Part shown: positions 1 to 64,000 of the stretch, in pieces
Numbering within the stretch: the stretch's first letter is position 1
How the letters are laid out: every line of letters begins with the position of its first letter
NCBI RefSeq assembly: GCF_030323265.1
Contig: NZ_CP104992.1
Span: 1 to 64,000 of the forward strand
Length of the DNA: 64,000 bases
Origin: Terrirhizobium terrae
GTDB lineage: Bacteria > Pseudomonadota > Alphaproteobacteria > Rhizobiales > Rhizobiaceae
Direction of reading: 5' to 3'
Position numbers and translations under genes: made by a program
The notes under the pieces: generated by a model
Seen by the model: only the letters and a program-made list of their open reading frames with translations
Databases searched by the model: none
What the model was told of the DNA's origin: nothing

Positions 1-153
1 CATGAGACGGCTGACGCGATCCGGGTGATGCTCAAGCGCGGCTCGATCACCGAGATCATGGATCACGGCCTGCATGAATTCCTCGAGGATTTCGTCTCGC
101 GCAACAGCCAGCTCAGCGCCGAAATTTCCGACGGCTATCGCTTCTACCAATAG
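1..153 (+). CDS. Alpha-E domain protein (DUF403), C-terminal end only
   Basis: The open frame from the window edge to the TAG at 151-153 encodes about 50 residues ending SDGYRFYQ. The text resembles the C-terminus of alpha-E (DUF403) proteins, which in rhizobia sit directly before a transglutaminase, often with a circularly permuted ATP-grasp protein further upstream. The next gene starts 9 bases later, so the two are probably co-transcribed. The biochemical role of alpha-E proteins is not well defined. The assignment rests on this short tail plus the neighbour. Confidence 0.6.
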   Translation, partial: HETADAIRVMLKRGSITEIMDHGLHEFLEDFVSRNSQLSAEISDGYRFYQ

Positions 154-162
154 GAACCCTCG

Positions 163-1017
163 ATGCGGTTGAAGATCTCCCACACGACCGAATATGTCTA
201 TGACGAACCGGTCCCCTACTCCCTCCAGCGCCTGAGGCTGACGCCATCAAGTGGCCCGACGCAAAACGTGCTCGGCTGGTCCGTCAGCGTCGACGGCGCG
301 AAGATCGAGACCGGCTATACGGACCAGTTCGGCAACCGCACCGAACTGGTCTCGGCCGAAGGCGCCGAGCACAAGATCCGCATCACCGCGTCGGGCGAAG
401 TCGAGACCTATGACAAGGCGGGCGTCTTCGGCCCCCATCAGGGTTTCTGCCCGCTCTGGCTCTTCCTGCGCGAGACCGCCCGCACCAAGCCCGGCAAGCT
501 GGTGAAGGAACTGGTGAAAGGCATCAACGGCGACAGTGAACTTGCCCATATGCATGCGCTGATGGACGCGATCCACGATGCCGTCGCCTATACGCCCGGC
601 ACGACGACGACGGAGACGACCGCCGAGGAGGCGCTCGCCGCAAAGACCGGCGTCTGCCAGGACCACGCCCATATCTTCATCTCGGCTGCTCGTCTGCAGA
701 ACGTCCCTGCCCGCTACATTTCCGGCTATCTGCTGATGGAAGGCCAGGAGGAACAGGTTGCGACCCATGCCTGGGCGGAAGCCCATATTCCAGGCCTCGG
801 CTGGGTCGGCTTCGATGCGGCCAACAAGGTCTGCCCGGACGAACGCTATGTCCGCATCGCGTCCGGCCTCTGCTACCGCGACTGCGCGCCGATTTCCGGC
901 ATGCGCATCGGCACCGGCGGGGAAAGCCCGAGCGAAAACCTCAAGGTGTCGCTGAAGGTGACGGCGAGCCAGACGCAGAGCCAGGACCAGCAGGGGCAGA
1001 GCCAGACGCAGTCCTGA
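163..1017 (+). CDS. Transglutaminase-like cysteine peptidase family protein
   Basis: This 284-residue protein has an N-terminal beta-rich region starting MRLKISHTTEY, as in bacterial transglutaminase-like proteins, followed by the papain-like core. The catalytic triad is visible: Cys165 in GVCQDHAH, His202 in THAWAE and Asp218 in GFDAAN. There is no signal peptide, so a cytoplasmic location is likely. The last 20 residues are a low-complexity Gln/Ser tail (SQTQSQDQQGQSQTQS). It lies 9 bases after the alpha-E gene, the usual partner. The natural substrate is unknown; the family is proposed to act in peptide modification or hydrolysis. Confidence 0.88.
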   Translation: MRLKISHTTEYVYDEPVPYSLQRLRLTPSSGPTQNVLGWSVSVDGAKIETGYTDQFGNRTELVSAEGAEHKIRITASGEVETYDKAGVFGPHQGFCPLWLFLRETARTKPGKLVKELVKGINGDSELAHMHALMDAIHDAVAYTPGTTTTETTAEEALAAKTGVCQDHAHIFISAARLQNVPARYISGYLLMEGQEEQVATHAWAEAHIPGLGWVGFDAANKVCPDERYVRIASGLCYRDCAPISGMRIGTGGESPSENLKVSLKVTASQTQSQDQQGQSQTQS

Positions 1018-1087
1018 TCTCCGAAACCGGCCGCAAGCCCGGCACCACCTCCGTCTGATTGCATGCGCACCGGAATCGGAGTGGGTG

Positions 1088-1585
1088 ATGCTGTTCGGGC
1101 AATCGGTCTTCCAGTCGGTGCTGACGCGCCTGAAGGAAGAAGAGACGGACGAGGAAGAAACGGATGCAACGGGCGCGGATTTTCGTATCCGCGGGCTCGG
1201 CGCAGGTTTCGTTGCGCCAACCGAGGAACAGGCTGTCACCAGCGAGGCCAATATCGAGGCCTATTTCGCTTACCTGCCCGATGAGCCTGCCGAGCAATCG
1301 GACGCGGAAGACACCGTACCTGCCGAGGCTCAAGCCGATGAGCCGCCCGTCGAGGACACACCGGTTCCCGACCACCTGCTGCGGCTGACGGAGGCGGAGA
1401 TCACCGAAGACCTGGCGATTTCAACCGACGACACCGAGGCGACGCTGGCAGACAAGCGCCGACAGTTCGCCAAGGCCAACCATCCCGATCTGGTGGCGCC
1501 GCAGTTTCGCGACAATGCAACGATCAGGATGACGATCGCCAATCAGCTGATCGACAGGGCGATCAAGGTCCTGTTCTGGCGCTGA
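1088..1585 (+). CDS. J-domain-like protein with acidic N-terminal region
   Basis: This protein of 165 residues starts at ATG 1088; an in-frame GTG at 1085 is the alternative. The first 110 residues are acidic and low in complexity, rich in Glu, Asp, Pro and Ala. The last 55 residues resemble a degenerate J domain: a helix ending QFAKAN, the HPD signature at about residues 132-134, then a second helix to the C-terminus. HPD is the motif by which J proteins stimulate DnaK ATPase, so a co-chaperone role is an inference. Similar small proteins occur in rhizobial genomes without a characterised function. Confidence 0.6.
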   Translation: MLFGQSVFQSVLTRLKEEETDEEETDATGADFRIRGLGAGFVAPTEEQAVTSEANIEAYFAYLPDEPAEQSDAEDTVPAEAQADEPPVEDTPVPDHLLRLTEAEITEDLAISTDDTEATLADKRRQFAKANHPDLVAPQFRDNATIRMTIANQLIDRAIKVLFWR

Positions 1586-1589
1586 CCGG

Positions 1590-1799
1590 CTATTCCTGCC
1601 GCTCCGAAGGCTTGTCGGCCGGCGGATCCTTCCGCTCGATGAACAGCTTGTAGGCAGCGAACAGGCCGACCAACGCCACGATGCCGGCCCAGACCGGCGA
1701 CCCCATATAAAGCTCGATTCCCACCCAGGTGGCGCAGACGACGACGATAAGCACGCGCCGCCACAGGGCATCGTAGAATGGGTGGTTCGGATCAATCAC
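1590..1799 (-). CDS. Small two-helix membrane protein (DUF3329-like)
   Basis: The 69-residue protein begins at a GTG (1797-1799) with GGAGA about 9 bases upstream; a longer in-frame ATG start at 1871 has no such site and adds unlikely residues. After an N-terminal DPNHPFYDALWRRV segment come two hydrophobic helices (about residues 15-30 and 35-55) and a charged tail ending PSERQE. The N-terminal text is typical of the DUF3329 family of short inner-membrane proteins. Function is unknown. The gene is convergent with the J-like gene, with only 4 bases between them. Confidence 0.65.
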   Translation of the reverse strand: MIDPNHPFYDALWRRVLIVVVCATWVGIELYMGSPVWAGIVALVGLFAAYKLFIERKDPPADKPSERQE

Positions 1800-1980
1800 G
1801 TTGCATGTCTCCCGCAATCCGGCGCCCGAATGAGGAGCAACCAGTATTGACGGGATCATATCCAGTTCCACGCCGGAAAAAGCAAGACCGTGCCGAACGA
1901 ACGGCCATCAAGGATGATGTGGCAACGACACGTAACCGACGGCCCAACAACCGGCTTGCGAAGAACTGCTTTGGGAAAAA

Positions 1981-2057
1981 TGGCGCACCCGACAGGATTC
2001 GAACCTGTGACCTTTGGAATCGGAATCCAACACTCTATCCAGCTGAGCTACGGGTGC
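1981..2057 (-). tRNA. tRNA-Arg (anticodon CCG)
   Basis: On the minus strand the acceptor stem GCACCCG pairs with CGGGTGC and CCA is encoded at 1981-1983. The anticodon stem TTGGA/TCCAA encloses the loop TTCCGAT, giving anticodon CCG, which reads CGG (Arg). The T arm contains GGTTCGAATCC. All arms are intact and the length is 77 nt. It is not the attachment site of the element described below. Confidence 0.96.
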
Positions 2058-2231
2058 TAACCTTGCCGACGATTCACTCGTCAGCGTCCGATGGCAGGTT
2101 CTTAACCCAGGTCAGCACCGGCTTCAATGCCTCTTGGCTATCGCCCACGAAAAATCGTTGGCGATAGCCTTGAACCTTCGCCGGTGAGGCAAGGTGCGTC
2201 TTCCGGGACCTGCTCCGGTCCGAATTCCCCG

Positions 2232-2849
2232 TCACATCGGCGGCACGACGCCGTTGGTGCCGACGACGACGCGGGAGGTGGAGATCGAGCCGTCCGAGGC
2301 CTTTTCGGAAGGGATGAAGACGGTGGCGCCGTTCTTCAGATCTGCCACTTCGGCCGGGGCGAAGGTCACGACCGGCGTGCCTTCCGGGATCGAGATCTTC
2401 TTTTCCCCGCCCTTGTAGGTCACGGTCAGCGTGTGGCCATCGACCGATTTGACAGCATTGGCGACGGTGGCGTTGGTCATCGAGCTGTTGGGCTTCAGGT
2501 CCCAGGCATAGCTGCCCTCGCCGGTGCCCTTCATGGCGGCCGGGAAGATCAGCACTTCGAGCGCACCATTGCCGCCATCGGCGGTCGGCAGGGAGGCAAT
2601 GCCGACGAAGTCGCCTTCCTTGATGTCGTTGACCGAAGCCTTGGCGACGCTCGAAATCTTCCAGCCGTCCTTGAGCATGATCTTGGCATCGGTCCCCTCG
2701 CGGGTCTTCACCGACAGAGTCGAGCCGTCGAGGCTCTCGACGGTGCCGCGGACGCGGACCTGATCGGCGGCATGGGCGGAGAAACCGAAGGTGACCGCAA
2801 TCAATGCGCCGGCGAGCAGCGAGAAGCCGGTCTTGGAAATAGAGGACAT
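2232..2849 (-). CDS. Periplasmic DUF5666-like beta-rich protein
   Basis: This 205-residue protein has a clear Sec signal peptide (hydrophobic core LLAGALIAVTFGF, cleavage after SAHA at about residue 28). The mature part holds short beta-rich repeats of the type VRGTVESLDGSTLSVKTR and VKSVDGHTLTVTY, as in DUF5666 domains, and ends VVPPM. It is probably periplasmic with unknown function. It lies downstream of the oxidoreductase/cytochrome genes on the same strand, about 108 bases after them, so co-transcription is possible. Confidence 0.7.
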   Translation of the reverse strand: MSSISKTGFSLLAGALIAVTFGFSAHAADQVRVRGTVESLDGSTLSVKTREGTDAKIMLKDGWKISSVAKASVNDIKEGDFVGIASLPTADGGNGALEVLIFPAAMKGTGEGSYAWDLKPNSSMTNATVANAVKSVDGHTLTVTYKGGEKKISIPEGTPVVTFAPAEVADLKNGATVFIPSEKASDGSISTSRVVVGTNGVVPPM

Positions 2850-2957
2850 TGTCTTCTTCCTTGTTCAAAAAGCCCTGTCGTTTCAATCGCCGGCGGAGGC
2901 GGGGTGAAATCCGCCGGCATCGTGGGACAGAGCCTTCGGGGCCTGTCCCGCGAACTC

Positions 2958-3733
2958 TCAGATCCCGGCGTACCACTCGTAGCCGCGATCTTCCCAGAAG
3001 CCGCCATTGCCGCCGTAAAGCGCGGAAAGGTCAGCAACCGCTTCGATGCGCATCAGGTATTTTGCCTGCTTGTAGCCGAGCTGCCGCTCGACCCTCAGCC
3101 TGAGCGGCGCGCCGTGGGCGACTTCCAGATCATGGCCGTTCATCGAATGGGCGAGGATAGTTTGGGGTGGAAGGCATCGACGAGGTCGATGCTTTCATAA
3201 TACCAGCCGCTGCCGTCGAGCGTCTTTTCGTACTCGTCGGCGCAGTGGAAGACGATGTAGCGCGCCTCCGGCTTCAGGCCGACCTGGTTCAACAGCGCGC
3301 CGAGTGGCACGCCGCTCCATTGACCGATGGCGCTCCAGCCCTCGACGCAGTCATGGCGGGTGATATGGGTGCGTGACGGCATCGCCTTCAGCGCCGCAAG
3401 CGACAGTTTCGTCGGCCGCTCGACGAGCCCGCCGACCTCGAGTTGCCAGGTCGAGAACTGCCGGCTGAGAAGGTCCTGGTATTGCGCCCCGTCCGGCATG
3501 CTCGTGCCGTTGGCGCGGAAGGTCGGCGAGATATCGGCCAGGCTGTACTCGCGTGCCAGAGTGTCGTCGCCGATCAGGGCGCGCTGCGTCTTCATGGTCC
3601 GGCCCTCGGCGATCTTCAGGATCGACTGGACCTTCGGGCTTTCAACCAGCGCGTCGCAGCCGCTGAGGCCGAGTGCGGAGGCGGTGAGCGTCGAGCCGAT
3701 CAGGAACCGGCGGCGGGTGATGATACGGCTCAT
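2958..3733 (-). CDS. Molybdopterin-dependent oxidoreductase (sulfite oxidase/MsrP superfamily), frameshifted
   Basis: Joining two frames gives a 258-residue protein. The N-terminus carries a twin-arginine-type motif (TRRRFLIG) and a lipobox-like LSGC (Cys26), implying export and possible lipidation. The conserved RHDCVEGWS segment places the predicted molybdenum ligand at Cys129. The frame breaks after DAFHP at the GGGG run 3164-3167 (plus strand); one extra base restores a continuous reading into MNGHDLEVAHGAPLRL and the usual C-terminus. The start ATG overlaps the cytochrome stop by 4 bases, so the pair is translationally coupled and the cytochrome is the likely electron partner. The substrate is not determined. 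Confidence 0.82.
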
Positions 3734-4592
3734 GGCTTGACCTCCGTCCGATCCTCGATATCGATTGCATAGCGGCCGGTGATCATCGAGCGCATGTTGT
3801 TGAAGAGGCCCGAGACGATGACCATCGCGACATGCACGACGACGAAGGCGACGAGTGCGCTGGCGGTGATGAAATGCAGGGTCCGGGCCGACTGTCGTCC
3901 GCCGAAAAGATCGAGCAGCCAGGGCGCGAAGGCGTTGAAACCGGGGGACATGGTGAGCCCCGTCGCGATCATCACCGGCAGGAGAAGAAAGATGACGAGA
4001 AGATAGGTCAGCTTCTGCAGCGCGTTGTAACGGCGGGCCTTTTCGCCCTTGGGAAAGCGCAGGCGAGCATGGTCGACGATTTCGTGCCGGAGATTGCCCG
4101 GCGAAAGCTCGGTCCGCGCAGGCAGAAGATCGCGGCGAAAATGGCGGGCGATGAAGCCATAGGCCATGTAGATCAGGCCGTTGATGACGAAAAGCCAAGC
4201 GAAGAAGAAGTGCCAGCGCCGGCCGGTCGCGAGATCCTGATAGCTCGGCAGCGTGATCCAGGCGGGAAAGCCGCGTGCCGTCGCTTCGCCGTCGACATTA
4301 GAGACACCGAGGACGCCGGTCGTATTAAAGGACAGACCACCGATCCGGGTCACGCCCTTGATCGCATCCCCTCCTCTTCCGCCTCCATGGATAGAACAGA
4401 AGGGTCGCTGTCGGCGCCATACTGGCCCCAATAAAGGGCCGGATGTGCATTGAAGATCTGCAGACCGCTGAACAGCAAGACCGTCATGCATAGGACGTTC
4501 AGCCAGTGCGACAGGCGTACCGTCAGACTGTGCCGACGGATGAGTACGCGCCTGCCGCCAGTCCTGTGGTTCAGTGCTTCCATGATGTCCAT
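3730..4592 (-). CDS. Cytochrome b561-type membrane electron carrier, frameshifted
   Basis: The joined frame encodes 287 residues with about four to five hydrophobic segments and candidate haem histidines, including RLSHWLNVL near the N-terminus and TLHFITAS and VVHVAMV later. It belongs to the Ni/Fe-hydrogenase/thiosulfate-reductase-type cytochrome b group. The frame breaks at the CCCC run 4368-4371 (EEEG/DAIKG); one added base restores it. It overlaps the downstream molybdoenzyme by 4 bases and probably passes electrons between that exported enzyme and the quinone pool or a cytochrome. Confidence 0.82.
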
Positions 4593-4630
4593 GAGTTCAC
4601 TCCGAGCGGATGGTCTTCACGCTGTACGGT

Positions 4631-4663
4631 GGCGCCCTCGCCGAAGTTTCAGATGCGAGGGCG
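4631..4663 (-). terminator. Strong hairpin between MXKDX and cytochrome genes
   Basis: A 10-bp perfect stem, GCGCCCTCGC/GCGAGGGCGC, has a 13-base loop. It follows the MXKDX stop codon and precedes the cytochrome start on the minus strand. No T-run follows, so it may be an attenuator or an mRNA processing/stability element rather than a full terminator. Confidence 0.5.
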
Positions 4664-4671
4664 CGATCCGA

Positions 4672-4947
4672 TTATTTCATTGCGTCGCAGCTCTTCATCA
4701 TGTCGGACTTCTTCATGCTGTCCTTCTCCATGCCGGCCTTGTGCATGCAGTCGGCTTTGCTGCCCATCTTCATGCTGTCAGTCTTCATCGGATCGGTCTT
4801 CATGCTGTCCTTCTTCATCGTGTCCGACTTCATGCTGTCAGGCTTACCCATGCTGTCCGTGCTGGTCTGCGCGCTGGCGCTGCCGGCGGCGACGCAGAGG
4901 CCGAAAAGGACTGCACTGACTGCGCTGGCGAAAGGACGAATGGTCAT
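4672..4947 (-). CDS. Exported pentapeptide MXKDX-repeat protein
   Basis: This 91-residue protein starts at ATG 4947, preceded by GGGAGA; the longer in-frame start at 4998 lacks a site. A Sec signal peptide ends near SASA. The mature protein is almost entirely a degenerate Met-Lys-rich repeat (DSMKSD, DTMKKD, DSMKTD, DPMKTD), matching the pentapeptide MXKDX family. It has two Cys residues near the C-terminus (ADCMHK, KSCDAMK). Methionine-rich periplasmic repeats could bind copper or scavenge oxidants; that is inference. An ECF-type promoter lies directly upstream and matches the one of the adjacent sigma gene. Confidence 0.85.
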   Translation of the reverse strand: MTIRPFASAVSAVLFGLCVAAGSASAQTSTDSMGKPDSMKSDTMKKDSMKTDPMKTDSMKMGSKADCMHKAGMEKDSMKKSDMMKSCDAMK

Positions 4948-5004
4948 GATGATTCTCCCGTTTTTGATGTGCCCATCGCCTCTTGCGGTGGGCGTCACGG
5001 AAGG

Positions 5005-5033
5005 CTCATTCGCCGCCGGTCGGGATCGGTTAC
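5005..5033 (-). promoter_or_regulatory. Predicted ECF-sigma promoter of the MXKDX gene
   Basis: Read on the minus strand: GTAACC, 15 bases, then CGAATGAG. The same arrangement, GTAACG, 15 bases, then CGTATGAG, precedes the divergent sigma gene. GTAAC-type -35 boxes are known for ECF factors paired with DUF1109/NrsF anti-sigmas, so this is probably a target of the neighbouring sigma factor. Confidence 0.6.
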
Positions 5034-5099
5034 GGCAAGCGTGCCGCAGTCACGCCCATTTGATCGCTGCAGCTTTCTCGCTTTTATTTCGATCGGCGT

Positions 5100-5128
5100 G
5101 TAACGGTTTCAGCGCGCCTGCGTATGAG
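5100..5128 (+). promoter_or_regulatory. Predicted autoregulatory ECF-sigma promoter
   Basis: GTAACG (5100-5105), a 15-base spacer and CGTATGAG (5121-5128) lie just before the sigma gene ATG at 5140. Expected transcription starts would leave only a few leader bases, so the mRNA may be nearly leaderless. The match in both boxes and in spacing to the divergent promoter at 5005-5033 supports autoregulation. Confidence 0.58.
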
Positions 5129-5139
5129 GCTTCGAAAAC

Positions 5140-5697
5140 ATGAAGCAACTGACCGAGCCCGAGCTGAAAGCCCTGATGCTCTTGTCCCTTGATGGGGACG
5201 AGCTGGCCTATCGCTGCCTGCTCGACATGCTGAGGCACCTTCTCGTGAACTACTACGGTCGACGGCTGGCCCGTTCGGCAGCCGCGGATGTGGACGATCT
5301 GGTTCAGGATACCTTGCTGGCACTGCACCAGCGCCGGATCACCTATGACCGCGGACGGCCCTTTACCGCCTGGTTCTTCACGATCGCTCGCCACAAGCTG
5401 GTCGATCACTATCGCCGGTCGGGCAACAAGGCCCATGTCGGCATGGAGGCGCTGGAGGACGTCGCGGACGAGTACCGGGAGGACGCCGTCTCTGCCGGAA
5501 TGGATGTCCACCGGTTGCTGGCAAGCCTGCCCGCATGGCAGGGCGAGATGATCCGCCAGGTCAGGCTGGAGGGGCATTCGGTGGCCGATACGGCCACGAG
5601 AAGCGGGCGCAGCGAGGCCGCGGTCAAGACCAATGTTTTCAGAGGCATTCAGGCGATGGCCGCAAAACTGAGAGGCGAACGCAGTGAAGACGGATGA
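5140..5697 (+). CDS. ECF-type RNA polymerase sigma factor
   Basis: At 185 residues the length is normal for an ECF factor. Region 2 is seen as DVDDLVQDTLLALHQRR followed by FTAWFFTIARHKLVDHYRR (-10 recognition and core binding). Region 4 is seen as EGHSVADTATRSGRSEAAVKTNV (the -35 helix-turn-helix). It overlaps the next gene, a DUF1109 anti-sigma factor, by 14 bases, the standard arrangement for this ECF group. The likely regulon includes itself and the MXKDX protein, and possibly the cytochrome/molybdoenzyme genes beyond. In this ECF/NrsF group the signals reported are oxidative, metal or sulfite stress. Confidence 0.9.
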   Translation: MKQLTEPELKALMLLSLDGDELAYRCLLDMLRHLLVNYYGRRLARSAAADVDDLVQDTLLALHQRRITYDRGRPFTAWFFTIARHKLVDHYRRSGNKAHVGMEALEDVADEYREDAVSAGMDVHRLLASLPAWQGEMIRQVRLEGHSVADTATRSGRSEAAVKTNVFRGIQAMAAKLRGERSEDG

Positions 5698-6325
5698 TCT
5701 GTTGGACAAGCTGGCAAGCGATCTGCGGCCGGTACCGCCCGGCGCGCTGGGACGGTTGCTCGCCGCAGTATTGTTACCCGGCCTCGTGCTTTCGGCGGCA
5801 TTGATCCTTTTCGGGCACGGTCCGCGCCCCGACCTCGCCGCAGCCCTCTACATGCCGGCATTCTGGGCAAAGTCGATCTATCCGCTTGCTCTTGCGGTGG
5901 CGGGCGTCGCCGCATTGATGGTCGTCGCCCGGCCCGGAGGCCTGCCACGCAAATCCGGCATCGCCGCAGTGGTGATCTACCTGACGCTCGTTATCCTCGG
6001 CCTCTGGCAGCTGCGCATCGCGCCTGCCGAAGACTATCCGACGCTGATCTTCGGCATATCGGCCTGGTTCTGCCCTTTCATCATCGTCGCGGCGGCCCTG
6101 CCGGTGTTTTCGGCAATCGTCTTCTTCCTGCGCCGTTCCGCACCGACAAATCTGCCGCTGGCAGGTTGTGTCGCCGGACTGGCGGCGGGATCCGTCGGCG
6201 CATGGACATACTCCTGGGGATGCATCGAAAACGGCCTGACGTTCGTGGCGCTCTGGTACACGCTCGGGATTGTCATCTGCGGCGCAGCCGGCGCATTCCT
6301 GGGGCGACCACTGCTGCGCTGGTAG
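5684..6325 (+). CDS. NrsF/DUF1109-type membrane anti-sigma factor
   Basis: The 213-residue protein starts at GTG 5684, inside the 3' end of the sigma gene. A short cytoplasmic N-terminus (MKTDDLLDKLASDLRPVPP, typical of DUF1109 proteins) is followed by six hydrophobic segments. The pattern of a sigma-binding N-terminus and six membrane helices matches NrsF, which holds its ECF partner inactive until stress. The GTG start and overlap suggest translational coupling that keeps anti-sigma in proportion to sigma. Confidence 0.88.
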   Translation: MKTDDLLDKLASDLRPVPPGALGRLLAAVLLPGLVLSAALILFGHGPRPDLAAALYMPAFWAKSIYPLALAVAGVAALMVVARPGGLPRKSGIAAVVIYLTLVILGLWQLRIAPAEDYPTLIFGISAWFCPFIIVAAALPVFSAIVFFLRRSAPTNLPLAGCVAGLAAGSVGAWTYSWGCIENGLTFVALWYTLGIVICGAAGAFLGRPLLRW

Positions 6326-6586
6326 CGGCTCATCCGGCTTGCCTATTCGCAAGTCAGGTCTCGAAAGCGGTAGATCATAGGATTGTCCTAGCCGTTATTC
6401 CCATAACAGCTTTAACGCGATATCTTGGCTTTCGATCGTGAAGAGAGTGAAACCCAATCAATCCAGATTGATAGGGCAACATAGCGGTCTCCGCGCCGGG
6501 TATTCTCGTCCGACTGCCCGGCTGCGATGCGAAATCCATGACAATTCGGCCCGTGCTCTGTCGCACGTCCCAAGGAGAGTGATTTC

Positions 6587-7774
6587 ATGCATTGCTTCCC
6601 TACCACTCGATATGTCTATGCCTTCATCCTTGGCCTTTCCGCTTCGGCCGCGTTTGCCCAGGATGCCCCACCTCCACCCCAGGTGACCGTCGCCAAGCCC
6701 TTGGTCCGCAACGTTGTAGAAACCGACGATTTCATCGGTCGCTTCCAGGCATCCGAAAGCGTCTCGATCCGCTCCCGTGTCGGCGGCTATCTCGACAAGA
6801 TCGAGTTCACCGATGGCCAGATCGTAGAACAGGGCGATGAGCTCTTCGTGATCGACCAGCGACCGTTCGTGACGGCGCTGAACGAAGCCCAGGCGCAGCT
6901 GACCGTGGCGAAATCGACGCTCGTTTATGCCCAGGCCCAGTTCGACCGGGTCAATGCCCTGGTCACCTCGGGAAGCCAGTCGGTATCGACACTGGATGAT
7001 CGCCGCCGCGAGCTGGAATCCGCCCAGGCCAATCTCGGCGGGTTGCAGGCGAGCGTCGAACGCGCTCAGCTCGACCTGACCTACAGCAGGATCACGGCGC
7101 CGATCAGCGGTCGCATCGACAGGCACCTGATCTCGACGGGCAATCTCGTCCAGGCCGACCAGACGGAGCTGACGACCATCGTGGCGCTCGATCCGATCGA
7201 CTTCTATTTCGACGTCGATGAGCGGCGCCTGCTCAACTACGCCGAAACGGCCCGGGAGAACGGCACCTATCTGCAGGAAGGCGGCGGCGGCCTGAAGGTC
7301 AATGTGCGCCTGGGCGACAGCAATCAGTCGCGCTACGAAGGCAAGGTCGATTTCGCCTCCAACAGCATCGACCCGGCGACCGGCACGTTGCGTATGCGAG
7401 CTCGCCTGCAGAACCCCGATTATGTTCTCCAGCCAGGCCTCTTCGGCCGCGTCGAGATCGAGGGCTCCAACACCTATCAGGCAATGCTGATCCCCGATGA
7501 CGCGATCGGCACCGACCAGAACGAGCGCGTCGTCTACGTGCTCCAGCCCGATAATACGGTTGCCTCCAAGGCGATACGTCCCGGGCCACGGCTTTACGGA
7601 TACCGCGTCGTCAGAAGCGGACTTGAAGCGAACGATACGATCGTCGTTCGTGGCGTGGTCAGGGTTCGCCCCGGCGCCAAGGTTACGCCGGTGACGATGG
7701 AACTGCCGCCGGTAAATAGCGAGGAAGCCTCCAACACTGCACAGGACGGCACGGCTGCGGAGGCCCAGCAATGA
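6587..7774 (+). CDS. RND efflux periplasmic adaptor (membrane fusion) protein
   Basis: At 395 residues it has an N-terminal signal peptide (cleavage near AFAQDAPP). The barrel-sandwich/lipoyl halves are visible as SIRSRVGGYLDKIEFTDGQ and LTYSRITAPISGRIDR. A helical hairpin lies between them (ALNEAQAQLTVAKSTLVYAQ), and beta-barrel and membrane-proximal domains follow. It is the AcrA/MexA-type adaptor linking the inner-membrane pump to an outer-membrane channel. GGAGAG lies before ATG 6587. Its stop overlaps the pump start (ATGA), so the two form an operon. No TolC-like gene or repressor lies next to it. Confidence 0.93.
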   Translation: MHCFPTTRYVYAFILGLSASAAFAQDAPPPPQVTVAKPLVRNVVETDDFIGRFQASESVSIRSRVGGYLDKIEFTDGQIVEQGDELFVIDQRPFVTALNEAQAQLTVAKSTLVYAQAQFDRVNALVTSGSQSVSTLDDRRRELESAQANLGGLQASVERAQLDLTYSRITAPISGRIDRHLISTGNLVQADQTELTTIVALDPIDFYFDVDERRLLNYAETARENGTYLQEGGGGLKVNVRLGDSNQSRYEGKVDFASNSIDPATGTLRMRARLQNPDYVLQPGLFGRVEIEGSNTYQAMLIPDDAIGTDQNERVVYVLQPDNTVASKAIRPGPRLYGYRVVRSGLEANDTIVVRGVVRVRPGAKVTPVTMELPPVNSEEASNTAQDGTAAEAQQ

Positions 7775-10700
7775 GGTTTGCTCATTTCTTCGTCGACCGG
7801 CCGGTTTTCGCCTCGGTCATCTCGCTGGTGCTGCTGCTTGTCGGCAGCGTCGCCTATTTTCAGCTGCCGGTCGCGCAATATCCCGAGATCGCGCCTCCCA
7901 CCATCGTCATCCGCACCTCTTACCCGGGCGCCAATGCCCAGACGATTGCCGACACCGTCTCGACGCCGATCGAGCAGGAGGTCAACGGTGTCGAGGACAT
8001 GCTCTACATGTCCTCCTACTCCACCTCCGATGGCACGATGCAGCTGACGGTGACCTTCAGGCTCGGCACCGATCTCGACAAGGCCCAGGTGCTCGTCCAG
8101 AACCGCGTCTCGACCGCCCTGCCCCGATTGCCGGAGGACGTGCAGCGGCTCGGCGTCACGACGTCGAAGAGCTCTCCCAATCTTCTGATGGTGATCCACG
8201 TCCTGTCGCCGAACAATCGCTACGACCAGCTTTACACCTCCAATTTCGCCCGCAACCGCATCCGCGACCGGCTGGTCCGCCTCGAGGGTGTCGGCGATGT
8301 GCAGATCTTCGGCGAACGCCAGTATTCCATGCGCATCTGGCTCGATCCGGAAAAGCTGTCTGCCTATGACATGACGGCGACCGACGTCGTCAATGCCCTG
8401 CGCGACCAGAACGTCCAGGTCTCCGGCGGCTCGATCGGCGGTCCTCCGAACCCCGACAACATGGGATTCCAGTATACGATCACGACCGAGGGTCGTTTCT
8501 CCGACGTGCGCCAGTTCCGCTACGTCATCGTCAAGTCGGGCACCGACGGCCGGCTCGTGAAACTTGAGGACGTCGCCCGCATCGAACTTGGTGCGCAGGA
8601 CTATGTCACCAATAGCTATCTCAACAACAGTCCCGCCGTGGCGCTCGGCATCTTCGCCCGCCCCGGCACCAATGCACTTGAAACCGCAGAGCAGGTCCGC
8701 GGCGTCATGACCAGCATGCAGTCGACCTTCCCGCCGGGCCTCGAATATCGCATCGTCTACGACACGACCGGTTTCGTCGAGGAATCCATCACCGAGGTCT
8801 ACCGGACAATTGCCGAGGCAGCGATCCTGGTCGCAATCGTCGTTCTCGTCTTCCTTCAATCGTGGCGTACCGCCATCATCCCGATCGTCGCCATCCCGGT
8901 GTCGCTGATCGGTACCTTCGCCTTCCTGGCCGCCTTCGGCATGTCGCTCAACATGCTGAGCCTGTTCGGTCTCGTTCTCGCCATCGGCATCGTGGTGGAT
9001 GACGCGATCGTGGTCGTGGAGAATGTCGAGCGAAACCTCGCCAAGGGCATGACGCCGCGACAGGCCGCGCATGTCACCATGGACGAGGTCGGCACGGCGG
9101 TCGTTGCGATCTCGCTCGTGCTCATCGCCGTCTTTGTGCCGACGGCATTCATCCCCGGCATTTCGGGCCAGTTCTACCGGCAGTTCGCCGTCACGATTTC
9201 GATCGCGACAGCCATTTCCGCGATGAATTCGCTCACGCTTTCCCCGGCACTCGCAGCACTTGTTCTGCGGCCTCACGAGCATTCGGAAGGCCGCAAGCGC
9301 AACATCTTCTCGAGAATAGGCGGAGGAGCCGCCAACATCTTCAACCGCGGCTTCGATGCGACGAGCCACGGTTATTCCCGCGTTGTCCACGGTGTCGTGT
9401 CATCGACGCTCGGACTGGCCTGCGCATTTCTCGTCTTCCTCGGGCTTCTGGGCGGAACGTGGTTCCTCAGCACCAAGGTGCCTTCCGGCTTCATTCCGGT
9501 CATGGACCAGGGCTATGCCATTATCGTCGTCCAGCTTCCCGAAGGTGCTGCACTCGGCCGCACCGATGCCGTCGTCCGTCAGGTGGCCGACATCGCGAGG
9601 AAGACGTCGGGCGTCGGTGACGCCGTCGAGTTCGCCGGCTTCAGCGGTGCGACCTTCACCAACGCATCGAATGCAGGCGTGGTCTTCACTCCGTTCAAGC
9701 CGTTCGAGGAACGGTTGGAGCATGGCGATAGCGCTGCCAAGATCATCGGCTCGCTCTATCAGAGTCTGCAGCAGCTGGACGAAGCCTTCATCATCGCCAT
9801 CCCGCCGCCGCCTGTTCAGGGCATCGGCAATTCCGGCGGTTTCAAGATGCAGATCATGGACGAGGAAAACCCGACCATGACCCGGGCTCTGAGCCTTGCC
9901 CAGCAGATGATGGTTGCAGCCAACCAGACGCCTGGCCTGACCGGCGTCTTCACCACCTTCTCGGAAGCGAGCCCGCAATTTTATCTCGATATCGACAGGG
10001 ATAAGGCGCAGTACCTTGATGTGCCGCTACAGAACATCTTCGACACTCTATCCAGCAATCTCGGCGTCAACTACGTGAACGACTTCAACGCCTTCGGTCG
10101 CGTCTATCAGGTGCGGGCGCAGGCTGACGAGCGGTTCAGGATGGACGAAAGCGACATATTGGACCTCAAGGTCCGCTCGGCAAATGGCAGCCTCGTGCCT
10201 CTGGGCACGCTGGTTGACATTCGCAACACCAGCGGCCCTGCCCTCGTGCAGCGCTACAACATGTATGTCTCCGTACCGCTGCAGGGCAACGCGCTGCCGG
10301 GTGTTTCCACCGGCGATGCGCTGCAGAGGATGGAGGCGCTCGCAGCCAAGACGCTGCCGCCCGGGACCACGTTCGAATGGACGGAACTCGCCTATCAGGA
10401 AAGCCAGGCCGGCGGCGGTGCAACGTGGATCTTCGCGCTCTCCGTCGCCTTCGTTTTCCTGGCGCTGGCGGCGCAATATGAAAGCTGGGTCCTGCCGCTC
10501 GCGATCATCCTGATCGTGCCGCTTGCGGTACTCGGCGCCCTTCTCGGCGTCTTCTTCCGCGGGATGGACAACAATATCCTGACCCAGATCGGCTTCGTGG
10601 TGCTGATCGGCCTGGCGGCCAAGAACGCGATCCTGATCGTGGAATTCGCCCGCCAGGCGCAGGAAGAGGGCAAGAGTGCCATTGATGCCGCGGTCGAGGC

Positions 10701-10953
10701 GAGCTTCCTGCGTCTGCGCCCCATCCTGATGACGGCCTTCGCCTTCATCTTCGGCGTGCTGCCGCTGGCGATCGCCGAAGGCCCGGGTGCGGAAATGCGC
10801 CAGGCGCTCGGCACTGCCGTCTTCTTCGGCATGCTCGGCGTCACCTTCTTCGGCCTGTTCCTGACGCCGGTCTTCTTCGTCATCCTCCGCTCGCGCTGGA
10901 AGGCAAAGAAGGAAGAACCATCGGCGCATATGGAGCCGACACCGGCGGAGTAA
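7771..10953 (+). CDS. RND multidrug efflux permease (HAE1/AcrB type)
   Basis: At 1060 residues it is full length for the HAE1 family. The N-terminus (MRFAHFFVDRPVFASVIS) and twelve predicted membrane helices in two repeats with large periplasmic loops are all present. The proton-relay acidic pair is in GIVVDDAIVV (Asp410, Asp411), and the second repeat carries GLAAKNAILIVEFA. It exports hydrophobic or cationic drugs by proton antiport, with the preceding adaptor. The long minus-strand open frames across this gene are GC-rich shadows. A bidirectional hairpin terminator follows. Confidence 0.95.
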   Translation: MRFAHFFVDRPVFASVISLVLLLVGSVAYFQLPVAQYPEIAPPTIVIRTSYPGANAQTIADTVSTPIEQEVNGVEDMLYMSSYSTSDGTMQLTVTFRLGTDLDKAQVLVQNRVSTALPRLPEDVQRLGVTTSKSSPNLLMVIHVLSPNNRYDQLYTSNFARNRIRDRLVRLEGVGDVQIFGERQYSMRIWLDPEKLSAYDMTATDVVNALRDQNVQVSGGSIGGPPNPDNMGFQYTITTEGRFSDVRQFRYVIVKSGTDGRLVKLEDVARIELGAQDYVTNSYLNNSPAVALGIFARPGTNALETAEQVRGVMTSMQSTFPPGLEYRIVYDTTGFVEESITEVYRTIAEAAILVAIVVLVFLQSWRTAIIPIVAIPVSLIGTFAFLAAFGMSLNMLSLFGLVLAIGIVVDDAIVVVENVERNLAKGMTPRQAAHVTMDEVGTAVVAISLVLIAVFVPTAFIPGISGQFYRQFAVTISIATAISAMNSLTLSPALAALVLRPHEHSEGRKRNIFSRIGGGAANIFNRGFDATSHGYSRVVHGVVSSTLGLACAFLVFLGLLGGTWFLSTKVPSGFIPVMDQGYAIIVVQLPEGAALGRTDAVVRQVADIARKTSGVGDAVEFAGFSGATFTNASNAGVVFTPFKPFEERLEHGDSAAKIIGSLYQSLQQLDEAFIIAIPPPPVQGIGNSGGFKMQIMDEENPTMTRALSLAQQMMVAANQTPGLTGVFTTFSEASPQFYLDIDRDKAQYLDVPLQNIFDTLSSNLGVNYVNDFNAFGRVYQVRAQADERFRMDESDILDLKVRSANGSLVPLGTLVDIRNTSGPALVQRYNMYVSVPLQGNALPGVSTGDALQRMEALAAKTLPPGTTFEWTELAYQESQAGGGATWIFALSVAFVFLALAAQYESWVLPLAIILIVPLAVLGALLGVFFRGMDNNILTQIGFVVLIGLAAKNAILIVEFARQAQEEGKSAIDAAVEASFLRLRPILMTAFAFIFGVLPLAIAEGPGAEMRQALGTAVFFGMLGVTFFGLFLTPVFFVILRSRWKAKKEEPSAHMEPTPAE

Positions 10954-10983
10954 GGGCGCCTCGTCTCTCGATACAGGCACAAA

Positions 10984-11014
10984 AATATCCCGGCCGGAAC
11001 CCGACCGGGATATT
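10984..11014. terminator. Bidirectional rho-independent terminator
   Basis: The inverted repeat AATATCCCGG/CCGGGATATT has an 11-base loop. On the minus strand it is followed by a T-run and on the plus strand by a T-rich stretch. It sits between the convergent RND pump and aldo/keto reductase genes. Confidence 0.8.
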
Positions 11015-11038
11015 CTGTTTTCAGATGTGCGGCCTGTT

Positions 11039-12060
11039 TCAGGCCGGCAGCGGTGCCTCGGGATTGACGAGCCCGGCAGATCTGAGCTCCTTCCAGAAAT
11101 CGCCGGGAACGACTTCCTTCAGCGCAGCACTGTCCTCTGCAATGCGCGAGGGCTGGCTTGCGCCCGGAATGACGGCAGCGACCGCCGGATTGGCGAGTGA
11201 GAACTGCAGGCCGGCCGCCTTCATGCTGACACCGTAGCGGTCTGCGATCGCCTTGATGCGGGCAATCTTGTCCTTCATCTCGGGCTTGATCGGTGCATAT
11301 TCGAAATTCGGTCCACCGACGAGAGCGCCCGAACTGTAGGGGCCACCGACGACGACGCCGAGGCCACGCTCGGCAACCGTCGGCATCACCCGCTGCAGCG
11401 CCTTATCATGGTCGAGCAGCGTGTACCGTCCGGCGAGCAGGAACGCGTCCGGACGCGGTTCGTCGAGTTCAAGCACCAGCTCGATCGGCTCGACGCGGTT
11501 GACGCCGAGGCCCCACGCTTTGATGACACCCTCGTCACGCAACCGGCCCAGCGCCTGGAAAGCGCCTTTACGAGCCTCCTCGAACTTTTCCAGCCACAGG
11601 TCACCCCAGAAATCCTGTGCCAGGTCGTGCACGAAGGCGACTTCAATATGGTCCGTCTTGAGACGCGTCAGGCTGTCCTCGATCGAACGCAGCGTCGCGT
11701 CATGGGAATAGTCGTTGACGATCTTGTTCGGCCGTCCGTACTGGAAGACGCCGGCTTTCTCTCCTGCTCGCGAGCGCTGACGTCTTCGATTTCGTCGAGG
11801 ATGACGCGACCCACCTTGGTCGAGATCACATACTGGTCGCGCGGCTTGCCCGCGAGCGCCTCTCCCATGCGGATTTCGGCAAGGCCTGCGCCGTAGAATG
11901 GTGCGTTGTCGTAATAGCGGATCCCGTCACTCCAGGCGGCCTCGACGGTGGCGAGCGCCTCGTCTTCGGGAATGTCGCGAAACATGTTGCCGAGCGGTGC
12001 AGCTCCGAAACCGAGCCTGCTTGGAAGAATGTCCTTAAGTGTCATATCGCTGTCCTTCAT
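11039..12060 (-). CDS. Aldo/keto reductase, frameshifted
   Basis: Two frames join into a 340-residue aldo/keto reductase (TIM barrel, NADPH dependent). The N-terminal half shows LGFGAAPLGNMF and the catalytic Asp/Tyr region GIRYYDNAPFYGAGLAE; the C-terminal half has LTRLKTDHIEVAFVHD and a NADP-binding end, AAVIPGAS. The break lies near 11752-11760, after REQERK, and one missing base restores AGVFQYG. The family resembles pyridoxal 4-dehydrogenase/D-threo-aldose dehydrogenase enzymes, but the substrate cannot be read from sequence. It converges on the efflux pump. Confidence 0.85.
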
Positions 12061-12304
12061 CTGGTCACGCCGAGATGTGCGTCAAGGCGATCAGCTTCAA
12101 GCACGCATTCCGTGCGCTGGAACAAGCATATGATATTGTGGGAATAATTCTCGAATTCAACTGATTGCCAGAGCCGAATCCGGCTTAATCAACTAGCGCA
12201 CGCGTAATCGGGCGTACGCGCAAGACCATTCATATTACGCTGAAATCGGTAGGCTCAAAACAGCGCTGGCCGGTTCACATATGGGCGCGCCGCACCTTTG
12301 CGAA

Positions 12305-12460
12305 TTACGGTGCAGAGCCGATGAACTGAAAATATGCCCAGACGGCGACGAGGACGATGATGATCCCAAGCACAGTCAGAAGGCGCTTCAGCCAGGGTGG
12401 CGTCTGACGAGGCGGCTTCGGCTGTTTGGGACGCTGGAATTTGATGACGTTGTCGTTCAT
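12305..12460 (-). CDS. Small single-pass membrane protein
   Basis: This 51-residue frame starts at ATG 12460. The N-terminus is basic and proline-rich (KFQRPKQPKPPRQTPPWLKRLL); a single hydrophobic helix (TVLGIIIVLVAVWAYFQF) and a four-residue end follow. The layout, with charge inside and one helix, is that of a small inner-membrane protein. Short proteins with similar N-termini are common in rhizobia. Function is unknown. Confidence 0.6.
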   Translation of the reverse strand: MNDNVIKFQRPKQPKPPRQTPPWLKRLLTVLGIIIVLVAVWAYFQFIGSAP

Positions 12461-13049
12461 GCAGCAGGTAATCCGGATGAGGGTTCAAGCCGGTCAATCA
12501 TAATAAGCCGGCCTGGCTCTGGAGAGGCACGATGCTTTCCCACTCGCTCTCTAGCGTATGAGACACCAAAGGGCGAGCAGGAACATTGATCAATGCAGCA
12601 TGCGCACCGCCATCGCGGAAACGACATGGTGCAGACGCTTTGGTGACACAGGATCGAATATTCGAATATCCACACCCCCTCGATCACACAGGAAACATCC
12701 CGCACAGGTTGCATCCGCCACAATCAAATGGCGGCTTCTCAAATGAACAGAACGCAACTCCCGGCAATAAAATTGCGCCGAGCCGGATGCAATCGAAGCA
12801 TCGGTTTCCTCGGCCCTCCTTCCCATTACGTAAGATGTCTTGAATAGCCGCGACCGTACACGCGATAAAATCGGCACCGATCGCTTTTTCGCTTCGCCTG
12901 ATATTCTATTTTTGCAATCCTGACGTTTACCTTTTGGGCAAAGCTGCCGCACTCCGTTGCGATCAGCATCAGAAAAGCCTTGCAGTCCAAGCCTTTCTAT
13001 CATCAATTCCTGCAACCAACCGGAACAAACTGGGAAAGGATAAAACGGT
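12461..13049. other. Intergenic stretch upstream of the peptide ABC operon
   Basis: Nothing protein-coding is convincing here; the open frames are short and lack start sites or family features. The stretch should carry the promoter for the peptide transporter genes that start at 13050. An AGGATAA-like element just before that ATG could serve as its ribosome-binding site. No hairpin or clear operator was recognised. Confidence 0.5.
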
Positions 13050-14648
13050 ATGTCATCTCGTCTTCTTCGCCTGACCACGGCCGCATTGCTTGGCTCCGTG
13101 CTCTTCGCCAGCGCTCCTGCTTTCGCCGAGTCTGTTCTCCATCGCGGCAATGCCGGCGAGCCGCAGACGCTCGACCAGGCACAGACCTCGATCAATATTG
13201 AAGCCTTCATCCTCAAGGATCTCTATGAAGGACTGACTGTTTACGACGCCGCCGGCAAGATCATCCCGGGTGCTGCAGAGTCCTGGACCTTGTCCGATGA
13301 CGGCGTGACCTACACGTTTAAGCTGCGCGAGAATGCAAAATGGTCCGACGGCTCGCCCGTTACTGCGCAGGACTTCGAATTTTCCTTCAAGCGGATAGAA
13401 GATCCCAAGACTGCGGCCGGCTACGCCAACATTCTTTACCCGATCAAGAATGCCGAAAAGGTCAACAAGGGCGAGGCTCCCGTCGACCAGCTCGGCGTCA
13501 AGGCCGTCGACGACAAGACGCTCGAAGTCACCCTGGAACAGCCGACCCCCTTCTTCCTCGAACTGCTCGCTCACCAGACCGCCCTTCCTGTCTCCAAGGC
13601 CAGCGTAGAAAAGAACGGCGCCGATTTCGTCAAGCCGGGCACGATGGTCTCGAACGGCGCCTTCAAGCTCGTGAGCCACGTACCGAACGACAGCCTCGTG
13701 GTGGAAAAGAACGCCAGCTACTGGGATGCAGCCAACGTCAAGCTCGACAAGGTGATCTTCTACCCGATCGACGACCAGGCGGCCTCGGTTCGCCGCTTCG
13801 AGGCGAAGGAAATGGACCTCGTCTATAACTTCTCCGCCGACCAGATCGAACGCCTGCGCGGCATCTACAAGGATCAGGTCCGCGTCTCGCCGACGCTTGC
13901 GACCTATTATTACGTCTTCGACGGCCGCCAGCCTCCGTTCGACGACGTCCGTGTCCGTCAGGCGCTTTCCATGGCTGTTGACCGCGACTTCCTCGCCAAG
14001 GAAATCTACAGCGGCTCGCAGCTGCCTTCCTACTCCTTCGTGCCGCCGGGCATGGCAACCTATGGCGAGCCTGCAAAGGCCGATTTTGCCGAGATGTCCC
14101 AGCTTGATCGCGAGGACAAGGCACTCGAACTGATGAAGGAAGCCGGTTACGGCGAAGGCGGCAAGCCGCTCTCGATCGAGATCCGCTACAACACCAACCC
14201 GAACCATGAGCGCGTCGCGACCGCCGTCGCCGACATGTGGAAGAACACGTTTGGCGCCAATGTCACGATGACCAACCTCGACGTCTCGTCGCACTATGCG
14301 TACCTGCAGGAGGGCGGAAAATATAACGTCGCCCGCGCCGGTTGGGTGGCCGACTATGCTGACGCCGAAAACTTCCTGGCACTCAACGTCTCGACCAACA
14401 AGACCTTCAACTACGGCAAGTACAACAATGCCGAGTTCGACGCCTTGATGAAAAAATCCTATACGGAAGAAGATCCGGCAGCCCGCTCCAAGACCCTCCA
14501 TGAGGCTGAAACGATCCTGATGCGTGATCAGCCAGTTGCGCCATTCCTGACACAGGCCGATTTGTGGCTGGTCTCCAACCGCGTCAAGGGTTGGGAAGAC
14601 AACGCCGCCAACGAGCATCTGAGCCGCTTCCTGAGCATTTCTGAGTAA
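13050..14648 (+). CDS. Peptide ABC transporter substrate-binding protein (OppA/DppA family)
   Basis: The 532-residue protein has a signal peptide cleaved near AFAESVLH and a family 5 solute-binding fold. The N-lobe contains GNAGEPQTLDQAQ and FILKDLYEGL; later segments such as RVRQALSMAVDRDF are typical of oligopeptide binders. It is the first gene of a complete importer: binding protein, two permeases and a fused double ATPase, all on the plus strand. The substrate is probably di- or oligopeptides by family, but family 5 also includes opine and nickel binders, so specificity is open. Confidence 0.92.
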   Translation: MSSRLLRLTTAALLGSVLFASAPAFAESVLHRGNAGEPQTLDQAQTSINIEAFILKDLYEGLTVYDAAGKIIPGAAESWTLSDDGVTYTFKLRENAKWSDGSPVTAQDFEFSFKRIEDPKTAAGYANILYPIKNAEKVNKGEAPVDQLGVKAVDDKTLEVTLEQPTPFFLELLAHQTALPVSKASVEKNGADFVKPGTMVSNGAFKLVSHVPNDSLVVEKNASYWDAANVKLDKVIFYPIDDQAASVRRFEAKEMDLVYNFSADQIERLRGIYKDQVRVSPTLATYYYVFDGRQPPFDDVRVRQALSMAVDRDFLAKEIYSGSQLPSYSFVPPGMATYGEPAKADFAEMSQLDREDKALELMKEAGYGEGGKPLSIEIRYNTNPNHERVATAVADMWKNTFGANVTMTNLDVSSHYAYLQEGGKYNVARAGWVADYADAENFLALNVSTNKTFNYGKYNNAEFDALMKKSYTEEDPAARSKTLHEAETILMRDQPVAPFLTQADLWLVSNRVKGWEDNAANEHLSRFLSISE

Positions 14649-14704
14649 CGAGTAACAGGACGGCGCGCGGGCTGACCGCGCGCCGTCTTGCAGGAGTTCC
14701 CCGT

Positions 14705-15627
14705 ATGCTGGCTTTTGTCCTGCGCCGCCTTGCGAGCGCCATCCCGACGCTTTTCATCGTCGTGACCATTTCCTTCTTCCTGATGCGTTTTGCCCCAGGT
14801 GGCCCCTTTAACCTGGAACGTCCGCTCCCTCCTGCGACCATGGAGAACATCATGCGGACCTACCAGCTGGATCAGCCTCTCTGGCGGCAATATGTGACCT
14901 ACATATCCAATGCCGTTCAGGGGATTTTGGTCCGAGCTATATCTACAAGGACAATTCGGTTGCCGAACTGATCGGCAAGGGCCTGCCCTATTCCATCGAG
15001 CTCGGCTTCTACGCGCTACTCCTGGCACTCGTCGGCGGCGTGGCGCTCGGTACCGCGGCAGCGCTGAGGCAGAACAGCACGCTCGATTTCATGATCATGT
15101 CGCTCGCCACCGTCGGCACGACCGTTCCGAATTTCGTTGTGGGCCCGGTTCTGACGCTGATCTTCGCCGTTATTCTGTCCCTGCTCCCCGCCGGCGGCTG
15201 GGGAGATGGTTCGCTCTCGTATCTGCTGCTGCCGATGATCGCGCTCGCATTGCCGCAATTGGCCGTCTTTGCCCGCCTCACCCGCGGCTCGATGATCGAG
15301 GCCCTGCATGCCGACCATATCCGTACGGCCCGCGCCTACGGCCTGCCGGCCCGCATCGTCGTCGTCACCCATGCAATGCGCGGCGCCATGTTGCCCGTCG
15401 TATCCTATCTGGCGCCCTGCGCCGCTGCCCTGATGACAGGCTCGGCGGTCGTCGAGACCATCTTTACCATCCCCGGCGTCGGCAGATACTTCGTGCTCGG
15501 CGCGCTGAACCGCGACTATACGCTGGTCATGGGCACGGTCGTGCTGATCGCCATCTTCGTCATCGTTTTCAATCTTCTGGTCGATCTTCTCTACGGCCTG
15601 CTCGATCCGAGGGTCCGTCATGACTGA
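14705..15627 (+). CDS. Peptide ABC transporter permease (OppB/DppB type), frameshifted
   Basis: The joined frame encodes 307 residues starting MLAFVLRRLASAIPT, the standard start of this permease family. The binding-protein-dependent EAA-type loop is in RTARAYGLPARIVVVTHAMRGA and the family end LLYGLLDPRVRHD is present. The frame breaks at GGGG 14920-14923; one added G gives the expected GDFGPSYIYKD. It overlaps the second permease by 8 bases. Six transmembrane helices are expected, and the role is to form half of the translocation channel. Confidence 0.9.
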
Positions 15628-16764
15628 TATAATCAACAATCCCGGCACCGATCCAGCCGCGGCACCGCCTGAAACCAGAAGCCGCAGTCTCTTCCAGCTG
15701 GCCGCAATCCGCTTCCGCCGCAACAAGGCGGCGATGGCAGGCTGTGTGGTGATGCTTCTGATCGCGCTCTTCTCCTTCTTAGGACCGCTCTTCGTCCCCC
15801 ACCGCTACGACCAGGTCTACTCGTCCTATGTCACAGTGGCCCCGAGCCTGGAAGCCAGGCCCGATGAGGCCTCCCTGGAAGATGCCATGCGTGGCGTCGC
15901 CACCCGCGCCCGCGTCAATCTCGACGAGTTCAATGTCGAGGGCCAGTCGTTCACCGCGACGATCAGCGCTTCGGATCCGATCGATGCGCGCGCGACGCGA
16001 TATTTCGATCGGGCAAACGAGTTCGATGACACCAAAGTCGTCGCCACGGAAAACGACGGCCGCGTGCTGAAGGTCGAAGGCAAGGTCAGTCGCGAGTACT
16101 TCTTCTTCGGCACCGATCCGAACGGCCGCGACATGCTGGCCCGCGTCATGCTCGGTGGCCAGATCTCGATCGCGGTCGGCCTGCTCGCAAGCCTCGTGTC
16201 GCTCGGCATCGGTGTCGTCTATGGCGCGACTTCGGGCTATCTCGGCGGCCGAGTCGACAACATCATGATGCGTTTCGTCGAGATCCTCTACTCCCTGCCC
16301 TTCGTCTTTCTGGTCGTCGTGCTGGTCGTCTTTTTCGGTCGCTCCTTCATCCTGATCTTTCTCGTCATCGGCGCAGTCGAATGGCTCGACATGGCCCGTA
16401 TCGTACGCGGCCAGACCCTGGCGCTGAAACGCCGAGAGTTCGTCGGTGCCGCGCAGGCGCTGGGATTGACCGACTGGCAGATCATCCGCCGCCACATCAT
16501 TCCGAACACGATCGGCCCGGTCATCGTCTTCGTCACCGTCGTGGTGCCGAAGGTGATCCTGCTGGAAAGCTTCCTGTCCTTCCTCGGGCTCGGCGTACAG
16601 GCGCCTCTGACGAGCTGGGGCGCGCTGATTTCCGAAGGCGCCAACAACATCCAGTCGGCCCCTGGCTGCTGATCTTCCCGTCCATCTTCTTCGTGGCAAC
16701 GCTGTTCTCGCTGAACTTCATCGGCGACGGCCTGCGTGACGCACTCGATCCGAAGGACCGCTGA
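15620..16764 (+). CDS. Peptide ABC transporter permease (OppC/DppC type), frameshifted near the end
   Basis: The joined frame encodes 381 residues. After the first helix (AAMAGCVVMLLIALFSF) there is an extracytoplasmic stretch of about 110 residues before GTDPNGRDMLARVM, longer than in E. coli OppC. The permease core follows with its EAA loop (FVGAAQALGLTDWQIIRRHIIPN). The frame breaks at CCCC 16659-16662; one added C converts SAPGC-stop into SAPWLLIFPSIFF and the normal end. It overlaps the first permease and lies one base before the ATPase gene, consistent with one operon. Confidence 0.9.
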
Positions 16765-16765
16765 C

Positions 16766-18367
16766 ATGCCCGAGACCAAGAAAAACATCCTGTCCATCCG
16801 CGATCTCAAGGTAGACTTCGCGACCCCGGACGGCACCGTCAACGCGGTCAAGGGCATCGGTTTCGACATCAAGGCTGGGGAGACGATTGCTGTCGTCGGC
16901 GAAAGCGGCTCCGGCAAAAGCCAGACGATGATGGGCATCATGGGCCTGCTCGCCAAGAACGGCATGGTAACCGGCTCGGCAAAATATCGCGGCCTTGAAC
17001 TCGTCGGCCTGCCGAAGCGCGAGTTGAACGCCGTGCGCGGCGCCAAGATCACCATGATCTTCCAGGAACCGATGACCTCGCTCGACCCGCTCTATACGAT
17101 CGGCCGGCAGGTCGCCGAACCGATCGTCTATCACCGGGGCGGCACTTACAGGCAGGCCCGACAGCGGGTGCTCGAATTGCTGGAGCTCGTCGGCATTCCC
17201 GACCCCGCCCGCCGCATCGACAGCTACCCGCACGAGCTGTCCGGCGGCCAGCGCCAGCGCGTGATGATCGCCATGGCACTTGCCAACGAGCCCGACGTGC
17301 TGATCGCCGACGAGCCGACGACAGCGCTCGACGTGACGATCCAGGCGCAGATCCTCAAGCTCCTGCGCGACCTGCAGGAACGCTTCGGCATGGCGATCGT
17401 GCTGATCACCCACGATCTCGGCATCGTCCGCCATTTCGCCGAACGCGTCGTCGTCATGCGTCGTGGCGAAGTGGTCGAACAGGGCAAGACGAAGCAGATC
17501 TTCGAAGCGCCGACATCGGCCTATACGCGCATGCTGATCGACGCCGAGCCTCACGGCCGCAAGGAGCCGCCGGCGGCCGGCACTCCCATCATCCTTGAGG
17601 GTCGGGACGTGACGGTCGATTTCGAGATCGGCAAGGGTTTCCTGTCGAAGGGACCGCGCACGTTCCGCGCGGTGGACCACGTTGCGGTAAAGCTCCACGA
17701 GGGCCAGACGATCGGCATCGTCGGTGAAAGCGGCTCTGGCAAGTCGACCCTCGGCCGGGCGCTGCTCAGACTCATTCAGAGCGACGGCAGCTATCGTTTC
17801 GGCAGGGAAGACATCTCGCGGCACGACCGCAAGAAGATGCGCTCGCTGCGCAAGGAAATGCAGCTCGTCTTCCAGGATCCCTATGGCTCGCTCTCGCCGC
17901 GCCAGACCGTCGGCGAGATCATTACCGAGGGCCTTCTCGTGCATGAGCCGGGCCTGACAAAGGCCGAGCGTGACCGCCGCGCCATCGCAGCACTTCAGGA
18001 AGTCGGTCTGGATCCGGCGGCCCGCAACCGCTATCCGCACGAGTTCTCCGGCGGCCAGCGGCAGCGCATCGCGATCGCGCGCGCCATGATCCTCAAGCCT
18101 CAGGTGGTGATCCTCGACGAACCCACTTCCGCACTCGACCGCTCGGTGCAGGGCCAGGTCATCGACCTTCTGCGCAAGCTGCAAGCGGATCACAATCTCT
18201 CCTATGTCTTCATCAGCCACGACCTTTCCGTGGTGAAGGCGATCTCCGACTATGTGATCGTCATGAAGAACGGCGAGATCGTCGAAGAGGGCGAGACCGA
18301 CGCGATTTTCCAAGCACCGCGCGCCGACTATACCAAGGCGCTGATCGGCGCCGCCTTCAACGTCTGA
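16766..18367 (+). CDS. Peptide ABC transporter fused double ATPase (OppD-OppF)
   Basis: The preferred start is ATG 16766, just after the permease stop, giving 533 residues; an in-frame ATG lies at 16736 inside the permease gene. Two ATP-binding cassettes are in tandem. The first has Walker [11 protein letters not shown] and signature LSGGQRQRV; the second has Walker [12 protein letters not shown] and signature FSGGQRQRI. Both have Walker B and H-loop segments ([18 protein letters not shown]). In E. coli these are separate proteins; the fused form is common in rhizobial peptide importers. It powers uptake by the two preceding permeases. Confidence 0.95.
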
Positions 18368-18431
18368 CCAGGGAACCTGATGCGACCTCCGGCCGTTTTG
18401 TGATTGAGAAACAGAACGATCGGAGGCCAGG

Positions 18432-18626
18432 ATGGCAAACGACAAAAGCGCACAGGAAACGATCGAACGCGGCAGCGGCGACAGCTATCGACGCCAGAGA
18501 TCCGACGGCAGCACGCCGGCCGGCGGTCCACATGCCAAGGAGCATCTGACGGATCACGACAAGACACCGGGAACCGGATCTCTGCCCGCGAAGGGTTCTA
18601 AAGACACCGACGCGGGGCCGGAGTGA
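18432..18626 (+). CDS. Small hydrophilic protein of unknown function
   Basis: The 64-residue frame has GGAGG 5-9 bases before ATG 18432. It is highly charged, rich in Gly, Ser, Asp and Lys, with no hydrophobic segment, so it is probably disordered. Similar short proteins starting MANDKSAQETIERG are familiar from Rhizobiaceae genomes, which suggests a conserved but uncharacterised gene. No link to neighbours is evident. Confidence 0.55.
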   Translation: MANDKSAQETIERGSGDSYRRQRSDGSTPAGGPHAKEHLTDHDKTPGTGSLPAKGSKDTDAGPE

Positions 18627-18754
18627 GGCGGGTCCTTTTCGGCTCGAAACCACGGAAAGCAGGTAATTTCGATCGATAATCCAACTACGACCTGCGAGTG
18701 GGAGCGAAAGCGAGGCGATGAGGGGGCCGCACGGCACTCGTTTAAACGTAGTAT

Positions 18755-18800
18755 CCTCCCTCATCCGACCCTTCGGGCCACCTTCTCCCCGAGGGAGAAG
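18755..18800. repeat. Rhizobial intergenic palindromic repeat (RIME-like)
   Basis: The segment CCTCATCCGACCCTTCGGGC followed by CACCTTCTCCCCGAGGGAGAAG contains GGG/CCC palindromes typical of the short mosaic repeats scattered in rhizobial intergenic DNA. It sits between two plus-strand genes. The family name is assigned from memory of such repeats. Confidence 0.55.
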
Positions 18801-18907
18801 ACATTTGGTGCTATAGCGGCGCCCTGCTCCCCATCCTCCGCGACGCCATGACACTTGCTCACTGCCCCCTGTACCGCTAACACAACCTCCATATCCGGAG
18901 GCCTTGC

Positions 18908-19297
18908 ATGTCAGGCGAAACCATCACCCTTTATGAAGCGATCGGCGGAGACGCGACGATCCGCGCGCTGGTGAAACGCTTCTATCACCTGATGGACACT
19001 CTGCCGGAAGCGGCGCGGTGCCGCGCCATCCACCCTGCAGGTCTCGAGGGCAGCGAAGACAAGCTCTACGACTACCTGACCGGCTATCTCGGCGGGCCGC
19101 CCGTCTATGTCGAGAAATACGGTCACCCGCGTCTGCGCTCCCGCCATTTCGGCGCCGAGATCGGCCCGCAAGAGCGCGATGAATGGTTCCTTTGCTTCCG
19201 CCGCGCCATGGAAGAGACGATCGAGAACCCGAAGCTGCGCGACATCATCTGGCCACCGATCGAACGCCTCGGCTTCCACATGCAGAACAAGGAATAG
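18908..19297 (+). CDS. Group II truncated haemoglobin
   Basis: The 129-residue protein has the two-over-two globin layout: N-terminal TLYEAIGGDATIRALVKRFY, the YLGGPPVYVEKYGHPRLRSRHF segment carrying the proximal histidine region, and a C-terminal helix with WPPIERLGFHM. The GGPP/Y/W pattern is characteristic of group II truncated globins. It binds haem and probably O2 or NO in the cytoplasm; roles in NO or peroxide detoxification are known for related proteins. It lies 4 bases before a DUF423 gene. Confidence 0.9.
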   Translation: MSGETITLYEAIGGDATIRALVKRFYHLMDTLPEAARCRAIHPAGLEGSEDKLYDYLTGYLGGPPVYVEKYGHPRLRSRHFGAEIGPQERDEWFLCFRRAMEETIENPKLRDIIWPPIERLGFHMQNKE

Positions 19298-19301
19298 TCT
19301 C

Positions 19302-19673
19302 TTGGAAAGACTCGCCAAATTGCGGCCGTTGATTCTGTTTGTAAGCGGCCTGATGGGGCTTGCCGGCGTGGTACTGGCCGCCGCCGCCAGCCATGGCGGT
19401 GACGCTCACCTTCTAGGCTCGGCTTCGACCATGTGCCTCGCTCACGCACCGGTCCTGCTGGCGCTCTTTATTGCGCATGGAAGCTTTCGAACGGCAACGC
19501 TTGCGGGCCTCGTGCTCGGCCTCGGCACGATCATCTTTGCCGGAGACCTCGTATCACGGCATTTTCTCGGAGACCGTCTGTTTCCCTTCGCGGCCCCCAC
19601 CGGCGGCATGCTGATGATGCTGGGCTGGCTCTGTGTCGCGGCCGGCGCGTTCTTCCGGCATCGCCAAAACTGA
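19302..19673 (+). CDS. DUF423 small membrane protein
   Basis: The 123-residue protein starts at TTG 19302, with AAGGA upstream overlapping the globin stop; the longer frame upstream lies inside the globin gene and is not real. Four hydrophobic helices are visible, with family features ASHGG, FAGDL and APTGGMLMMLGWL. DUF423 (YgdD-like) proteins are inner-membrane proteins without an established function. The non-ATG start and tight spacing suggest coupling to the globin. Confidence 0.8.
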   Translation: MERLAKLRPLILFVSGLMGLAGVVLAAAASHGGDAHLLGSASTMCLAHAPVLLALFIAHGSFRTATLAGLVLGLGTIIFAGDLVSRHFLGDRLFPFAAPTGGMLMMLGWLCVAAGAFFRHRQN

Positions 19674-19791
19674 TTGAGAAATCGCTCGCCGCCGGCACCT
19701 TCTCACCGCCTCGACCTATTCCCTACGCTCGGCAGCGCGCGTCCCCTCGCACCGCCAGCGCGAAGAAGGTCCGGGTAAGGAGTGGAATGCA

Positions 19792-20016
19792 TTATCGCCG
19801 GAATGGCAGAACCCTGCCCGCTTCGGAGCGGGGAACGGTTGTCGCGCTGACCGTCGCATTGGCGGGAAATTTCACGACATTGCTGCTTCGATCGTCACCC
19901 CGGCCGCGATCGGCCAGGATCTCGTAGAGCTCGGGGACAAGCCCTCCACCATCCCGCTCGGCCAGCTTGTGCAGGCCGATCAGCAGGCTGGCGTCAGGAC
20001 GCTCTTCTTTCATCAC
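19792..20016 (-). CDS. Small protein overlapping the DUF2325 gene
   Basis: This 74-residue frame begins inside the end of the DUF2325 gene (23-base overlap). The sequence starts MMKEERPDASLLIGLHKLAE, has an acidic helical middle and a basic C-terminus (GRVLPFRR). There is no recognised domain. The overlap and amino-acid composition make it a plausible second cistron, but nothing beyond position supports it. Confidence 0.45.
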   Translation of the reverse strand: MMKEERPDASLLIGLHKLAERDGGGLVPELYEILADRGRGDDRSSNVVKFPANATVSATTVPRSEAGRVLPFRR

Positions 20017-20407
20017 TACGATCCTTCATCGTCTGAAGCGCACGTTCCAGGCTCGATTTCGAGCCGTTGCGCAGCGGGACGAAGGCAACGCCGAACTTCT
20101 TGCAGCCGGTCTTCACCCTCAGACACGCATCGTGGCTAATACAGTCGATGGGGCAGAAGACGCAGTCGACGGAAGGCAGGACGGTATCGATGCGGGAAAC
20201 CGCCTCACGAAGACCGCCATCGTGATGGATCAGCTCGGCGCCGTGACGGGTTGCAATGGCGCGAAGATGGGCAACCTGGCAGTCGCGGCCACCGACATAA
20301 AGGAAACTGCGGACGTCGATCGCCTCGCGATCATTCCGTGCCTGCTGAGCGGCAGCCTGTTCGCCGCCCGCGTTGCCACCGTTCTTCCGCTTGTTCTTCT
20401 TCGCCAT
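19994..20407 (-). CDS. DUF2325 domain protein
   Basis: The 137-residue protein has a Lys/Asn-rich N-terminus (MAKKNKRKNGG), probably disordered, then a DUF2325 core: FLYVGGRDCQVAHLRAIATRHGAELIHHDGG followed by PSVDCVFCPIDCISHDACLRVK. The clustered Cys residues may bind metal or serve redox roles. The function of this domain is unknown. Confidence 0.75.
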   Translation of the reverse strand: MAKKNKRKNGGNAGGEQAAAQQARNDREAIDVRSFLYVGGRDCQVAHLRAIATRHGAELIHHDGGLREAVSRIDTVLPSVDCVFCPIDCISHDACLRVKTGCKKFGVAFVPLRNGSKSSLERALQTMKDRSDERRAS

Positions 20408-20583
20408 GCCGCTCCTCGCCAGACCGATTCATTTCGCTGGAACCTGTTATGAGCGGCACCTTAGATAAGTTGACTGTTCGAGTAAAGATTAAACTCGACT
20501 CTTTTTATCAAGAAAGATTGGAGGGCTGCGAACGGCCGGGAAATCGCGCTTTGCGCCACACGAGGCCCGGCATTACTTCCGGA

Positions 20584-20916
20584 TCAACGCGTCGCCTCGA
20601 TGGAAATCAGCCGAATCCCGACCAGATTGTCGCGATCATCGGCGATGATCTCGCCATAGCCGATCACCTGTCCATTGACCTGAAGCTGGACCGGATCGCC
20701 GAAACGGGCGTCCAGCCTGAACTGTGCCCCCTCGCCTGCTGCCATCAGCTGGGCGACCGACACTTTCGTCTTGCCGATCACAGCTTGGATTTCCACGGGG
20801 ATGTCGCTAACCCGCCGACGCGACGTATCCGGTCGCAGAGCTTCATTCACGGCCTCCTCGGCCGGAAATTCGGGCAGGTTGAGGACCGGCTTATCGATGG
20901 CCGTGGGATCGCTCAT
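20584..20916 (-). CDS. FliN-like protein (SpoA domain), outside a flagellar cluster
   Basis: The 110-residue protein has an N-terminal flexible region of about 40 residues, then a SpoA/surface-presentation domain beginning IPVEIQAVIGKTKVSVAQLMAAGEG and ending ADDRDNLVGIRLISI. This matches FliN/YscQ C-ring proteins. No other flagellar or secretion genes are nearby, so it may be an extra copy or a switch protein located away from the main cluster. It lies alone between the DUF2325 gene and the PilZ-like gene. Confidence 0.75.
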   Translation of the reverse strand: MSDPTAIDKPVLNLPEFPAEEAVNEALRPDTSRRRVSDIPVEIQAVIGKTKVSVAQLMAAGEGAQFRLDARFGDPVQLQVNGQVIGYGEIIADDRDNLVGIRLISIEATR

Positions 20917-21077
20917 GATGTTTACCTTTGAAATGCATTTGAATCAGTCAGCATCGCAAAAATAAACCAACGGCCACCGGGCTTCGCCCGCGACCAAACC
21001 CGACACTTAACGGATCGTAAACATCCACAGACGGGACGGTTCGGCAGCATCAAGGTGACACACTGTCACGAAAATAA

Positions 21078-21527
21078 TCAGCCGCGGCGGTGAATCTGCG
21101 TCATCCGGGCCTGGATGACGGGAGGGCACAGGCCCCGCATCCGTTTCAGCGTCGCGAGCGGCAGACCGATCTTGGCCAGCGTCTCGATGAAGAACGTGTC
21201 TTCAGGCTGCGAAAAGGACACGACCATCTCCGCCTTGAGCATATTCAGCTTGGCGCAGGTGAAGAAGATCTCGTTCTCGCCGAGGCAGAGATAGAAGTGG
21301 TCTGGCAGGAAGTCGATGGCGCTCGACTGGATGGTCGCGCCGTTCTCGTGCAGGCCGACGATGCGCACCTGGATGCTTGCAAATGATTTCACTCCAGCCG
21401 CCGTCGGATAGACGGCGCGCGCGACCAGATTGGCCTTGCGAAGGCGGATCTGCGGGTTGTCATTGGCCCCGTGGGATTGGGCTCCATAGAATTGAGCCAG
21501 ATAGTGGCGGGATTTCCGGTTCTGCAA
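21078..21527 (-). CDS. PilZ-like small protein
   Basis: The 149-residue protein has a basic N-terminus and a beta-rich centre (VRIVGLHENGATIQSSAIDFLPDHFYLCL) that resembles PilZ folds, in which a basic N-terminal element and a D/NxSxxG-like loop bind cyclic di-GMP. The canonical RxxxR and DxSxxG are not cleanly visible, so ligand binding is uncertain. Its closeness to the FliN-like gene makes a motility link plausible but unproven. Confidence 0.45.
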   Translation of the reverse strand: MQNRKSRHYLAQFYGAQSHGANDNPQIRLRKANLVARAVYPTAAGVKSFASIQVRIVGLHENGATIQSSAIDFLPDHFYLCLGENEIFFTCAKLNMLKAEMVVSFSQPEDTFFIETLAKIGLPLATLKRMRGLCPPVIQARMTQIHRRG

Positions 21528-21742
21528 AATGGCCGGCCTGAAAATTGATGGTTAAAACAATATTAACTCCCTAACGCGATCGACGAAGATGTTCAATTAT
21601 CAGATTTGAGGATGCTGTGGAGGAAGCCCTGTCCACGGCCTGCTTCCCCTACATCCGCAATATTTTTACCAATTGATAAAATTTCTGCCCGTGGTACCTT
21701 TCCCTCAATAGTTGTCCATGACCATAGAATGAGGGAACTCGG

Positions 21743-23102
21743 ATGGAACGACTGGGAAGCGGGATAGAGGCCGGGCGCCTCTCGTCCAACGAATACGCAT
21801 CTAATTTTTCCGACCTTCACCCGCGCCTTGGGCACCATGAGGCGCTGGTGGCAAGCGACCGCTGCTACTTCTGTTATGACGCGCCGTGTATGACGGCCTG
21901 TCCCACCGCCATCGATATCCCGATGTTCATCCGGCAGATATCGACTGGCAATCCCTCGGATCGGCAAAGACAATCTTCGACCAGAACATTCTGGGCGGCA
22001 TGTGCGCACGGGTCTGTCCCACCGAAACGCTGTGCGAGGACGCCTGCGTCCGCAACACGGCCGAAGAACGTCCGGTCGAGATCGGCAGGTTGCAGCGTTA
22101 TGCAACCGACATTGCCATGGAGACCGGCCGCCAGTTCTACAGCCGCAAGGCAGCGAGCGGGAAAAAGATCGCCGTGGTCGGCGCAGGGCCCGCAGGACTT
22201 GCGGCAGCGCATCGGCTGGCAGTCAACGGCCACGACGTCACCATTCTCGAAGCGCGGGAAAAATCCGGCGGCCTCAATGAATATGGAATCGCCACCTACA
22301 AGGCGGTCGATGACTTCGCTCAGCGCGAGGTGGACTATGTCACCGCCATCGGCGGCATCACCATCGAACACGGCAAGGCGCTTGGCCCCGACTTTTCCCT
22401 GTCGGACCTGACCGGCCAATATGACGCCGTCTTCCTCGGCATGGGCCTTGTCGGCGTCAACGGCCTCGGCATCGAAGGCGAAAACCTGTCGGGTGTGGAC
22501 GACGCCGTCGATTTCATTGCCGCGCTCAGGCAGGCCACCGACAAGGCATCGCTCCCGATCGGCCGCCGCGTCGTCGTCATCGGCGGCGGCATGACTGCCA
22601 TCGATGCCGCCGTCCAGGCAAAGCTGCTCGGCGCCGAGGAAGTGACGATCTGTTATCGCCGCGGCAAGGAAAACATGAACGCCTCCCCTGGGAACAGGAT
22701 CTTGCCGCCTCGAAGGGCGTCATCATCCGTCATTGGCTGGCACCCAAATCGATCATCGGCAAGGACGATCACGTCGCCGGGATCGAGGTGGAATATACGG
22801 CGATGAAGGACGGACGGCTGACCGGCACCGGCGAAACGGGCATTCTCGCCGCTGACCAGATCTTCAAGGCGATCGGCCAGAGCTTCAAGGCTGCCGGCCT
22901 CGGGGCGCTGCAATTCGACAAGGGCAAGATCGTCGTCGATGGCGAGGGGCACACCTCGATCGACAAGGTCTGGGCCGGCGGCGACTGTATCGGCCGTGGT
23001 GAGGACCTGACGGTTTCGGCCGTCGCGCAGGGGCGTGACGCCGCCGAGAGCATCAACCGCATGCTTGCCGCCGGCGCCCGCCCGGCCGTCGCAGTGGCGT
23101 AA
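21743..23102 (+). CDS. preT: Dihydropyrimidine dehydrogenase subunit PreT (GltD-like), two frameshifts
   Basis: Three frames join into a 453-residue FAD/NAD(P)- and Fe-S-binding subunit. N-terminal cysteines (CYFCYDAPCMTACP and CARVCPTETLCEDAC) form the two cluster sites. A GAGPAG FAD motif and a second GGGMTAID nucleotide motif follow, ending in WAGGDCIGRGEDL. Breaks are at CCC 21953-21955 and CCCC 22685-22688; one base added at each restores a continuous protein. With PreA it reduces uracil or thymine to the dihydro form using NAD(P)H, the first step of reductive pyrimidine catabolism. Confidence 0.88.
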
Positions 23103-23115
23103 GGGGAGAGAAACA

Positions 23116-24429
23116 ATGGCTGATATCCGCAACAATTTCGTCGGCATCAAATCCCCCAATCCCTTCTGGCTCGCCTCCGCGCCACCGACCGACAAGGCCT
23201 ATAATGTCGAGCGCGCCTTCAAGGCCGGCTGGGGCGGCGTCGTCTGGAAAACGCTCGGCGAACAGGGGCCTCCCGTCGTCAACGTCAACGGCCCGCGCTA
23301 CGGCGCGATCTGGGGCACCGACCGCCGTCTGCTGGGCTTGAACAATATCGAGCTGATCACCGACCGCGATCTCTACACCAACCTCATCGAGATGAAGCAG
23401 GTGAAGAAGAATTGGCCGGACCGGGCGATCGTCGCCTCGATCATGGTCCCTTGCGAGGAAAACGCCTGGAAGGCGATCCTCCCGCTGGTCGAGGAAACCG
23501 AGGTCGACGGCATCGAACTCAACTTCGGCTGTCCGCACGGCATGTCGGAACGCGGCATGGGTTCGGCCGTCGGTCAGGTGCCGGAATATATCGAAATGGT
23601 CGTACGCTGGTGCAAGCAGTATACGCGCATGCCGGTCATCACCAAGCTGACGCCCAATATCACCGACATCCGCCACCCTGCCCGCGCGGCAAAACGCGGC
23701 GGTACAGATGCCGTCTCGCTGATCAACACGATCTCCTCGATCGTTTCGGTCGATCTCGACAGTTTTTCGCCCAATCCCTCGATCGGAGGTAAAGGATCGC
23801 ATGGCGGCTATTGCGGCCCGGCGGTGAAGCCGATCGCGCTCAACATGGTGGCCGAGATCGCCCGCGACCCGGAAACCTACGACCTGCCGATCTCCGGCAT
23901 CGGCGGCGTGACCACATGGCGGGATGCCGCCGAGTTCCTGGCGCTCGGCGCCGGCAACGTGCAGGTCTGCACGGCGGCAATGACCTACGGCTTCAAGATC
24001 GTCCAGGAGATGATTTCCGGCCTCTCCGCCTGGATGGACTCGAAGGGCCACCTCACGCTCGACGATATCACCGGCCGCGCGGTGCAGAACGTCACCGACT
24101 GGCAGTATCTCAACCTCAACTACATCGCCAAGGCACATATCGACCAGGACGCCTGCATCAAATGCGGCCGCTGCCACATCGCCTGCGAGGACACGTCCCA
24201 CCAGGCAATCACCGCCTTCGTCGACGGTGTCAGGCATTTCGAGGTGAAGGAGGAAGACTGCGTCGGCTGCAATCTCTGCGTCAACGTCTGTCCGGTCGAG
24301 AACTGCATCACCATGGAAGCGCTGCCCGTCGGCACTCTCGACCAGCGCACCGGACGCCCGGTCGATCCGAACTACGCCAACTGGACGACACACCCGAACA
24401 ACCCGATGGCAAGACAGGCGGCGGAATGA
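23116..24429 (+). CDS. preA: NAD-dependent dihydropyrimidine dehydrogenase subunit PreA
   Basis: The 437-residue protein starts at ATG 23116 with GGGGAG upstream. It has an FMN-binding TIM barrel (IKSPNPFWLASAPPTD, ELNFGCPHGMSERGMG, GIGGVTTWRDA) and a C-terminal pair of 4Fe-4S sites (CIKCGRCHIACED and CVGCNLCVNVCP). The organisation matches PreA. It follows PreT by 13 bases, so the two form the heteromeric enzyme. Dihydropyrimidinase and later pathway genes are not in this window. Confidence 0.95.
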   Translation: MADIRNNFVGIKSPNPFWLASAPPTDKAYNVERAFKAGWGGVVWKTLGEQGPPVVNVNGPRYGAIWGTDRRLLGLNNIELITDRDLYTNLIEMKQVKKNWPDRAIVASIMVPCEENAWKAILPLVEETEVDGIELNFGCPHGMSERGMGSAVGQVPEYIEMVVRWCKQYTRMPVITKLTPNITDIRHPARAAKRGGTDAVSLINTISSIVSVDLDSFSPNPSIGGKGSHGGYCGPAVKPIALNMVAEIARDPETYDLPISGIGGVTTWRDAAEFLALGAGNVQVCTAAMTYGFKIVQEMISGLSAWMDSKGHLTLDDITGRAVQNVTDWQYLNLNYIAKAHIDQDACIKCGRCHIACEDTSHQAITAFVDGVRHFEVKEEDCVGCNLCVNVCPVENCITMEALPVGTLDQRTGRPVDPNYANWTTHPNNPMARQAAE

Positions 24430-24447
24430 TTTCTTCACCGGCACGCC

Positions 24448-24478
24448 GTATCCCGTAAAGCCACGCTTTACGGGATAC
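24448..24478 (+). terminator. Perfect hairpin after preA
   Basis: GTATCCCGTAAAG/CTTTACGGGATAC form a perfect 13-bp stem with a 5-base loop, followed by an AT-rich, T-containing stretch. It lies 19 bases past the preA stop and just before the higB gene, so it separates the two units. Confidence 0.8.
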
Positions 24479-24500
24479 ATATCTGTGTTTATATATCCTC

Positions 24501-24791
24501 ATGCGGATACGGAACATCATCCACAAGGGATTGCGCCGTTTCGTCGTTGACGACGATGCCTCCGGCCTTCAACCCGCCGTAGTGCCAAAGCTTCGGCGCA
24601 TGATTTCCTTCCTGCAGGACATGCAGGAAGAGGCTGAGCTGCGAACAGTGCCGAGCTGGAAGGCGCATCAACTGACCGGCGACAGGAAAGGCACTTGGAG
24701 CCTCTTCGTCACCAAGAACTGGCGCCTGACATTTCGGATCGAGGCGAACGAGATCGAGATCATCGATCTCAACTACGAGGATTATCACTAG
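24501..24791 (+). CDS. higB: HigB/RelE-family toxin
   Basis: The 96-residue protein is basic, with the RelE/ParE-like fold signature: N-terminal NIIHKGLRRFVVDDD, central KLRRMISFLQDM, then SWKAHQLTGDRKGTWSLFVTKNWRLTFRI and the acidic end DLNYEDYH. This is the plasmid-maintenance killer (HigB) type, a ribosome-dependent mRNA interferase. It precedes its antitoxin by 8 bases, the toxin-first order typical of HigBA. Confidence 0.88.
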   Translation: MRIRNIIHKGLRRFVVDDDASGLQPAVVPKLRRMISFLQDMQEEAELRTVPSWKAHQLTGDRKGTWSLFVTKNWRLTFRIEANEIEIIDLNYEDYH

Positions 24792-24799
24792 GAGCAGCC

Positions 24800-25114
24800 A
24801 TGACGGACAAACTCGGCATTCGGATGAAAAGCCCGGCGCATCCTGGGGACTTCCTGAAACACGATGTGCTGGAAGAACTAGGGCTTTCCGTGACATACGC
24901 TGCAAGAGTGCTTGGCGTCACACGGCCGGCGCTTTCATCTCTTCTCAATGGACGTTCGTCGCTGTCGCCTGAAATGGCGCTGCGCTTCGAGAAAGCTTTT
25001 GGCCTTTCCATGGACACGCTGATGCGTATGCAGAACAGCTTCGACATCGCCGAGGCGCGCAAGCGCGACACGGATATCCATGTCGCGCCCTATCGGCCGT
25101 CAGCATCGGGCTAA
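24800..25114 (+). CDS. higA: HigA-family antitoxin
   Basis: The 104-residue protein starts at ATG 24800 with GGAG upstream. The sequence MKSPAHPGDFLKHDVLEELGLSVTYAARVLGVTRPALSSLLNGRSSLSPEMALRF split into short parts shows a HigA N-terminus (HPGDFL) and an XRE helix-turn-helix (VTYAARVLGV, RPALSSLLNG). It should neutralise HigB and repress the shared promoter. It converges on the truncated ftrA gene, 8 bases away. Confidence 0.9.
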   Translation: MTDKLGIRMKSPAHPGDFLKHDVLEELGLSVTYAARVLGVTRPALSSLLNGRSSLSPEMALRFEKAFGLSMDTLMRMQNSFDIAEARKRDTDIHVAPYRPSASG

Positions 25115-25122
25115 GGCATAGA

Positions 25123-26059
25123 CTACGCCCCGAACGATTTCCGGTAGGCACTCGGGCTCGTCCCGAGCCGCTTGCGGAAATGGTGGCGCATCGTGGCGAG
25201 CGTGCCGAAACCCGCTGCCGTCGCGATATCGTCCAGCGAGACAGTGAGCTGCTTCTCCAGCAGGTCGCGGGCGTGCCGCAGCCTTTCCTTCAGAAGCCAT
25301 TCGCCGACGCTGTCGCCGGTTGCCGCCTCGAAACGGCGCTGAAAAGTGCGCATGCTCATGCCGGCACGGGCGGCCAGCATGCGGATGGGCTGCTCCTCAG
25401 ACAGGCGTTCGCGCATCCATTCGATCAGTGGGCCGAGCCTCAACCCTTCCCTTTCCTCCGGCACCGGTGCAGCAATGAACTGCGCCTGCCCGCCCTCCCG
25501 ATGCGGCGGCACGACAAGGCGACGGGCGACGCTGTTGGCAGCCTCGGCGCCGAAATCGCCGCGCACCACATGCAGGCAGAGATCGATCCCTGCGGCGCTT
25601 CCTGCGGCCGTCAGTGTGTTTCCTTCGTCCATGTAGAGAACGGCGGCATCGAAGGCCGTCTCCGGATAGCGCTCGGCGAGCGCATCGACATAACGCCAAT
25701 GCGTCGTAGCCCTGCGACCGCCGAGAAGCCCTGCAGCGGCGAGCACCGCGACGCCCGAGCAGAGCGACACGACCCTCGCGCCACGCCCGTGGGCGGCCCG
25801 CAACGCCTCGAGCAGCGGGGCGGGAACCGGCGCACCAATGCCGCGCCAGCCAGGCACGATGATGAGGTCGGCATCCGCCAGCACCTCCAGCCCATCGTCG
25901 ACGGACACGGTCAGCCCGCCCGCGGCCCTGAGCGGCCCGGGCTCGACGCCCGCGACGGAGAACCGGTACCAGCCCTCCCCCATTTCCGGACGGGGCAGAC
26001 CGAAGACCTCGTAGGCAATGCCGAATTCGAAGGTGCAGAGCCCGTCATAGGCGAGTGTC
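25123..26059 (-). pseudogene. ftrA: FtrA/GlxA-type AraC regulator, C-terminal part cut off by the transposon
   Basis: The open part encodes a DJ-1/PfpI-like domain (LIIVPGWRG, VVSLCSGVAVLAAAGLL, TAAGSAAGIDLCLH) and a C-terminal AraC double helix-turn-helix (RMLAARAGMSMRTFQRRF, TVSLDDIATAAGFGTLATMRHHF). The same frame continues upstream of the first ATG as LAYDGLCTFEFGIAYEVFGL, the conserved N-terminal region of this family, until it meets the element end at 26060. The missing first 17 codons are at 59986-60034. An internal ATG (25983) could give a shorter product, but the family start is lost. Confidence 0.9.
26055..26059. repeat. Target site duplication, left copy (GTGTC)
   Basis: GTGTC directly abuts the element's left terminus TGTCGGGGCCGG and is repeated at 59986-59990 after the right terminus. 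Removing the element and one copy restores the ftrA reading frame as V-V-T-L-A-Y-D-G-L. A 5-bp duplication is the size made by Tn7-type transposition. Confidence 0.9.
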
Positions 26060-26155
26060 TGTCGGGGCCGGCCTAATTCGATTCTACCAAGCTACTGATT
26101 TAATTCTATCGCGTCGGAAAATACGATTCTAACGTACCGGGTAGATTCGATTCCA
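26060..26155. repeat. Left transposon end with spaced ATTCTA repeats
   Basis: ATTCTA occurs at 26081, 26103 and 26126, and ATTCCA at 26150, so the units are 22-24 bases apart. Three of the four are preceded by CG. The first unit has the same distance from the terminus (base 22) as at the right end. These are the expected TnsB-binding sites. The tniQ stop codon lies 37 bases inside this array. Confidence 0.8.
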
Positions 26156-26191
26156 GGTTAATCAGACTCGGGACAGGCCCAAGAGACAAGC

Positions 26192-28145
26192 TTATGCCGA
26201 AAAGGTTTTCCACATCTTGGCGGAGCCAAAAACCACAATGCGACCCTTTTTGTGGGCGCCGACGCACGGTATCGTATTCGCCTCTAGGCTGGCAGTGATC
26301 GTCGGAAGTAGCTCTTCGTTATCGCACATGGCCATGCGTGTCCGCAGCTCTGTAGACGACAGATATAGGTCACGATAACTCCATAGGTCGGAGAGCGTGA
26401 GTTGATCTTGAAGAAACTTTCGCTGTCGAACCGATTGGAGCGTGGACTTTGTCAGGCCTAACACCGACATCACCGCGGTTCTATCCGCAGGCAACCGGCC
26501 AAGTGACGTAGATAAACGAGCACGCGATATGACCGCACCGAGTTTGTCGAAATCCGCAACGCGAAAATAGGTAAACGAGTCCGCCTTACCGTGCTTCCAG
26601 ACGGTCAACTCATGGTCGAGAATAGCCGTCAGCACTGTTGGCCAGGGATTGACATCTCTAGGCGCAAGCGCAGCGATCGCAACGTAAAGAGCGATAGCCT
26701 TCCGGGGCGCCCTCACCTTCAAAACGACGTCCTCAAGGCGTTCCTCAAGACGTACGCTGCGGACTTCACCCGCCCTTTCCGACAAACGATCCAGGAGGGG
26801 ATCGACGCCCTCCAGAAGGTTGCTGCTTATCAAGTCGCCAACGAAACATACAGGCAGCCGCACCCGCCTGCACCACTTTCGAAGCCAATTGGAGCTCGAA
26901 AGCATAACAAAGTTTAAGTCGGCTGCGGATGCAGCCGGCGCAATTCGCCTAACGGTTCGAACCGCCGATTCGAGGCCATGTTTTCCGAACCGGATCCTCC
27001 CGTCATGCCAGAAGGCTTCCGCGAGATTTCGTGATTGCTGATGTTCATCAACAGAAACTGCTGCTTCGCTGAGCGTCATCATCACCGTTTCGTCTCGGCC
27101 CGCGAGTGCGACAGTTTTCAATAGTCTCTGCAAATCGGGTTCCAACATCGTCACGACCGATCGCACAGGGTAAGATGGCGGGAAGACACTTTGAGAGGGG
27201 CATCGTTCTAGCTTTTGCGTTTGCCACGCGCGCAGCTTTTCCGAGTAAGCAGCAAACCCCTTAGGCCAGTTGATAAGCGCACGAGCAGCCTCGGCGAGGT
27301 CATGTGCGTGGGGCAATCCCAGACGCGTAGCCAAAGGTGTCCGTCCGCTATCATGGATAAGAAAATTTTTATAAAATGCTAAGCTCGAGATGAGCTCGAA
27401 GAGTTGCCCCGGCCCAAAGCGTCTGAGGTCATCGTGGATTAGGCGGCAGTCAATATCGCTTACGGAAACCTCAGGGTTAACGAGTTCGACAGCAATATCT
27501 AGCGCTTCATTGTCGTCTACATTAATCAGATCGCAACTATAATCTCGGAAATCGGTTATGACACCATCTCTGAGAAAACAGTTAGCGCACTGCTCGACCC
27601 CATAGGTTTTATTGAATGGCAACGCGCCGTCACACGCGGGGCATCTGATGAGCAGTTTCTCTCGAGTGGTCGGATCAAAACTTATCCCTTGGACGGACCA
27701 AATCGCCTTTTGATAGTTGCTTCTCCTGAGGGATCGAGGTGAGACTCTGCGTTGATGTTCAAAGAAATTCTTTCTGCGAACATCCCTTCCGAAGAAGTTT
27801 ACTCTCGTCCCGGCGCTATCGACCTGCTCATGCAACAGGGACGACACAGACGTACCTGAGGGGAGACCGAGCACGTCTGCTATTAGTTGGCAATCAAGCT
27901 CCCTTCCCGCCAGAGCATATGGTGTGGGTTTGATATGTCCATTCATCCCAAGCAATTGAGAAACGAAGTAGGGACTTTGGTGGCCATTTTCCGACGTGGC
28001 GCGAAACAGCAAATCGGCAGAATCCCTCCCCAGGCATTATCTCTACGGGGAACGCGAGACGGCGCCCGATCAATGATGCCAGCCTGGTCACATGAGAGAC
28101 GTCGTCGTGATAGTAGGCCCCTTTCTCTGTGGGATCGAAAGCCAT
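26192..28145 (-). CDS. tniQ: TniQ/TnsD-family target-site selection protein, frameshifted
   Basis: Joined frames give about 650 residues. The N-terminus reads TRLASLIGRRLAFPVEIMPGE, followed after the break by DSADLLFRATSENGH, the conserved TniQ start. A zinc-finger pair follows (CPACDG and CANC, about residues 175-205), then a long C-terminal region as in TnsD-like members. The break near 28024-28026 is resolved by removing one G. The start overlaps the tnsC stop (TAATG). In Tn7-like elements this protein recognises the target DNA and recruits TnsC, so it is the best candidate for directing insertion into ftrA. Confidence 0.88.
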
Positions 28146-29131
28146 TATGCGGCCTCCTTCTCATCCGTTTCCAAGCCGGCAAAGGGATTTGCATTGCAGA
28201 AAACCCCAACTGCGACATTGTCCACCGCTTCGGAAAGATGGCGGACGTGGATTTGCGAGAAGCCATCCTCAAAAGCAAGCTCAGAGGCATTCCATACGAT
28301 CCTAAAAACGCCCCCTAGAAGGCCAGCCGACGCGTCAAATAAACATGCTAAAATGTCGTCGCTCTGAAAGTCGCTATACTGCTCCATAATACCCTTCTCG
28401 ACTAAGCTGATGGAAAGATCGGAACAAAAATCGCGGAATATTTCCTTGTCTACATCACGTTCATAAACGAGCACCCTTGGTTTAACCCGATACATCATCC
28501 TCCGTTTGATCTGCTTTTCACGAAAAAGCTTTTCTTCAGCATCAGGTATTCCAATAAACATGATTGGATAGCCTTTAATCAGTAACCCCTTGAGGTGGTT
28601 GTGGACCGTATGAGCCTCTTCCTCCGTGGCACTTGCCAAACTCTTCGGTGTCCTGAGATGATTGACTTCGTCGAATACGATTAGCTCGGTTCCCAAGCGC
28701 TTCATGAGCTTGTGCGCGCGATAAACCTGTTGCGGGACAGTACCCGACGCTGGCGTTGGATCGCCCAACGCCGTCAACAGCCACATCAACATAGCTGGTA
28801 TGCTGGAATTCTCCGGGAGACTGACGTGTAGAACAAGCTTCTGCTGATCGACGACCTCTTCCCGTGGCGTACCTATCGGAAACAATCCACGCGCGAAGCA
28901 ATCGTCCACGATCCGCGTTTCGATGTACATTTTGATTGCTTCGGACTTACCATATTGGCTGTCAGCAAATAGACACCCAGCGGGCTGCTCACTTCCCGGT
29001 TTGGCATTTCGTTTACAGCTTCTGAGGATATCGAGCTTAATGAAGATATCTTGCGCTAGTGGCGTCATTATCCTCAAATCAAGCATTCGAGGGGCGATCT
29101 CACTCACATCGCGAACTAACTCCATCACCAC
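28145..29131 (-). CDS. tnsC: TnsC/TniB-family transposition AAA+ ATPase
   Basis: The 328-residue AAA+ protein has a Walker A at residues 56-63 that reads ADSQYGKS, with Ala where Gly is usual, and a Walker B at LIVFDEVNHL (Asp154, Glu155). Sensor-type segments follow (YPIMFIGIPDAEEKLF), as in TniB/TnsC. It links TniQ at the target to the transposase and gives target immunity in Tn7. Codons here are richer in A/T than in the flanking chromosome, consistent with foreign origin. The downstream tniQ start overlaps its stop by one base. Confidence 0.88.
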   Translation of the reverse strand: MVMELVRDVSEIAPRMLDLRIMTPLAQDIFIKLDILRSCKRNAKPGSEQPAGCLFADSQYGKSEAIKMYIETRIVDDCFARGLFPIGTPREEVVDQQKLVLHVSLPENSSIPAMLMWLLTALGDPTPASGTVPQQVYRAHKLMKRLGTELIVFDEVNHLRTPKSLASATEEEAHTVHNHLKGLLIKGYPIMFIGIPDAEEKLFREKQIKRRMMYRVKPRVLVYERDVDKEIFRDFCSDLSISLVEKGIMEQYSDFQSDDILACLFDASAGLLGGVFRIVWNASELAFEDGFSQIHVRHLSEAVDNVAVGVFCNANPFAGLETDEKEAA

Positions 29132-29180
29132 CTCCCTGATGTGGTGGCAGCTCGCTTTGCCAAATAGGCCTGGATTTCCG

Positions 29181-31447
29181 TCACATTCTTCTTCTCGGGA
29201 GTACGATGGGAGGAGATTTCGATCTCCGGCGACGGTGAACGAGAGCGATCACTTGGCATCTCGTTTTTTCTTGCCGGTCTCGTTCTCCCTTCGCCGCAGC
29301 TTCAGCCCTATTGCGGGCTCGCGTAGCAACACCCTTAGCAGTTGACTTCTGGCCGCCTCGCACAGGTCCTGTCGCCGCTTGGCCATGGTTCCTCCGGACT
29401 GTTGCGGGCGCGTCGTTCGGGATCCCACCAAGACCACTTACCGATGGAGGAATTTCGGCCTGTTCAACTCGGCTTCCAGCGCTGAGCGACCAAGCCTCGG
29501 TATCGTACAGCCGGGCTTCTTTCTTTGTAGGTTTGACGCCTTCCTTGAAGATACCCTCCAGATGTTGAAACAGATTTCGTCTATTCTGGGCGCGCTCGAG
29601 ATCGGAGCCCGCGGAGAGTTCCTGTTCTTCTTCGAATTTTCTGAGACGCTTTGACATGTCGAATGATAAATCCCTTGTGGTTTCAGGGAAAATGTTAGGA
29701 AGTTGTACCAACAGCCCCGTCGCTTCGTTCAACACGTTTAGAACACCGCAGTTTAGGGGTCGAAAAAAACGTTTACGTGCAAAACAAGCGTTTGCCCTGG
29801 CCCCCGCTGTTCTCGTTTGCGGGCCATCGGCGCCATGTCTCGAGATCAAGATGGTCGTCAGCGCCTGGTCGTGAAAGCGTTCGGTCTTGAAAGTAATGCC
29901 ACTCGTTGTAAGGACCGCTCGGCCGTACTGGCCAACAAGGCGATCCAGCACCTGTACATCGTCCAAGGTAGGACGACCGAATTGTCGGATGCCATTCTCC
30001 CATTTCCTTGCAGGTGCGACGCCGCCGCGAGGGGTGGTGATATGCAGAATGGTCACGATGAATTCACTTAGACGCCTCGTGGCCTCCGCCAGCGTATAGC
30101 ATGCGGCGTCACTTGGATCGTCCTCTGGAACGTTTCGCTTGTCCTTGCCTCCCGGCCTTCCCCCAGGCAACTGGTGCCAGAGGCCGTTTGTGGTACCAAA
30201 GGTTCGCTCGACCAAAGCTTTGTGCTCAGGCGTGCGCAACGAAGCATATACGATGTCGATGCCGACAAACTCGAGCACGGTCTGCAGCGAAACGCCGATG
30301 TTTTCGAGACCATTGTCGAGAATAAAGGTCGAAGCCCTGCCCCATCCGTCAGTGGCGCCCCTATACCGGCCAAACCGTTCTTCGAGCTCTGTCTTTGGTC
30401 TGAGCGTATGCCTTATGCACTTCATCAACGAGTAGACGGACGGAGGATAGAGCGAGAGGAAGAAGCCAAGAACCATCTTTGAGTAGACATCGATGGCGTA
30501 GACCAACCAGGCGCGGACTTTGCGGAGAACCTCCCCTTACTATTTTTAACTAGAAGGAAAACGTCGGTTTCTGTTTGATCTAAGATGACATACTCAAGTG
30601 GGCGTGTGGCCTTTATACCGTCCACGGTTCCTACAAAACGTTTGTGAGCGTTCCGACGCCCGAACTTGGCAGCGTACCGTTCCTGGGTTTCGGATTTATC
30701 AATCCACTCGTTTAAGGTAGTTCGACCCGGCGGAGTCACGAGCTCAAGCGTCCGCTTTAGACGCTCTTCTTCAAACCACGTACGGAAGAACGCGCGTGCG
30801 GTCTGCTTCCTTACATTTGGTTGCCAGAAAAGTGTGATCATCCTCTGTTTAAGTTCGACCACCCAATCTGGCCAGCGGCTCTCGCGGTGTTTGCCAATAT
30901 TTGCGAGAATAAGGCCTAAAGGCCGATTGCCTGGCGTGCCGTAGCGATTCAGAAAGATCCTGAATTGACTTTCCGAAATTCGCCATGTCGCGCCGTTTGC
31001 CCATGTCAGGCCGTTGGCGGCAGCCTCTTTCTGCATCGCGTCCAGAAACGGCGTCAACACCTTATGATATGTCGAAGCGCCGGGAGTTTCGTCGTAACGT
31101 TTAAGAGCGTGCGCAATCGTCCGGGCAGTCACGACTCTCTTATGCGCCGCTTGTCGTCTTTCTTTTTCTTTCTTGCTTATCCGCGGGTCGTTTGGGTCTA
31201 GCAAATGCTTAACGTTGATCGCATCTACGCCGGTTGGAACACCCTCACGCTTCGTGCGCTTGGCGCCACCTGTCCCGCGCATTTTCGAAAATGCGTCATA
31301 GAGGATGATCCGCTCCTCAGCCGTCTCCAAATCCTTGAAAACGATTGAGCCGTCGTTGTTCGTGCGAACAAAGCGGAAAGTTCCTTCCAAGCTTAGATCA
31401 GGGATATGATACTCGTCACCGTCCTTAGCATCAATTACATCTGGCAT
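29181..31447 (-). CDS. tnsB: TnsB/TniA-family DDE transposase, frameshifted
   Basis: Joined frames give a 755-residue Mu/TnsB-type transposase. The N-terminal DNA-binding part is followed by the RNase H-like core with catalytic residues in VILDQTETD (Asp290), FILDNGLENIG (second Asp) and TPEHKALVERTFG (Glu). A Mu-type C-terminal barrel and a basic tail rich in Arg/Lys follow. The break is at CCCC 30533-30536; one added base gives KGEVLRKVRAWLVYAIDVYSK. It cuts the 3' ends of the element and joins them to the target. The upstream tnsA gene ends 53 bases before its start. Confidence 0.9.
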
Positions 31448-31500
31448 CCTTCACCTCACCAGAAGCACGTTTGTATCAGCGCGAAGTTCGCGAGTAAGAT

Positions 31501-32276
31501 CTATCGAAATAATTCGACGCACCTGCATTGCCGATGCCTTAGCAACGCCGGTGGGGCCTCCCCCAGTGCTTCGACTACCCGGCTGTATGGTTGGGCCGAT
31601 CCACGGGAAATGTACAAGCGTCTCAAAGCGTCATGGTCATGAAGTGACAACGACGTGTGCCTGTCGATCGTTATCGCGCGGAAACGTTCGACAATTTCTT
31701 TGGGGAAGTGCGTTATCTGGTCCAAAACGAGGAAGACAATTCCCAGGCGTCGATGGACTTCCACAGCGAGGCGCAATTTTGCCCCGTAAAAGGGGTCGTG
31801 AAGTCTTGGGTCGTCCTCCGTTTTTATCTCAAGGACAAGCCTTCGACACTGAGCCTGCGGAACAGCCCTGCTTTTCGCGACCGCCGCGGCCAACCAAAAT
31901 GGCGCCCCCTTCCTAATTCGGCGATAAATTCATCATCGACAAACAGTTCCATGTCAGGAAAATAGAGCAAAGGCTCTGATAACTGCTGCACATTGATTTC
32001 AAGCCGATAGGGTTGAACGAGGAGGCCCGCGACGCCGGTAGCGACTTCAGCCACCTGTAGTGCGGGTAACTCCCCGCCTATTGACTCCCACGGCATTGAT
32101 CGCAAGCCGGCCTTATGAGAAACAAATTTCCCTGTACGCCCTTTTCTGCGACCGTTGATTATCTGGCGAACCGGACCACCGTCGATCGATCGGACAATTC
32201 TTGCGATGGTATTCGCGTCCGGAAAACGCCGGAGATTATTGTCGGGGGTACGCCGCCTCGAACTTCCAGGTTTCAT
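31501..32276 (-). CDS. tnsA: TnsA-like transposon endonuclease, frameshifted
   Basis: Joined frames give 258 residues from ATG 32276. The PD-(D/E)XK pattern of TnsA is visible: an acidic residue in SIGGELPALQ, then YFPDMELFVDDEF (Asp) and RRLVLEIKTEDD (Glu-x-Lys). The break is in the C run 31905-31909; one added base gives GAPFWLAAAVAKS and continues into the nuclease core. TnsA cuts the 5' strands so that the element moves by cut-and-paste. Its presence separates this element from Tn5053-type TniABQ transposons, which lack it. Confidence 0.82.
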
Positions 32277-32984
32277 GTAACCGCACCTCTCATCCCTCGT
32301 GTACGAGCGCGTCCGCCCTCTCACGCACGGATGAGATCAGCGAATTTGACCGAGGTATAGCCCTGATGGCTCGACCGACGGCTCATACGCTGTTCTCGAT
32401 ACGCTAAACATTAGAATAAGACTAAAACGCAAAAAGCTCGAATCCTTGCAAGCCGTCGAGAGTGCTGAGTTGCTCGCGATACAATTGCAGGTAATCGAAT
32501 CCTTTTATGGCCGACTCGTCCGTAAGGCCGAGAAGCCCCATCCTATGCGGACTTGGAAGGATTCGAGCACGATCCTTTTAGGTCGTAGGCGAGAAGGCCC
32601 CTTCCAACTCGAAACTTGTTGAGAAGCGTTGCGGACCCGAAACGATTCGGGCACCTGTCAACCTGCAATAATAATATTTTGCAAATCGGCCGCAAACCTT
32701 CACCTTGCGCGCAAAGCGGCGGCGATATGATCAATAAATGAGGCGCTAAGAGCGAGATCACGTGGGGACGTGACTTGCCTAAAGGCGAGATTCCTGAACG
32801 ATCGTTCCCCTTACCACGATGAACTTTACGCGGAAGGAGAGCGCGATGCCCGGCGTGATTCAGTGTCCGCGAACCGCGGCGCCAAGCCCGCCGGCTGCCG
32901 AGCTCAAGACGTTCCCGAAACCTGCGGAGCTCATCCGGGCGCACGGGACCGCCCGGCTTGGAAAAGTCCATCCTAAGAGCAGGA
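32277..32984. other. Non-coding stretch upstream of tnsA with three CGAATCCTT repeats
   Basis: No credible gene was found; open frames on both strands are short and lack family features. Three copies of a motif stand out: GCTCGAATCCTT at 32436-32447, ATCGAATCCTT at 32494-32504, and the inverted copy AAGGATTCGAGC at 32557-32568, spaced about 60 bases apart. They lie 160-290 bases upstream of tnsA and differ from the end repeats (CGATTCTA). They could be operators for the tns operon or remnants of an older transposon end. Confidence 0.5.
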
Positions 32985-34103
32985 TCAAGCTTGCTTGTAC
33001 GTGACCAGAGTAGCCTCGCAAACCTCCGCGCCATGGCGTGAAAGAAGGTCGAAGTCGTACTCCGATATCTTCGTCAAGTTGGTCGGGTAGTTCAGCGAGA
33101 GAGCGCTCTGCTCGTCGGTGAGCCGCTCCGCAAGCGCGGCTGGCTCCATGCCGAACTGCCGCATGGCAACGCCCATTCGAATCAGTACGCCCTTCACTTC
33201 TCCACGCTGAATCGAACCCATCAGCATGCGCGATCGCAGTGCCCGTATCTGATCGCTTGCGATGTCGAAGAGCCGCGGCGAGTTGAGCCTGCCCTGAAGC
33301 ATCCCGTTTATCGAAAAAGACTTCGGGGGCGTCAACGGCCCCGAGGCATCGCTACAGATGAGGAGGTCGCACCCTTGAAGGCCGTCGGCAGGCTTGTAGA
33401 CGGCCTCCAGACCCATGTTCTCGTATGCCCCGCCATCCCAGAGCCGAACGCGCCGCATAGGCCGTGCAATCTTCTCTTGCGGCTTCTTTGTCGCCCGGTC
33501 CGTCTTCCACCAGCCATGTTCCGGCAGCTCTAGCCGCAGCACGCCGATCGCGTAAGGAACTGCTGCCGACGCCGCGATAGCCTTCGCGATCGGGACGTCC
33601 GGGCTGAAGTGACGCCCGAACACCCAGTCTCCCATCATCCTCTTCGAGAACCGCCAGTTCTTGCCGGTCTCGAAGCAGGTCGTGTTGATATGCCATTCCG
33701 GCAAGTCGGGCAGGTCCTTCACCGATCCTTTGACGCCCCAGCGAGCGGAGAGAAGTTTGGGCAGAATCTCGGCTCTTCGAAATAGGATACGAATGTTCTC
33801 CCGAAGGATGCCACGCCAGCCCAGTGCGCTGAGGCTGAACAGGTCGCCGGCCGTGAGCCTCCTACGAAGCTCGGGATAGACCTCGTCCAGGAACTGCTCG
33901 GAGGTCGGCCATTTAAAATCAGCGTGGGAGAAGATCGCACCCACGACCAGGCTGCCTCCGGACACGGTGGAGATCTGCGTGACTTCCTCGAGACGGCCCA
34001 GCCTTGCAAGATGCCGGAGAACCCCCAGGTGAAACACCGCCGCACGAACGCCGCCGCCTGAAAGAGCGAGGCCCAACCGCGGCCTGTGTACAACGTCATC
34101 CAT
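32985..34103 (-). CDS. Patatin-like phospholipase, probable defence effector
   Basis: The 372-residue protein is a patatin-like hydrolase. The oxyanion motif is ALSGGGVRAAVFH (residues 14-25), the nucleophile Ser48 lies in STVSGGS and the catalytic Asp223 in LWDGGAYENMG. There is no signal peptide, so it should act on the inner face of the membrane. Patatin lipases kill infected cells by membrane damage in CBASS (CapV) and other systems. Its start overlaps the E2/E1/JAB gene by 8 bases, tying it to that ubiquitin-like operon; no cyclase gene is present here, so the trigger must differ from CBASS. Confidence 0.88.
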   Translation of the reverse strand: MDDVVHRPRLGLALSGGGVRAAVFHLGVLRHLARLGRLEEVTQISTVSGGSLVVGAIFSHADFKWPTSEQFLDEVYPELRRRLTAGDLFSLSALGWRGILRENIRILFRRAEILPKLLSARWGVKGSVKDLPDLPEWHINTTCFETGKNWRFSKRMMGDWVFGRHFSPDVPIAKAIAASAAVPYAIGVLRLELPEHGWWKTDRATKKPQEKIARPMRRVRLWDGGAYENMGLEAVYKPADGLQGCDLLICSDASGPLTPPKSFSINGMLQGRLNSPRLFDIASDQIRALRSRMLMGSIQRGEVKGVLIRMGVAMRQFGMEPAALAERLTDEQSALSLNYPTNLTKISEYDFDLLSRHGAEVCEATLVTYKQA

Positions 34104-36336
34104 CTGCCAACCTCCTCGTTCCGGCCAGCAGCACCGACATGTCGTCTTCCGCGACGATCAACGACACGGCCGGCAGGCCGTCGAGTTCCATGGCGTCCTT
34201 CAGTTGCCTGATCTGTTCGAGATCGGTGCCGCTTGGACGTGAGGAACGGCCGGTCGGATGCGAATGCCATTCGCCGATGTACCGGATCTGGTTACCTGTC
34301 CGGGCGGCGGCAGCCTCGATGTCCGTGCGCAGGCGGGAGACGCCGCGAGTAAACGACGAGGGAGTGCCGACGCTGTCGCTGGGCGGAGGAAGTGCTCCGA
34401 CGACATCGACGCGACGGCGTTCGAAGTCGAACATTCCCATCAGCGATCCACCGGTTTCCGATGGCAGCGCCAGCGAGCGGCGTTGGCGGAGTTCAACCTT
34501 CAAAGAGGCTGGCAGGACGACCGACCATCCCTCGGCCGTCGTCGTCGCCATGGTACCGGACACCGAAGTGATCCTTATGCCATCCTCGTTCATGGTCCAG
34601 ATCTTGAGCACCGCATTCGTCGTCCTGACACCGGATGCGATCCCAGCAGCGATCAGGCCCGAAAGCACCTGGATCGACGCCATCGGGATTCTGTTCGTAA
34701 GCGCCCTGCACGCCCCGGTATACTGCATCCGGTCGACGGCGCCGAGGTGGCCCTCGATAGCAGGGTTCTGCAACACCTCGCGGAGATACAGCGTCTCGAG
34801 ATCGCGGAGTGTCAAGGAGCGCGCCTCGTCCTCGATCATGAGAACCGCGGACTTCCCATCGGGCGTGAAGAACGCGCAGAGACGCCGAGCAGCGCTCGGC
34901 AGGTCGGACGCCCACCGGGAAACGGGAACAGAGGCAGAGGCGTCGAGGATGAATTCGGCGTCGCCGATCTGCTGATCCAATACCGCCTTGTCGATTGGGG
35001 TCAGGACGTTGTCGACGACAGGACGCGCATCAACGTCGTCCCTGATCCCCATTAGCCTGTTCGCGAGCCCGATGGCCTTGCTTCTACCGACGAACTGGTT
35101 GTTGAGCGTATGCCTCGCCACGTTGTGCGGAAGCAGAGTGTCGTCGTCTACGATCGTCCATTTGAAGAGCCCCTGTCGGGCGAGTATTTCCGAGATCGCC
35201 GAACCGGCGGATCCAGCGCCGATCATGACCACTCGACGGTCGTCGGCATGCGGCTCGCCAGAGAGACGGGCCGCACCGGCTGCATCGAACTCCTTGTGAA
35301 CGAAGGACATCGACACTGGAACGTCCCGCACTGCATCCATCGATACGCGCGCGCCGACATTAGGGAGGAAGTTTACCTCCTTCGCTTCGCCGGAGACGTT
35401 GCGCAGGAGGAAGCCCATCTTCTCTCCGATCTCTCCGGGGCTGTATGCCGTCACGAACGCTACCGTCTCGCTCGTTCCGACATCGCCGGTGTTCGGATCG
35501 ATCTGCGGCATTGTCACCAGGAGGCAGGTGATACGCTTGCCGTCTCCTGTCTCCTTCCTGCCGTTTACCCAGTCCCTGATGGACTGCTGGAGCAGGCTTG
35601 GGAAATCGACCCCGGCATCGACCAGAAAGTCCGACAACCGTCCGAGGTCTCGGGGCGCCCTCTTCATCCGTTTCATCTGCTGTGGCTCGATCGCGCAATG
35701 GAAGGCCATCAGACGGATATCGTCACCTCTGATACCCGGTGGCCTGGATCCTCCTATGAAGATGCACTGCGCGTCCTGGTCGACGGCCCAGATGAACAGG
35801 CTAGACCCCAGGCGGGCCGCTTCCCAGAAATCGTTCTTCAAGATGATCTGGTTGAAAACGTCGGGAAGAAAGAGAGGGTCGAGGGGCTGCCCTGCCCCGT
35901 GAAGCTCGCCTTGGCATGCCTTCTCGAACCAGCTACTCAGACGACCCATGAGTTCGGCGGCCGTGTAGAAGCTACGAGTGTCCTGCCATGGACGGTCGTC
36001 GATGCAGATGCAGGCGGGAAATCCTTCGGGCATCAGGTTCTGATGCGGAGTGTCTGGAAAATCCGGGCGGGCGACTAGGACGGTATATGACATGGAGCCG
36101 GTCCGCGCAAAACACACGGTCAATGATTCCACAGGCAAAATGGCATAGACGGGCCGCTGCGGCCGCTCGACCATCAGGTCGAAGGAAAGAAGATCGAACT
36201 CCCCGTACCTTCTGCACTCTCCGAGGGTGGCGTAGCTCTCGCCCGGCCCCAGGATATATTCGTGCAGCGCCCTCGCAAGAGGATTGGCGAATGCGTGTAC
36301 GTCGACGACTTCCGATCCTTCCGGCTGCCAGTACAT
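34096..36336 (-). CDS. E2-E1-JAB fusion protein (ubiquitin-like conjugation/deconjugation)
   Basis: The 746-residue protein appears to hold three modules. An N-terminal E2-like domain (about 1-160) has PDTPHQNLMPEGFPACIC with Cys109/Cys111 near the expected active site. A ThiF/E1 domain (about 365-600) has the ATP-binding motif GAGSAGSA (373-380) and a candidate catalytic Cys543 in YTGACRALT. A C-terminal JAB/JAMM peptidase (about 615-746) has Glu627 in ETGGSLMG, EWHSHPTG (His691, His693) and Asp705. Such E2, E1 and JAB sets occur in CBASS (Cap2/Cap3) and in other bacterial ubiquitin-like operons. The conjugated protein is not evident. Confidence 0.85.
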   Translation of the reverse strand: MYWQPEGSEVVDVHAFANPLARALHEYILGPGESYATLGECRRYGEFDLLSFDLMVERPQRPVYAILPVESLTVCFARTGSMSYTVLVARPDFPDTPHQNLMPEGFPACICIDDRPWQDTRSFYTAAELMGRLSSWFEKACQGELHGAGQPLDPLFLPDVFNQIILKNDFWEAARLGSSLFIWAVDQDAQCIFIGGSRPPGIRGDDIRLMAFHCAIEPQQMKRMKRAPRDLGRLSDFLVDAGVDFPSLLQQSIRDWVNGRKETGDGKRITCLLVTMPQIDPNTGDVGTSETVAFVTAYSPGEIGEKMGFLLRNVSGEAKEVNFLPNVGARVSMDAVRDVPVSMSFVHKEFDAAGAARLSGEPHADDRRVVMIGAGSAGSAISEILARQGLFKWTIVDDDTLLPHNVARHTLNNQFVGRSKAIGLANRLMGIRDDVDARPVVDNVLTPIDKAVLDQQIGDAEFILDASASVPVSRWASDLPSAARRLCAFFTPDGKSAVLMIEDEARSLTLRDLETLYLREVLQNPAIEGHLGAVDRMQYTGACRALTNRIPMASIQVLSGLIAAGIASGVRTTNAVLKIWTMNEDGIRITSVSGTMATTTAEGWSVVLPASLKVELRQRRSLALPSETGGSLMGMFDFERRRVDVVGALPPPSDSVGTPSSFTRGVSRLRTDIEAAAARTGNQIRYIGEWHSHPTGRSSRPSGTDLEQIRQLKDAMELDGLPAVSLIVAEDDMSVLLAGTRRLADG

Positions 36337-36340
36337 TCGG

Positions 36341-36481
36341 TCAGCCGTTCCTGCCCGCCCGCGTGGGCGTAGAGGCGGCGACGCTAGTCGCGGTCGCCGC
36401 CGCCGCGAGCATGACGGCGACTCCTTGGGCGGTGATCTTAAGATGGATCGGCTTCGGCCGCGCTTCGCTCGGCGTCTCCAT
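36341..36481 (-). CDS. Short hydrophobic ORF between hydrolase and E2-E1-JAB gene
   Basis: This 46-residue frame starts at ATG 36481 inside the 3' end of the metallo-hydrolase gene (44-base overlap) and stops 4 bases before the E2-E1-JAB start. It has a basic N-terminus (EARPKPIHLKITAQG), one hydrophobic Ala-rich segment (VAVMLAAAATATSVAA) and a C-terminal Arg-rich tail ending RNG. It fills an otherwise empty gap in a tight operon. It could be a small membrane or modifier-like peptide, or only a translational coupler; ribosome-binding evidence is weak. Confidence 0.4.
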   Translation of the reverse strand: METPSEARPKPIHLKITAQGVAVMLAAAATATSVAASTPTRAGRNG

Positions 36482-37481
36482 GGTCACGAGGAACTTGCCG
36501 TTCAGAATCCTTGATGATCTTTCGATAGTAGTTCGCGGCCTGACGGTGCGGCGGCTGCACGTCCTTGTCGGCTTCCGTCCCTTTCAGCGGGATCGGTTTG
36601 CTAGGCGAGACGATGATCTCGTTTTCGCGTGCGAGCTCTTCGAACAGCCACTTCACGTCCTCGACCGGCTCCGTCATGTACTCGCCCTTGTCCGGCGAGA
36701 GAGACAGGTAGGAGCAGTGATGGAACAGCTTCAGGACATCCCAGTGAAGGCGATCCTCGTTGTCGTGTTCCCGGCTTGTCCGTACGATCTGGGAGAGGCT
36801 CTCGTGATCGATGTCCGCACCAAGCAAGGCATAGGATCTGTTCAGTCCCTCGCGCATCGTCATCTGCACGACGATAGATCCCTGATTGCGGTCGATCAGG
36901 CCGGCGTCAGTGCGCCAGGCGAAGGGACTGTGCACGAAGAACTCGACTGCCTCCGACCCCCACTTGCTGAAACCCGGAACCAGCTCGCCCGCGTTGACGA
37001 TGCAGTGCATCCGGGATTCCAGCGTAAGACCGTTCTCCTCGAGGTAGGACTTGAGGGCCTCAGGACGGGAGAAGACCTTGATGCCCCTCCCTTCCTTGAG
37101 GCGGTGCCGGGCCTCCTGCCGGATAACGCGGGCGTCGTCGTCGAGAGCAACCTCCGTCAGGACGCCCGCGGGCACCCAGAGTTCGTCGATCTTCATACGG
37201 TCGCCGCCTTGATACGCGGCCGCATGTTCGAACCAGAAGAACTCGCTGGAGCGAAAGATGTGGTCCTTGTCGAGATGGGTGAAGGCGACGACTCGGAAGG
37301 ACTCCTGGCCGGCCTCTTCCATGGCGTCGCGGATCGCGGACGGGAGATCGATCCGCTTGTCGAAGGGGTCTTTCTCATTGCGCATATGCGCGTAGTCCAT
37401 CAGGACGACCTGATTGTTCGCAAGCTGAATAAAGGTCGTGTCAGCATTCCCGGTCGGGAAGAACTTCATGTGTGCCGTCAT
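36438..37481 (-). CDS. Metallo-beta-lactamase-fold hydrolase of the ubiquitin-like operon
   Basis: The preferred start is ATG 37481 with GAGGA upstream, giving 347 residues. MKFFPTGNADTTFIQL is the standard MBL-fold opening and THLDKDH (His69, Asp71, Asp73, His74) the metal site; further ligands are likely in SPFAW and LFHHCSY. It is the first gene of a minus-strand operon with the E2-E1-JAB protein and the patatin. MBL-fold genes have been noted beside E1/JAB genes in earlier surveys of bacterial ubiquitin-like systems. The substrate (nucleic acid, nucleotide or protein adduct) is unknown. Confidence 0.82.
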   Translation of the reverse strand: MTAHMKFFPTGNADTTFIQLANNQVVLMDYAHMRNEKDPFDKRIDLPSAIRDAMEEAGQESFRVVAFTHLDKDHIFRSSEFFWFEHAAAYQGGDRMKIDELWVPAGVLTEVALDDDARVIRQEARHRLKEGRGIKVFSRPEALKSYLEENGLTLESRMHCIVNAGELVPGFSKWGSEAVEFFVHSPFAWRTDAGLIDRNQGSIVVQMTMREGLNRSYALLGADIDHESLSQIVRTSREHDNEDRLHWDVLKLFHHCSYLSLSPDKGEYMTEPVEDVKWLFEELARENEIIVSPSKPIPLKGTEADKDVQPPHRQAANYYRKIIKDSERQVPRDHGDAERSAAEADPS

Positions 37482-37869
37482 CTGCAGGGATCCTCGTCGC
37501 CGCGCCGCATTGGTTAAATCTTTACATATCAACCGAAGATGAGGGTGACATCGGACGACCGCAAGAGGGTTTGTTCACATTTGTTCCGTTTTCCACTGAA
37601 GAACTCACCGATCAGGGACATCGGCTTTGTTCACTTACAAGTCGCTGACTAGGTTGACGTTTTGGAAATCGCTGAAGGCGGCAATGCTCATCTGGTTCCA
37701 CGCCTTTACTCCGCACTACCCCCGTGCTGAGCTACGATGAATGATGGCCCCGCCGGAACCAGCATTCGCGGAATGCGCGCAACTAGCCGCCGCGTCGGCG
37801 GGCTAGCTAGGAATTGACTTTCTGCGCTCGCAGTCCATTCATGTTGCCAAGAACTTCCAGAGGACGATC
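37482..37869. other. Intergenic divergent region
   Basis: No gene is supported. It separates the minus-strand ubiquitin-like operon from the plus-strand secreted protein, so promoters for both should lie here. TTTGTTCAC occurs twice (near 37570 and 37627), a possible operator pair about 57 bases apart. No hairpin was recognised. Confidence 0.4.
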
Positions 37870-38349
37870 ATGCACCGTCGATACATCACAGTGGTCGCAA
37901 CCTTGCTTCTGGCTACGACTTCCTTCGCAGGTTCCAAACCCTACGAGAACGGCCGCTTCGGCTACATGATCGAACTCCCTTCCGACTTCAGGACGGTTTC
38001 GACGCCCGACAACGGAGATGGCCTCGGCCTTGCCAGCGCCGACGGCGCTGCGAAGCTATCGATCTGGGGCAACTATCTGACAGAGGGCGGCTTCCGGCAG
38101 GAAAGCGATCTCCGGAAGAAGTTCGAGACTGACGCCGGCTGGCAGTTCTCATATGAGAAACGCGGGGCGTCCTGGGCGAGCCTGTCGGGCACGAAGGGCG
38201 ACCGGATCGTCTACATCCGTCAGATCGCGCTTTGCGACGACGCCATGGGCAACTTCCGGATCGAGTACCTCGCCGCGCAGCAGAGGCGGTTCGGGCCCGT
38301 GATCGACCGGCTGGTGAAGACGCTCAAGGCGCCGAAGCACTGCGAGTGA
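37870..38349 (+). CDS. Secreted protein of unknown function
   Basis: The 159-residue protein has a Sec signal peptide (MHRRYITVVATLLLATTSFAG). The mature part begins KPYENGRFGYMIELPSDF, a short pattern often seen in periplasmic proteins with a PsbP/Mog1-like fold, and has two Cys (near ALCDDA and KHCE) that could pair. The family is not known to me. It may be unrelated to the defence genes around it. Confidence 0.65.
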   Translation: MHRRYITVVATLLLATTSFAGSKPYENGRFGYMIELPSDFRTVSTPDNGDGLGLASADGAAKLSIWGNYLTEGGFRQESDLRKKFETDAGWQFSYEKRGASWASLSGTKGDRIVYIRQIALCDDAMGNFRIEYLAAQQRRFGPVIDRLVKTLKAPKHCE

Positions 38350-38693
38350 ATGCCCACCTGCGGGCCGCGTACGTCACAGGTTCTCAATCTGTTCGTTGTC
38401 TGCAGCCCCTTTATGGGCCTTGCAACGCCCCCTGTGATCGTAGGATGGATTGAATCGGCATGTTGAGCCGCTGCCGGCTCACTTGTCGGGGCGGCGTGCG
38501 TAGCGGCGATCTCGCGATGGATAAGGGCTGAGGTGAAGAATTGGCGTCAATCTCGACTTGCGGACTTCTGGGCGCCATGCTGCCCACCCTTACAATGAGG
38601 GCTGGCGAAGATAGCGGACGACGAGACCTCTCTGCGCAGACCTGGCTCAGGCTGATGCAAAGGCCTTTAACAATCGATGTGCCGGAAATGGTC
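38350..38693. other. Intergenic stretch with no clear feature
   Basis: An open frame from 38541 continues into the next gene, but the earliest credible start with a purine-rich upstream element is ATG 38694. No repeat, hairpin or RNA gene was recognised in this stretch. Confidence 0.35.
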
Positions 38694-40132
38694 ATGAGCG
38701 GCATTCACCCAAATGAAGACTTGGCGACAGGGTCCGGGGTCTTCGAATTGGTGGACGGCGAGGACATCAAGTACCGCATGACCGGGATGCCATCGGATAT
38801 CGGTCGACTTCTGCGCCGGCTGCGACAGATCGACGAAGACATCTACGACGAGGAAACTTCTTTCGCGTCGTTGGATCGACGATAGATGGTGTCGACCTGA
38901 CTGGTGCCGGCACCGCGCCGAGCACAGACACCCTGCCCGATGGTCGATGAACATTCGAAGGCGAGGCGCAAGGCGGCCTGTGGGTGGATGGCGAGAGCTT
39001 CGGTGACGAAATCCCGAACACTACCGAGATCGCGATCCGCGTCAAACCTGGGACACCGCTTGACGAGTGCCTGCATCGGTTCGGTGGCGTGCATCGCGTG
39101 GTGGACGTTCTCGGTGAAGAGGTGCTCTTTCAGTATAGCCGCGATCATGAGGTCCTACGCGTCACAGTGGGCGCATCTGGTAGATTTCCATTTCCTTGGG
39201 CTGAAAACTGGCTAGCCGAGCCGCTTCGCATCATGTTCGGCCAGCTCATCTATCCCCGCATCACCGCCCGGAACCATTCGGACGGCAGCACGCATGTAAG
39301 CCTTAGACAGAACCCAGAGTTCCTGAAGACCACCGCTTGGATAGCCCTGTGGCCGGGAGGCGGCGATGAGATGCGGTTCTGGGCGCTGTATGCTGATCTC
39401 TTGGCACATGTGGTCGAAAGCCATGTCGCTACGGGAAACGAAACCATGGACGGCGCCAAGCTGACGAAGCTGTACGAGGAAGTGGTTCTTGCAACTCGCG
39501 GGTCCCGATGGGTTTGGGCTATGGTGATCGCAAGTTCGGTGGAGAATCTCCTGGGCGATCTGATGCCTGCCGACAGGACCAACCCTGCTGTCGATCACGC
39601 GGCCATCGAGGCCATGTCGGGACATGTTCGGGCGTGGAACGGAGACAAGGGCCTCATAGGTACAGCCATCAATGCACTCGAACGGCGTCGGCAGCTCACG
39701 GCGCGGAATATCCTGGCGACGCTCAAGAAGTCGGGGGTGATCACCAGGGACGAGTTCGATGCATGGGAAAGCCTCCGGCACTCTTCCATGCATGGGAATC
39801 CGGTGTCTCGTTACGGCAGCCATGAGGCGGATGGTGAAATGCTCTCTCTCGGAAGCCTCCTGCGGAAGGTGACGCTGGAGGTAATCCGTCCGGGCCGATC
39901 ACCACTCGTGATCGATCTTACTCCACCCGAGAATACCGCTCGCACCAAGATCATCGAGCTGGCGGCGAAACATGACGTGAAGCCGTTCCAGTATGTTCTT
40001 GACCGCACCGCTCTGCCACTCGATGAGACGGAAGCCCTACTAGCAGCACTCGCGGATGCGCAGGCTATCACTGCATCAGAAGCACTTCGTCTACACATCG
40101 AGTACATTGAGCAACGCTACAAGTCGCGATAA
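38694..40132 (+). pseudogene. Degraded or misread gene of unknown family
   Basis: The first part (to 38885) and the last part (from 38984, 382 residues) look like pieces of one protein. Between them the best continuation reads VGSTIDGVDLTGAGTAPSTDTLPDGR, an in-frame TGA, then TFEGEAQGGLWVDGESFGD, so one frameshift near 38870 and one stop codon near 38947 separate them. The C-terminal part has a segment RHSSMHG that resembles HEPN-type RxxxxH sites, but I do not recognise the family. Two independent lesions make a true pseudogene more likely here than elsewhere. Confidence 0.5.
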
Positions 40133-40300
40133 GCGGCACTCGTTTATCGAGGAAGATCGGGCACTCCACCTCTTCCTGCCAATCCGCATCATGCCGCCTC
40201 CTGGAAGGCCGCCGTCATTTCTACCCACAAAGGATTTGGCCCGCCAACGTCCCGGTTACGGCCGCCATCCCATGGGCAGCCGGGCATCCTCCGCATCTGG

Positions 40301-41571
40301 TCAATCCGGAAGTGGATAGTTCACGTCTTTGAGGCGGCGTCTGGAGCGGTTTATCTCCTCTGCCGAAAAGAGCGTCCGCCATTCCGGTGAAATCGCGAGC
40401 GCTTCAACGCTTAGATCGAGGCGTTTTTCTTCCCACAGTCTCGTGAACCCCTGTGACACTCGTTGGTTGTTGATCAACTGCTTGGCGGCTGCAATTCCAC
40501 CAAGCTTTTCCACCATCGAACGGAAGTCGATCGGATAGTACCCGAACTCCTTAGCCTGCTCGTAGATTGCGAACATCGCCTTGTCGAAAGCTTTGGGATT
40601 GTTCTTCGATGCCAGGTTGTCGAGCGCCGATACGACCTGCGCAATCGGCATTATTCTTTCCTTCGGACCCAGCGCCTTTCCGGGAACGGCGGAGATCATG
40701 TTCTCAAACCGTCGTTTGTCCTCGATCGTGAGCTTGAGCCGGCCGATCGTCGGAATTTCCACAAAGCCCCGCTTCTTCACGAACGTCACGTCGTTTTCCT
40801 TGTCACGGTGGACGACGTGCCAGTACCCTGTGAACGCCGCCCTTCGACCGCTGACATCGAAATCGACGAGCCAATGCCCGACTCGCATTTCGTCTCCCCA
40901 GCCCTCGTAGACTTCAGTTCCTTTCAGGCTTTGGTTCGCTTCGATCGCTTCCTCGTGTACTCTTTCGGCATGAGCCGTAATCTTGCGCGCCCACTGGACC
41001 ACCTTGACGCCGGCGAATGCAGGATGGTCAAGATGGCTTCGAACAGAGGCCACAAGGTCGCTAGATAATCCGCCATTTACCGGCGACGCCGCTCGTCTTG
41101 TTTTCCAGACGACCCGTGCGAGCGCAAGTTTCTCCGGAGTGACGGCTTGTGCACCTCCAACGCGCTCGTCGCACCAGGTACGCACCTGGTTCAGAAGGCC
41201 TCTGTCGTTCGTTGAGATGTTAGCTTCGGCCCAACCCCCGATCGCTGGACCTTCCACGACGAGACCGTTGCTGGAAGCGTTGGATGAACCAAGCACGAGA
41301 TGGCTGTCTGTCAGGTACACCTTTCCATGAAGCCTGGGATCCGAAAAACTTCCACCTTGCCGGCCAACTTCTGGAGATCCTCAATTTCATGAGGATTGCA
41401 CGCGCCGGATTCAAGATTGCAGACTACTCGAAGCGAGCGCCATTCCTTGCGTAGTCCGAGGGCGTCGATGGCGCCTGCTCCCCAGAATGCCACAACGAGA
41501 GTCGCGCTATCGGTTGAGCCGAGCATCTCCCTGATCATTCTCAGCCCATCGCGCTCATTCAAGAACTTCAT
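40301..41571 (-). CDS. Phospholipase D-like (HKD) nuclease family protein, frameshifted
   Basis: Joined frames give 423 residues. The N-terminal part (MKFLNERDGLRMIREML, LVVAFWGAGAIDALGL) leads into a single PLD motif, HGKVYLTDSHLVLGSSNASSNGL. The break is at GGG 41336-41338, where one added base turns PGFMERCT-stop into PRLHGKVYL. Single-HKD proteins usually dimerise to form one active site and many act as nucleases. The C-terminal 280 residues are mixed helical without a recognised domain. It stands alone between a degraded gene and an HNH gene. Confidence 0.78.
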
Positions 41572-41678
41572 TTATGAAAGCACTCCTCGGCCGTTTGTCT
41601 GCGCCACGCCTTCCCGGCGATAAATGGTTAGCCGGCCTGAACACCGGAGCTGGGCCAACGCCCTGTCGTTTCGCGGCG

Positions 41679-42635
41679 TCAGCAATAGTCGTCAAAGGGG
41701 TCGTCGTAGCTCTTTCCCGTCAATTGGCAGAAGTGCTTTAGTGCGCCTTGAAGTTCGAAGAACGTATACTCGCTACGGTGATAATACAGTTCGCCTTGCA
41801 TCGATACGTGAGCCACGGCCCAGTCTTTGACGGAGTCGCCTGAAAAGCGCGTCAGCACCACGAGCCCGTCTTCAGCCATATCGTGCTGTACCACCAAGCT
41901 TTTGCTGTAGGGATTTTGAGCGAAAACGTCGCCAAACGACAATGCATTCCGGTACTCATTCAATCCGTCATCTGAGACCGCTGCTGGGCAGGCCGGAAAC
42001 TCGGTCGGCACTCGCCACTTCACCTGCACGGCCGATAACGTCAGGGATCTCGAAAACTTCCGGGGCGCTTTGCCGGGGCATCGCCGCCGAAGTTTCGTAA
42101 AGCCATTCGCCCAGCATGCCCCCGCTTCGTTGCGTATCGCCGGCTGCCCACTTCAACAGCCGCGCGCGCGACACAGCCGCCTCTTCCTTGGACACGGTCC
42201 GCATCCAGGAAACGTCTGGGTAGGACGCCTCGCTCTTGACCTTCTGCGGATTTTCAAAAAAGCATCGAGGGAACCATAGACCAGAATGATCCTCCGCACC
42301 GAAATCGGGTTGAGGAGAACATTTTCCAAGCGTGACAGCCAGCGAAGGTTATCAGGCCGGTTATTGGACCTGTTGGTGTCGATGTGATCCACGATGTGCG
42401 TCGAAACCGGCGGCGGCCCCGCGAACGCAGTGCATACGATCCGATGAACAGGGACGCCGGCGATCAGCATATAACCGGTGGTCGGCGTCTTTCGTCCGAA
42501 AGTCCAGTCGGCGTCGAGCGGCCGCCTCTTCTGCCTATGCTTGTTTCTACGAAAGACGGCGCCGTTGTCGCGGACGAGGTATCGCTCGCCTTCGTACTCA
42601 ACCTCTCTCCTCCTCGAAGACTGAGAGGAGGTCAT
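41679..42635 (-). CDS. HNH endonuclease, two frameshifts
   Basis: Joined frames give 318 residues. The HNH core is near residues 60-105: VPVHRIVCTAF, HIVDHIDTNRSNNRPDNLRWLSRLENV, a typical HNH_3-type site. The frame shifts at the A run 42256-42261 (one A missing) and at GGG 42044-42046 (one base in excess); correcting both gives a continuous C-terminal region ending GKSYDDPFDDYC. The enzyme is probably a DNA-cleaving defence or homing-type nuclease; specificity cannot be read. Confidence 0.72.
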
Positions 42636-42912
42636 TGGAGAGCTCTTCAGTGAACAGTGTCATGAGCCCGCCTTTCTTCGAAGGCTGAATCTATCCCGAT
42701 ACGTCCACGATGATCCGCAGCAGGCATGACTATCATGGCTCCGCATTTCGCACTGATCCAAAACATCTCGGGTATGTCCGGACTCAAGGGCAAGGTTTGA
42801 TCCTCGTAGAGGAGACAGGAGTAGAACGTGAAGTGCAAGGCGGCTTGCGGCTGTCGTCAATCGCTCAACAACATTGTTTGCTTGTTGAATTTCGAAGACC
42901 TTCGGCGGCGTT

Positions 42913-44174
42913 TCAACGAATATAGGCAACTTCCTGGAACTGCGACAACGGTTCCGCCGTCACGGTGAACAGGAGCGACCCGTGTGAAGCAACGGATTGG
43001 ACGACCTGCGCTCCGGGATGATGCCATCGTTTGCTGAAGTGGTCGGCTGCGACGACACAGAAGCGAGGATCAACATGTCTGACAAGGTCGTCATGGTAGT
43101 TTGCCGCCGCACCATGATGTGGCAGCGTGAAACTTAGTACGGACGGGAGCAGAATGCGGTAGTGATCCAACATCGAGCGCCGCCGCCCTTTCTGCGCGAG
43201 CGCGGCATCGCCGGTCGAGAGCCATGCGATCCCCCTGTCAAGATTGCGACCGCGGAATTTTCCGGCGGTCCATCCATGATCGATCGACAGCGTGTTCGAG
43301 TCGGGCATCGGCCCGGAGAACAGGCACATCGAAGTTATGTTGATATTCGACTTGATCGACTTGTACGCTCTTTCAAGCCTGCCAAGCCTGTTTGTCAAAA
43401 GATCTATTCGGTTTTGCGACGATCTCAGCCACTGCCCTAGACTTCGCGTGCTCATTTTCATTTCGAGCGCAAGCGCCGCGCGGAATGCCGAGCGACCTGC
43501 ATTCACCGTTGGATCGACATATGGCGACAGGAGCCAAAAAGCGACTCCACAGAGAGGGCGATATAGCGGGTGTCGGGGATCACCATGACCGCAGCCCCCA
43601 CGGCCGGAGCGCCGTCCCCTCGGCGGACGGAGCCCCGTCCGAGCAGTTTAATCGGAAAGGGACCGTCGCCAAGGAAGGGTCCCGGCTCTCCGGGCCCGTC
43701 GCCGCCGAGTGGTCCGTCGCGATTATCACCTCTTCTGACGAGAAGGATCTGTCTTGGATTGAAAGCCTGAAGGGCCTCGATGGGATCGGAGACGAAACCC
43801 CGATAGAAGGAGTCCCCACCAATCGCGGCGTCCTCCGCCGCGGCACTGGCGAATATGAGCAGCCGATCGTAGACGTCCATAAGCGGCATGACGATCGTGT
43901 CGACCTGGACGCCGCCGCTCGCGGTGTCCAAGAGCTTTGGCAGTCCACTGACATGATCGAAATGCGCGTGCGAGATGAAAAGAAAGTCGAGTTTTGCTCT
44001 GGGGCCTACGGCGTGAAGGAAGGAATCTATACTCGAGTCGCGGGCCACGCGAAACTTGTTCATGGCGCCGCAGTCATAGACGTACCGTACGTGCGCACCG
44101 GCCGAAGTTTCGATTTCTGCCGAGTGAAAGAATCCTTGGCCGACTGCATGTTGGGTTCGCGTATGTCGGATCAT
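42913..44174 (-). CDS. Metallo-beta-lactamase-fold hydrolase, frameshifted
   Basis: Joined frames give 420 residues. The metal site ISHAHFDHVSGLP (His69, His71, Asp73, His74) and downstream ligands in LSTGDAAL and LPHHGAAANYHDDL define an MBL hydrolase of the ComEC-like/nuclease type. The break is at the A run 43536-43540; one added base gives VESLFWLLSPYVDPTVNAG. It is divergent from the PD-(D/E)XK gene at 44287, with 112 bases between them, so the two may form one module. Confidence 0.8.
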
Positions 44175-44286
44175 CAGTAGTTAGCTCGTGGTTCGCCTTC
44201 GACAAATTGCAACAACCGGTAGCATCGTTTCGTTGACAGAACGTCAGCGGCAACCATGATGCGAGAAGTTTTGCAGGGGAGAATCA

Positions 44287-45760
44287 ATGAACTTCTGGGG
44301 CTTGCGGCTGAAGCCGAGCGAGATCGACCGCGTCGAAGAGCTGCTGGAGCAGAGCGTCGTTGCAATCGGTTGGAGCGATGCGGACGCGCTCCTGAACCGA
44401 CGTCTTTCCAAAGACAGCTTTCGTGCTGTTCTGAAGGAAACCTACCCAACATTGCACCTTGCGAACGCCCTGGAACACACTTGGCGCTTTATCAGGGAGA
44501 TCGCTGTCGGCGATATCGCGTTGATACCCCATGGCGACCGCATCCATTTCGTACAAGTCGCCGGCGATCCGTTCCGTCAGGTCGATGGTCTCGACACCGA
44601 TACCGTCATACGCCGTCCCGTCATACGCATGTTCGACGGAATACCGGCGTCCCGCGAATCCCTGCCAAAGGCGCTCCAAGCGGCGCTGGCATTCCGCAAG
44701 ACCAGCGCCAACCTGTCTTCTGTGTCGCAGCAGATCACGTCGGTCATGAAAAAGATCGGGGACGACGGAACGCCTCTGAAGGCGGTCGAGAGCAGTACGG
44801 GTACATCGGGCGCGATCTCAGCTTGGCGCCGAGCGTTCGAGAAGACCGGCCGCACGGATCACGGTTTTTCCGAAAGCACCATCTGGGTCGAAGAGCTCGG
44901 GATCTGGCTCGCCGTCGGGGGATGGGAGCGGGACGAGGCGCATCGTTATTGGAATGGCTTGGGTGACCGGCTCGGTGGGAAGAAGTCGAGGAACTTGATC
45001 GTCGAGGTCAATCCTCCTGACGGCGGCCCGCGGGGCCGATGGCAGGGACTAGCAGCCCGCGACCAGCAAGGCGGCACATGGCTTCTCCATTCTGGGGAAA
45101 TGAACGTCGGAGGTAGGAGGGTTCAACTGTCCGAGGCGCTGCAGGGCTCGCCCGTCCGTCGAAAGCTGGTAAGCTTCGCCGACGGAGACGTCGTCCCCTA
45201 CTTCGTGGTCGCACACCTATCTACGGATCCCATTGACGTCGTGAGACAGACGGCTCGGTTCACCCAGGCATGTTCGAGAGTCCGCACTCGAGTGACCGAT
45301 GCGGCAAACCCCGAGTTCATTGAAGCGCAAGATCGCGCCGTGTTGCTGGAAGAATCCATCGGCTTTACGGTAGTGCCGCCTCAAGCTGCCAAAAAGATCG
45401 AGCGTGTTCACGCCCGAATATGGCACGCTCTGAGAGACGACCTCTTGGCGAAAGGATTCTGTGGTCGCAAACCAACGCGTCGGCGCGCTAGGACCCGACC
45501 TTTATACCGTCGGCAAGGACGTCCGATACCTCATCGAGATCAAAACCGCCTTCAGTGCATCCGACTATATGAAGGCGGTAGGCCAGTTGGTCGTTTACGA
45601 GAAGATGCTACGGAAGGATTACCGGAAGATACTCGTCCTACCTAAGGGGCTCGGACCGATTCCACGAAAACTGCTGACTTCTCTCGACATCACGGTCGTG
45701 GACTTCGACGATCGCAAGACAGGAACCGTTTTCCACTGGAACGATGCGTTGAAAGTATGA
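44287..45760 (+). CDS. PD-(D/E)XK nuclease with N-terminal PUA-like domain, frameshifted
   Basis: Joined frames give 490 residues. The N-terminal region (NFWGLRLKPSEIDRVEEL, WRFIREIAVGDIALIPHGD, IHFVQVAGDPFR) resembles the PUA/EVE-like sensing domains of modification-dependent restriction enzymes. The C-terminus carries the nuclease core GPDLYTVGKD (Asp404), LIEIKTAF (Glu417, Lys419) and VGQLVVY (Gln433). The break is at AAA 45451-45453, resolved by removing one A (AKDSVVANQ). I infer a restriction-type enzyme that may read modified bases. An MBL gene is divergent from it. Confidence 0.7.
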
Positions 45761-46221
45761 GGAGGTGGTCTCATCAGGGTTTCCTCGCTGACGCAGGCAA
45801 CCCTCTCAAGGACAATTACGGCGTTGCAGTCGCCCATGGAATTTCAGTGGCCCAGCCCAAGGCCCGAAAGGAACATCGCCACCTGGCGACGGTGAAGCAG
45901 CGGAGCGGCCAGAGCGCCGTTAACGTCGCTGAAAACGACCAGATTCTTCCGGCAATCGAGCCGAAGTTCTGGGAGAGCTTGGCGAACACGGGCGCGTCTG
46001 TTCAAGTCATCGTACTCGACAACAAAGAGCCGCCTGCAGACGTTCAGGACACCCTGAATGTCCATCTGTTTGCAGGGCCGGACGGACCGAGGCTTGGCCT
46101 GCGTGCGGGCTTCATCCCCCGAAGAGTTAGGTGGAAAGGTCGCGGCAACCCGCTTGAGGAATACTCTCGTTGGCCGCTCTCGCCCCAGAACCGGAAGCCG
46201 CGAAGATCAGGATCGAAGCTT
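45757..46221 (+). pseudogene. Remnant of an AAA/SMC-like ATPase C-terminus
   Basis: In the frame that runs into the DUF2971 gene, residues reading DQILPAIEPKFWESLANTG followed by VQVIVLDNKEPPADVQ, then VHLFAGPDG, strongly recall the C-terminal end of SMC-like ATPases (ILEN/D-x-EPP and a final FTG element). No ATPase body is present upstream. The text before and after this segment does not look like protein. I read it as a decayed fragment left by recombination within the cargo. Confidence 0.45.
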
Positions 46222-46905
46222 ATGAGACTCTACTACTTCACGTCCGCCAATTATGGCCTTCAGAACATCGAGAAGCGGCGGATTAAGATCGCCCGCATCA
46301 AGGATCTAAACGATCCGTTCGAGTTCATACCGCTTCGGCTCCCCACGACCCAGCAGCGAAAGCGGATGCGGGAGATGAAGAGGCAAGCGAATAAGAAATA
46401 CGGAATTGTCTGCTTCACGAGCGACTGGACGCATCCAATGATGTGGTCGCACTACGGTGATCGTCACCGCGGTATATGTTTGGGTTTCGACGTCATTCAA
46501 GCCCGCCCGATCATTCCCATCGAATACACCGAGCATCTCCTCGAGGAAAAACACTTCAAAGACCAGCAAATCCATCAGATCAGCACGCTCGACCACATGC
46601 GCACTTGGTTCGTGAAGTATGACGCTTGGAAATACGAGGACGAGCAGCGGATGGTTTTCAGACTGGAAGACCAGCAATCGGAGAACGGACACTTTTTCCA
46701 TAGTTTCGAACCGGCCCTGCGATTGGCCGAGGTCGTTGTAGGCGCAGAGAGCTCCGTGACCCGCGAACGTGTCCTTGAGGCCGTCGGAGATTTGCGGGAC
46801 GTTGAACTTATTAAGGCTCGCCTAGCGTTCAAGCGCTTTGCTGTCGTCAAGCAAGAACAAGATCTGATGTGGAAGAAAACGGAAGACCTTTCCCCGGAGG
46901 AATAG
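46222..46905 (+). CDS. DUF2971 family protein
   Basis: The 227-residue protein starts at ATG 46222; the longer open frame from 45757 is remnant DNA. It begins MRLYYFTSANYGLQNIEK, continues KIARIKDLNDPFEF, and has the family core IVCFTSDWTHPMMWSHYGDRHRGICLGF. DUF2971 proteins are common in defence islands and phage-related loci. Their biochemical role is not established to my knowledge. It is convergent with the helicase-nuclease gene, 35 bases away. Confidence 0.8.
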   Translation: MRLYYFTSANYGLQNIEKRRIKIARIKDLNDPFEFIPLRLPTTQQRKRMREMKRQANKKYGIVCFTSDWTHPMMWSHYGDRHRGICLGFDVIQARPIIPIEYTEHLLEEKHFKDQQIHQISTLDHMRTWFVKYDAWKYEDEQRMVFRLEDQQSENGHFFHSFEPALRLAEVVVGAESSVTRERVLEAVGDLRDVELIKARLAFKRFAVVKQEQDLMWKKTEDLSPEE

Positions 46906-46940
46906 GGTATTCTATTCAGCGTACGTGGTAACGGAAGACC

Positions 46941-49492
46941 TCAGCCCTTCAAGTCCACCAGTCTCTTCGTGCGCATTTGCGCCTGGATGCCCGGAAGCTG
47001 CCATTCCGCAAGCTGTCCCATTTCGTTCAGGGCAGTCCAGCAGGCGATCGTAGTCCCTCCCCTTACGTCATCGATACGGGCGCAAAGACGTCCGATGCAA
47101 TTCTGAAGTTGCGAAACCGTAGCAAGCCACATGTCGGCAGAAGGGTTCGACTGGTTCGAACACGGCGCTTCGGGTCCGACGACAAGCAAACCATCGAACG
47201 TGAACCCGTCAAAGTTTTCACGGAGCCACTCGATATGATTGTGGCATTGTCCGATGTCGGCCTTGCTGTACTCGCTCCCCGCTTCCTTCTTCGTCTTGAG
47301 TTCGAAACCAATCAACGTCTTGGTCTTCTCGTCAGACCAAACGACATCGGGTCCGGCGTTGACGTCGTTGTCCGGTCTCGATGCGTTGAACCCTAGTCGC
47401 TCGCCAACCCTTCGCAGCGACTCTTCATGTTGGTTCGACGACAGATCCTGCCTCGCCAACTGATCGATCTCGGCTCTGAGCTTGGCGACGAGGTCGGCGA
47501 GGGCTTGCGGCCCCTGATTGCAGACAGAGAGAAGCTTATGATGGAAATCGTTCTGAGCTTGTGCCTTAAATGCGCCGGACTCAAAGACGGCGCGGAACGG
47601 AAGGTTGAGGCGCTGCGTCAGCCTTGACCTGGCTCTTGTGTAGTGGACGTTGGCATTGTCGTCGTCCCCCTCGATCTCGTAGGTCATGCCGAGCCAGACA
47701 GAATACCAGCCGGCAAGCTTGGGATCCACGACCGCCACGGTGTTAAGCACCTCGATAATGGCCTTGCGTGCGCCAGCGACGTCTCCGTTCCAGAGGGCGG
47801 ACATGAAGTCGCTTTCAGCCTTTGCCCCGACTGCAAGTGCCGTTTCTCTTTCCCGCACCTTTTCGGCGACCTCCTTGGACAGAGTGAGCCCGTCGATGGT
47901 GTCTCGGTAGTAGTCAAGCCAGTCAGGCTTGCGGTCGATCACGTCGTTCACGAGCTGGACAACCTGTTCCTGGGTCGCCTTCGGAATGTCTTTTGGAGGT
48001 TCTGGCCGAGCATCACCTGCTTCCGGAGCAGATCGGGCAAAAGCGCGATGTTTCGGTCGTTCTTCAGCCAGACGTTGATATCGCGACCGTAGACGAGAAA
48101 CGCGCCGTAGTCGCTTCTCCCTCGATTGATGCGGCCAAAGAGCTGAGTAATGCGGCTCGCCAGCTTCATCGAAAACAGGTTGTTCATCTGCAGCACGTCG
48201 AACAGGAATCGCTCCATCGAACTCGATCCCGCCGGGGCTCCGTCGATCAGCATGATCCTGCAGGTATCCTGCGGCAAATCGATGCCGTCGACGCGCGAGA
48301 CGAGACTGAACATTCCGGTTTTCGCGTTGCGAAAGGCGTTCAAGCTCTCCGAAAACTCCTGGGTGGTGGGAGGCGTGACCATGGGCTCCCACTTCTTCGC
48401 CCGCGAGTAGGAAGGCGTCGATACCAGGACTTTCCGCTTGGCCGAAAGTTCGCCGGCAACGAGTTTCTCGTTATCTGATTTCTCGAAGTCATTCGCGAGA
48501 AGGATGAGTCGTTCGCCGTTGCCCGCATCGTTGTTCGGCTCGATCCGGTTGGCCTTTGAGGCTCCGAACCCTCTCACGAAATCGGTGTCGTAGTCGAGCG
48601 TGGCCGACAGGTACACCCGCCTAACTCCCTTCTGCAGGAAGTCGTAGTTTCCAGTGGGAATGAACGGAGGGGTGATCTCGATCTGGTCGGAAGAGACGAA
48701 CACGGAGCAGAACTGGAGATGTTCGAAGAGCTGGATCACGCCGAACATCAGGTCCGGCTTCTTCCGGTATTCGTGTCTCTTGAACGCATCGCGTATCGCC
48801 TGCGCATTCCGATATGCACTCGCCGGAGGTGCCATCGTGACCGACCGCAATCCAATGTCGTCGAGAACGAAATTCAGGTGGGCGATCTTCCCGACGTTAT
48901 CGAATTCCGGCCTAAGAATCCCGACGAGTTCGTTGAACAAATCCTGATGTGAGCGCCTCTGGACGGTGATCGTGAAGGCGTCGCGGATCATCCTTTCTGC
49001 CACGTGGGCATCATCGAACAGTATCGCAGCCGGCGCCTTCTCTCCTCGGAAGGGACTCAACGATGAAAACAGTGCTGCATAGGTCGTTATGCAGAACGCC
49101 TTCCCGGTTTCGAATAGGTCATTGTCGAAGCTTCCCGCGGTGCGGGTCGATTGTTTGATCCCGATCCGCTCGCATTCCCGGACGGTCTGTCGAACGAGGT
49201 CGATGGTGCCGCAGACGTACACCACCGGGCCGATCTCTTCGTTGACAAGGCTCTGAGCGACCAGAACGCCGACAATCGATTTGCCAGCACCTGTGTTAAG
49301 GATGACGAGGTTGTCCTCGACCTTCCTACTGGCGTGCCATGACGACAGCGCCTCGGCTTGCCCCTTCCACAGATCGTTTGGTGCGTCGCCGAGATTTGGG
49401 GTCTTCTTGAAGATTTCGATTGGATCAGTCGGCGCGGCGACGCTCTTTGGCCGTGACAATCCCGAATAGTTGATCATGTCATTGTCCCTCAC
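46941..49492 (-). CDS. Superfamily 2 helicase fused to PD-(D/E)XK nuclease, frameshifted
   Basis: Joined frames give 850 residues. The N-terminal helicase has Walker A NTGAGKS (66-72), a DEAD-like DDAH in AILFDDAHVAE, motif III-like YLSATLDYD and motif VI-like ITQLFGRINRGRSDYG. A helical linker leads to a nuclease core at about 714-750: GPDVVWSDE (Asp716), FELKTKKE (Glu731, Lys733) and a Gln749. The break is at TTTT 47991-47994 (one base missing; LQKDIPKATQEQ restored). It follows the caspase operon by about 90 bases. A DNA-degrading or translocating defence enzyme is likely. Confidence 0.82.
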
Positions 49493-49581
49493 ACCCTAAG
49501 GTAAGCACATTACATGATCTGTCAGAGCGCAGAAGTGGGGATCGAGGCGCCAATTGGAGGACACAATTCTCGTGATTTGTG

Positions 49582-50284
49582 CTAATCGCCGCCTATATCG
49601 TCGCGCAATAGGAACCAAGCCTGCCGGTCTGGCCGCAGCAGCGATGCCAGGACGCTAGCAATTCTGACGGCGGGGATGTCAAGTGACGGACTGTCGTCCA
49701 GTTTTTCCTCGACGGCGCTCCATTGCTCCATCACGTCCGCGACGCTGAATATAGAATGGCCTATATTGAAGGAGAAGTTCATCCCGTCCTCGACGAGACC
49801 TTCGCCGAAGTTCCTGTAGTCATCAGGTATGAAGAAGTTAACGTTAGTTCGGTCGAATGACCTCATCGCGCCGTCGGCGAGATTCGCCAGCCCCATTTTC
49901 CCGAATACGAGAAGGGTGGCCGCAAGAAGGCTTGTGGGGTTGCAAAGAAGGTCTGCGCAGTCGCCGTATTTTCCTTCTGCTGCTGCTATCACGAACCTGA
50001 AGGCCTCAGAGCCGCTCAGCCCCGGATACGCCAGCCTTCCCCCGCTCGTGGAGGACTTGCAGATAAAGACCGGAAACCGCCTCCAATTCGTGTATGCAGC
50101 CGATCCATGGCGCTGCCGATGCGAACGAAATATAGAACGGCGCGATTTCATCGGACACAGGGACTAGCGAGCCTGAATAGTGCCCCACGACCAGGCGCAC
50201 CAATTCGGCCGCGTCCTCGTTGTGAAAGGATTGGTTGCCGCTAGCCTCATCGAGATGGAAAGCTGCACCTACCCATCCGAGCAC
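49582..50284 (-). CDS. Unknown protein of the caspase operon, frameshifted
   Basis: Joined frames give 233 residues; removing one base from the C run 50039-50043 joins VLHERG to RLAYPGLSGSEAF. No known domain is recognised. It opens MLGWVGAAFHLDEASGN and has moderately hydrophobic helices (LLAATLLVFGKMGLANLAD). It starts 5 bases after the caspase stop and is thus part of the same operon. It could be a regulator, a cleavage target or an adaptor for the caspase. Confidence 0.55.
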
Positions 50285-50289
50285 GCTCG

Positions 50290-51483
50290 CTACCCGAAGG
50301 GGAGAAAGTAGAAATCAGCCAGACCGGAATTCGGCCCAAGGAGCGCGTACTTGCTCTCATTCAGCTTCACCAATAGGTGGGCTATTCCCTCGTTTATCGA
50401 ACGGACGACCTTCGCCGCGAGAGATTGAATAGCAATGTTCACCGGTCCGTCAGGCCCGGCAAGCGGAAGGAGCGCGATCGCGCACGCGGCATGGACGCGG
50501 GCGGCTTCAAAGGCGTCTTCTACCGCAGCTCCTCTAGCGCCGAAAGCGCTGGATAGGCCCTCGATAAACCCGACTGCCATCGCCGGCTCGCTCTCGAGAC
50601 GCTTGCAGACCGGAAGGATGACATCAAGGAAGCTATCGGCGTTGAACTCCCGCGACAAGGAGAGATATTGCTCCCAAATAGCCTCCGAGGCCGCACGGAT
50701 GTGCTCGTTCCCGGCGCCATCTCCGGTCAGTCCGGGAAATGCCTCGGCAATGTAGGCGTTCCCGCCTGCAAAGCATGGATTCTTTGACAATTGGGAGATG
50801 CCGAAGAGGTTGATGCCCCAAGACACGGGAGTTTGGAGCTTGCCTTGCAACATCCTGGATACAACTTGCCCAACCTCAACAAGGTCGAGCGAAGGCCGGG
50901 TCGTCTGAACGACAGTGTCCCCACGAAGGCATGACATGAGCGCGGTCGTACAATGCCCTGCTCCGCCGGTCTCCAGCGCGTATTCGTCGGATCCCGACGC
51001 GGCAAGGATGGAGACAGCGAGAGAACCGACCTTCCCGATAACATTCGGATTAAGTAGAACGCCGATGTCGTGAACCACGCCACCGGATTCACATGCGTCG
51101 ATGATGACGTTGGTATGACCGACCTTCGCTTCCGTGATCCAGGCGAAAAGCTGAGTCATCGCGAGCGCGTTGAACGACATCCTGTCTACGTCCGTGTCTC
51201 TCAAGCATAAGAAGTAGCTGCCGTCTTTGACGCCTCCGTGACCGGCGAAGAAGATCGTCAGTTCCTCGATGACGTCGGCCGAGTACAACACGTCCTCGAG
51301 TTCCGTCTTCAACTCGGCGATCGTTGGCGAAAGGAGAATTCTCGAGCTCGGTTCGTCATAGGCACCCCAACCACTCGACACGAGGTGGTCGTAGACAGCT
51401 CGAGCGTCGTTCTCGGCTCCTGCCAAGGTAGAAAGGGGTGGCTTATCGTAAATGTCGCAGCCAATCGCGATCAATGCCCGCAT
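50290..51483 (-). CDS. Caspase-family (C14) peptidase
   Basis: The 397-residue protein has an N-terminal caspase-like domain: MRALIAIGCDIY, the catalytic His82 in FFAGHGGVKDG and Cys131 in IIDACESGG, in the usual order and spacing. The C-terminal 200 residues are helical with no recognised repeat. Bacterial caspase-like proteases serve as abortive effectors or as activators in several defence systems (for example type III CRISPR-associated and gasdermin systems). It is flanked within one operon by two unknown proteins, one ending a base before it and one starting 5 bases after. Confidence 0.88.
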   Translation of the reverse strand: MRALIAIGCDIYDKPPLSTLAGAENDARAVYDHLVSSGWGAYDEPSSRILLSPTIAELKTELEDVLYSADVIEELTIFFAGHGGVKDGSYFLCLRDTDVDRMSFNALAMTQLFAWITEAKVGHTNVIIDACESGGVVHDIGVLLNPNVIGKVGSLAVSILAASGSDEYALETGGAGHCTTALMSCLRGDTVVQTTRPSLDLVEVGQVVSRMLQGKLQTPVSWGINLFGISQLSKNPCFAGGNAYIAEAFPGLTGDGAGNEHIRAASEAIWEQYLSLSREFNADSFLDVILPVCKRLESEPAMAVGFIEGLSSAFGARGAAVEDAFEAARVHAACAIALLPLAGPDGPVNIAIQSLAAKVVRSINEGIAHLLVKLNESKYALLGPNSGLADFYFLPFG

Positions 51484-51484
51484 G

Positions 51485-52099
51485 TCAACTTTCCCAAGGA
51501 GAAGGATACCTGGCTAGGCGTTCCTGTTCGAATTGCTTGGCTTGTGCAGACTTCTCTGCCTTCAACTGTTCCACGCGTGCAATAAATTCGGGCCCCTGAG
51601 CCTCGAGCGATGCGAGTGTCTTTTCGAACGCCTCCCTCCCCATGTGGATCTGAGGCATGCTTACCTCGCCATTATCGTCGACACCGAATTCTATCATCTC
51701 AAGCGCGGCGAGGAAGGATTCGGCGGGCGTCTGGTCAGGAGCACGAGTGATGATATTTCCCGATTTTTCCGTCGAATTGCCGATCGCCGCGAACAGCGTT
51801 CTCTTGAACTCGGTCATCAGTCCGGCGACCATCTTACGACGAGCCAAAACAAGCTTACGAATGTCGTGCGTCATCGCGTCATCAAAATGAGCGAACAGCT
51901 CGTACGAGTGCTCGGCCAGTTCGCCGTCCTCGTCTCCATGATCGGAAGGTTTCGTCCGCCAGTTCCTGCCGTGCGAAAACCGCTGGACGTTCCGCGGCGA
52001 GATCAGTTCGGCCCGCTCCAGTGCGATGTCCGCGGCGAGCTGCTTGTTGAAAGCCTCGTTGAACTCTTTTGCTCGACTCCGGTAGCTGAAAGGCGTCAC
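51485..52099 (-). CDS. Unknown protein upstream of caspase
   Basis: The 204-residue protein is largely helical and charged. It starts TPFSYRSRAKEFNEAFNKQL and ends in a coiled-coil-like stretch (QLKAEKSAQAKQFEQERL). It stops one base before the caspase ATG, which implies translational coupling. I do not recognise the family; a sensor or scaffold for the caspase is a guess from context. Confidence 0.6.
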   Translation of the reverse strand: MTPFSYRSRAKEFNEAFNKQLAADIALERAELISPRNVQRFSHGRNWRTKPSDHGDEDGELAEHSYELFAHFDDAMTHDIRKLVLARRKMVAGLMTEFKRTLFAAIGNSTEKSGNIITRAPDQTPAESFLAALEMIEFGVDDNGEVSMPQIHMGREAFEKTLASLEAQGPEFIARVEQLKAEKSAQAKQFEQERLARYPSPWES

Positions 52100-52193
52100 G
52101 TTGTATCCCCAATCCCACGGAAACGCCGGAGGCCTTTAGTCCAGCGTGGCGATTCAATTCACGAGTTTCATATCCGTCCACGTCATCGGACTT

Positions 52194-52568
52194 TCAAGTG
52201 CGATCCAGGAGGCGGAGTGCCCACCGCGATGGCCTTAGACACTGCTTGGCCTCGCCTGTGGGTTCCAATATCCTAACCTGCCGATGTCCCATCTTGGTGC
52301 CGGCCAGGCGGGCAACGACGATCGCGAGCGGCTACAGTAGCACGCTGACGACACGAGAGAGGCGCGAGGCAGTGGGCTCTAGTCGCGAAGGCAGAGGAGT
52401 AGGTAGGGCAAGTAGGAAAATCATCGCCGTTGCGAGGAGGGCCAGGCCCCAGACGTCCGGTATCTTCTCCCTTATCAGGTTTGCAAGCGGCCGCAATCTC
52501 GACAGGATACGGATCGATAACTGATCCAACCCGAGGACGGTCAGACCCAGGGAATAGTCCGCCGTCAT
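52194..52568 (-). pseudogene. Possible small membrane protein interrupted by an amber codon
   Basis: The frame from ATG 52568 reads MTADYSLGLTVLGLDQLSI and a hydrophobic helix (VWGLALLATAMIFLLAL), then a TAG at 52332-52334. Reading through that single codon (CAG would give Gln) continues to 52194 with PLAIVVARLAGTKMGH. It precedes the caspase operon on the same strand. It may be a truncated first gene of that operon or a chance frame. Confidence 0.35.
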
Positions 52569-52783
52569 ACATATCCCTGCGCGAGAGGGAGCCGCCCGGC
52601 TTAAAGGATTGTGGGTGGGCCAAGCGCCACGAGAAATGTTATACAATACTTTGAAATTATGACCTGTTCTTTCCCGGACCGCTTAACTCGCGGGCGACGC
52701 CCCCGACAGGCTGGACATTCATTCAGCCGTTGATTGCATCAAAGACCTCGCATAAATCTCTGTCACATCTCATGAGGTTTGCG

Positions 52784-55506
52784 ATGACCGAATCTGCTGA
52801 AGTGCCGATGGAATTGTTCACGCTGCTCGGACACAGCGGTGTCGGGGACGAAATTAAAGCTGCCATCCGGATGTCGGAGGGTGCCCGGTTCCACAGATGC
52901 GCTTTCCAAGTCAATCCCTTCGAGTACGGGCTGCGGCATTCCGCTGTCGACCAGACTTTCGCGACCGAAGCAGAATATAATGATGCAATGGTCCGCGCAT
53001 GCATTGCTGCGGGCGTGACGGTAGTCGGACTTACGGACCATTTTCGAATATCTACGACAGCTACGTTGCTCGCAGCCATGGAAGCTGCCGGGATCAAGGT
53101 CTTTCCCGGTTTCGAAGCCAATTCGAGCGAGGGCATCCATCTCCTGTGCCTATTCGAACTGGGAACGCCTCTTTCCACGATTGAGCGCTACATCGGCGCG
53201 TGCGAGATCGTCGATCATACCGTTCCGTCGCCTCTCGCCAGAAAGACATGCGAGCAGATAATGCAGATGGTGGCGGAGGCCAACGGCGTATGCATTGCAG
53301 CTCACGTATGCAGCGCGAGCGGGCTGCTGACCACGCTAAAGGGCGGCCCTAGGGCGCAAGCTTGGAAGTCCCAGCATTTGCTTGCCGCGGCAATCGCCGG
53401 CCCGAGGGAGGAAGCGCCCCAGAGCTGCCTCGACATCCTCAGAAACAACGATACGACCGCCAAGCGTGATCGCCCAATTTGTATCGTGAACGCGAACGAC
53501 GTGACGTCTCCTTCCGGGTTCGCCGAGAAGAGCTCTACAACGCTCGTGAAGATGACTTCCGTTTCTATCGAAGGGTTAAGGCAGGGCTTCCTAGACTGGG
53601 AATCCCGTATCAGATTGAACTCGGAGCCAGCAGACGACGAACATCAGGAGATCGTCGCCGTAGGCTGGGCCGGTGGCCTTCTTGATGGACAGGGGCTGCG
53701 GCTTAATAGCGGATTGAACGTCCTGGTGGGTGGACGCGGAGCTGGAAAGTCTACGCTCATCGAGAGCCTCAGATATGTCCTGGGGGTCGAAGTCAAAGGA
53801 GACGAGGTCAAACGCAGCCATGCCTCGATCTTGAAGCAGGTCCTCGGGCCCAACTCGGTCGTCTCTGTCCTGATACGGCTTCCAAAGCCTTCCCCCAGTA
53901 CTACCTGATCACCAGGATACTCGGGCAGTCGCCGGTCGTTTACGATCAGAACGGCAATCGATTGTCGGACGTATCTCCGGCGGCTCTGATCGGAAACACG
54001 GAGATCTTCGGCCAGCACGAAATCTCCGAACTCACGCGGCACCCCGACAAGCTCGCGGAAATCCTCCGGAGGTTCACTTCGGGCGATACCCACTTCGGCG
54101 GAGACCGTCGAATTCTTTGCGACAAGCTTGGGAAATCGCGAAAGGAGATAAACTCACGAAAGTCCGACCTCGACAAGATCGAGGAACAATTAAGCGCCTT
54201 GCCGGGCTTGAGAGCGAACCTTGCCCGTTTCGCGACCGCCGGGCTCGAGGAGCGTTTGAGCGAGAAGTCTGGCTTCGACAGGGAGGTGCGGATCTTTAGT
54301 TCCGCGTTCGGGGCGGCAGAAGACCTCGTGAGCGCGGCCGCCGCACTTGCGCCGCCAGAAGATGGTTCGAGAGTCCTGCCTCCGGACGATGTTGACCTCC
54401 CAAGCCGGAGCTTGCTCGAAAAACTTGATCAGATTGCCGCTCGCCTGGACGAGGCGAAGATAAAGGCAGCAGCGGATCTGGAGGCGGCAGCGGCGGCAGC
54501 CAAGACGGAGATCACCGCGGTCCAGGCGGAATGGACGCCCCTGCAGGAAGCGGCGGAGAGGCGGTTCGGCAATTTGGTGCGAGAACTTGAAAGCGAAGGA
54601 CACGAGCCCCGAAAGTTTGTCTCCTTTCAGGACCAGGTGGAAGCTCTGAAGCCCAAGGAAGTCGAGAAGCAAAACCTCGTCGCGGAACTCCAGGCGTTGA
54701 GAACCACGAGAGCCGATCTTCTCGTCGATTGGGAACGCATAAAGGCGCAGGACTTTCGAGCGCTGGAAAGAGCGGCGCACAAGGTTTCGAAGCGGCTGGA
54801 GAACCGCGTTCGTGTACGCGTGCGTCAGAACTCGAATTTGGCACCCCTTGAGACAATCTTGAGACAACGAGTCGGTGGAAACCTGACTGCCGCCCTGGAG
54901 AAGCTTAAGGATCGAGATGCGCTGGGTCTCACCGACTTGGCAAACACGATACGTGCCGGGTCACAGGCCCTCCAAACTGCCTACGGGTTCACGAGCGCCG
55001 GCGCGGACCGCATTGCACAACACGGAGACGTGCTCGCTCTGGAGATCGAAGAATGCGAATTGCCACCGGAAGCGGTCGTTGAACTGAACGTCGGCCCGGA
55101 AGGTTCTCAGACATGGAAGCAGCTCGACGATCTTTCGACCGGCCAGAAGGCAACTGCCGTGCTCCTTCTTCTCCTTCTGGAATCGGAAGCTCCGCTCATC
55201 GTCGACCAGCCGGAAGACGATCTGGACAATCGTTTCATCGCCGACAGCATCGTTCCCGCGATGCGCGTCGAAAAGCGGCGCCGCCAGTTCATCTTTTCGA
55301 GCCACAATGCGAACATCCCAGTCCTTGGCGACGCCGAACAGATCATCGGCCTACAGCCGATCGTGGACGGTGGCATCGAACGGACCATCATCTCGGAGGA
55401 TCTCTCCGGATCGATCGATGCTCCGAAAGTCAAAGATCTCGTCAAGAAGCTCCTCGAAGGAGGTCAGCGAGCCTTTACCACTCGTCGGGAGAAGTACGGA
55501 TTTTAG
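52784..55506 (+). CDS. TrlF-family protein: PHP domain fused to SMC-like ATPase, frameshifted
   Basis: Joined frames give 907 residues from ATG 52784 (GAGG upstream). The N-terminal PHP-type metallo-esterase part shows VGLTDHFRIS, FPGFEAN and CIAAHVCSASG. The ATPase has Walker A GGRGAGKST (about 315-323), a coiled-coil middle rich in Glu/Lys/Ala, a signature LSTGQKAT and Walker B LIVDQPEDDLDN near the C-terminus, then FSSHNANIPV. The break is near 53877 (one G missing). The PHP-plus-ABC/SMC layout matches the TrlF family, often found in defence islands. Function is inferred only. Confidence 0.8.
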
Positions 55507-55743
55507 TCGCGTCGCGCGTCTGAAACTTGCTCTCGGCGTCTAGTCGTTCGACAAATACGCGTCAGCCGAGGCTCCCTTTCTTCTCTAAAGGCTTATTTCC
55601 ATCCGTAATTTCCTTCGGCAGCGATCAAAGTTCTACTTGCTGCGTCCACTTCGACCATCGAAGTGCCGACCAAGGCACCTTCGATCGAACGCTCGGGTCT
55701 CGCGACGGCTGTCGAGCGAATGGAAATGGCGGTCATGTTCTCT

Positions 55744-56271
55744 TCAGTTGGCAAGGCCGAAAGATTGCGCATTCATCAGAGTCGTGACCTCGTGCACGTT
55801 ACGAAGCATACGCTTCTGCCACTCGTATCGTTTTCCGTACGGAACCCCTGGCACTAGATGGCTGTCCGGCCGCTCGCCGCCCCAATCAATTTCTGTTTTT
55901 CCGGTCTTGGTAGATGCGACTTGCATGATACGTTCGGCGGGCAGCCAGCCGAAGTAGATGAAGAAATCTTCGAAGCGATCGACGTCCCCCGTATCGAGCA
56001 GAATCCTCGTGCGCAGCGACAGATTTTCTCGTGCCCAATCGCTCCATTTCCAAAGCAGCTTGTTTTCGGGGACGTCGACCGTCAGCCTGAACTCAGACTT
56101 GTCGACCATGCTGCCTTCCAGTCCATGCCCTTCAGGGGTCTGGGACGTTGTCAGCCAGACGCCGATCTTCCCTTTGAAGGCGTCAACGTCGGTGACCACA
56201 TCACCCACGGTCAGGCCGAATTTAGAAATTCCGTGAAGATGGGCGGCAGAAGTGAAGTGGTAAAGGATCAT
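55744..56271 (-). CDS. Unknown protein with ADP-ribosyltransferase-like N-terminus
   Basis: The chosen start, ATG 56271, has AGGAG 8 bases upstream and gives 175 residues. It begins MILYHFTSAAHLHGISKFGL, a pattern seen in some ART-fold proteins and toxins (YHFTS..L..I...GL), followed by VWLTTSQTPEGHG. The catalytic Glu expected for ART enzymes cannot be assigned. It is divergent from the 106-residue frame at 56490. It might be a stand-alone toxin or effector; confidence in the family is low. Confidence 0.5.
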   Translation of the reverse strand: MILYHFTSAAHLHGISKFGLTVGDVVTDVDAFKGKIGVWLTTSQTPEGHGLEGSMVDKSEFRLTVDVPENKLLWKWSDWARENLSLRTRILLDTGDVDRFEDFFIYFGWLPAERIMQVASTKTGKTEIDWGGERPDSHLVPGVPYGKRYEWQKRMLRNVHEVTTLMNAQSFGLAN

Positions 56272-56489
56272 AGTCTTATCTCCTGGATCGTTGCTGGAGA
56301 TAGCGTGGCGCCGCACGAAACGGGCGTCAATCGACTGACAAAAGATCTCGCCGATATTGCTGCAAGTGAATGCTCCTCGCTAGGATTGGCCGCCGCGACT
56401 TTCAAATTTCCACCTTCGATTTTCACAGCAGCGAGTTGACGCCTTTCCAAGGTTCCCCGACCATTAAAACCAACGGACGAGGAAACCAC

Positions 56490-56810
56490 GTGGACGCAGC
56501 AATACGATTTCACCCCGGCACGCTCGCCGCGCTTCATGAAGTTAGCGAGCGAAGGGGCAACCTGATCGAGGAGCTTGGGCAAGCGCGCTCGCTCTCAAGG
56601 ATTCGGCTAGGCTCACTGATCGACATCCTTACGATAGGCTCGTTCGATGATTGCTGCTGTGGCCCCGTAAACGCGAAGGCGCAGGGACGTATCATTGGCT
56701 GGCCTTCGTACAGGCTGCGCGACAATGTGAAGAAGGAACTGCGCAGGCGGCTCACTTCGGATGCCCTTTATGAGGGAGCAATCGAGGATGCATTCGACAG
56801 AGGATTCTGA
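56490..56810 (+). CDS. Small protein of unknown function
   Basis: This 106-residue frame from GTG 56490 has GAGGA 7 bases upstream. It reads DAAIRFHPGTLAALHEVSER, then SLSRIRLGSLIDILTIGSFDDCC, and ends GAIEDAFDRGF. No domain is recognised. The frame remains open further upstream to 56370, but without a start signal. It lies divergent from the ART-like gene. Confidence 0.4.
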   Translation: MDAAIRFHPGTLAALHEVSERRGNLIEELGQARSLSRIRLGSLIDILTIGSFDDCCCGPVNAKAQGRIIGWPSYRLRDNVKKELRRRLTSDALYEGAIEDAFDRGF

Positions 56811-56948
56811 CCTAGTGAACGGGAAGATGACGCTCGACGAAGCGTGGAGCCATGAATGATGGTATCGACGCGATGGCCACCGGGTACGATAGGATTTGTT
56901 GGGGACAGCGCCCCGTTTCCTGAATACGGGGCGCAACCGCTCCTGCTC

Positions 56949-58829
56949 CTAACGCTCGGCCAGGGTCGAGGCCGTAGGCTCGCCCGATTGACCAAACCTT
57001 CCCAGCTCGTTGAGCGCGATCCTTCTCTTGTCCAGCAGCTCGGTCGTCAGCTCCAGCAACCTTGCGCGCTCTCGCTGAAGGAGCGCTCGGACGTTGCCCC
57101 ACTCCGCAAGGAGGATGGCGTCTATTTCGGTTGAGATCGCACCCACAGGCCGATAGTGACGCTCGACAACCTTTCTCTCGGCGTAAAGGCGCGGAATCTT
57201 ACCCATGCCCCATGAGGCCACCATCAACGACGCAATGTTCGTTGCCGTTTGGAGATCCGAGCCCTCACCGCCGCCCGCTCCCGTGCTTTTGGTGCCAAGT
57301 TCAACGTCCTCGGCGGCGAGACCCGCCAAAGAAATCCTCATCTGCGCCCGGAGTATTTCTTCGGTCAGGACAACCGAATCCTTCATCTCGTACTTCACAT
57401 GTCCGCCCGACTGGACGCCTCGCTCCTCGATGATAGCGTCGAAAAGCTCGATGCTTACCGACTTGATAAAATCGCAATCGAGAGCCGCCAACGCGTGTCC
57501 GCATTCGTGCAAGGCAAGCCGCCGGAGCTCTCCCCCGACACGTAGACCCTGGATGGCATGCCCGCTTCGACGTCACTATCATTGACGTCCCGCCCGCCTG
57601 CACGCGCGGAGCGCCTGATCGCGCGTCCGATTCTTTCCAGATCAGCCGGAGTGAAATCAGGAAGCTGATCGGTCCAGCGTCTGAGACGGCCGGCGTCGAA
57701 CCCTTTGAGGTGGTAGGACAGAATATCGGCCCGCTCCAGCGGTGTAGGCAGGTCGATCGAAATATGGCGCTCGAAGCGACCCGACCGAAGGATCGCCAGC
57801 TCGATATCGTCGACGCGGTTCGTAGCCGCCAGCAGAACGACGCCCGGCATCACCCGGCCTGTGAGCTCGAGGAAAGTGTTTACGACCTGGGTTTCATAGT
57901 ACGCATGCTGGCTCGGATGGGCACGGTTCCCGATCGAGTCCAGCTCGTCGATAAAAAGCAGAGCCCCGCCGCGGGATTTCGAAGCCTTCTCGAAGTCGAG
58001 GCGCATTGCCTTCAACATGTCGCCGAGGTAGCCCCCGCCGGCCGACTGCCATTGCCCAGCCGAAGTCGCGATGAATTGGAGGTCCAGCTCCGCAGCCAGC
58101 GCTCCGGCGCACATCGTCTTTCCTACGCCGGGGGGACCAATCAGCAATGCGGCGCGGTCGAGATTGAACCATTCAAGCTCTCCTCTTCCACGCCGCCAGA
58201 TCCCGAGAAAGCTCTGACGCCCAGGATCGCACCGACCCGAATCCTGGCAGTTCGCCCAGGCGGGGTGCTGCGGCCGATGAGTTTGAGGCGGGCGCAGCCA
58301 GCATCGATCGGTCGAGAGAATCCCGACAGAGCAGAGCGTCGATCATGTCCCAGTTCTGATTGGCAAGCAGCCTCGCCGTTTCGTTGGGGACCATCTTCCG
58401 GCCGGTCAGTTTCCGGACTGCGTTGATCTGTCGAGGCGTAGGGTTATCAACATACCGAATCTCGTCCGCTGCAATCTTTACTTTATCGGGAAGCACGTCG
58501 AAACTATCGGTGACAACGATCGTCTGAGCCGAATATCGGAGGATGTCGAGCTCTACATTCTTCCTGGAACCCGTCTCAATGCTGACGACCTGATGCCTGG
58601 AAGTCTCGGCATTGAAAAACGCCTGGCGCTGTCCAGAAAGAAGAAGTTCCCCCGCGCGGTGAAACCGGCCAACCCAACCCTTGTCCACGATCACGACAAG
58701 AATGCCAGGCGCATCGCTACGAAATTGCACCGTATCGCGAAGGCTTCGCCGAAGGACAAAGTAGCTTAGCATCACACCCGGCCTGCGCCGAAGCTCCTTA
58801 AAGGCACCCGCTGCGATCCGGTGCCTCAT
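56949..58829 (-). CDS. FtsH-like AAA+ zinc protease, two frameshifts
   Basis: Joined frames give 626 residues. The N-terminal 200 residues are specific to this group and lack the FtsH membrane anchor. The AAA module has Walker A GPPGVGKT (231-238), Walker B LLFIDELDS and ATNRVDDIE with LRSGRFERHI. The M41-type peptidase has HECGH (His441, Glu442, His445). Breaks are near 58180 (one base in excess) and 57550 (one missing). Its start overlaps the DUF6634 stop (ATGA). A cytoplasmic, soluble FtsH relative in a defence island suggests a regulated protease effector. Confidence 0.8.
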
Positions 58830-59134
58830 CGCGCGTCAATCCCGCCAGCCGAGCCGAGACGGTACCAAGAATTCGTTGTGCGAGCAAAGAATTCGCCATC
58901 GTCCTTGAGCACAGTGATGAACTCGCTCGTGCGAACCTCGTGGCCGTCCGGAAAACGCGGGTGCCCCTCGAGCGAGCCTTTAAGGCAGCTTACGATGGTG
59001 AACGTGTGCACCCAGTCGTTTAGCACCGGAACGGACATGAGATCAGGTGCTTTAATGCTTCCTGCCTGAAGCCGCTCCAAGTCGGCGAGGAGCTTCTTCA
59101 AGGTAGATATTCGACCAGCAAGACTCGGCTGCAT
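58826..59134 (-). CDS. DUF6634 family protein
   Basis: ATG 59134 is preferred (GGAG upstream), giving 102 residues; the open frame extends to 59245. The sequence has LLADLERLQAG, APVL-like VPVLNDWVHTFT, then GHPRFPDGHEVRTSEF and ends near NSWYRLG, the DUF6634 pattern seen in rhizobial genomes next to AAA proteases. It is translationally coupled to the protease gene. Function is unknown; a substrate adaptor or sensor is possible. Confidence 0.65.
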   Translation of the reverse strand: MQPSLAGRISTLKKLLADLERLQAGSIKAPDLMSVPVLNDWVHTFTIVSCLKGSLEGHPRFPDGHEVRTSEFITVLKDDGEFFARTTNSWYRLGSAGGIDAR

Positions 59135-59300
59135 GATTCGTTGCGCTCCAGAGATTTCGATGAGAATGCGGAAAGGATTCGAATGCCATTGGCTTTTGAA
59201 GCGAGCCATTGGCTTTTTTAGACGCCACATTTTGACCGGCGTCAACGATTTTTGACGTAGATTTTTGCTCGTCTCGAAAATCCATGCTTATGAATCCTTC

Positions 59301-59606
59301 ATGGAGCCGCTGCCGCACATACTGCTAAAGATCGCGCGAGAATTTCTCGGCCTGAGTCAGGACGAGGTGGTGGCGCTCATTGGCGTCGGCCGGAGTACGA
59401 TACAAAAGATCGAGCGCGGCGAGGTAGTCACCGAGGTCTACATATCGGTAGTTCGCCAGTTCTATGAAAATCAGGGTATCCGCTTTCTGGCTCCCGCGGA
59501 AGAACAAGGTTGGGGCTTGCGGAACGCGAACGTGTCGAGCGGAAAAGATCGCCTGAACAGGCTGTCCGAAATCCCGGCCGGCCGGAGAAAGAAAGAGACG
59601 AGCTGA
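59301..59606 (+). CDS. XRE-family helix-turn-helix regulator
   Basis: The preferred start, ATG 59301, gives 101 residues. The helix-turn-helix is clear: LLKIAREFLGLSQDEVVALIGVGRSTIQKIERGE. The tail is polar and basic (GRRKKETS). It is divergent from the DUF6634/protease pair, 167 bases apart from its partner's start, so it probably controls that operon and itself from the shared intergenic region. It is the last gene inside the transposon. Confidence 0.85.
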   Translation: MEPLPHILLKIAREFLGLSQDEVVALIGVGRSTIQKIERGEVVTEVYISVVRQFYENQGIRFLAPAEEQGWGLRNANVSSGKDRLNRLSEIPAGRRKKETS

Positions 59607-59985
59607 TTTAGCACGCAACGGCCCAAGCGTTGCGCACTCCAAATCAGCGCTCAAGCCCCCTCACCCAAACTCCAATCCTCCCCGGCGTCGGCACTCCTGC
59701 CTGTAACGAAGCGACATCACCGCGGGTGACTGGTAGAAAGCCGATCGCCGACTGCAAAAGATTGCAGCCAAGAATCTCTTTCTGAAACGAAAGAGCCATC
59801 AACTCACCGTCAGCGCAGGCGCTTGATGATCGAAATCGGAACTCTAAGCCGGGAATTGGGCTGTTTAAAGAAATCAGCGACTTAGCGCTTTAAGGCGTAA
59901 GGTAGAATTGATTCTAGAATTGTTTTTGCCCGCGGAAAGAACGAATATTTCCCTCTTTTAGAATGGCTTTTATCCGGTCCCGATA
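59607..59985. repeat. Right transposon end with spaced ATTCTA repeats
   Basis: No gene lies here. Read inward from the terminus (TATCGGGACCGG), ATTCTA starts at base 22 (59959-59964), a degenerate GTTCTT at base 44, ATTCTA at base 66 (59915-59920) and another at base 78 (59903-59908). The 22-base period matches the left end. The last two bases of the element are TA on the plus strand, where CA would be expected from the left end. Confidence 0.78.
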
Positions 59986-59990
59986 GTGTC
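59986..59990. repeat. Target site duplication, right copy (GTGTC)
   Basis: GTGTC follows the element's last base at 59985 and matches 26055-26059. Joining the two flanks through one copy restores ftrA, which is independent evidence that this is a true transposition duplication. Confidence 0.9.
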
Positions 59991-60034
59991 ACGACATGGG
60001 GGCCGGACGTTTGGCGTATGGACGATTTTGGCAT
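59986..60034 (-). pseudogene. ftrA: ftrA N-terminal fragment (first 17 codons)
   Basis: From ATG 60034 the frame reads MPKSSIRQTSGPHVVTL and then enters the transposon. The C-terminal remainder at 25123-26059 begins LAYDGLCTFEFG, so the original junction was HVVTLAYDG, matching the start of GlxA/FtrA-type regulators. The native promoter, shared with the divergent rhodanese gene, is still attached to this fragment. Confidence 0.85.
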
Positions 60035-60131
60035 GATCTTCACGCTGCAAGTCATGATGGCCAATTTCAGCCATTCGTAGCATCGGCGATGATCGGCGGC
60101 AACAGCAACCACCACCCAAGAGGATAAGCCA

Positions 60132-60538
60132 ATGCCAAGCCCCGTATCGGAATCCCCGCCGCAGCTCCACAGGACGCCGCCGAACATTTTTCCGGCAAGC
60201 TCGCCTTCGAGGCAGACTGCTGGGACGTCCATGCCTCATTTGCCGCCGGCAAGGTCGATTTCGTCCTGCTCGATGTCCGAGCCCCAGCACTGTTCGCGCA
60301 GTCGCATGTGCCGGGCGCCACCAACCTGCCTCATGGCAAGATGACCGCGCACCGCATGTCGGACTGGTCGGCAGATACGCTCTTCGTCGTCTACTGCGCC
60401 GGCCCCCATTGCAACGGCGCAGACAAGGCCGCCCTTCGCCTCTCCCGTCTCGGCCTTTCGGTGAAGGTTATGATCGGAGGCATGACGGGCTGGGCTGACG
60501 AAGGTTTCAGCTTCGAAGCTGAAGCGGCCGCCGCCTGA
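60132..60538 (+). CDS. Rhodanese-like sulfurtransferase, frameshifted
   Basis: Joined frames give 135 residues. The rhodanese domain shows VDFVLLDVRAPALFAQSHVPGATNLPH and the active-site loop VVYCAGPHCNGADKAA with the catalytic Cys. The break is at CCCC 60154-60157; one added C restores SESPAAAPQDAAEHF. It is divergent from the ftrA fragment, the arrangement expected for a regulator and its target, with 97 bases between starts. It probably transfers sulfane sulfur in the cytoplasm. Confidence 0.85.
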
Positions 60539-60884
60539 GGTCGCCTCGATAAACCCGCATCATCAACGCCACGCCCGCAAGAATAGTTTGCAACCCGACC
60601 ATGTTGCATCGCAACATAAACAGCCGGCACTTCGCCTTCTGATAGCGAAGTGCCGGACATCAAAAGAATTTTAGCGGAGCCTTGTTCGAGCAATTGCTCA
60701 AAATGAGGAATAATGACCAGTAAAATTGACCAGATCAGCGCCCGCACAAGAACAAGCAAGTAGTCGCAAGCCATCTTAACTCGCAATTAGTGCAATCATG
60801 GCAAGACGTTAGCGAGGCATCCTGACGCGGACCATAAGAACGCGCCACGAGCTGTTGTGTTGGGCAAACTGAGTGGTGTGAACT
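60539..60884. other. Intergenic stretch before the chemotaxis receptor
   Basis: It contains one strong hairpin (60624-60656) and no gene. An imperfect palindrome TGTTGCATCGCAACA lies at 60602-60616, a possible operator. The promoter of the receptor gene should lie in the last 150 bases. Confidence 0.4.
60624..60656 (+). terminator. Hairpin downstream of the rhodanese gene
   Basis: CCGGCACTTCGC pairs perfectly with GCGAAGTGCCGG over 12 bp around a 9-base loop. The following DNA is A-rich with a short T-run (AATTTT) further on, so it is a plausible but not classical terminator. Confidence 0.55.
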
Positions 60885-62798
60885 ATGGCATTTCGAGACA
60901 TGGCCATTTCGAAGAAACTCGGCCTCGTCACCGTGGTGATGGGTCTTTCTTCGCTGATTATCGCAGGCATTGCAGGAACCGGCCTCTACGGCCTGCAGAA
61001 GGCCATGGTTTCCGTCGGCGCCCGCGAGGAGGTCGCCCGCGAGGCGATGGACCTGCGCGTCGACATCATCGCCATCAGCCGCATGACCTACCAGCTGGCT
61101 TCGGCCCCGGACAAGGCGAAGGATTTCCGGGCCGAAGCCGAGAAGCGCTCGGGCGAAATGCTCGGCCGCCTGCCGAAGATCGAATCCACCGCCGACGCGA
61201 CCGAGAAAGATCAGCTGAAGGCAATCCGCGCAGCGCTCGACAGCTATTTCGCTTCGATCCGCGGCATGGTCGACATTGCCGAAAAGAACCCGGCCGACGC
61301 CCCGGCGATCGCTGCGGCGCTGAAGACGGCGCTCGACGGCCAGAAGGTCGTGACCGACACGGTCAAGGTCTACAGCACCTATTCCGGCAAGTCGCTGGCC
61401 GATGCCCGCGGCGCCGCCGTCGCATCGTCCACCACCGCCATGATGATCTCGGCAATCTCCGCCGTCGTCTTCATCATTATCGGCGCCGCGATCAGCACCA
61501 TGGTCTCCCGCCGCGGCATCGTCCGCCCGATCCGCTCGCTGACCCAGGCCATGACGGGCCTTGCGAACGGCGAAGTGAACGATCTCGGCATCGATACGGC
61601 CCGCAAGGACGAGATCGGCGAGATGGCCCGTGCGGTCGAAGTCTTCCGCACCAATGCGCTCGCCATGGATGAGTTGAAGGCGCAGGAAGCCGCCCTGCAT
61701 CGCAGCAGCAGCGACCTGCAGTCCAGCATTTCCGCAGTCGTCGCCTCCGCCGTCGCCGGCGATTTCTCCGGCCGCATCACCAAGGACTACCAGAACGAGG
61801 ACCTGAACCGCTTCGCTTCCGGCGTCAACGAACTGGTCGAGAGCGTCGACGAGGCCGTCACCGAAGTCCGCCGCGTCATCGCAGCACTGGCGGATGCAGA
61901 CCTGACCCAGAGCATGGAAGGCCAGTTCCAGGGCGCCTTCGCCGAACTGCAGGTCAACGTCAACAACACCATGGTCCGCCTGCGCGGCACCATGCACAAT
62001 GTCCGCGGCGCGGCCGGCACGATCAACAACAACTCGGCCGAACTGTCTTCCGCCGCAAACGACCTGTCGAAGCGCACCGAACAGCAGGCCGCAGCGCTGG
62101 AAGAGACCGCGGCAGCGCTCGACGAGATCACCGCAACCGTGCGCGCCGCTTCGGCCCGTGCGACCGAAGCCCGCGACATGGTTCACGAGACCAAGCAGAG
62201 TGCGGCAAAGTCCGGCGAGATCGTCCGCTCCGCCGTCACCGCCATGGGCCGTATCGAAGAATCCTCGACCAAGATCAGCCAGATCATCGGCGTCATCGAC
62301 GAGATCGCCTTCCAGACCAACCTCCTGGCACTCAACGCCGGCGTCGAGGCTGCCCGTGCAGGTGAAGCAGGACGTGGCTTTGCGGTCGTCGCCCAGGAAG
62401 TCCGCGAACTTGCCCAGCGCTCGGCAAACGCCGCCAAGGAGATCAAGACGCTGATCAGCGCCTCGGCAGCCGAAGTCGAAGGCGGCGTCTCGCTCGTCCG
62501 CTCCACCGGCAGCGCGCTGGTCGAGATCGAAGGCCTTGTCAACCGGGTCAACGAGCATGTGGAATCGATCGCCACCGCTGCCCGCGAACAGGCAACGGCG
62601 CTGGCCGAAATCAACTCCTCGGTCAACCACATGGACCAGATGACCCAGAAGAACGCCGCGATGGTGGAAGAAACCACCGCCGCCAGCGAGACCCTTGCCG
62701 ACGAAAGCCGCCAGCTGCAGCAGATCCTGAGCAACTTCAAGCTGGATGCCGGCAGCGAACTCGGCGCCATGGGCCGCCGGATGCGCAACGCCGCCTGA
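60885..62798 (+). CDS. Methyl-accepting chemotaxis protein
   Basis: The 637-residue protein has a first membrane helix at about 14-36, a periplasmic helical sensor of about 150 residues, a second helix ([19 protein letters not shown]) near 185-205, a HAMP domain ([10 protein letters not shown]) and a second HAMP-like region. The signalling tip is [33 protein letters not shown], the conserved hairpin that binds CheA/CheW, split here only for description. There is no CheR-binding pentapeptide at the C-terminus. The ligand is unknown. A clear terminator follows. Confidence 0.95.
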
Positions 62799-62824
62799 TC
62801 GGCTACACGCAACGACCGAAATCG

Positions 62825-62857
62825 AAAGGCCCGGACGCCATGCGCCCGGGCCTTTCT
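62825..62857 (+). terminator. Rho-independent terminator after the chemotaxis receptor
   Basis: AAAGGCCCGG and CCGGGCCTTT form a 10-bp stem with a 12-13-base loop, followed by CTTCGTT. It lies 27 bases past the receptor stop codon. Confidence 0.85.
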
Positions 62858-63003
62858 TCGTTGCGAAAAATATAGCCTGCGAAATGTCACGGCTGTACTT
62901 CAGGCCTGACGCTCCGTGAGGTTGCCTCGTGGCGAAGACGATGGTCTTATTGGTCGCAATACTGAAACCTGCCTTTTTTGCCGATTTTCGAAGCGATAGA
63001 GAC

Positions 63004-64000
63004 ATGTCGATTTCAGATGCGATTTACCGCCCGTTCGAGACGCTGATCCAACCGCTGGATATTCCTTACCGACCGCTGCCCTCCAAAGGCCCGGTCGCGG
63101 TGCTCATGCATTTCATCTCGATGTTCCGCGGCGTTCTAATCGCGCTTGCACTCGTCTCGATCGCAATGGAGGCGATCAATCTGACCATCGTCTGGGGGCT
63201 TTCCGTAGTCGTTGACGGGGTCAGCCAGCAGGGCGCCGCGGCCTTCCTGAAAAGCGAGTGGCGGCTGTTGGCGTTTCTGGGCCTGCTCCTTTTTCCGGGC
63301 ATGCCGGTCGCCTCGTTCCTGCTGAACACTCTTCAATCCCACACGCTAAGCGTTGCGATGCCGGCGGCGATCCAGTGGCAGGGCCATAAGGCGGTGGAGA
63401 GGCAGGACATCGCATTCTTCCACGATCTCTTTGCCGGACAGGTTGTCTCACGGCTTTCGCAGGTCGCATCCGCCGTGCAGCAGCAGATCATTGCGGCGTT
63501 CCAGACGATACCGCGCTTCATTCTGTCCATGGCGGGGTCCGTGGTACTGCTCAGCGCGCTCGCTTGGCAATTGGCGCTCCCTGTCGTCGTCTGGATCCTG
63601 CTCAACGTCGCTCTGGCGGTGAAGATGGCCCCCATCTTCACTGAGCGCTCCCGCCGCACGGCCAAACAACGCAGCCTGATCGCCGGCACCGTCAACGACC
63701 TTTACGGCAACATGCAGATGATCAAGCAGTTTGCCGCTGAAGACAGCGAGGCAGGTGCAATCCGCCGCGTCCTTCAAAATGCGGTCGACACCCAGCACAG
63801 TGAGCAACGGATCTACCGGACGTCGGAATTAATCGTGGTCGCTCTCAATACCGGCCTCTGGCTCACCATCCTTTGGATCGGGCTGACCGGTCTGGTCGAA
63901 GACTTCATATCCGTCGGCGAGTTCGTGGCAGCAGTTTACGTGCTGCAGCGGCTGTCAGCACACACTTTCACCTTTCTCCAGATGGGCCAGCAGATCTTCC
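63004..64000 (+). CDS. ABC exporter, transmembrane part (runs off the window)
   Basis: The frame from ATG 63004 is open to the window end, about 332 residues. It begins MSISDAIYRPFETLIQPLDI and shows five to six hydrophobic helices with the ABC_membrane pattern (DIAFFHDLFAGQVVSRLSQVA, GTVNDLYGNMQMIKQFAAE). The ATP-binding half would lie beyond 64000. Such half-transporters work as dimers in multidrug or lipid export. The substrate is not predictable. Confidence 0.85.
   Translation, partial: MSISDAIYRPFETLIQPLDIPYRPLPSKGPVAVLMHFISMFRGVLIALALVSIAMEAINLTIVWGLSVVVDGVSQQGAAAFLKSEWRLLAFLGLLLFPGMPVASFLLNTLQSHTLSVAMPAAIQWQGHKAVERQDIAFFHDLFAGQVVSRLSQVASAVQQQIIAAFQTIPRFILSMAGSVVLLSALAWQLALPVVVWILLNVALAVKMAPIFTERSRRTAKQRSLIAGTVNDLYGNMQMIKQFAAEDSEAGAIRRVLQNAVDTQHSEQRIYRTSELIVVALNTGLWLTILWIGLTGLVEDFISVGEFVAAVYVLQRLSAHTFTFLQMGQQIF

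Follow-up and report, generated by a model that had tools for sequence, protein, structure and literature searches.

We find that the segment at 26060-59985 of the window, the 64,000-base stretch of Terrirhizobium terrae DNA analyzed here, is very probably a complete Tn7-like transposon with a defense-rich cargo. It is inserted with a 5-bp target duplication at codons 15 to 17 of ftrA and splits that gene. The element is 33,926 bases long with exact ends, and four transposition genes lie within it (Table 1). A preliminary description had proposed such a whole element, and three lines of evidence bear it out: the sequence itself, a relative whose element is laid out alike (G215), and related genomes that lack the insertion. 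Exact ends together with empty sites turn a vague defense island into a defined mobile unit, whose cargo is separable from host genes.

We infer movement by cut-and-paste. By analogy with Tn7, TnsA and TnsB would bind the ends through the repeated sites and cut and join them, TnsC would bridge to the target, and TniQ would choose the place via its long C-terminal part.

Table 1. Features of the element and its target gene, in window positions.
Feature	Position	Strand	Basis
ftrA body (DJ-1/PfpI and AraC domains), severed from start	25123..26059	-	
Left target-duplication copy GTGTC	26055..26059		seen in sequence
Left end: TGTCGGGGCCGG followed by ATTCTA units at bases 22, 44, 67 and a degenerate ATTCCA unit; putative TnsB sites	26060..26155	+	
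tniQ/tnsD-like target selector, 606 aa, four conserved cysteines, C-terminal extension	26192..28012	-	fold matches; no Pfam TniQ match
tnsC, AAA+ ATPase (TniB family)	28145..29131	-	Pfam TniB 2.4e-13
tnsB transposase, two frames in assembly (29181-30506, 30425-31447)	29181..31447	-	
tnsA endonuclease, at least two frames in assembly (31501-31893, 31824-32324)	31501..32324	-	
Unassigned ORF upstream of tnsA	32543..33034	-	no match in searches
Patatin-like phospholipase	32985..34103	-	Pfam 2.3e-18
E2-E1-JAB fusion, 6A-MBL system cap2_3 protein	34096..36336	-	NCBIfam NF058523, 612.4 vs cut-off 320 bits
MBL-fold protein, 6A-MBL system	36438..37532	-	NCBIfam NF058524, 372.3 vs cut-off 220 bits
HNH endonuclease	42153..42635	-	
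Weak match to PDC-S02 candidate defense protein, N-terminal part only	44287..45645	+	1.7e-8
DUF2971 / PDC-S31 candidate defense protein	45757..46905	+	
PDC-S28 candidate defense helicase, two frames in assembly	46941..49492	-	
Caspase-like peptidase	50290..51483	-	EACC1-associated model, below its cut-off
TrlF/Ppl-like PHP-AAA ATPase, two frames in assembly	52730..55506	+	each piece below TrlF cut-off
AAA ATPase, IetA/IteA-like, N-terminal part absent in frame	57455..58147	-	
XRE-type helix-turn-helix regulator	59265..59606	+	
Right end: TATCGGGACCGG, ATTCTA at bases 22, 66, 78 read inward	59903..59985	-	
Right target-duplication copy GTGTC	59986..59990		seen in sequence
ftrA 5' piece beyond element: first 14 codons and duplication	59986..60034	-	

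Ends, duplication, and empty sites

The GTGTC copies on both flanks, the terminal inverted repeats, and the first ATTCTA unit at base 22 of both ends, all previously described, are found where reported, and further ATTCTA units follow at both ends. The duplication could also be read as 6 bp (AGTGTC); we prefer 5 bp, which keeps the two ends in register. Over the whole window the ATTCTA count is near chance (16 seen versus 11.4 expected; 16 or more in 10 of 100 shuffles), so the evidence at the ends lies in the clustering and register of the units. A search for the same termini elsewhere had been suggested: across 57 genomes of the genus, the full end pattern occurs without mismatch solely at the element's two ends, and no second copy of the element was found. 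With one or two mismatches there are 31 further matches, which is chance level given 36 for a reversed control. A brute search for ends plus duplication solved the window but none of the ten other sequences given to it.

Joining the flanks without 26060-59990 yields a 393-codon open frame containing FtrA, with the right flank supplying the first 14 codons; the element's removal thus restores the frame, as had been claimed. In a congener (G428), the FtrA orthologue reaches 529.9 bits, above the 425-bit cut-off of the NCBIfam FtrA model. Related genomes lacking the element, the other check proposed, do exist, and congeners have empty ftrA sites. Among 25 loci of other genomes, the junction is spanned in one piece at 18 (12 at 73 to 88% identity), and 7 span it without a gap within 30 bases. 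The closest empty site belongs to a congener and is 88% identical; none of the congeners with an empty site is known to be of the same species.

Transposition genes and cargo

The preliminary description placed tnsA, tnsB, tnsC, and tniQ inside the element. All four are present, and tnsC and the TnsD-length tniQ are single frames; it left unstated that tnsA and tnsB are in pieces. The regions of the TnsA and TnsB motifs that we take to be catalytic are present across those pieces. The tnsB gene, although in two frames, encodes a DDE transposase, and a profile of ten TnsC proteins (the window's included) finds the TnsC ATPase of Tn6677 at 1.7e-29. The tnsA gene encodes a TnsA endonuclease, with 51% identity to the BG4 protein over 104 residues. 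The TnsA of one relative (L085) falls just below the Pfam TnsA cut-off (25.6 versus 26.5 bits), and no PDB relative of it was found by sequence. The remaining gene encodes a TniQ/TnsD-like target selector: its ten best PDB fold matches are all TniQ entries, although the best E value is 0.043 and none is below 0.04. A TniQ profile search against PDB gave no clear match, and the Pfam TniQ model matches 2 of 24 aligned members, the window's protein not among them.

The cargo includes likely antiviral genes. The stretch holding the patatin, E2-E1-JAB, and MBL genes (32978-37871) recurs at 88.4% identity in a congener (G375) for which a TnsC search at E 1e-15 came up empty. Cargo modules can therefore occur apart from the element, and some cargo may be a later addition. 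Thus, of the earlier interpretation, the complete Tn7-like element is upheld, while the arrival of the entire defense set in one event is unproven, being neither shown nor refuted. No paper in the literature library searched mentions 6A-MBL.

Comparison with known systems

Tn7-like elements typically have TG...CA at both termini, and in Tn7 itself tnsA adjoins the right end. Here, the left terminus begins TGTC and the right TATC, a one-base departure at one end that may be a mutation or an error. The tns genes run toward the near end, with tniQ last. In other respects the element resembles Tn7-like transposons (PMC8649781; PMC10293859): it has the tnsA-tnsB-tnsC-tniQ set, repeats of about 20 bp at both ends that form arrays of putative TnsB sites, a 5-bp duplication, and defense cargo. 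It differs from them in sitting inside a coding gene and in having a single TniQ that belongs to neither TniQ group of its lineage.

The mosaic cargo, with one module recurring elsewhere, might indicate that this is no single transposon but a defense island in which end-like motifs arose by chance. We regard this as highly improbable, as the duplication, the in-register ends, and the empty sites all converge on one pair of bases. A CRISPR-guided element homed to ftrA is equally improbable. The TnsC, TnsB, and TniQ proteins do resemble Tn6677-type proteins (type I-F CAST), which are their closest relatives among solved structures, and the helicase weakly matches a type IV DinG model (2.7e-8), far below its PDC-S28 match. 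However, no CRISPR-Cas parts were found: Pfam searches of 30 element ORFs revealed no Cas effector, and the element has no CRISPR array or direct repeat of at least 20 bases within 120 bases and no Rfam match. Its similarity to the ftrA site does not exceed its similarity to flank pieces drawn at random. Members of the Tn5053/Tn402 family are not known to have tnsA and carry tni genes with a resolvase; the window's element has tnsA, and no resolvase was seen among the same 30 ORFs.

Broken reading frames

Two points stand against an intact element: the right end begins TA, and neither tnsA nor tnsB forms an open frame in the assembly. Together with the broken frames of the PDC-S28 helicase and the TrlF-like gene, these might mean that the element is dead, its tnsA, tnsB, and several cargo genes true pseudogenes and its TA terminus a decayed end. 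Six relatives keep both tnsA and tnsB open, and the usual homopolymer signature of sequencing error is weak (of the 13 flank gaps, just 3 are close to a run of at least four), both of which favor decay. Yet the chromosomal flanks carry the same fault: compared with G428, 9 of 17 flanking genes (our own choice of genes) contain single-base gaps, with 13 such frame-changing gaps in 19,795 coding bases. The genome is also only 91.25% complete in three contigs, while 55 of the other 56 congeners reach 96 to 100% and the last one 78%. Assembly errors are thus the likelier cause of the broken tnsA and tnsB frames, and a dead element is unlikely. Programmed frameshifting in tnsB was considered, since BG4 tnsB is likewise split between two frames, but assembly error is the simpler account given that the flanks are broken too. 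Better sequence is needed before broken frames in the window are taken as signs of decay.

Relatives and target choice

Within the known Tn7 kind, the element belongs, as a divergent member, to a Tn7-like lineage found mainly in Rhizobiales (e.g., L079-L092; L085 is the element of G215). An alignment-based scan of genome contigs gave 92 relatives, of which 80 were kept; neither a single-protein scan of genome contigs nor an IMG/VR scan yielded confirmed relatives. Among plasmids, 18 records have a TnsC relative, all below 60% identity. Identity to lineage proteins is 32 to 36% for TnsC and 20 to 25% for TniQ, and the window's TniQ falls outside both TniQ groups of the lineage.

Shared features are the gene order and, where readable (fully in G215 alone), TGTC ends, a core at base 21/22, and a 5-bp duplication. 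In G215, solved using more flank, both ends begin TGTC and are fixed by the duplication CGCGG. Eight ends were compared: a GA[T/C]TC-like core lies at base 21 in the window's left end, the G215 right end, G269, L088, L090, and L092, while the window's right end has cATTCTA and the G215 left end is degenerate. The last four GA[T/C]TC-bearing ends were taken as the first GACA after tniQ, so TGTC is there by construction and the core position alone is independent. End searches did not fix an end of the BG4 element.

The insertion site sets the element apart from ten of its relatives. Of the first 22 relatives listed, 10 have their tns genes no more than 5 kb from a single lysR/small-ORF/glxA locus, another chromosomal place, which is present and empty in the window's genome. 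One locus common to ten relatives, against one member elsewhere with a different TniQ, provides a natural contrast for TnsD-type target choice. Searches of a literature library found no account of Tn7-like TnsD insertion sites in Rhizobium, no Tn7-like attachment site tied to DUF1127, and, judging by titles and the beginnings of abstracts, nothing on the lysR-side locus among seven papers on Tn7-like elements, lysR, and TniQ.

This one insertion, located within ftrA and accompanied by a lone, divergent TniQ, hints at a different or relaxed target choice. It is quite possible that TniQ is relaxed or the event off-site, the lineage preferring the lysR-side locus and this copy striking ftrA unrecognized. 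The empty lysR-side locus is consistent with this, as is the position within a coding gene, which departs from the "safe sites" of PMC8649781. Of nine comparisons between the ftrA site and other sites, six fell well within the shuffles (score reached in 48 to 194 of 200); the score was reached in 16 of 200 for L088, 8 of 200 for G269, and 4 of 200 for G215 (0 of 200 in another run). Because nine tests were made and what matches is a C-rich stretch, this likeness is not convincing. On the other hand, TniQ is TnsD-sized with a C-terminal extension, as are direct target binders (PMC10293859). Somewhat less probable is that the lone, divergent TnsD-like TniQ has come to recognize the 5' coding segment of ftrA as its attachment site; this branch would then have abandoned the lysR-side locus in favor of homing into a regulator gene and switching it off.

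A second TniQ was considered as the selector of the lysR-side locus, where the TniQ2 pairs L085/L091 and L088/L090/L092 sit. L083 and L089 sit there too, with no second TniQ seen within 8 kb downstream; L081 and L087 are also at this locus, on contigs that end early. These placements thus do not establish the second TniQ as the selector. GlxA-family genes were rejected as a common target, as in five loci glxA adjoins the small ORF of the lysR locus. A glxA gene lies near tns genes in L079, L081, L083, L087, and L089, and also beside BG4; its counterpart in the window is ftrA. A weak FtrA-like match was also seen in L126.

A complete Tn7-like element within ftrA

We find that the element interrupting the regulator gene ftrA is a new, divergent member of the Tn7-like transposons. 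It spans 33,926 bases (window 26060 to 59985) and is flanked on both sides by GTGTC (26055-26059 and 59986-59990). Read inward, its ends are TGTCGGGGCCGG and TATCGGGACCGG. ATTCTA starts at base 22 of each, with extra units at bases 44 and 67 of the left end and bases 66 and 78 of the right. The motif occurs near chance frequency across the whole window (16 against 11.4 expected), and thus the evidence lies in its clustering and register. A search of 57 genus genomes for the full end pattern returned, at zero mismatches, only the element's own two ends; allowing 1-2 mismatches gave 31 more matches, against 36 for a reversed control. One single-mismatch match elsewhere in the same genome (G000:C1:2580147-2580173) is probably due to chance. 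The 2-kb steps adjoining the element have a G+C content of 0.61-0.64. Positions 26001-32000, occupied mostly by tns genes, stand at 0.52-0.53, and what remains of the element at 0.56-0.62.

Removal of the element and one duplication copy leaves a 393-codon open frame containing FtrA. The ftrA piece remaining in the window carries DJ-1/PfpI and AraC domains, and the FtrA orthologue of a congener (G428) exceeds the NCBIfam FtrA cut-off. The right flank has matches in 23 of the 57 genus genomes, the window's own included. At 18 of the 25 loci in other genomes, all congeners and none known to share the window's species, the junction aligns through in one piece (12 at 73-88% identity; 7 gap-free within 30 bases), while the remaining 7 do not reach across it. 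The preliminary description had proposed searching relatives for an uninterrupted ftrA locus; such loci exist, the reading frame is restored, and the exact ends, flanking 5-bp GTGTC and base-22 ATTCTA that it reported are borne out.

Relatives of the element

TnsC was detected at E 1e-15 or better in nine genomes, including the window's own, among 394 family genomes sampled from a larger group. The TnsCs of these family relatives share 32-36% identity with that of the window; none was found at this threshold in the 7 other congeners of the sample. An alignment-based scan of a species-genome collection identified 92 relatives, of which 80 were retained (L079-L158). G215, G269, G153, G393, G174, and G238 are, judged by length, the same contigs as L085, L091, L086, L089, L093, and L100, respectively, and are not independent of them.

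The order tnsA-tnsB-tnsC-tniQ is present in 18 of the first 22 listed loci (L079-L100) and partial in L092, L094, L097, and L100. A second tniQ is present in seven of these 22 loci (L079, L080, L085, L088, L090, L091, and L092). L080 (1-12881) seemingly holds two elements of the lineage in tandem: tnsC and two tniQ genes, followed by a complete tnsA-B-C-tniQ set. In a TniQ tree of 33 rows, 13 tnsC-adjacent proteins group together, and another group of 9 comprises second TniQs and two lone TniQs (B11 and L082). The window TniQ joins neither group and has a long branch, so its placement is unsure.

Chromosomal location and target choice

Many relatives lie beside one locus, consisting of a lysR gene, a small ORF with a KDIGWP-like motif, and a DJ-1/AraC regulator. 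The small ORF, for which Pfam gave no match, is a putative DUF1127 protein. At thresholds of 1e-20 for lysR and glxA and 1e-4 for the small ORF, ten of the first 22 listed loci (L079, L081, L083, L085, and L087-L092) had locus genes no more than 5 kb from the tns region, with the small-ORF/glxA side seen in five and the lysR side in five; in L095, lysR is 6 kb away. None were seen in the remaining 11, where some contigs end, or in the other 58 of the 80 loci at the same thresholds. L082, L084, L096, and L099 may sit elsewhere, because 6-8 kb on either side lacks lysR-locus genes. Only in G215 were both sides of an element read, by comparison with the empty locus of G069. The distribution suggests that the lineage has one heavily used chromosomal locus. 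Separately, the plasmid relative BG4 seems to end near where another DJ-1/AraC-like regulator has its 5' end (L010, 22876-23000).

In the window's own genome, lysR (66% identity) is adjoined by the small ORF and glxA, and no element lies between them (L171; G000:C1:3664537-3665409). Two-TniQ elements occupy the lysR locus, as do L083 and L089, for which only one TniQ was seen. The window element, located in ftrA, has a single TniQ from another branch. We see two readings: recognition of ftrA by this TniQ, or relaxed target choice. Of nine local alignments between the ftrA site and other sites, most fell inside the shuffle range. The top one (G215) was reached by 0/200 shuffles in one run and 4/200 in another; it matches a C-rich stretch, and we do not rely on it.

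The G215 element has CGCGG on either side, ~57.5 kb apart, and both its ends start with TGTC. Among the four ends fixed by duplications (window and G215), TGTC begins three and TATC the window right end (59980-59985), which may be a mutation, a sequencing error, or a tolerated variant. In G269, L088, L090, and L092, the end was set at the GACA that first follows tniQ, or at the corresponding position; their TGTC is by construction. A GA[T/C]TC-like core occurs at base 21 in these four, the window left end, and the G215 right end; the window right end has cATTCTA in its place, and the G215 left end is degenerate.

Tn7-like elements with single or dual TniQ/TnsD and much defence cargo are established (PMC8649781; PMC10293859). 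Among openly licensed papers, we found none on the lineage's shared locus or on the location in ftrA.

Transposition genes and broken frames

All four genes of the preliminary description, tnsA, tnsB, tnsC, and tniQ, are inside the element, but tnsA and tnsB are each split over two or more frames. A profile of ten TnsCs, including the window's, has Tn6677 TnsC as its top solved structure, and the C-terminal piece of tnsB matches TnsB of Tn6677-type and other elements. The window TniQ has no Pfam match, and the TniQ family profile has no clear PDB match. Nevertheless, four cysteines are invariant across its alignment, and the ten best PDB matches of its predicted structure (mean pLDDT 76.6) are all TniQ entries, none with an E-value < 0.04.

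The broken frames could reflect decay or assembly error. Both tnsA and tnsB occupy one frame each in G153, G174, G215, G269, G316, and G393. BG4 has tnsA in one frame and tnsB in two, G104 has two open stretches of tnsB and no tnsA match, in B11 tnsB is open and tnsA has no match, and in G238, at a contig end, neither was seen. A selected set of 17 flanking chromosomal genes (19,795 bases, two overlapping) shows 13 frame-changing gaps relative to G428, each a single base, spread over 9 genes, although some of these DNA-level gaps may cancel each other or sit at alignment edges. At the protein level, six flank genes have frame changes at 87-100% identity, one of them also relative to the congener G304. 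The genome is 91.25% complete in 3 contigs, against 96-100% in 55 of 56 other congeners and 78% in one. Only 3 of the 13 gaps have a run of four or more nearby, a weak signature for homopolymer error. Given the one-base gaps and low completeness, we infer that these breaks are probably artefacts; indel errors seem to be numerous in the window assembly.

Features of the element and its flanks (cargo names are family labels assigned from sequence)
Feature	Window position	Remarks
TniQ, 606 aa	26192-28012	alignment with 23 other TniQ, structural model
tnsC	28145-29131	TniB-family ATPase
E2-E1-JAB protein, 6A-MBL system		above NCBIfam cut-off
MBL protein, 6A-MBL system		above NCBIfam cut-off
Patatin		adjoins 6A-MBL genes
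PDC-S28 helicase		in two frames
PDC-S31/DUF2971 protein
Caspase-like protein
TrlF/Ppl-like PHP-AAA protein		in two frames
IetA-like ATPase		without its start
HNH endonuclease
Chromosomal genes whose frame is changed by one base when compared with a congener	2961-4592, 11042-12060, 14705-16761, 21743-23099, 60132-60535

Cargo

Family searches returned no match for several cargo ORFs. The patatin/E2-E1-JAB/MBL stretch (32978-37871) has a copy at 88.4% identity in the congener G375 (L163, about 3568-8460). Nothing else in the 60 kb around this copy resembled the window at E 1e-8, and no TnsC was found in the G375 genome at E 1e-15. As the module recurs there, arrival of the whole cargo set in one step, as first proposed for the defence genes, is not demonstrated. 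Next to the HNH gene, 43503-44174 has a weak metallo-beta-lactamase-fold match (Pfam 1.8e-5).
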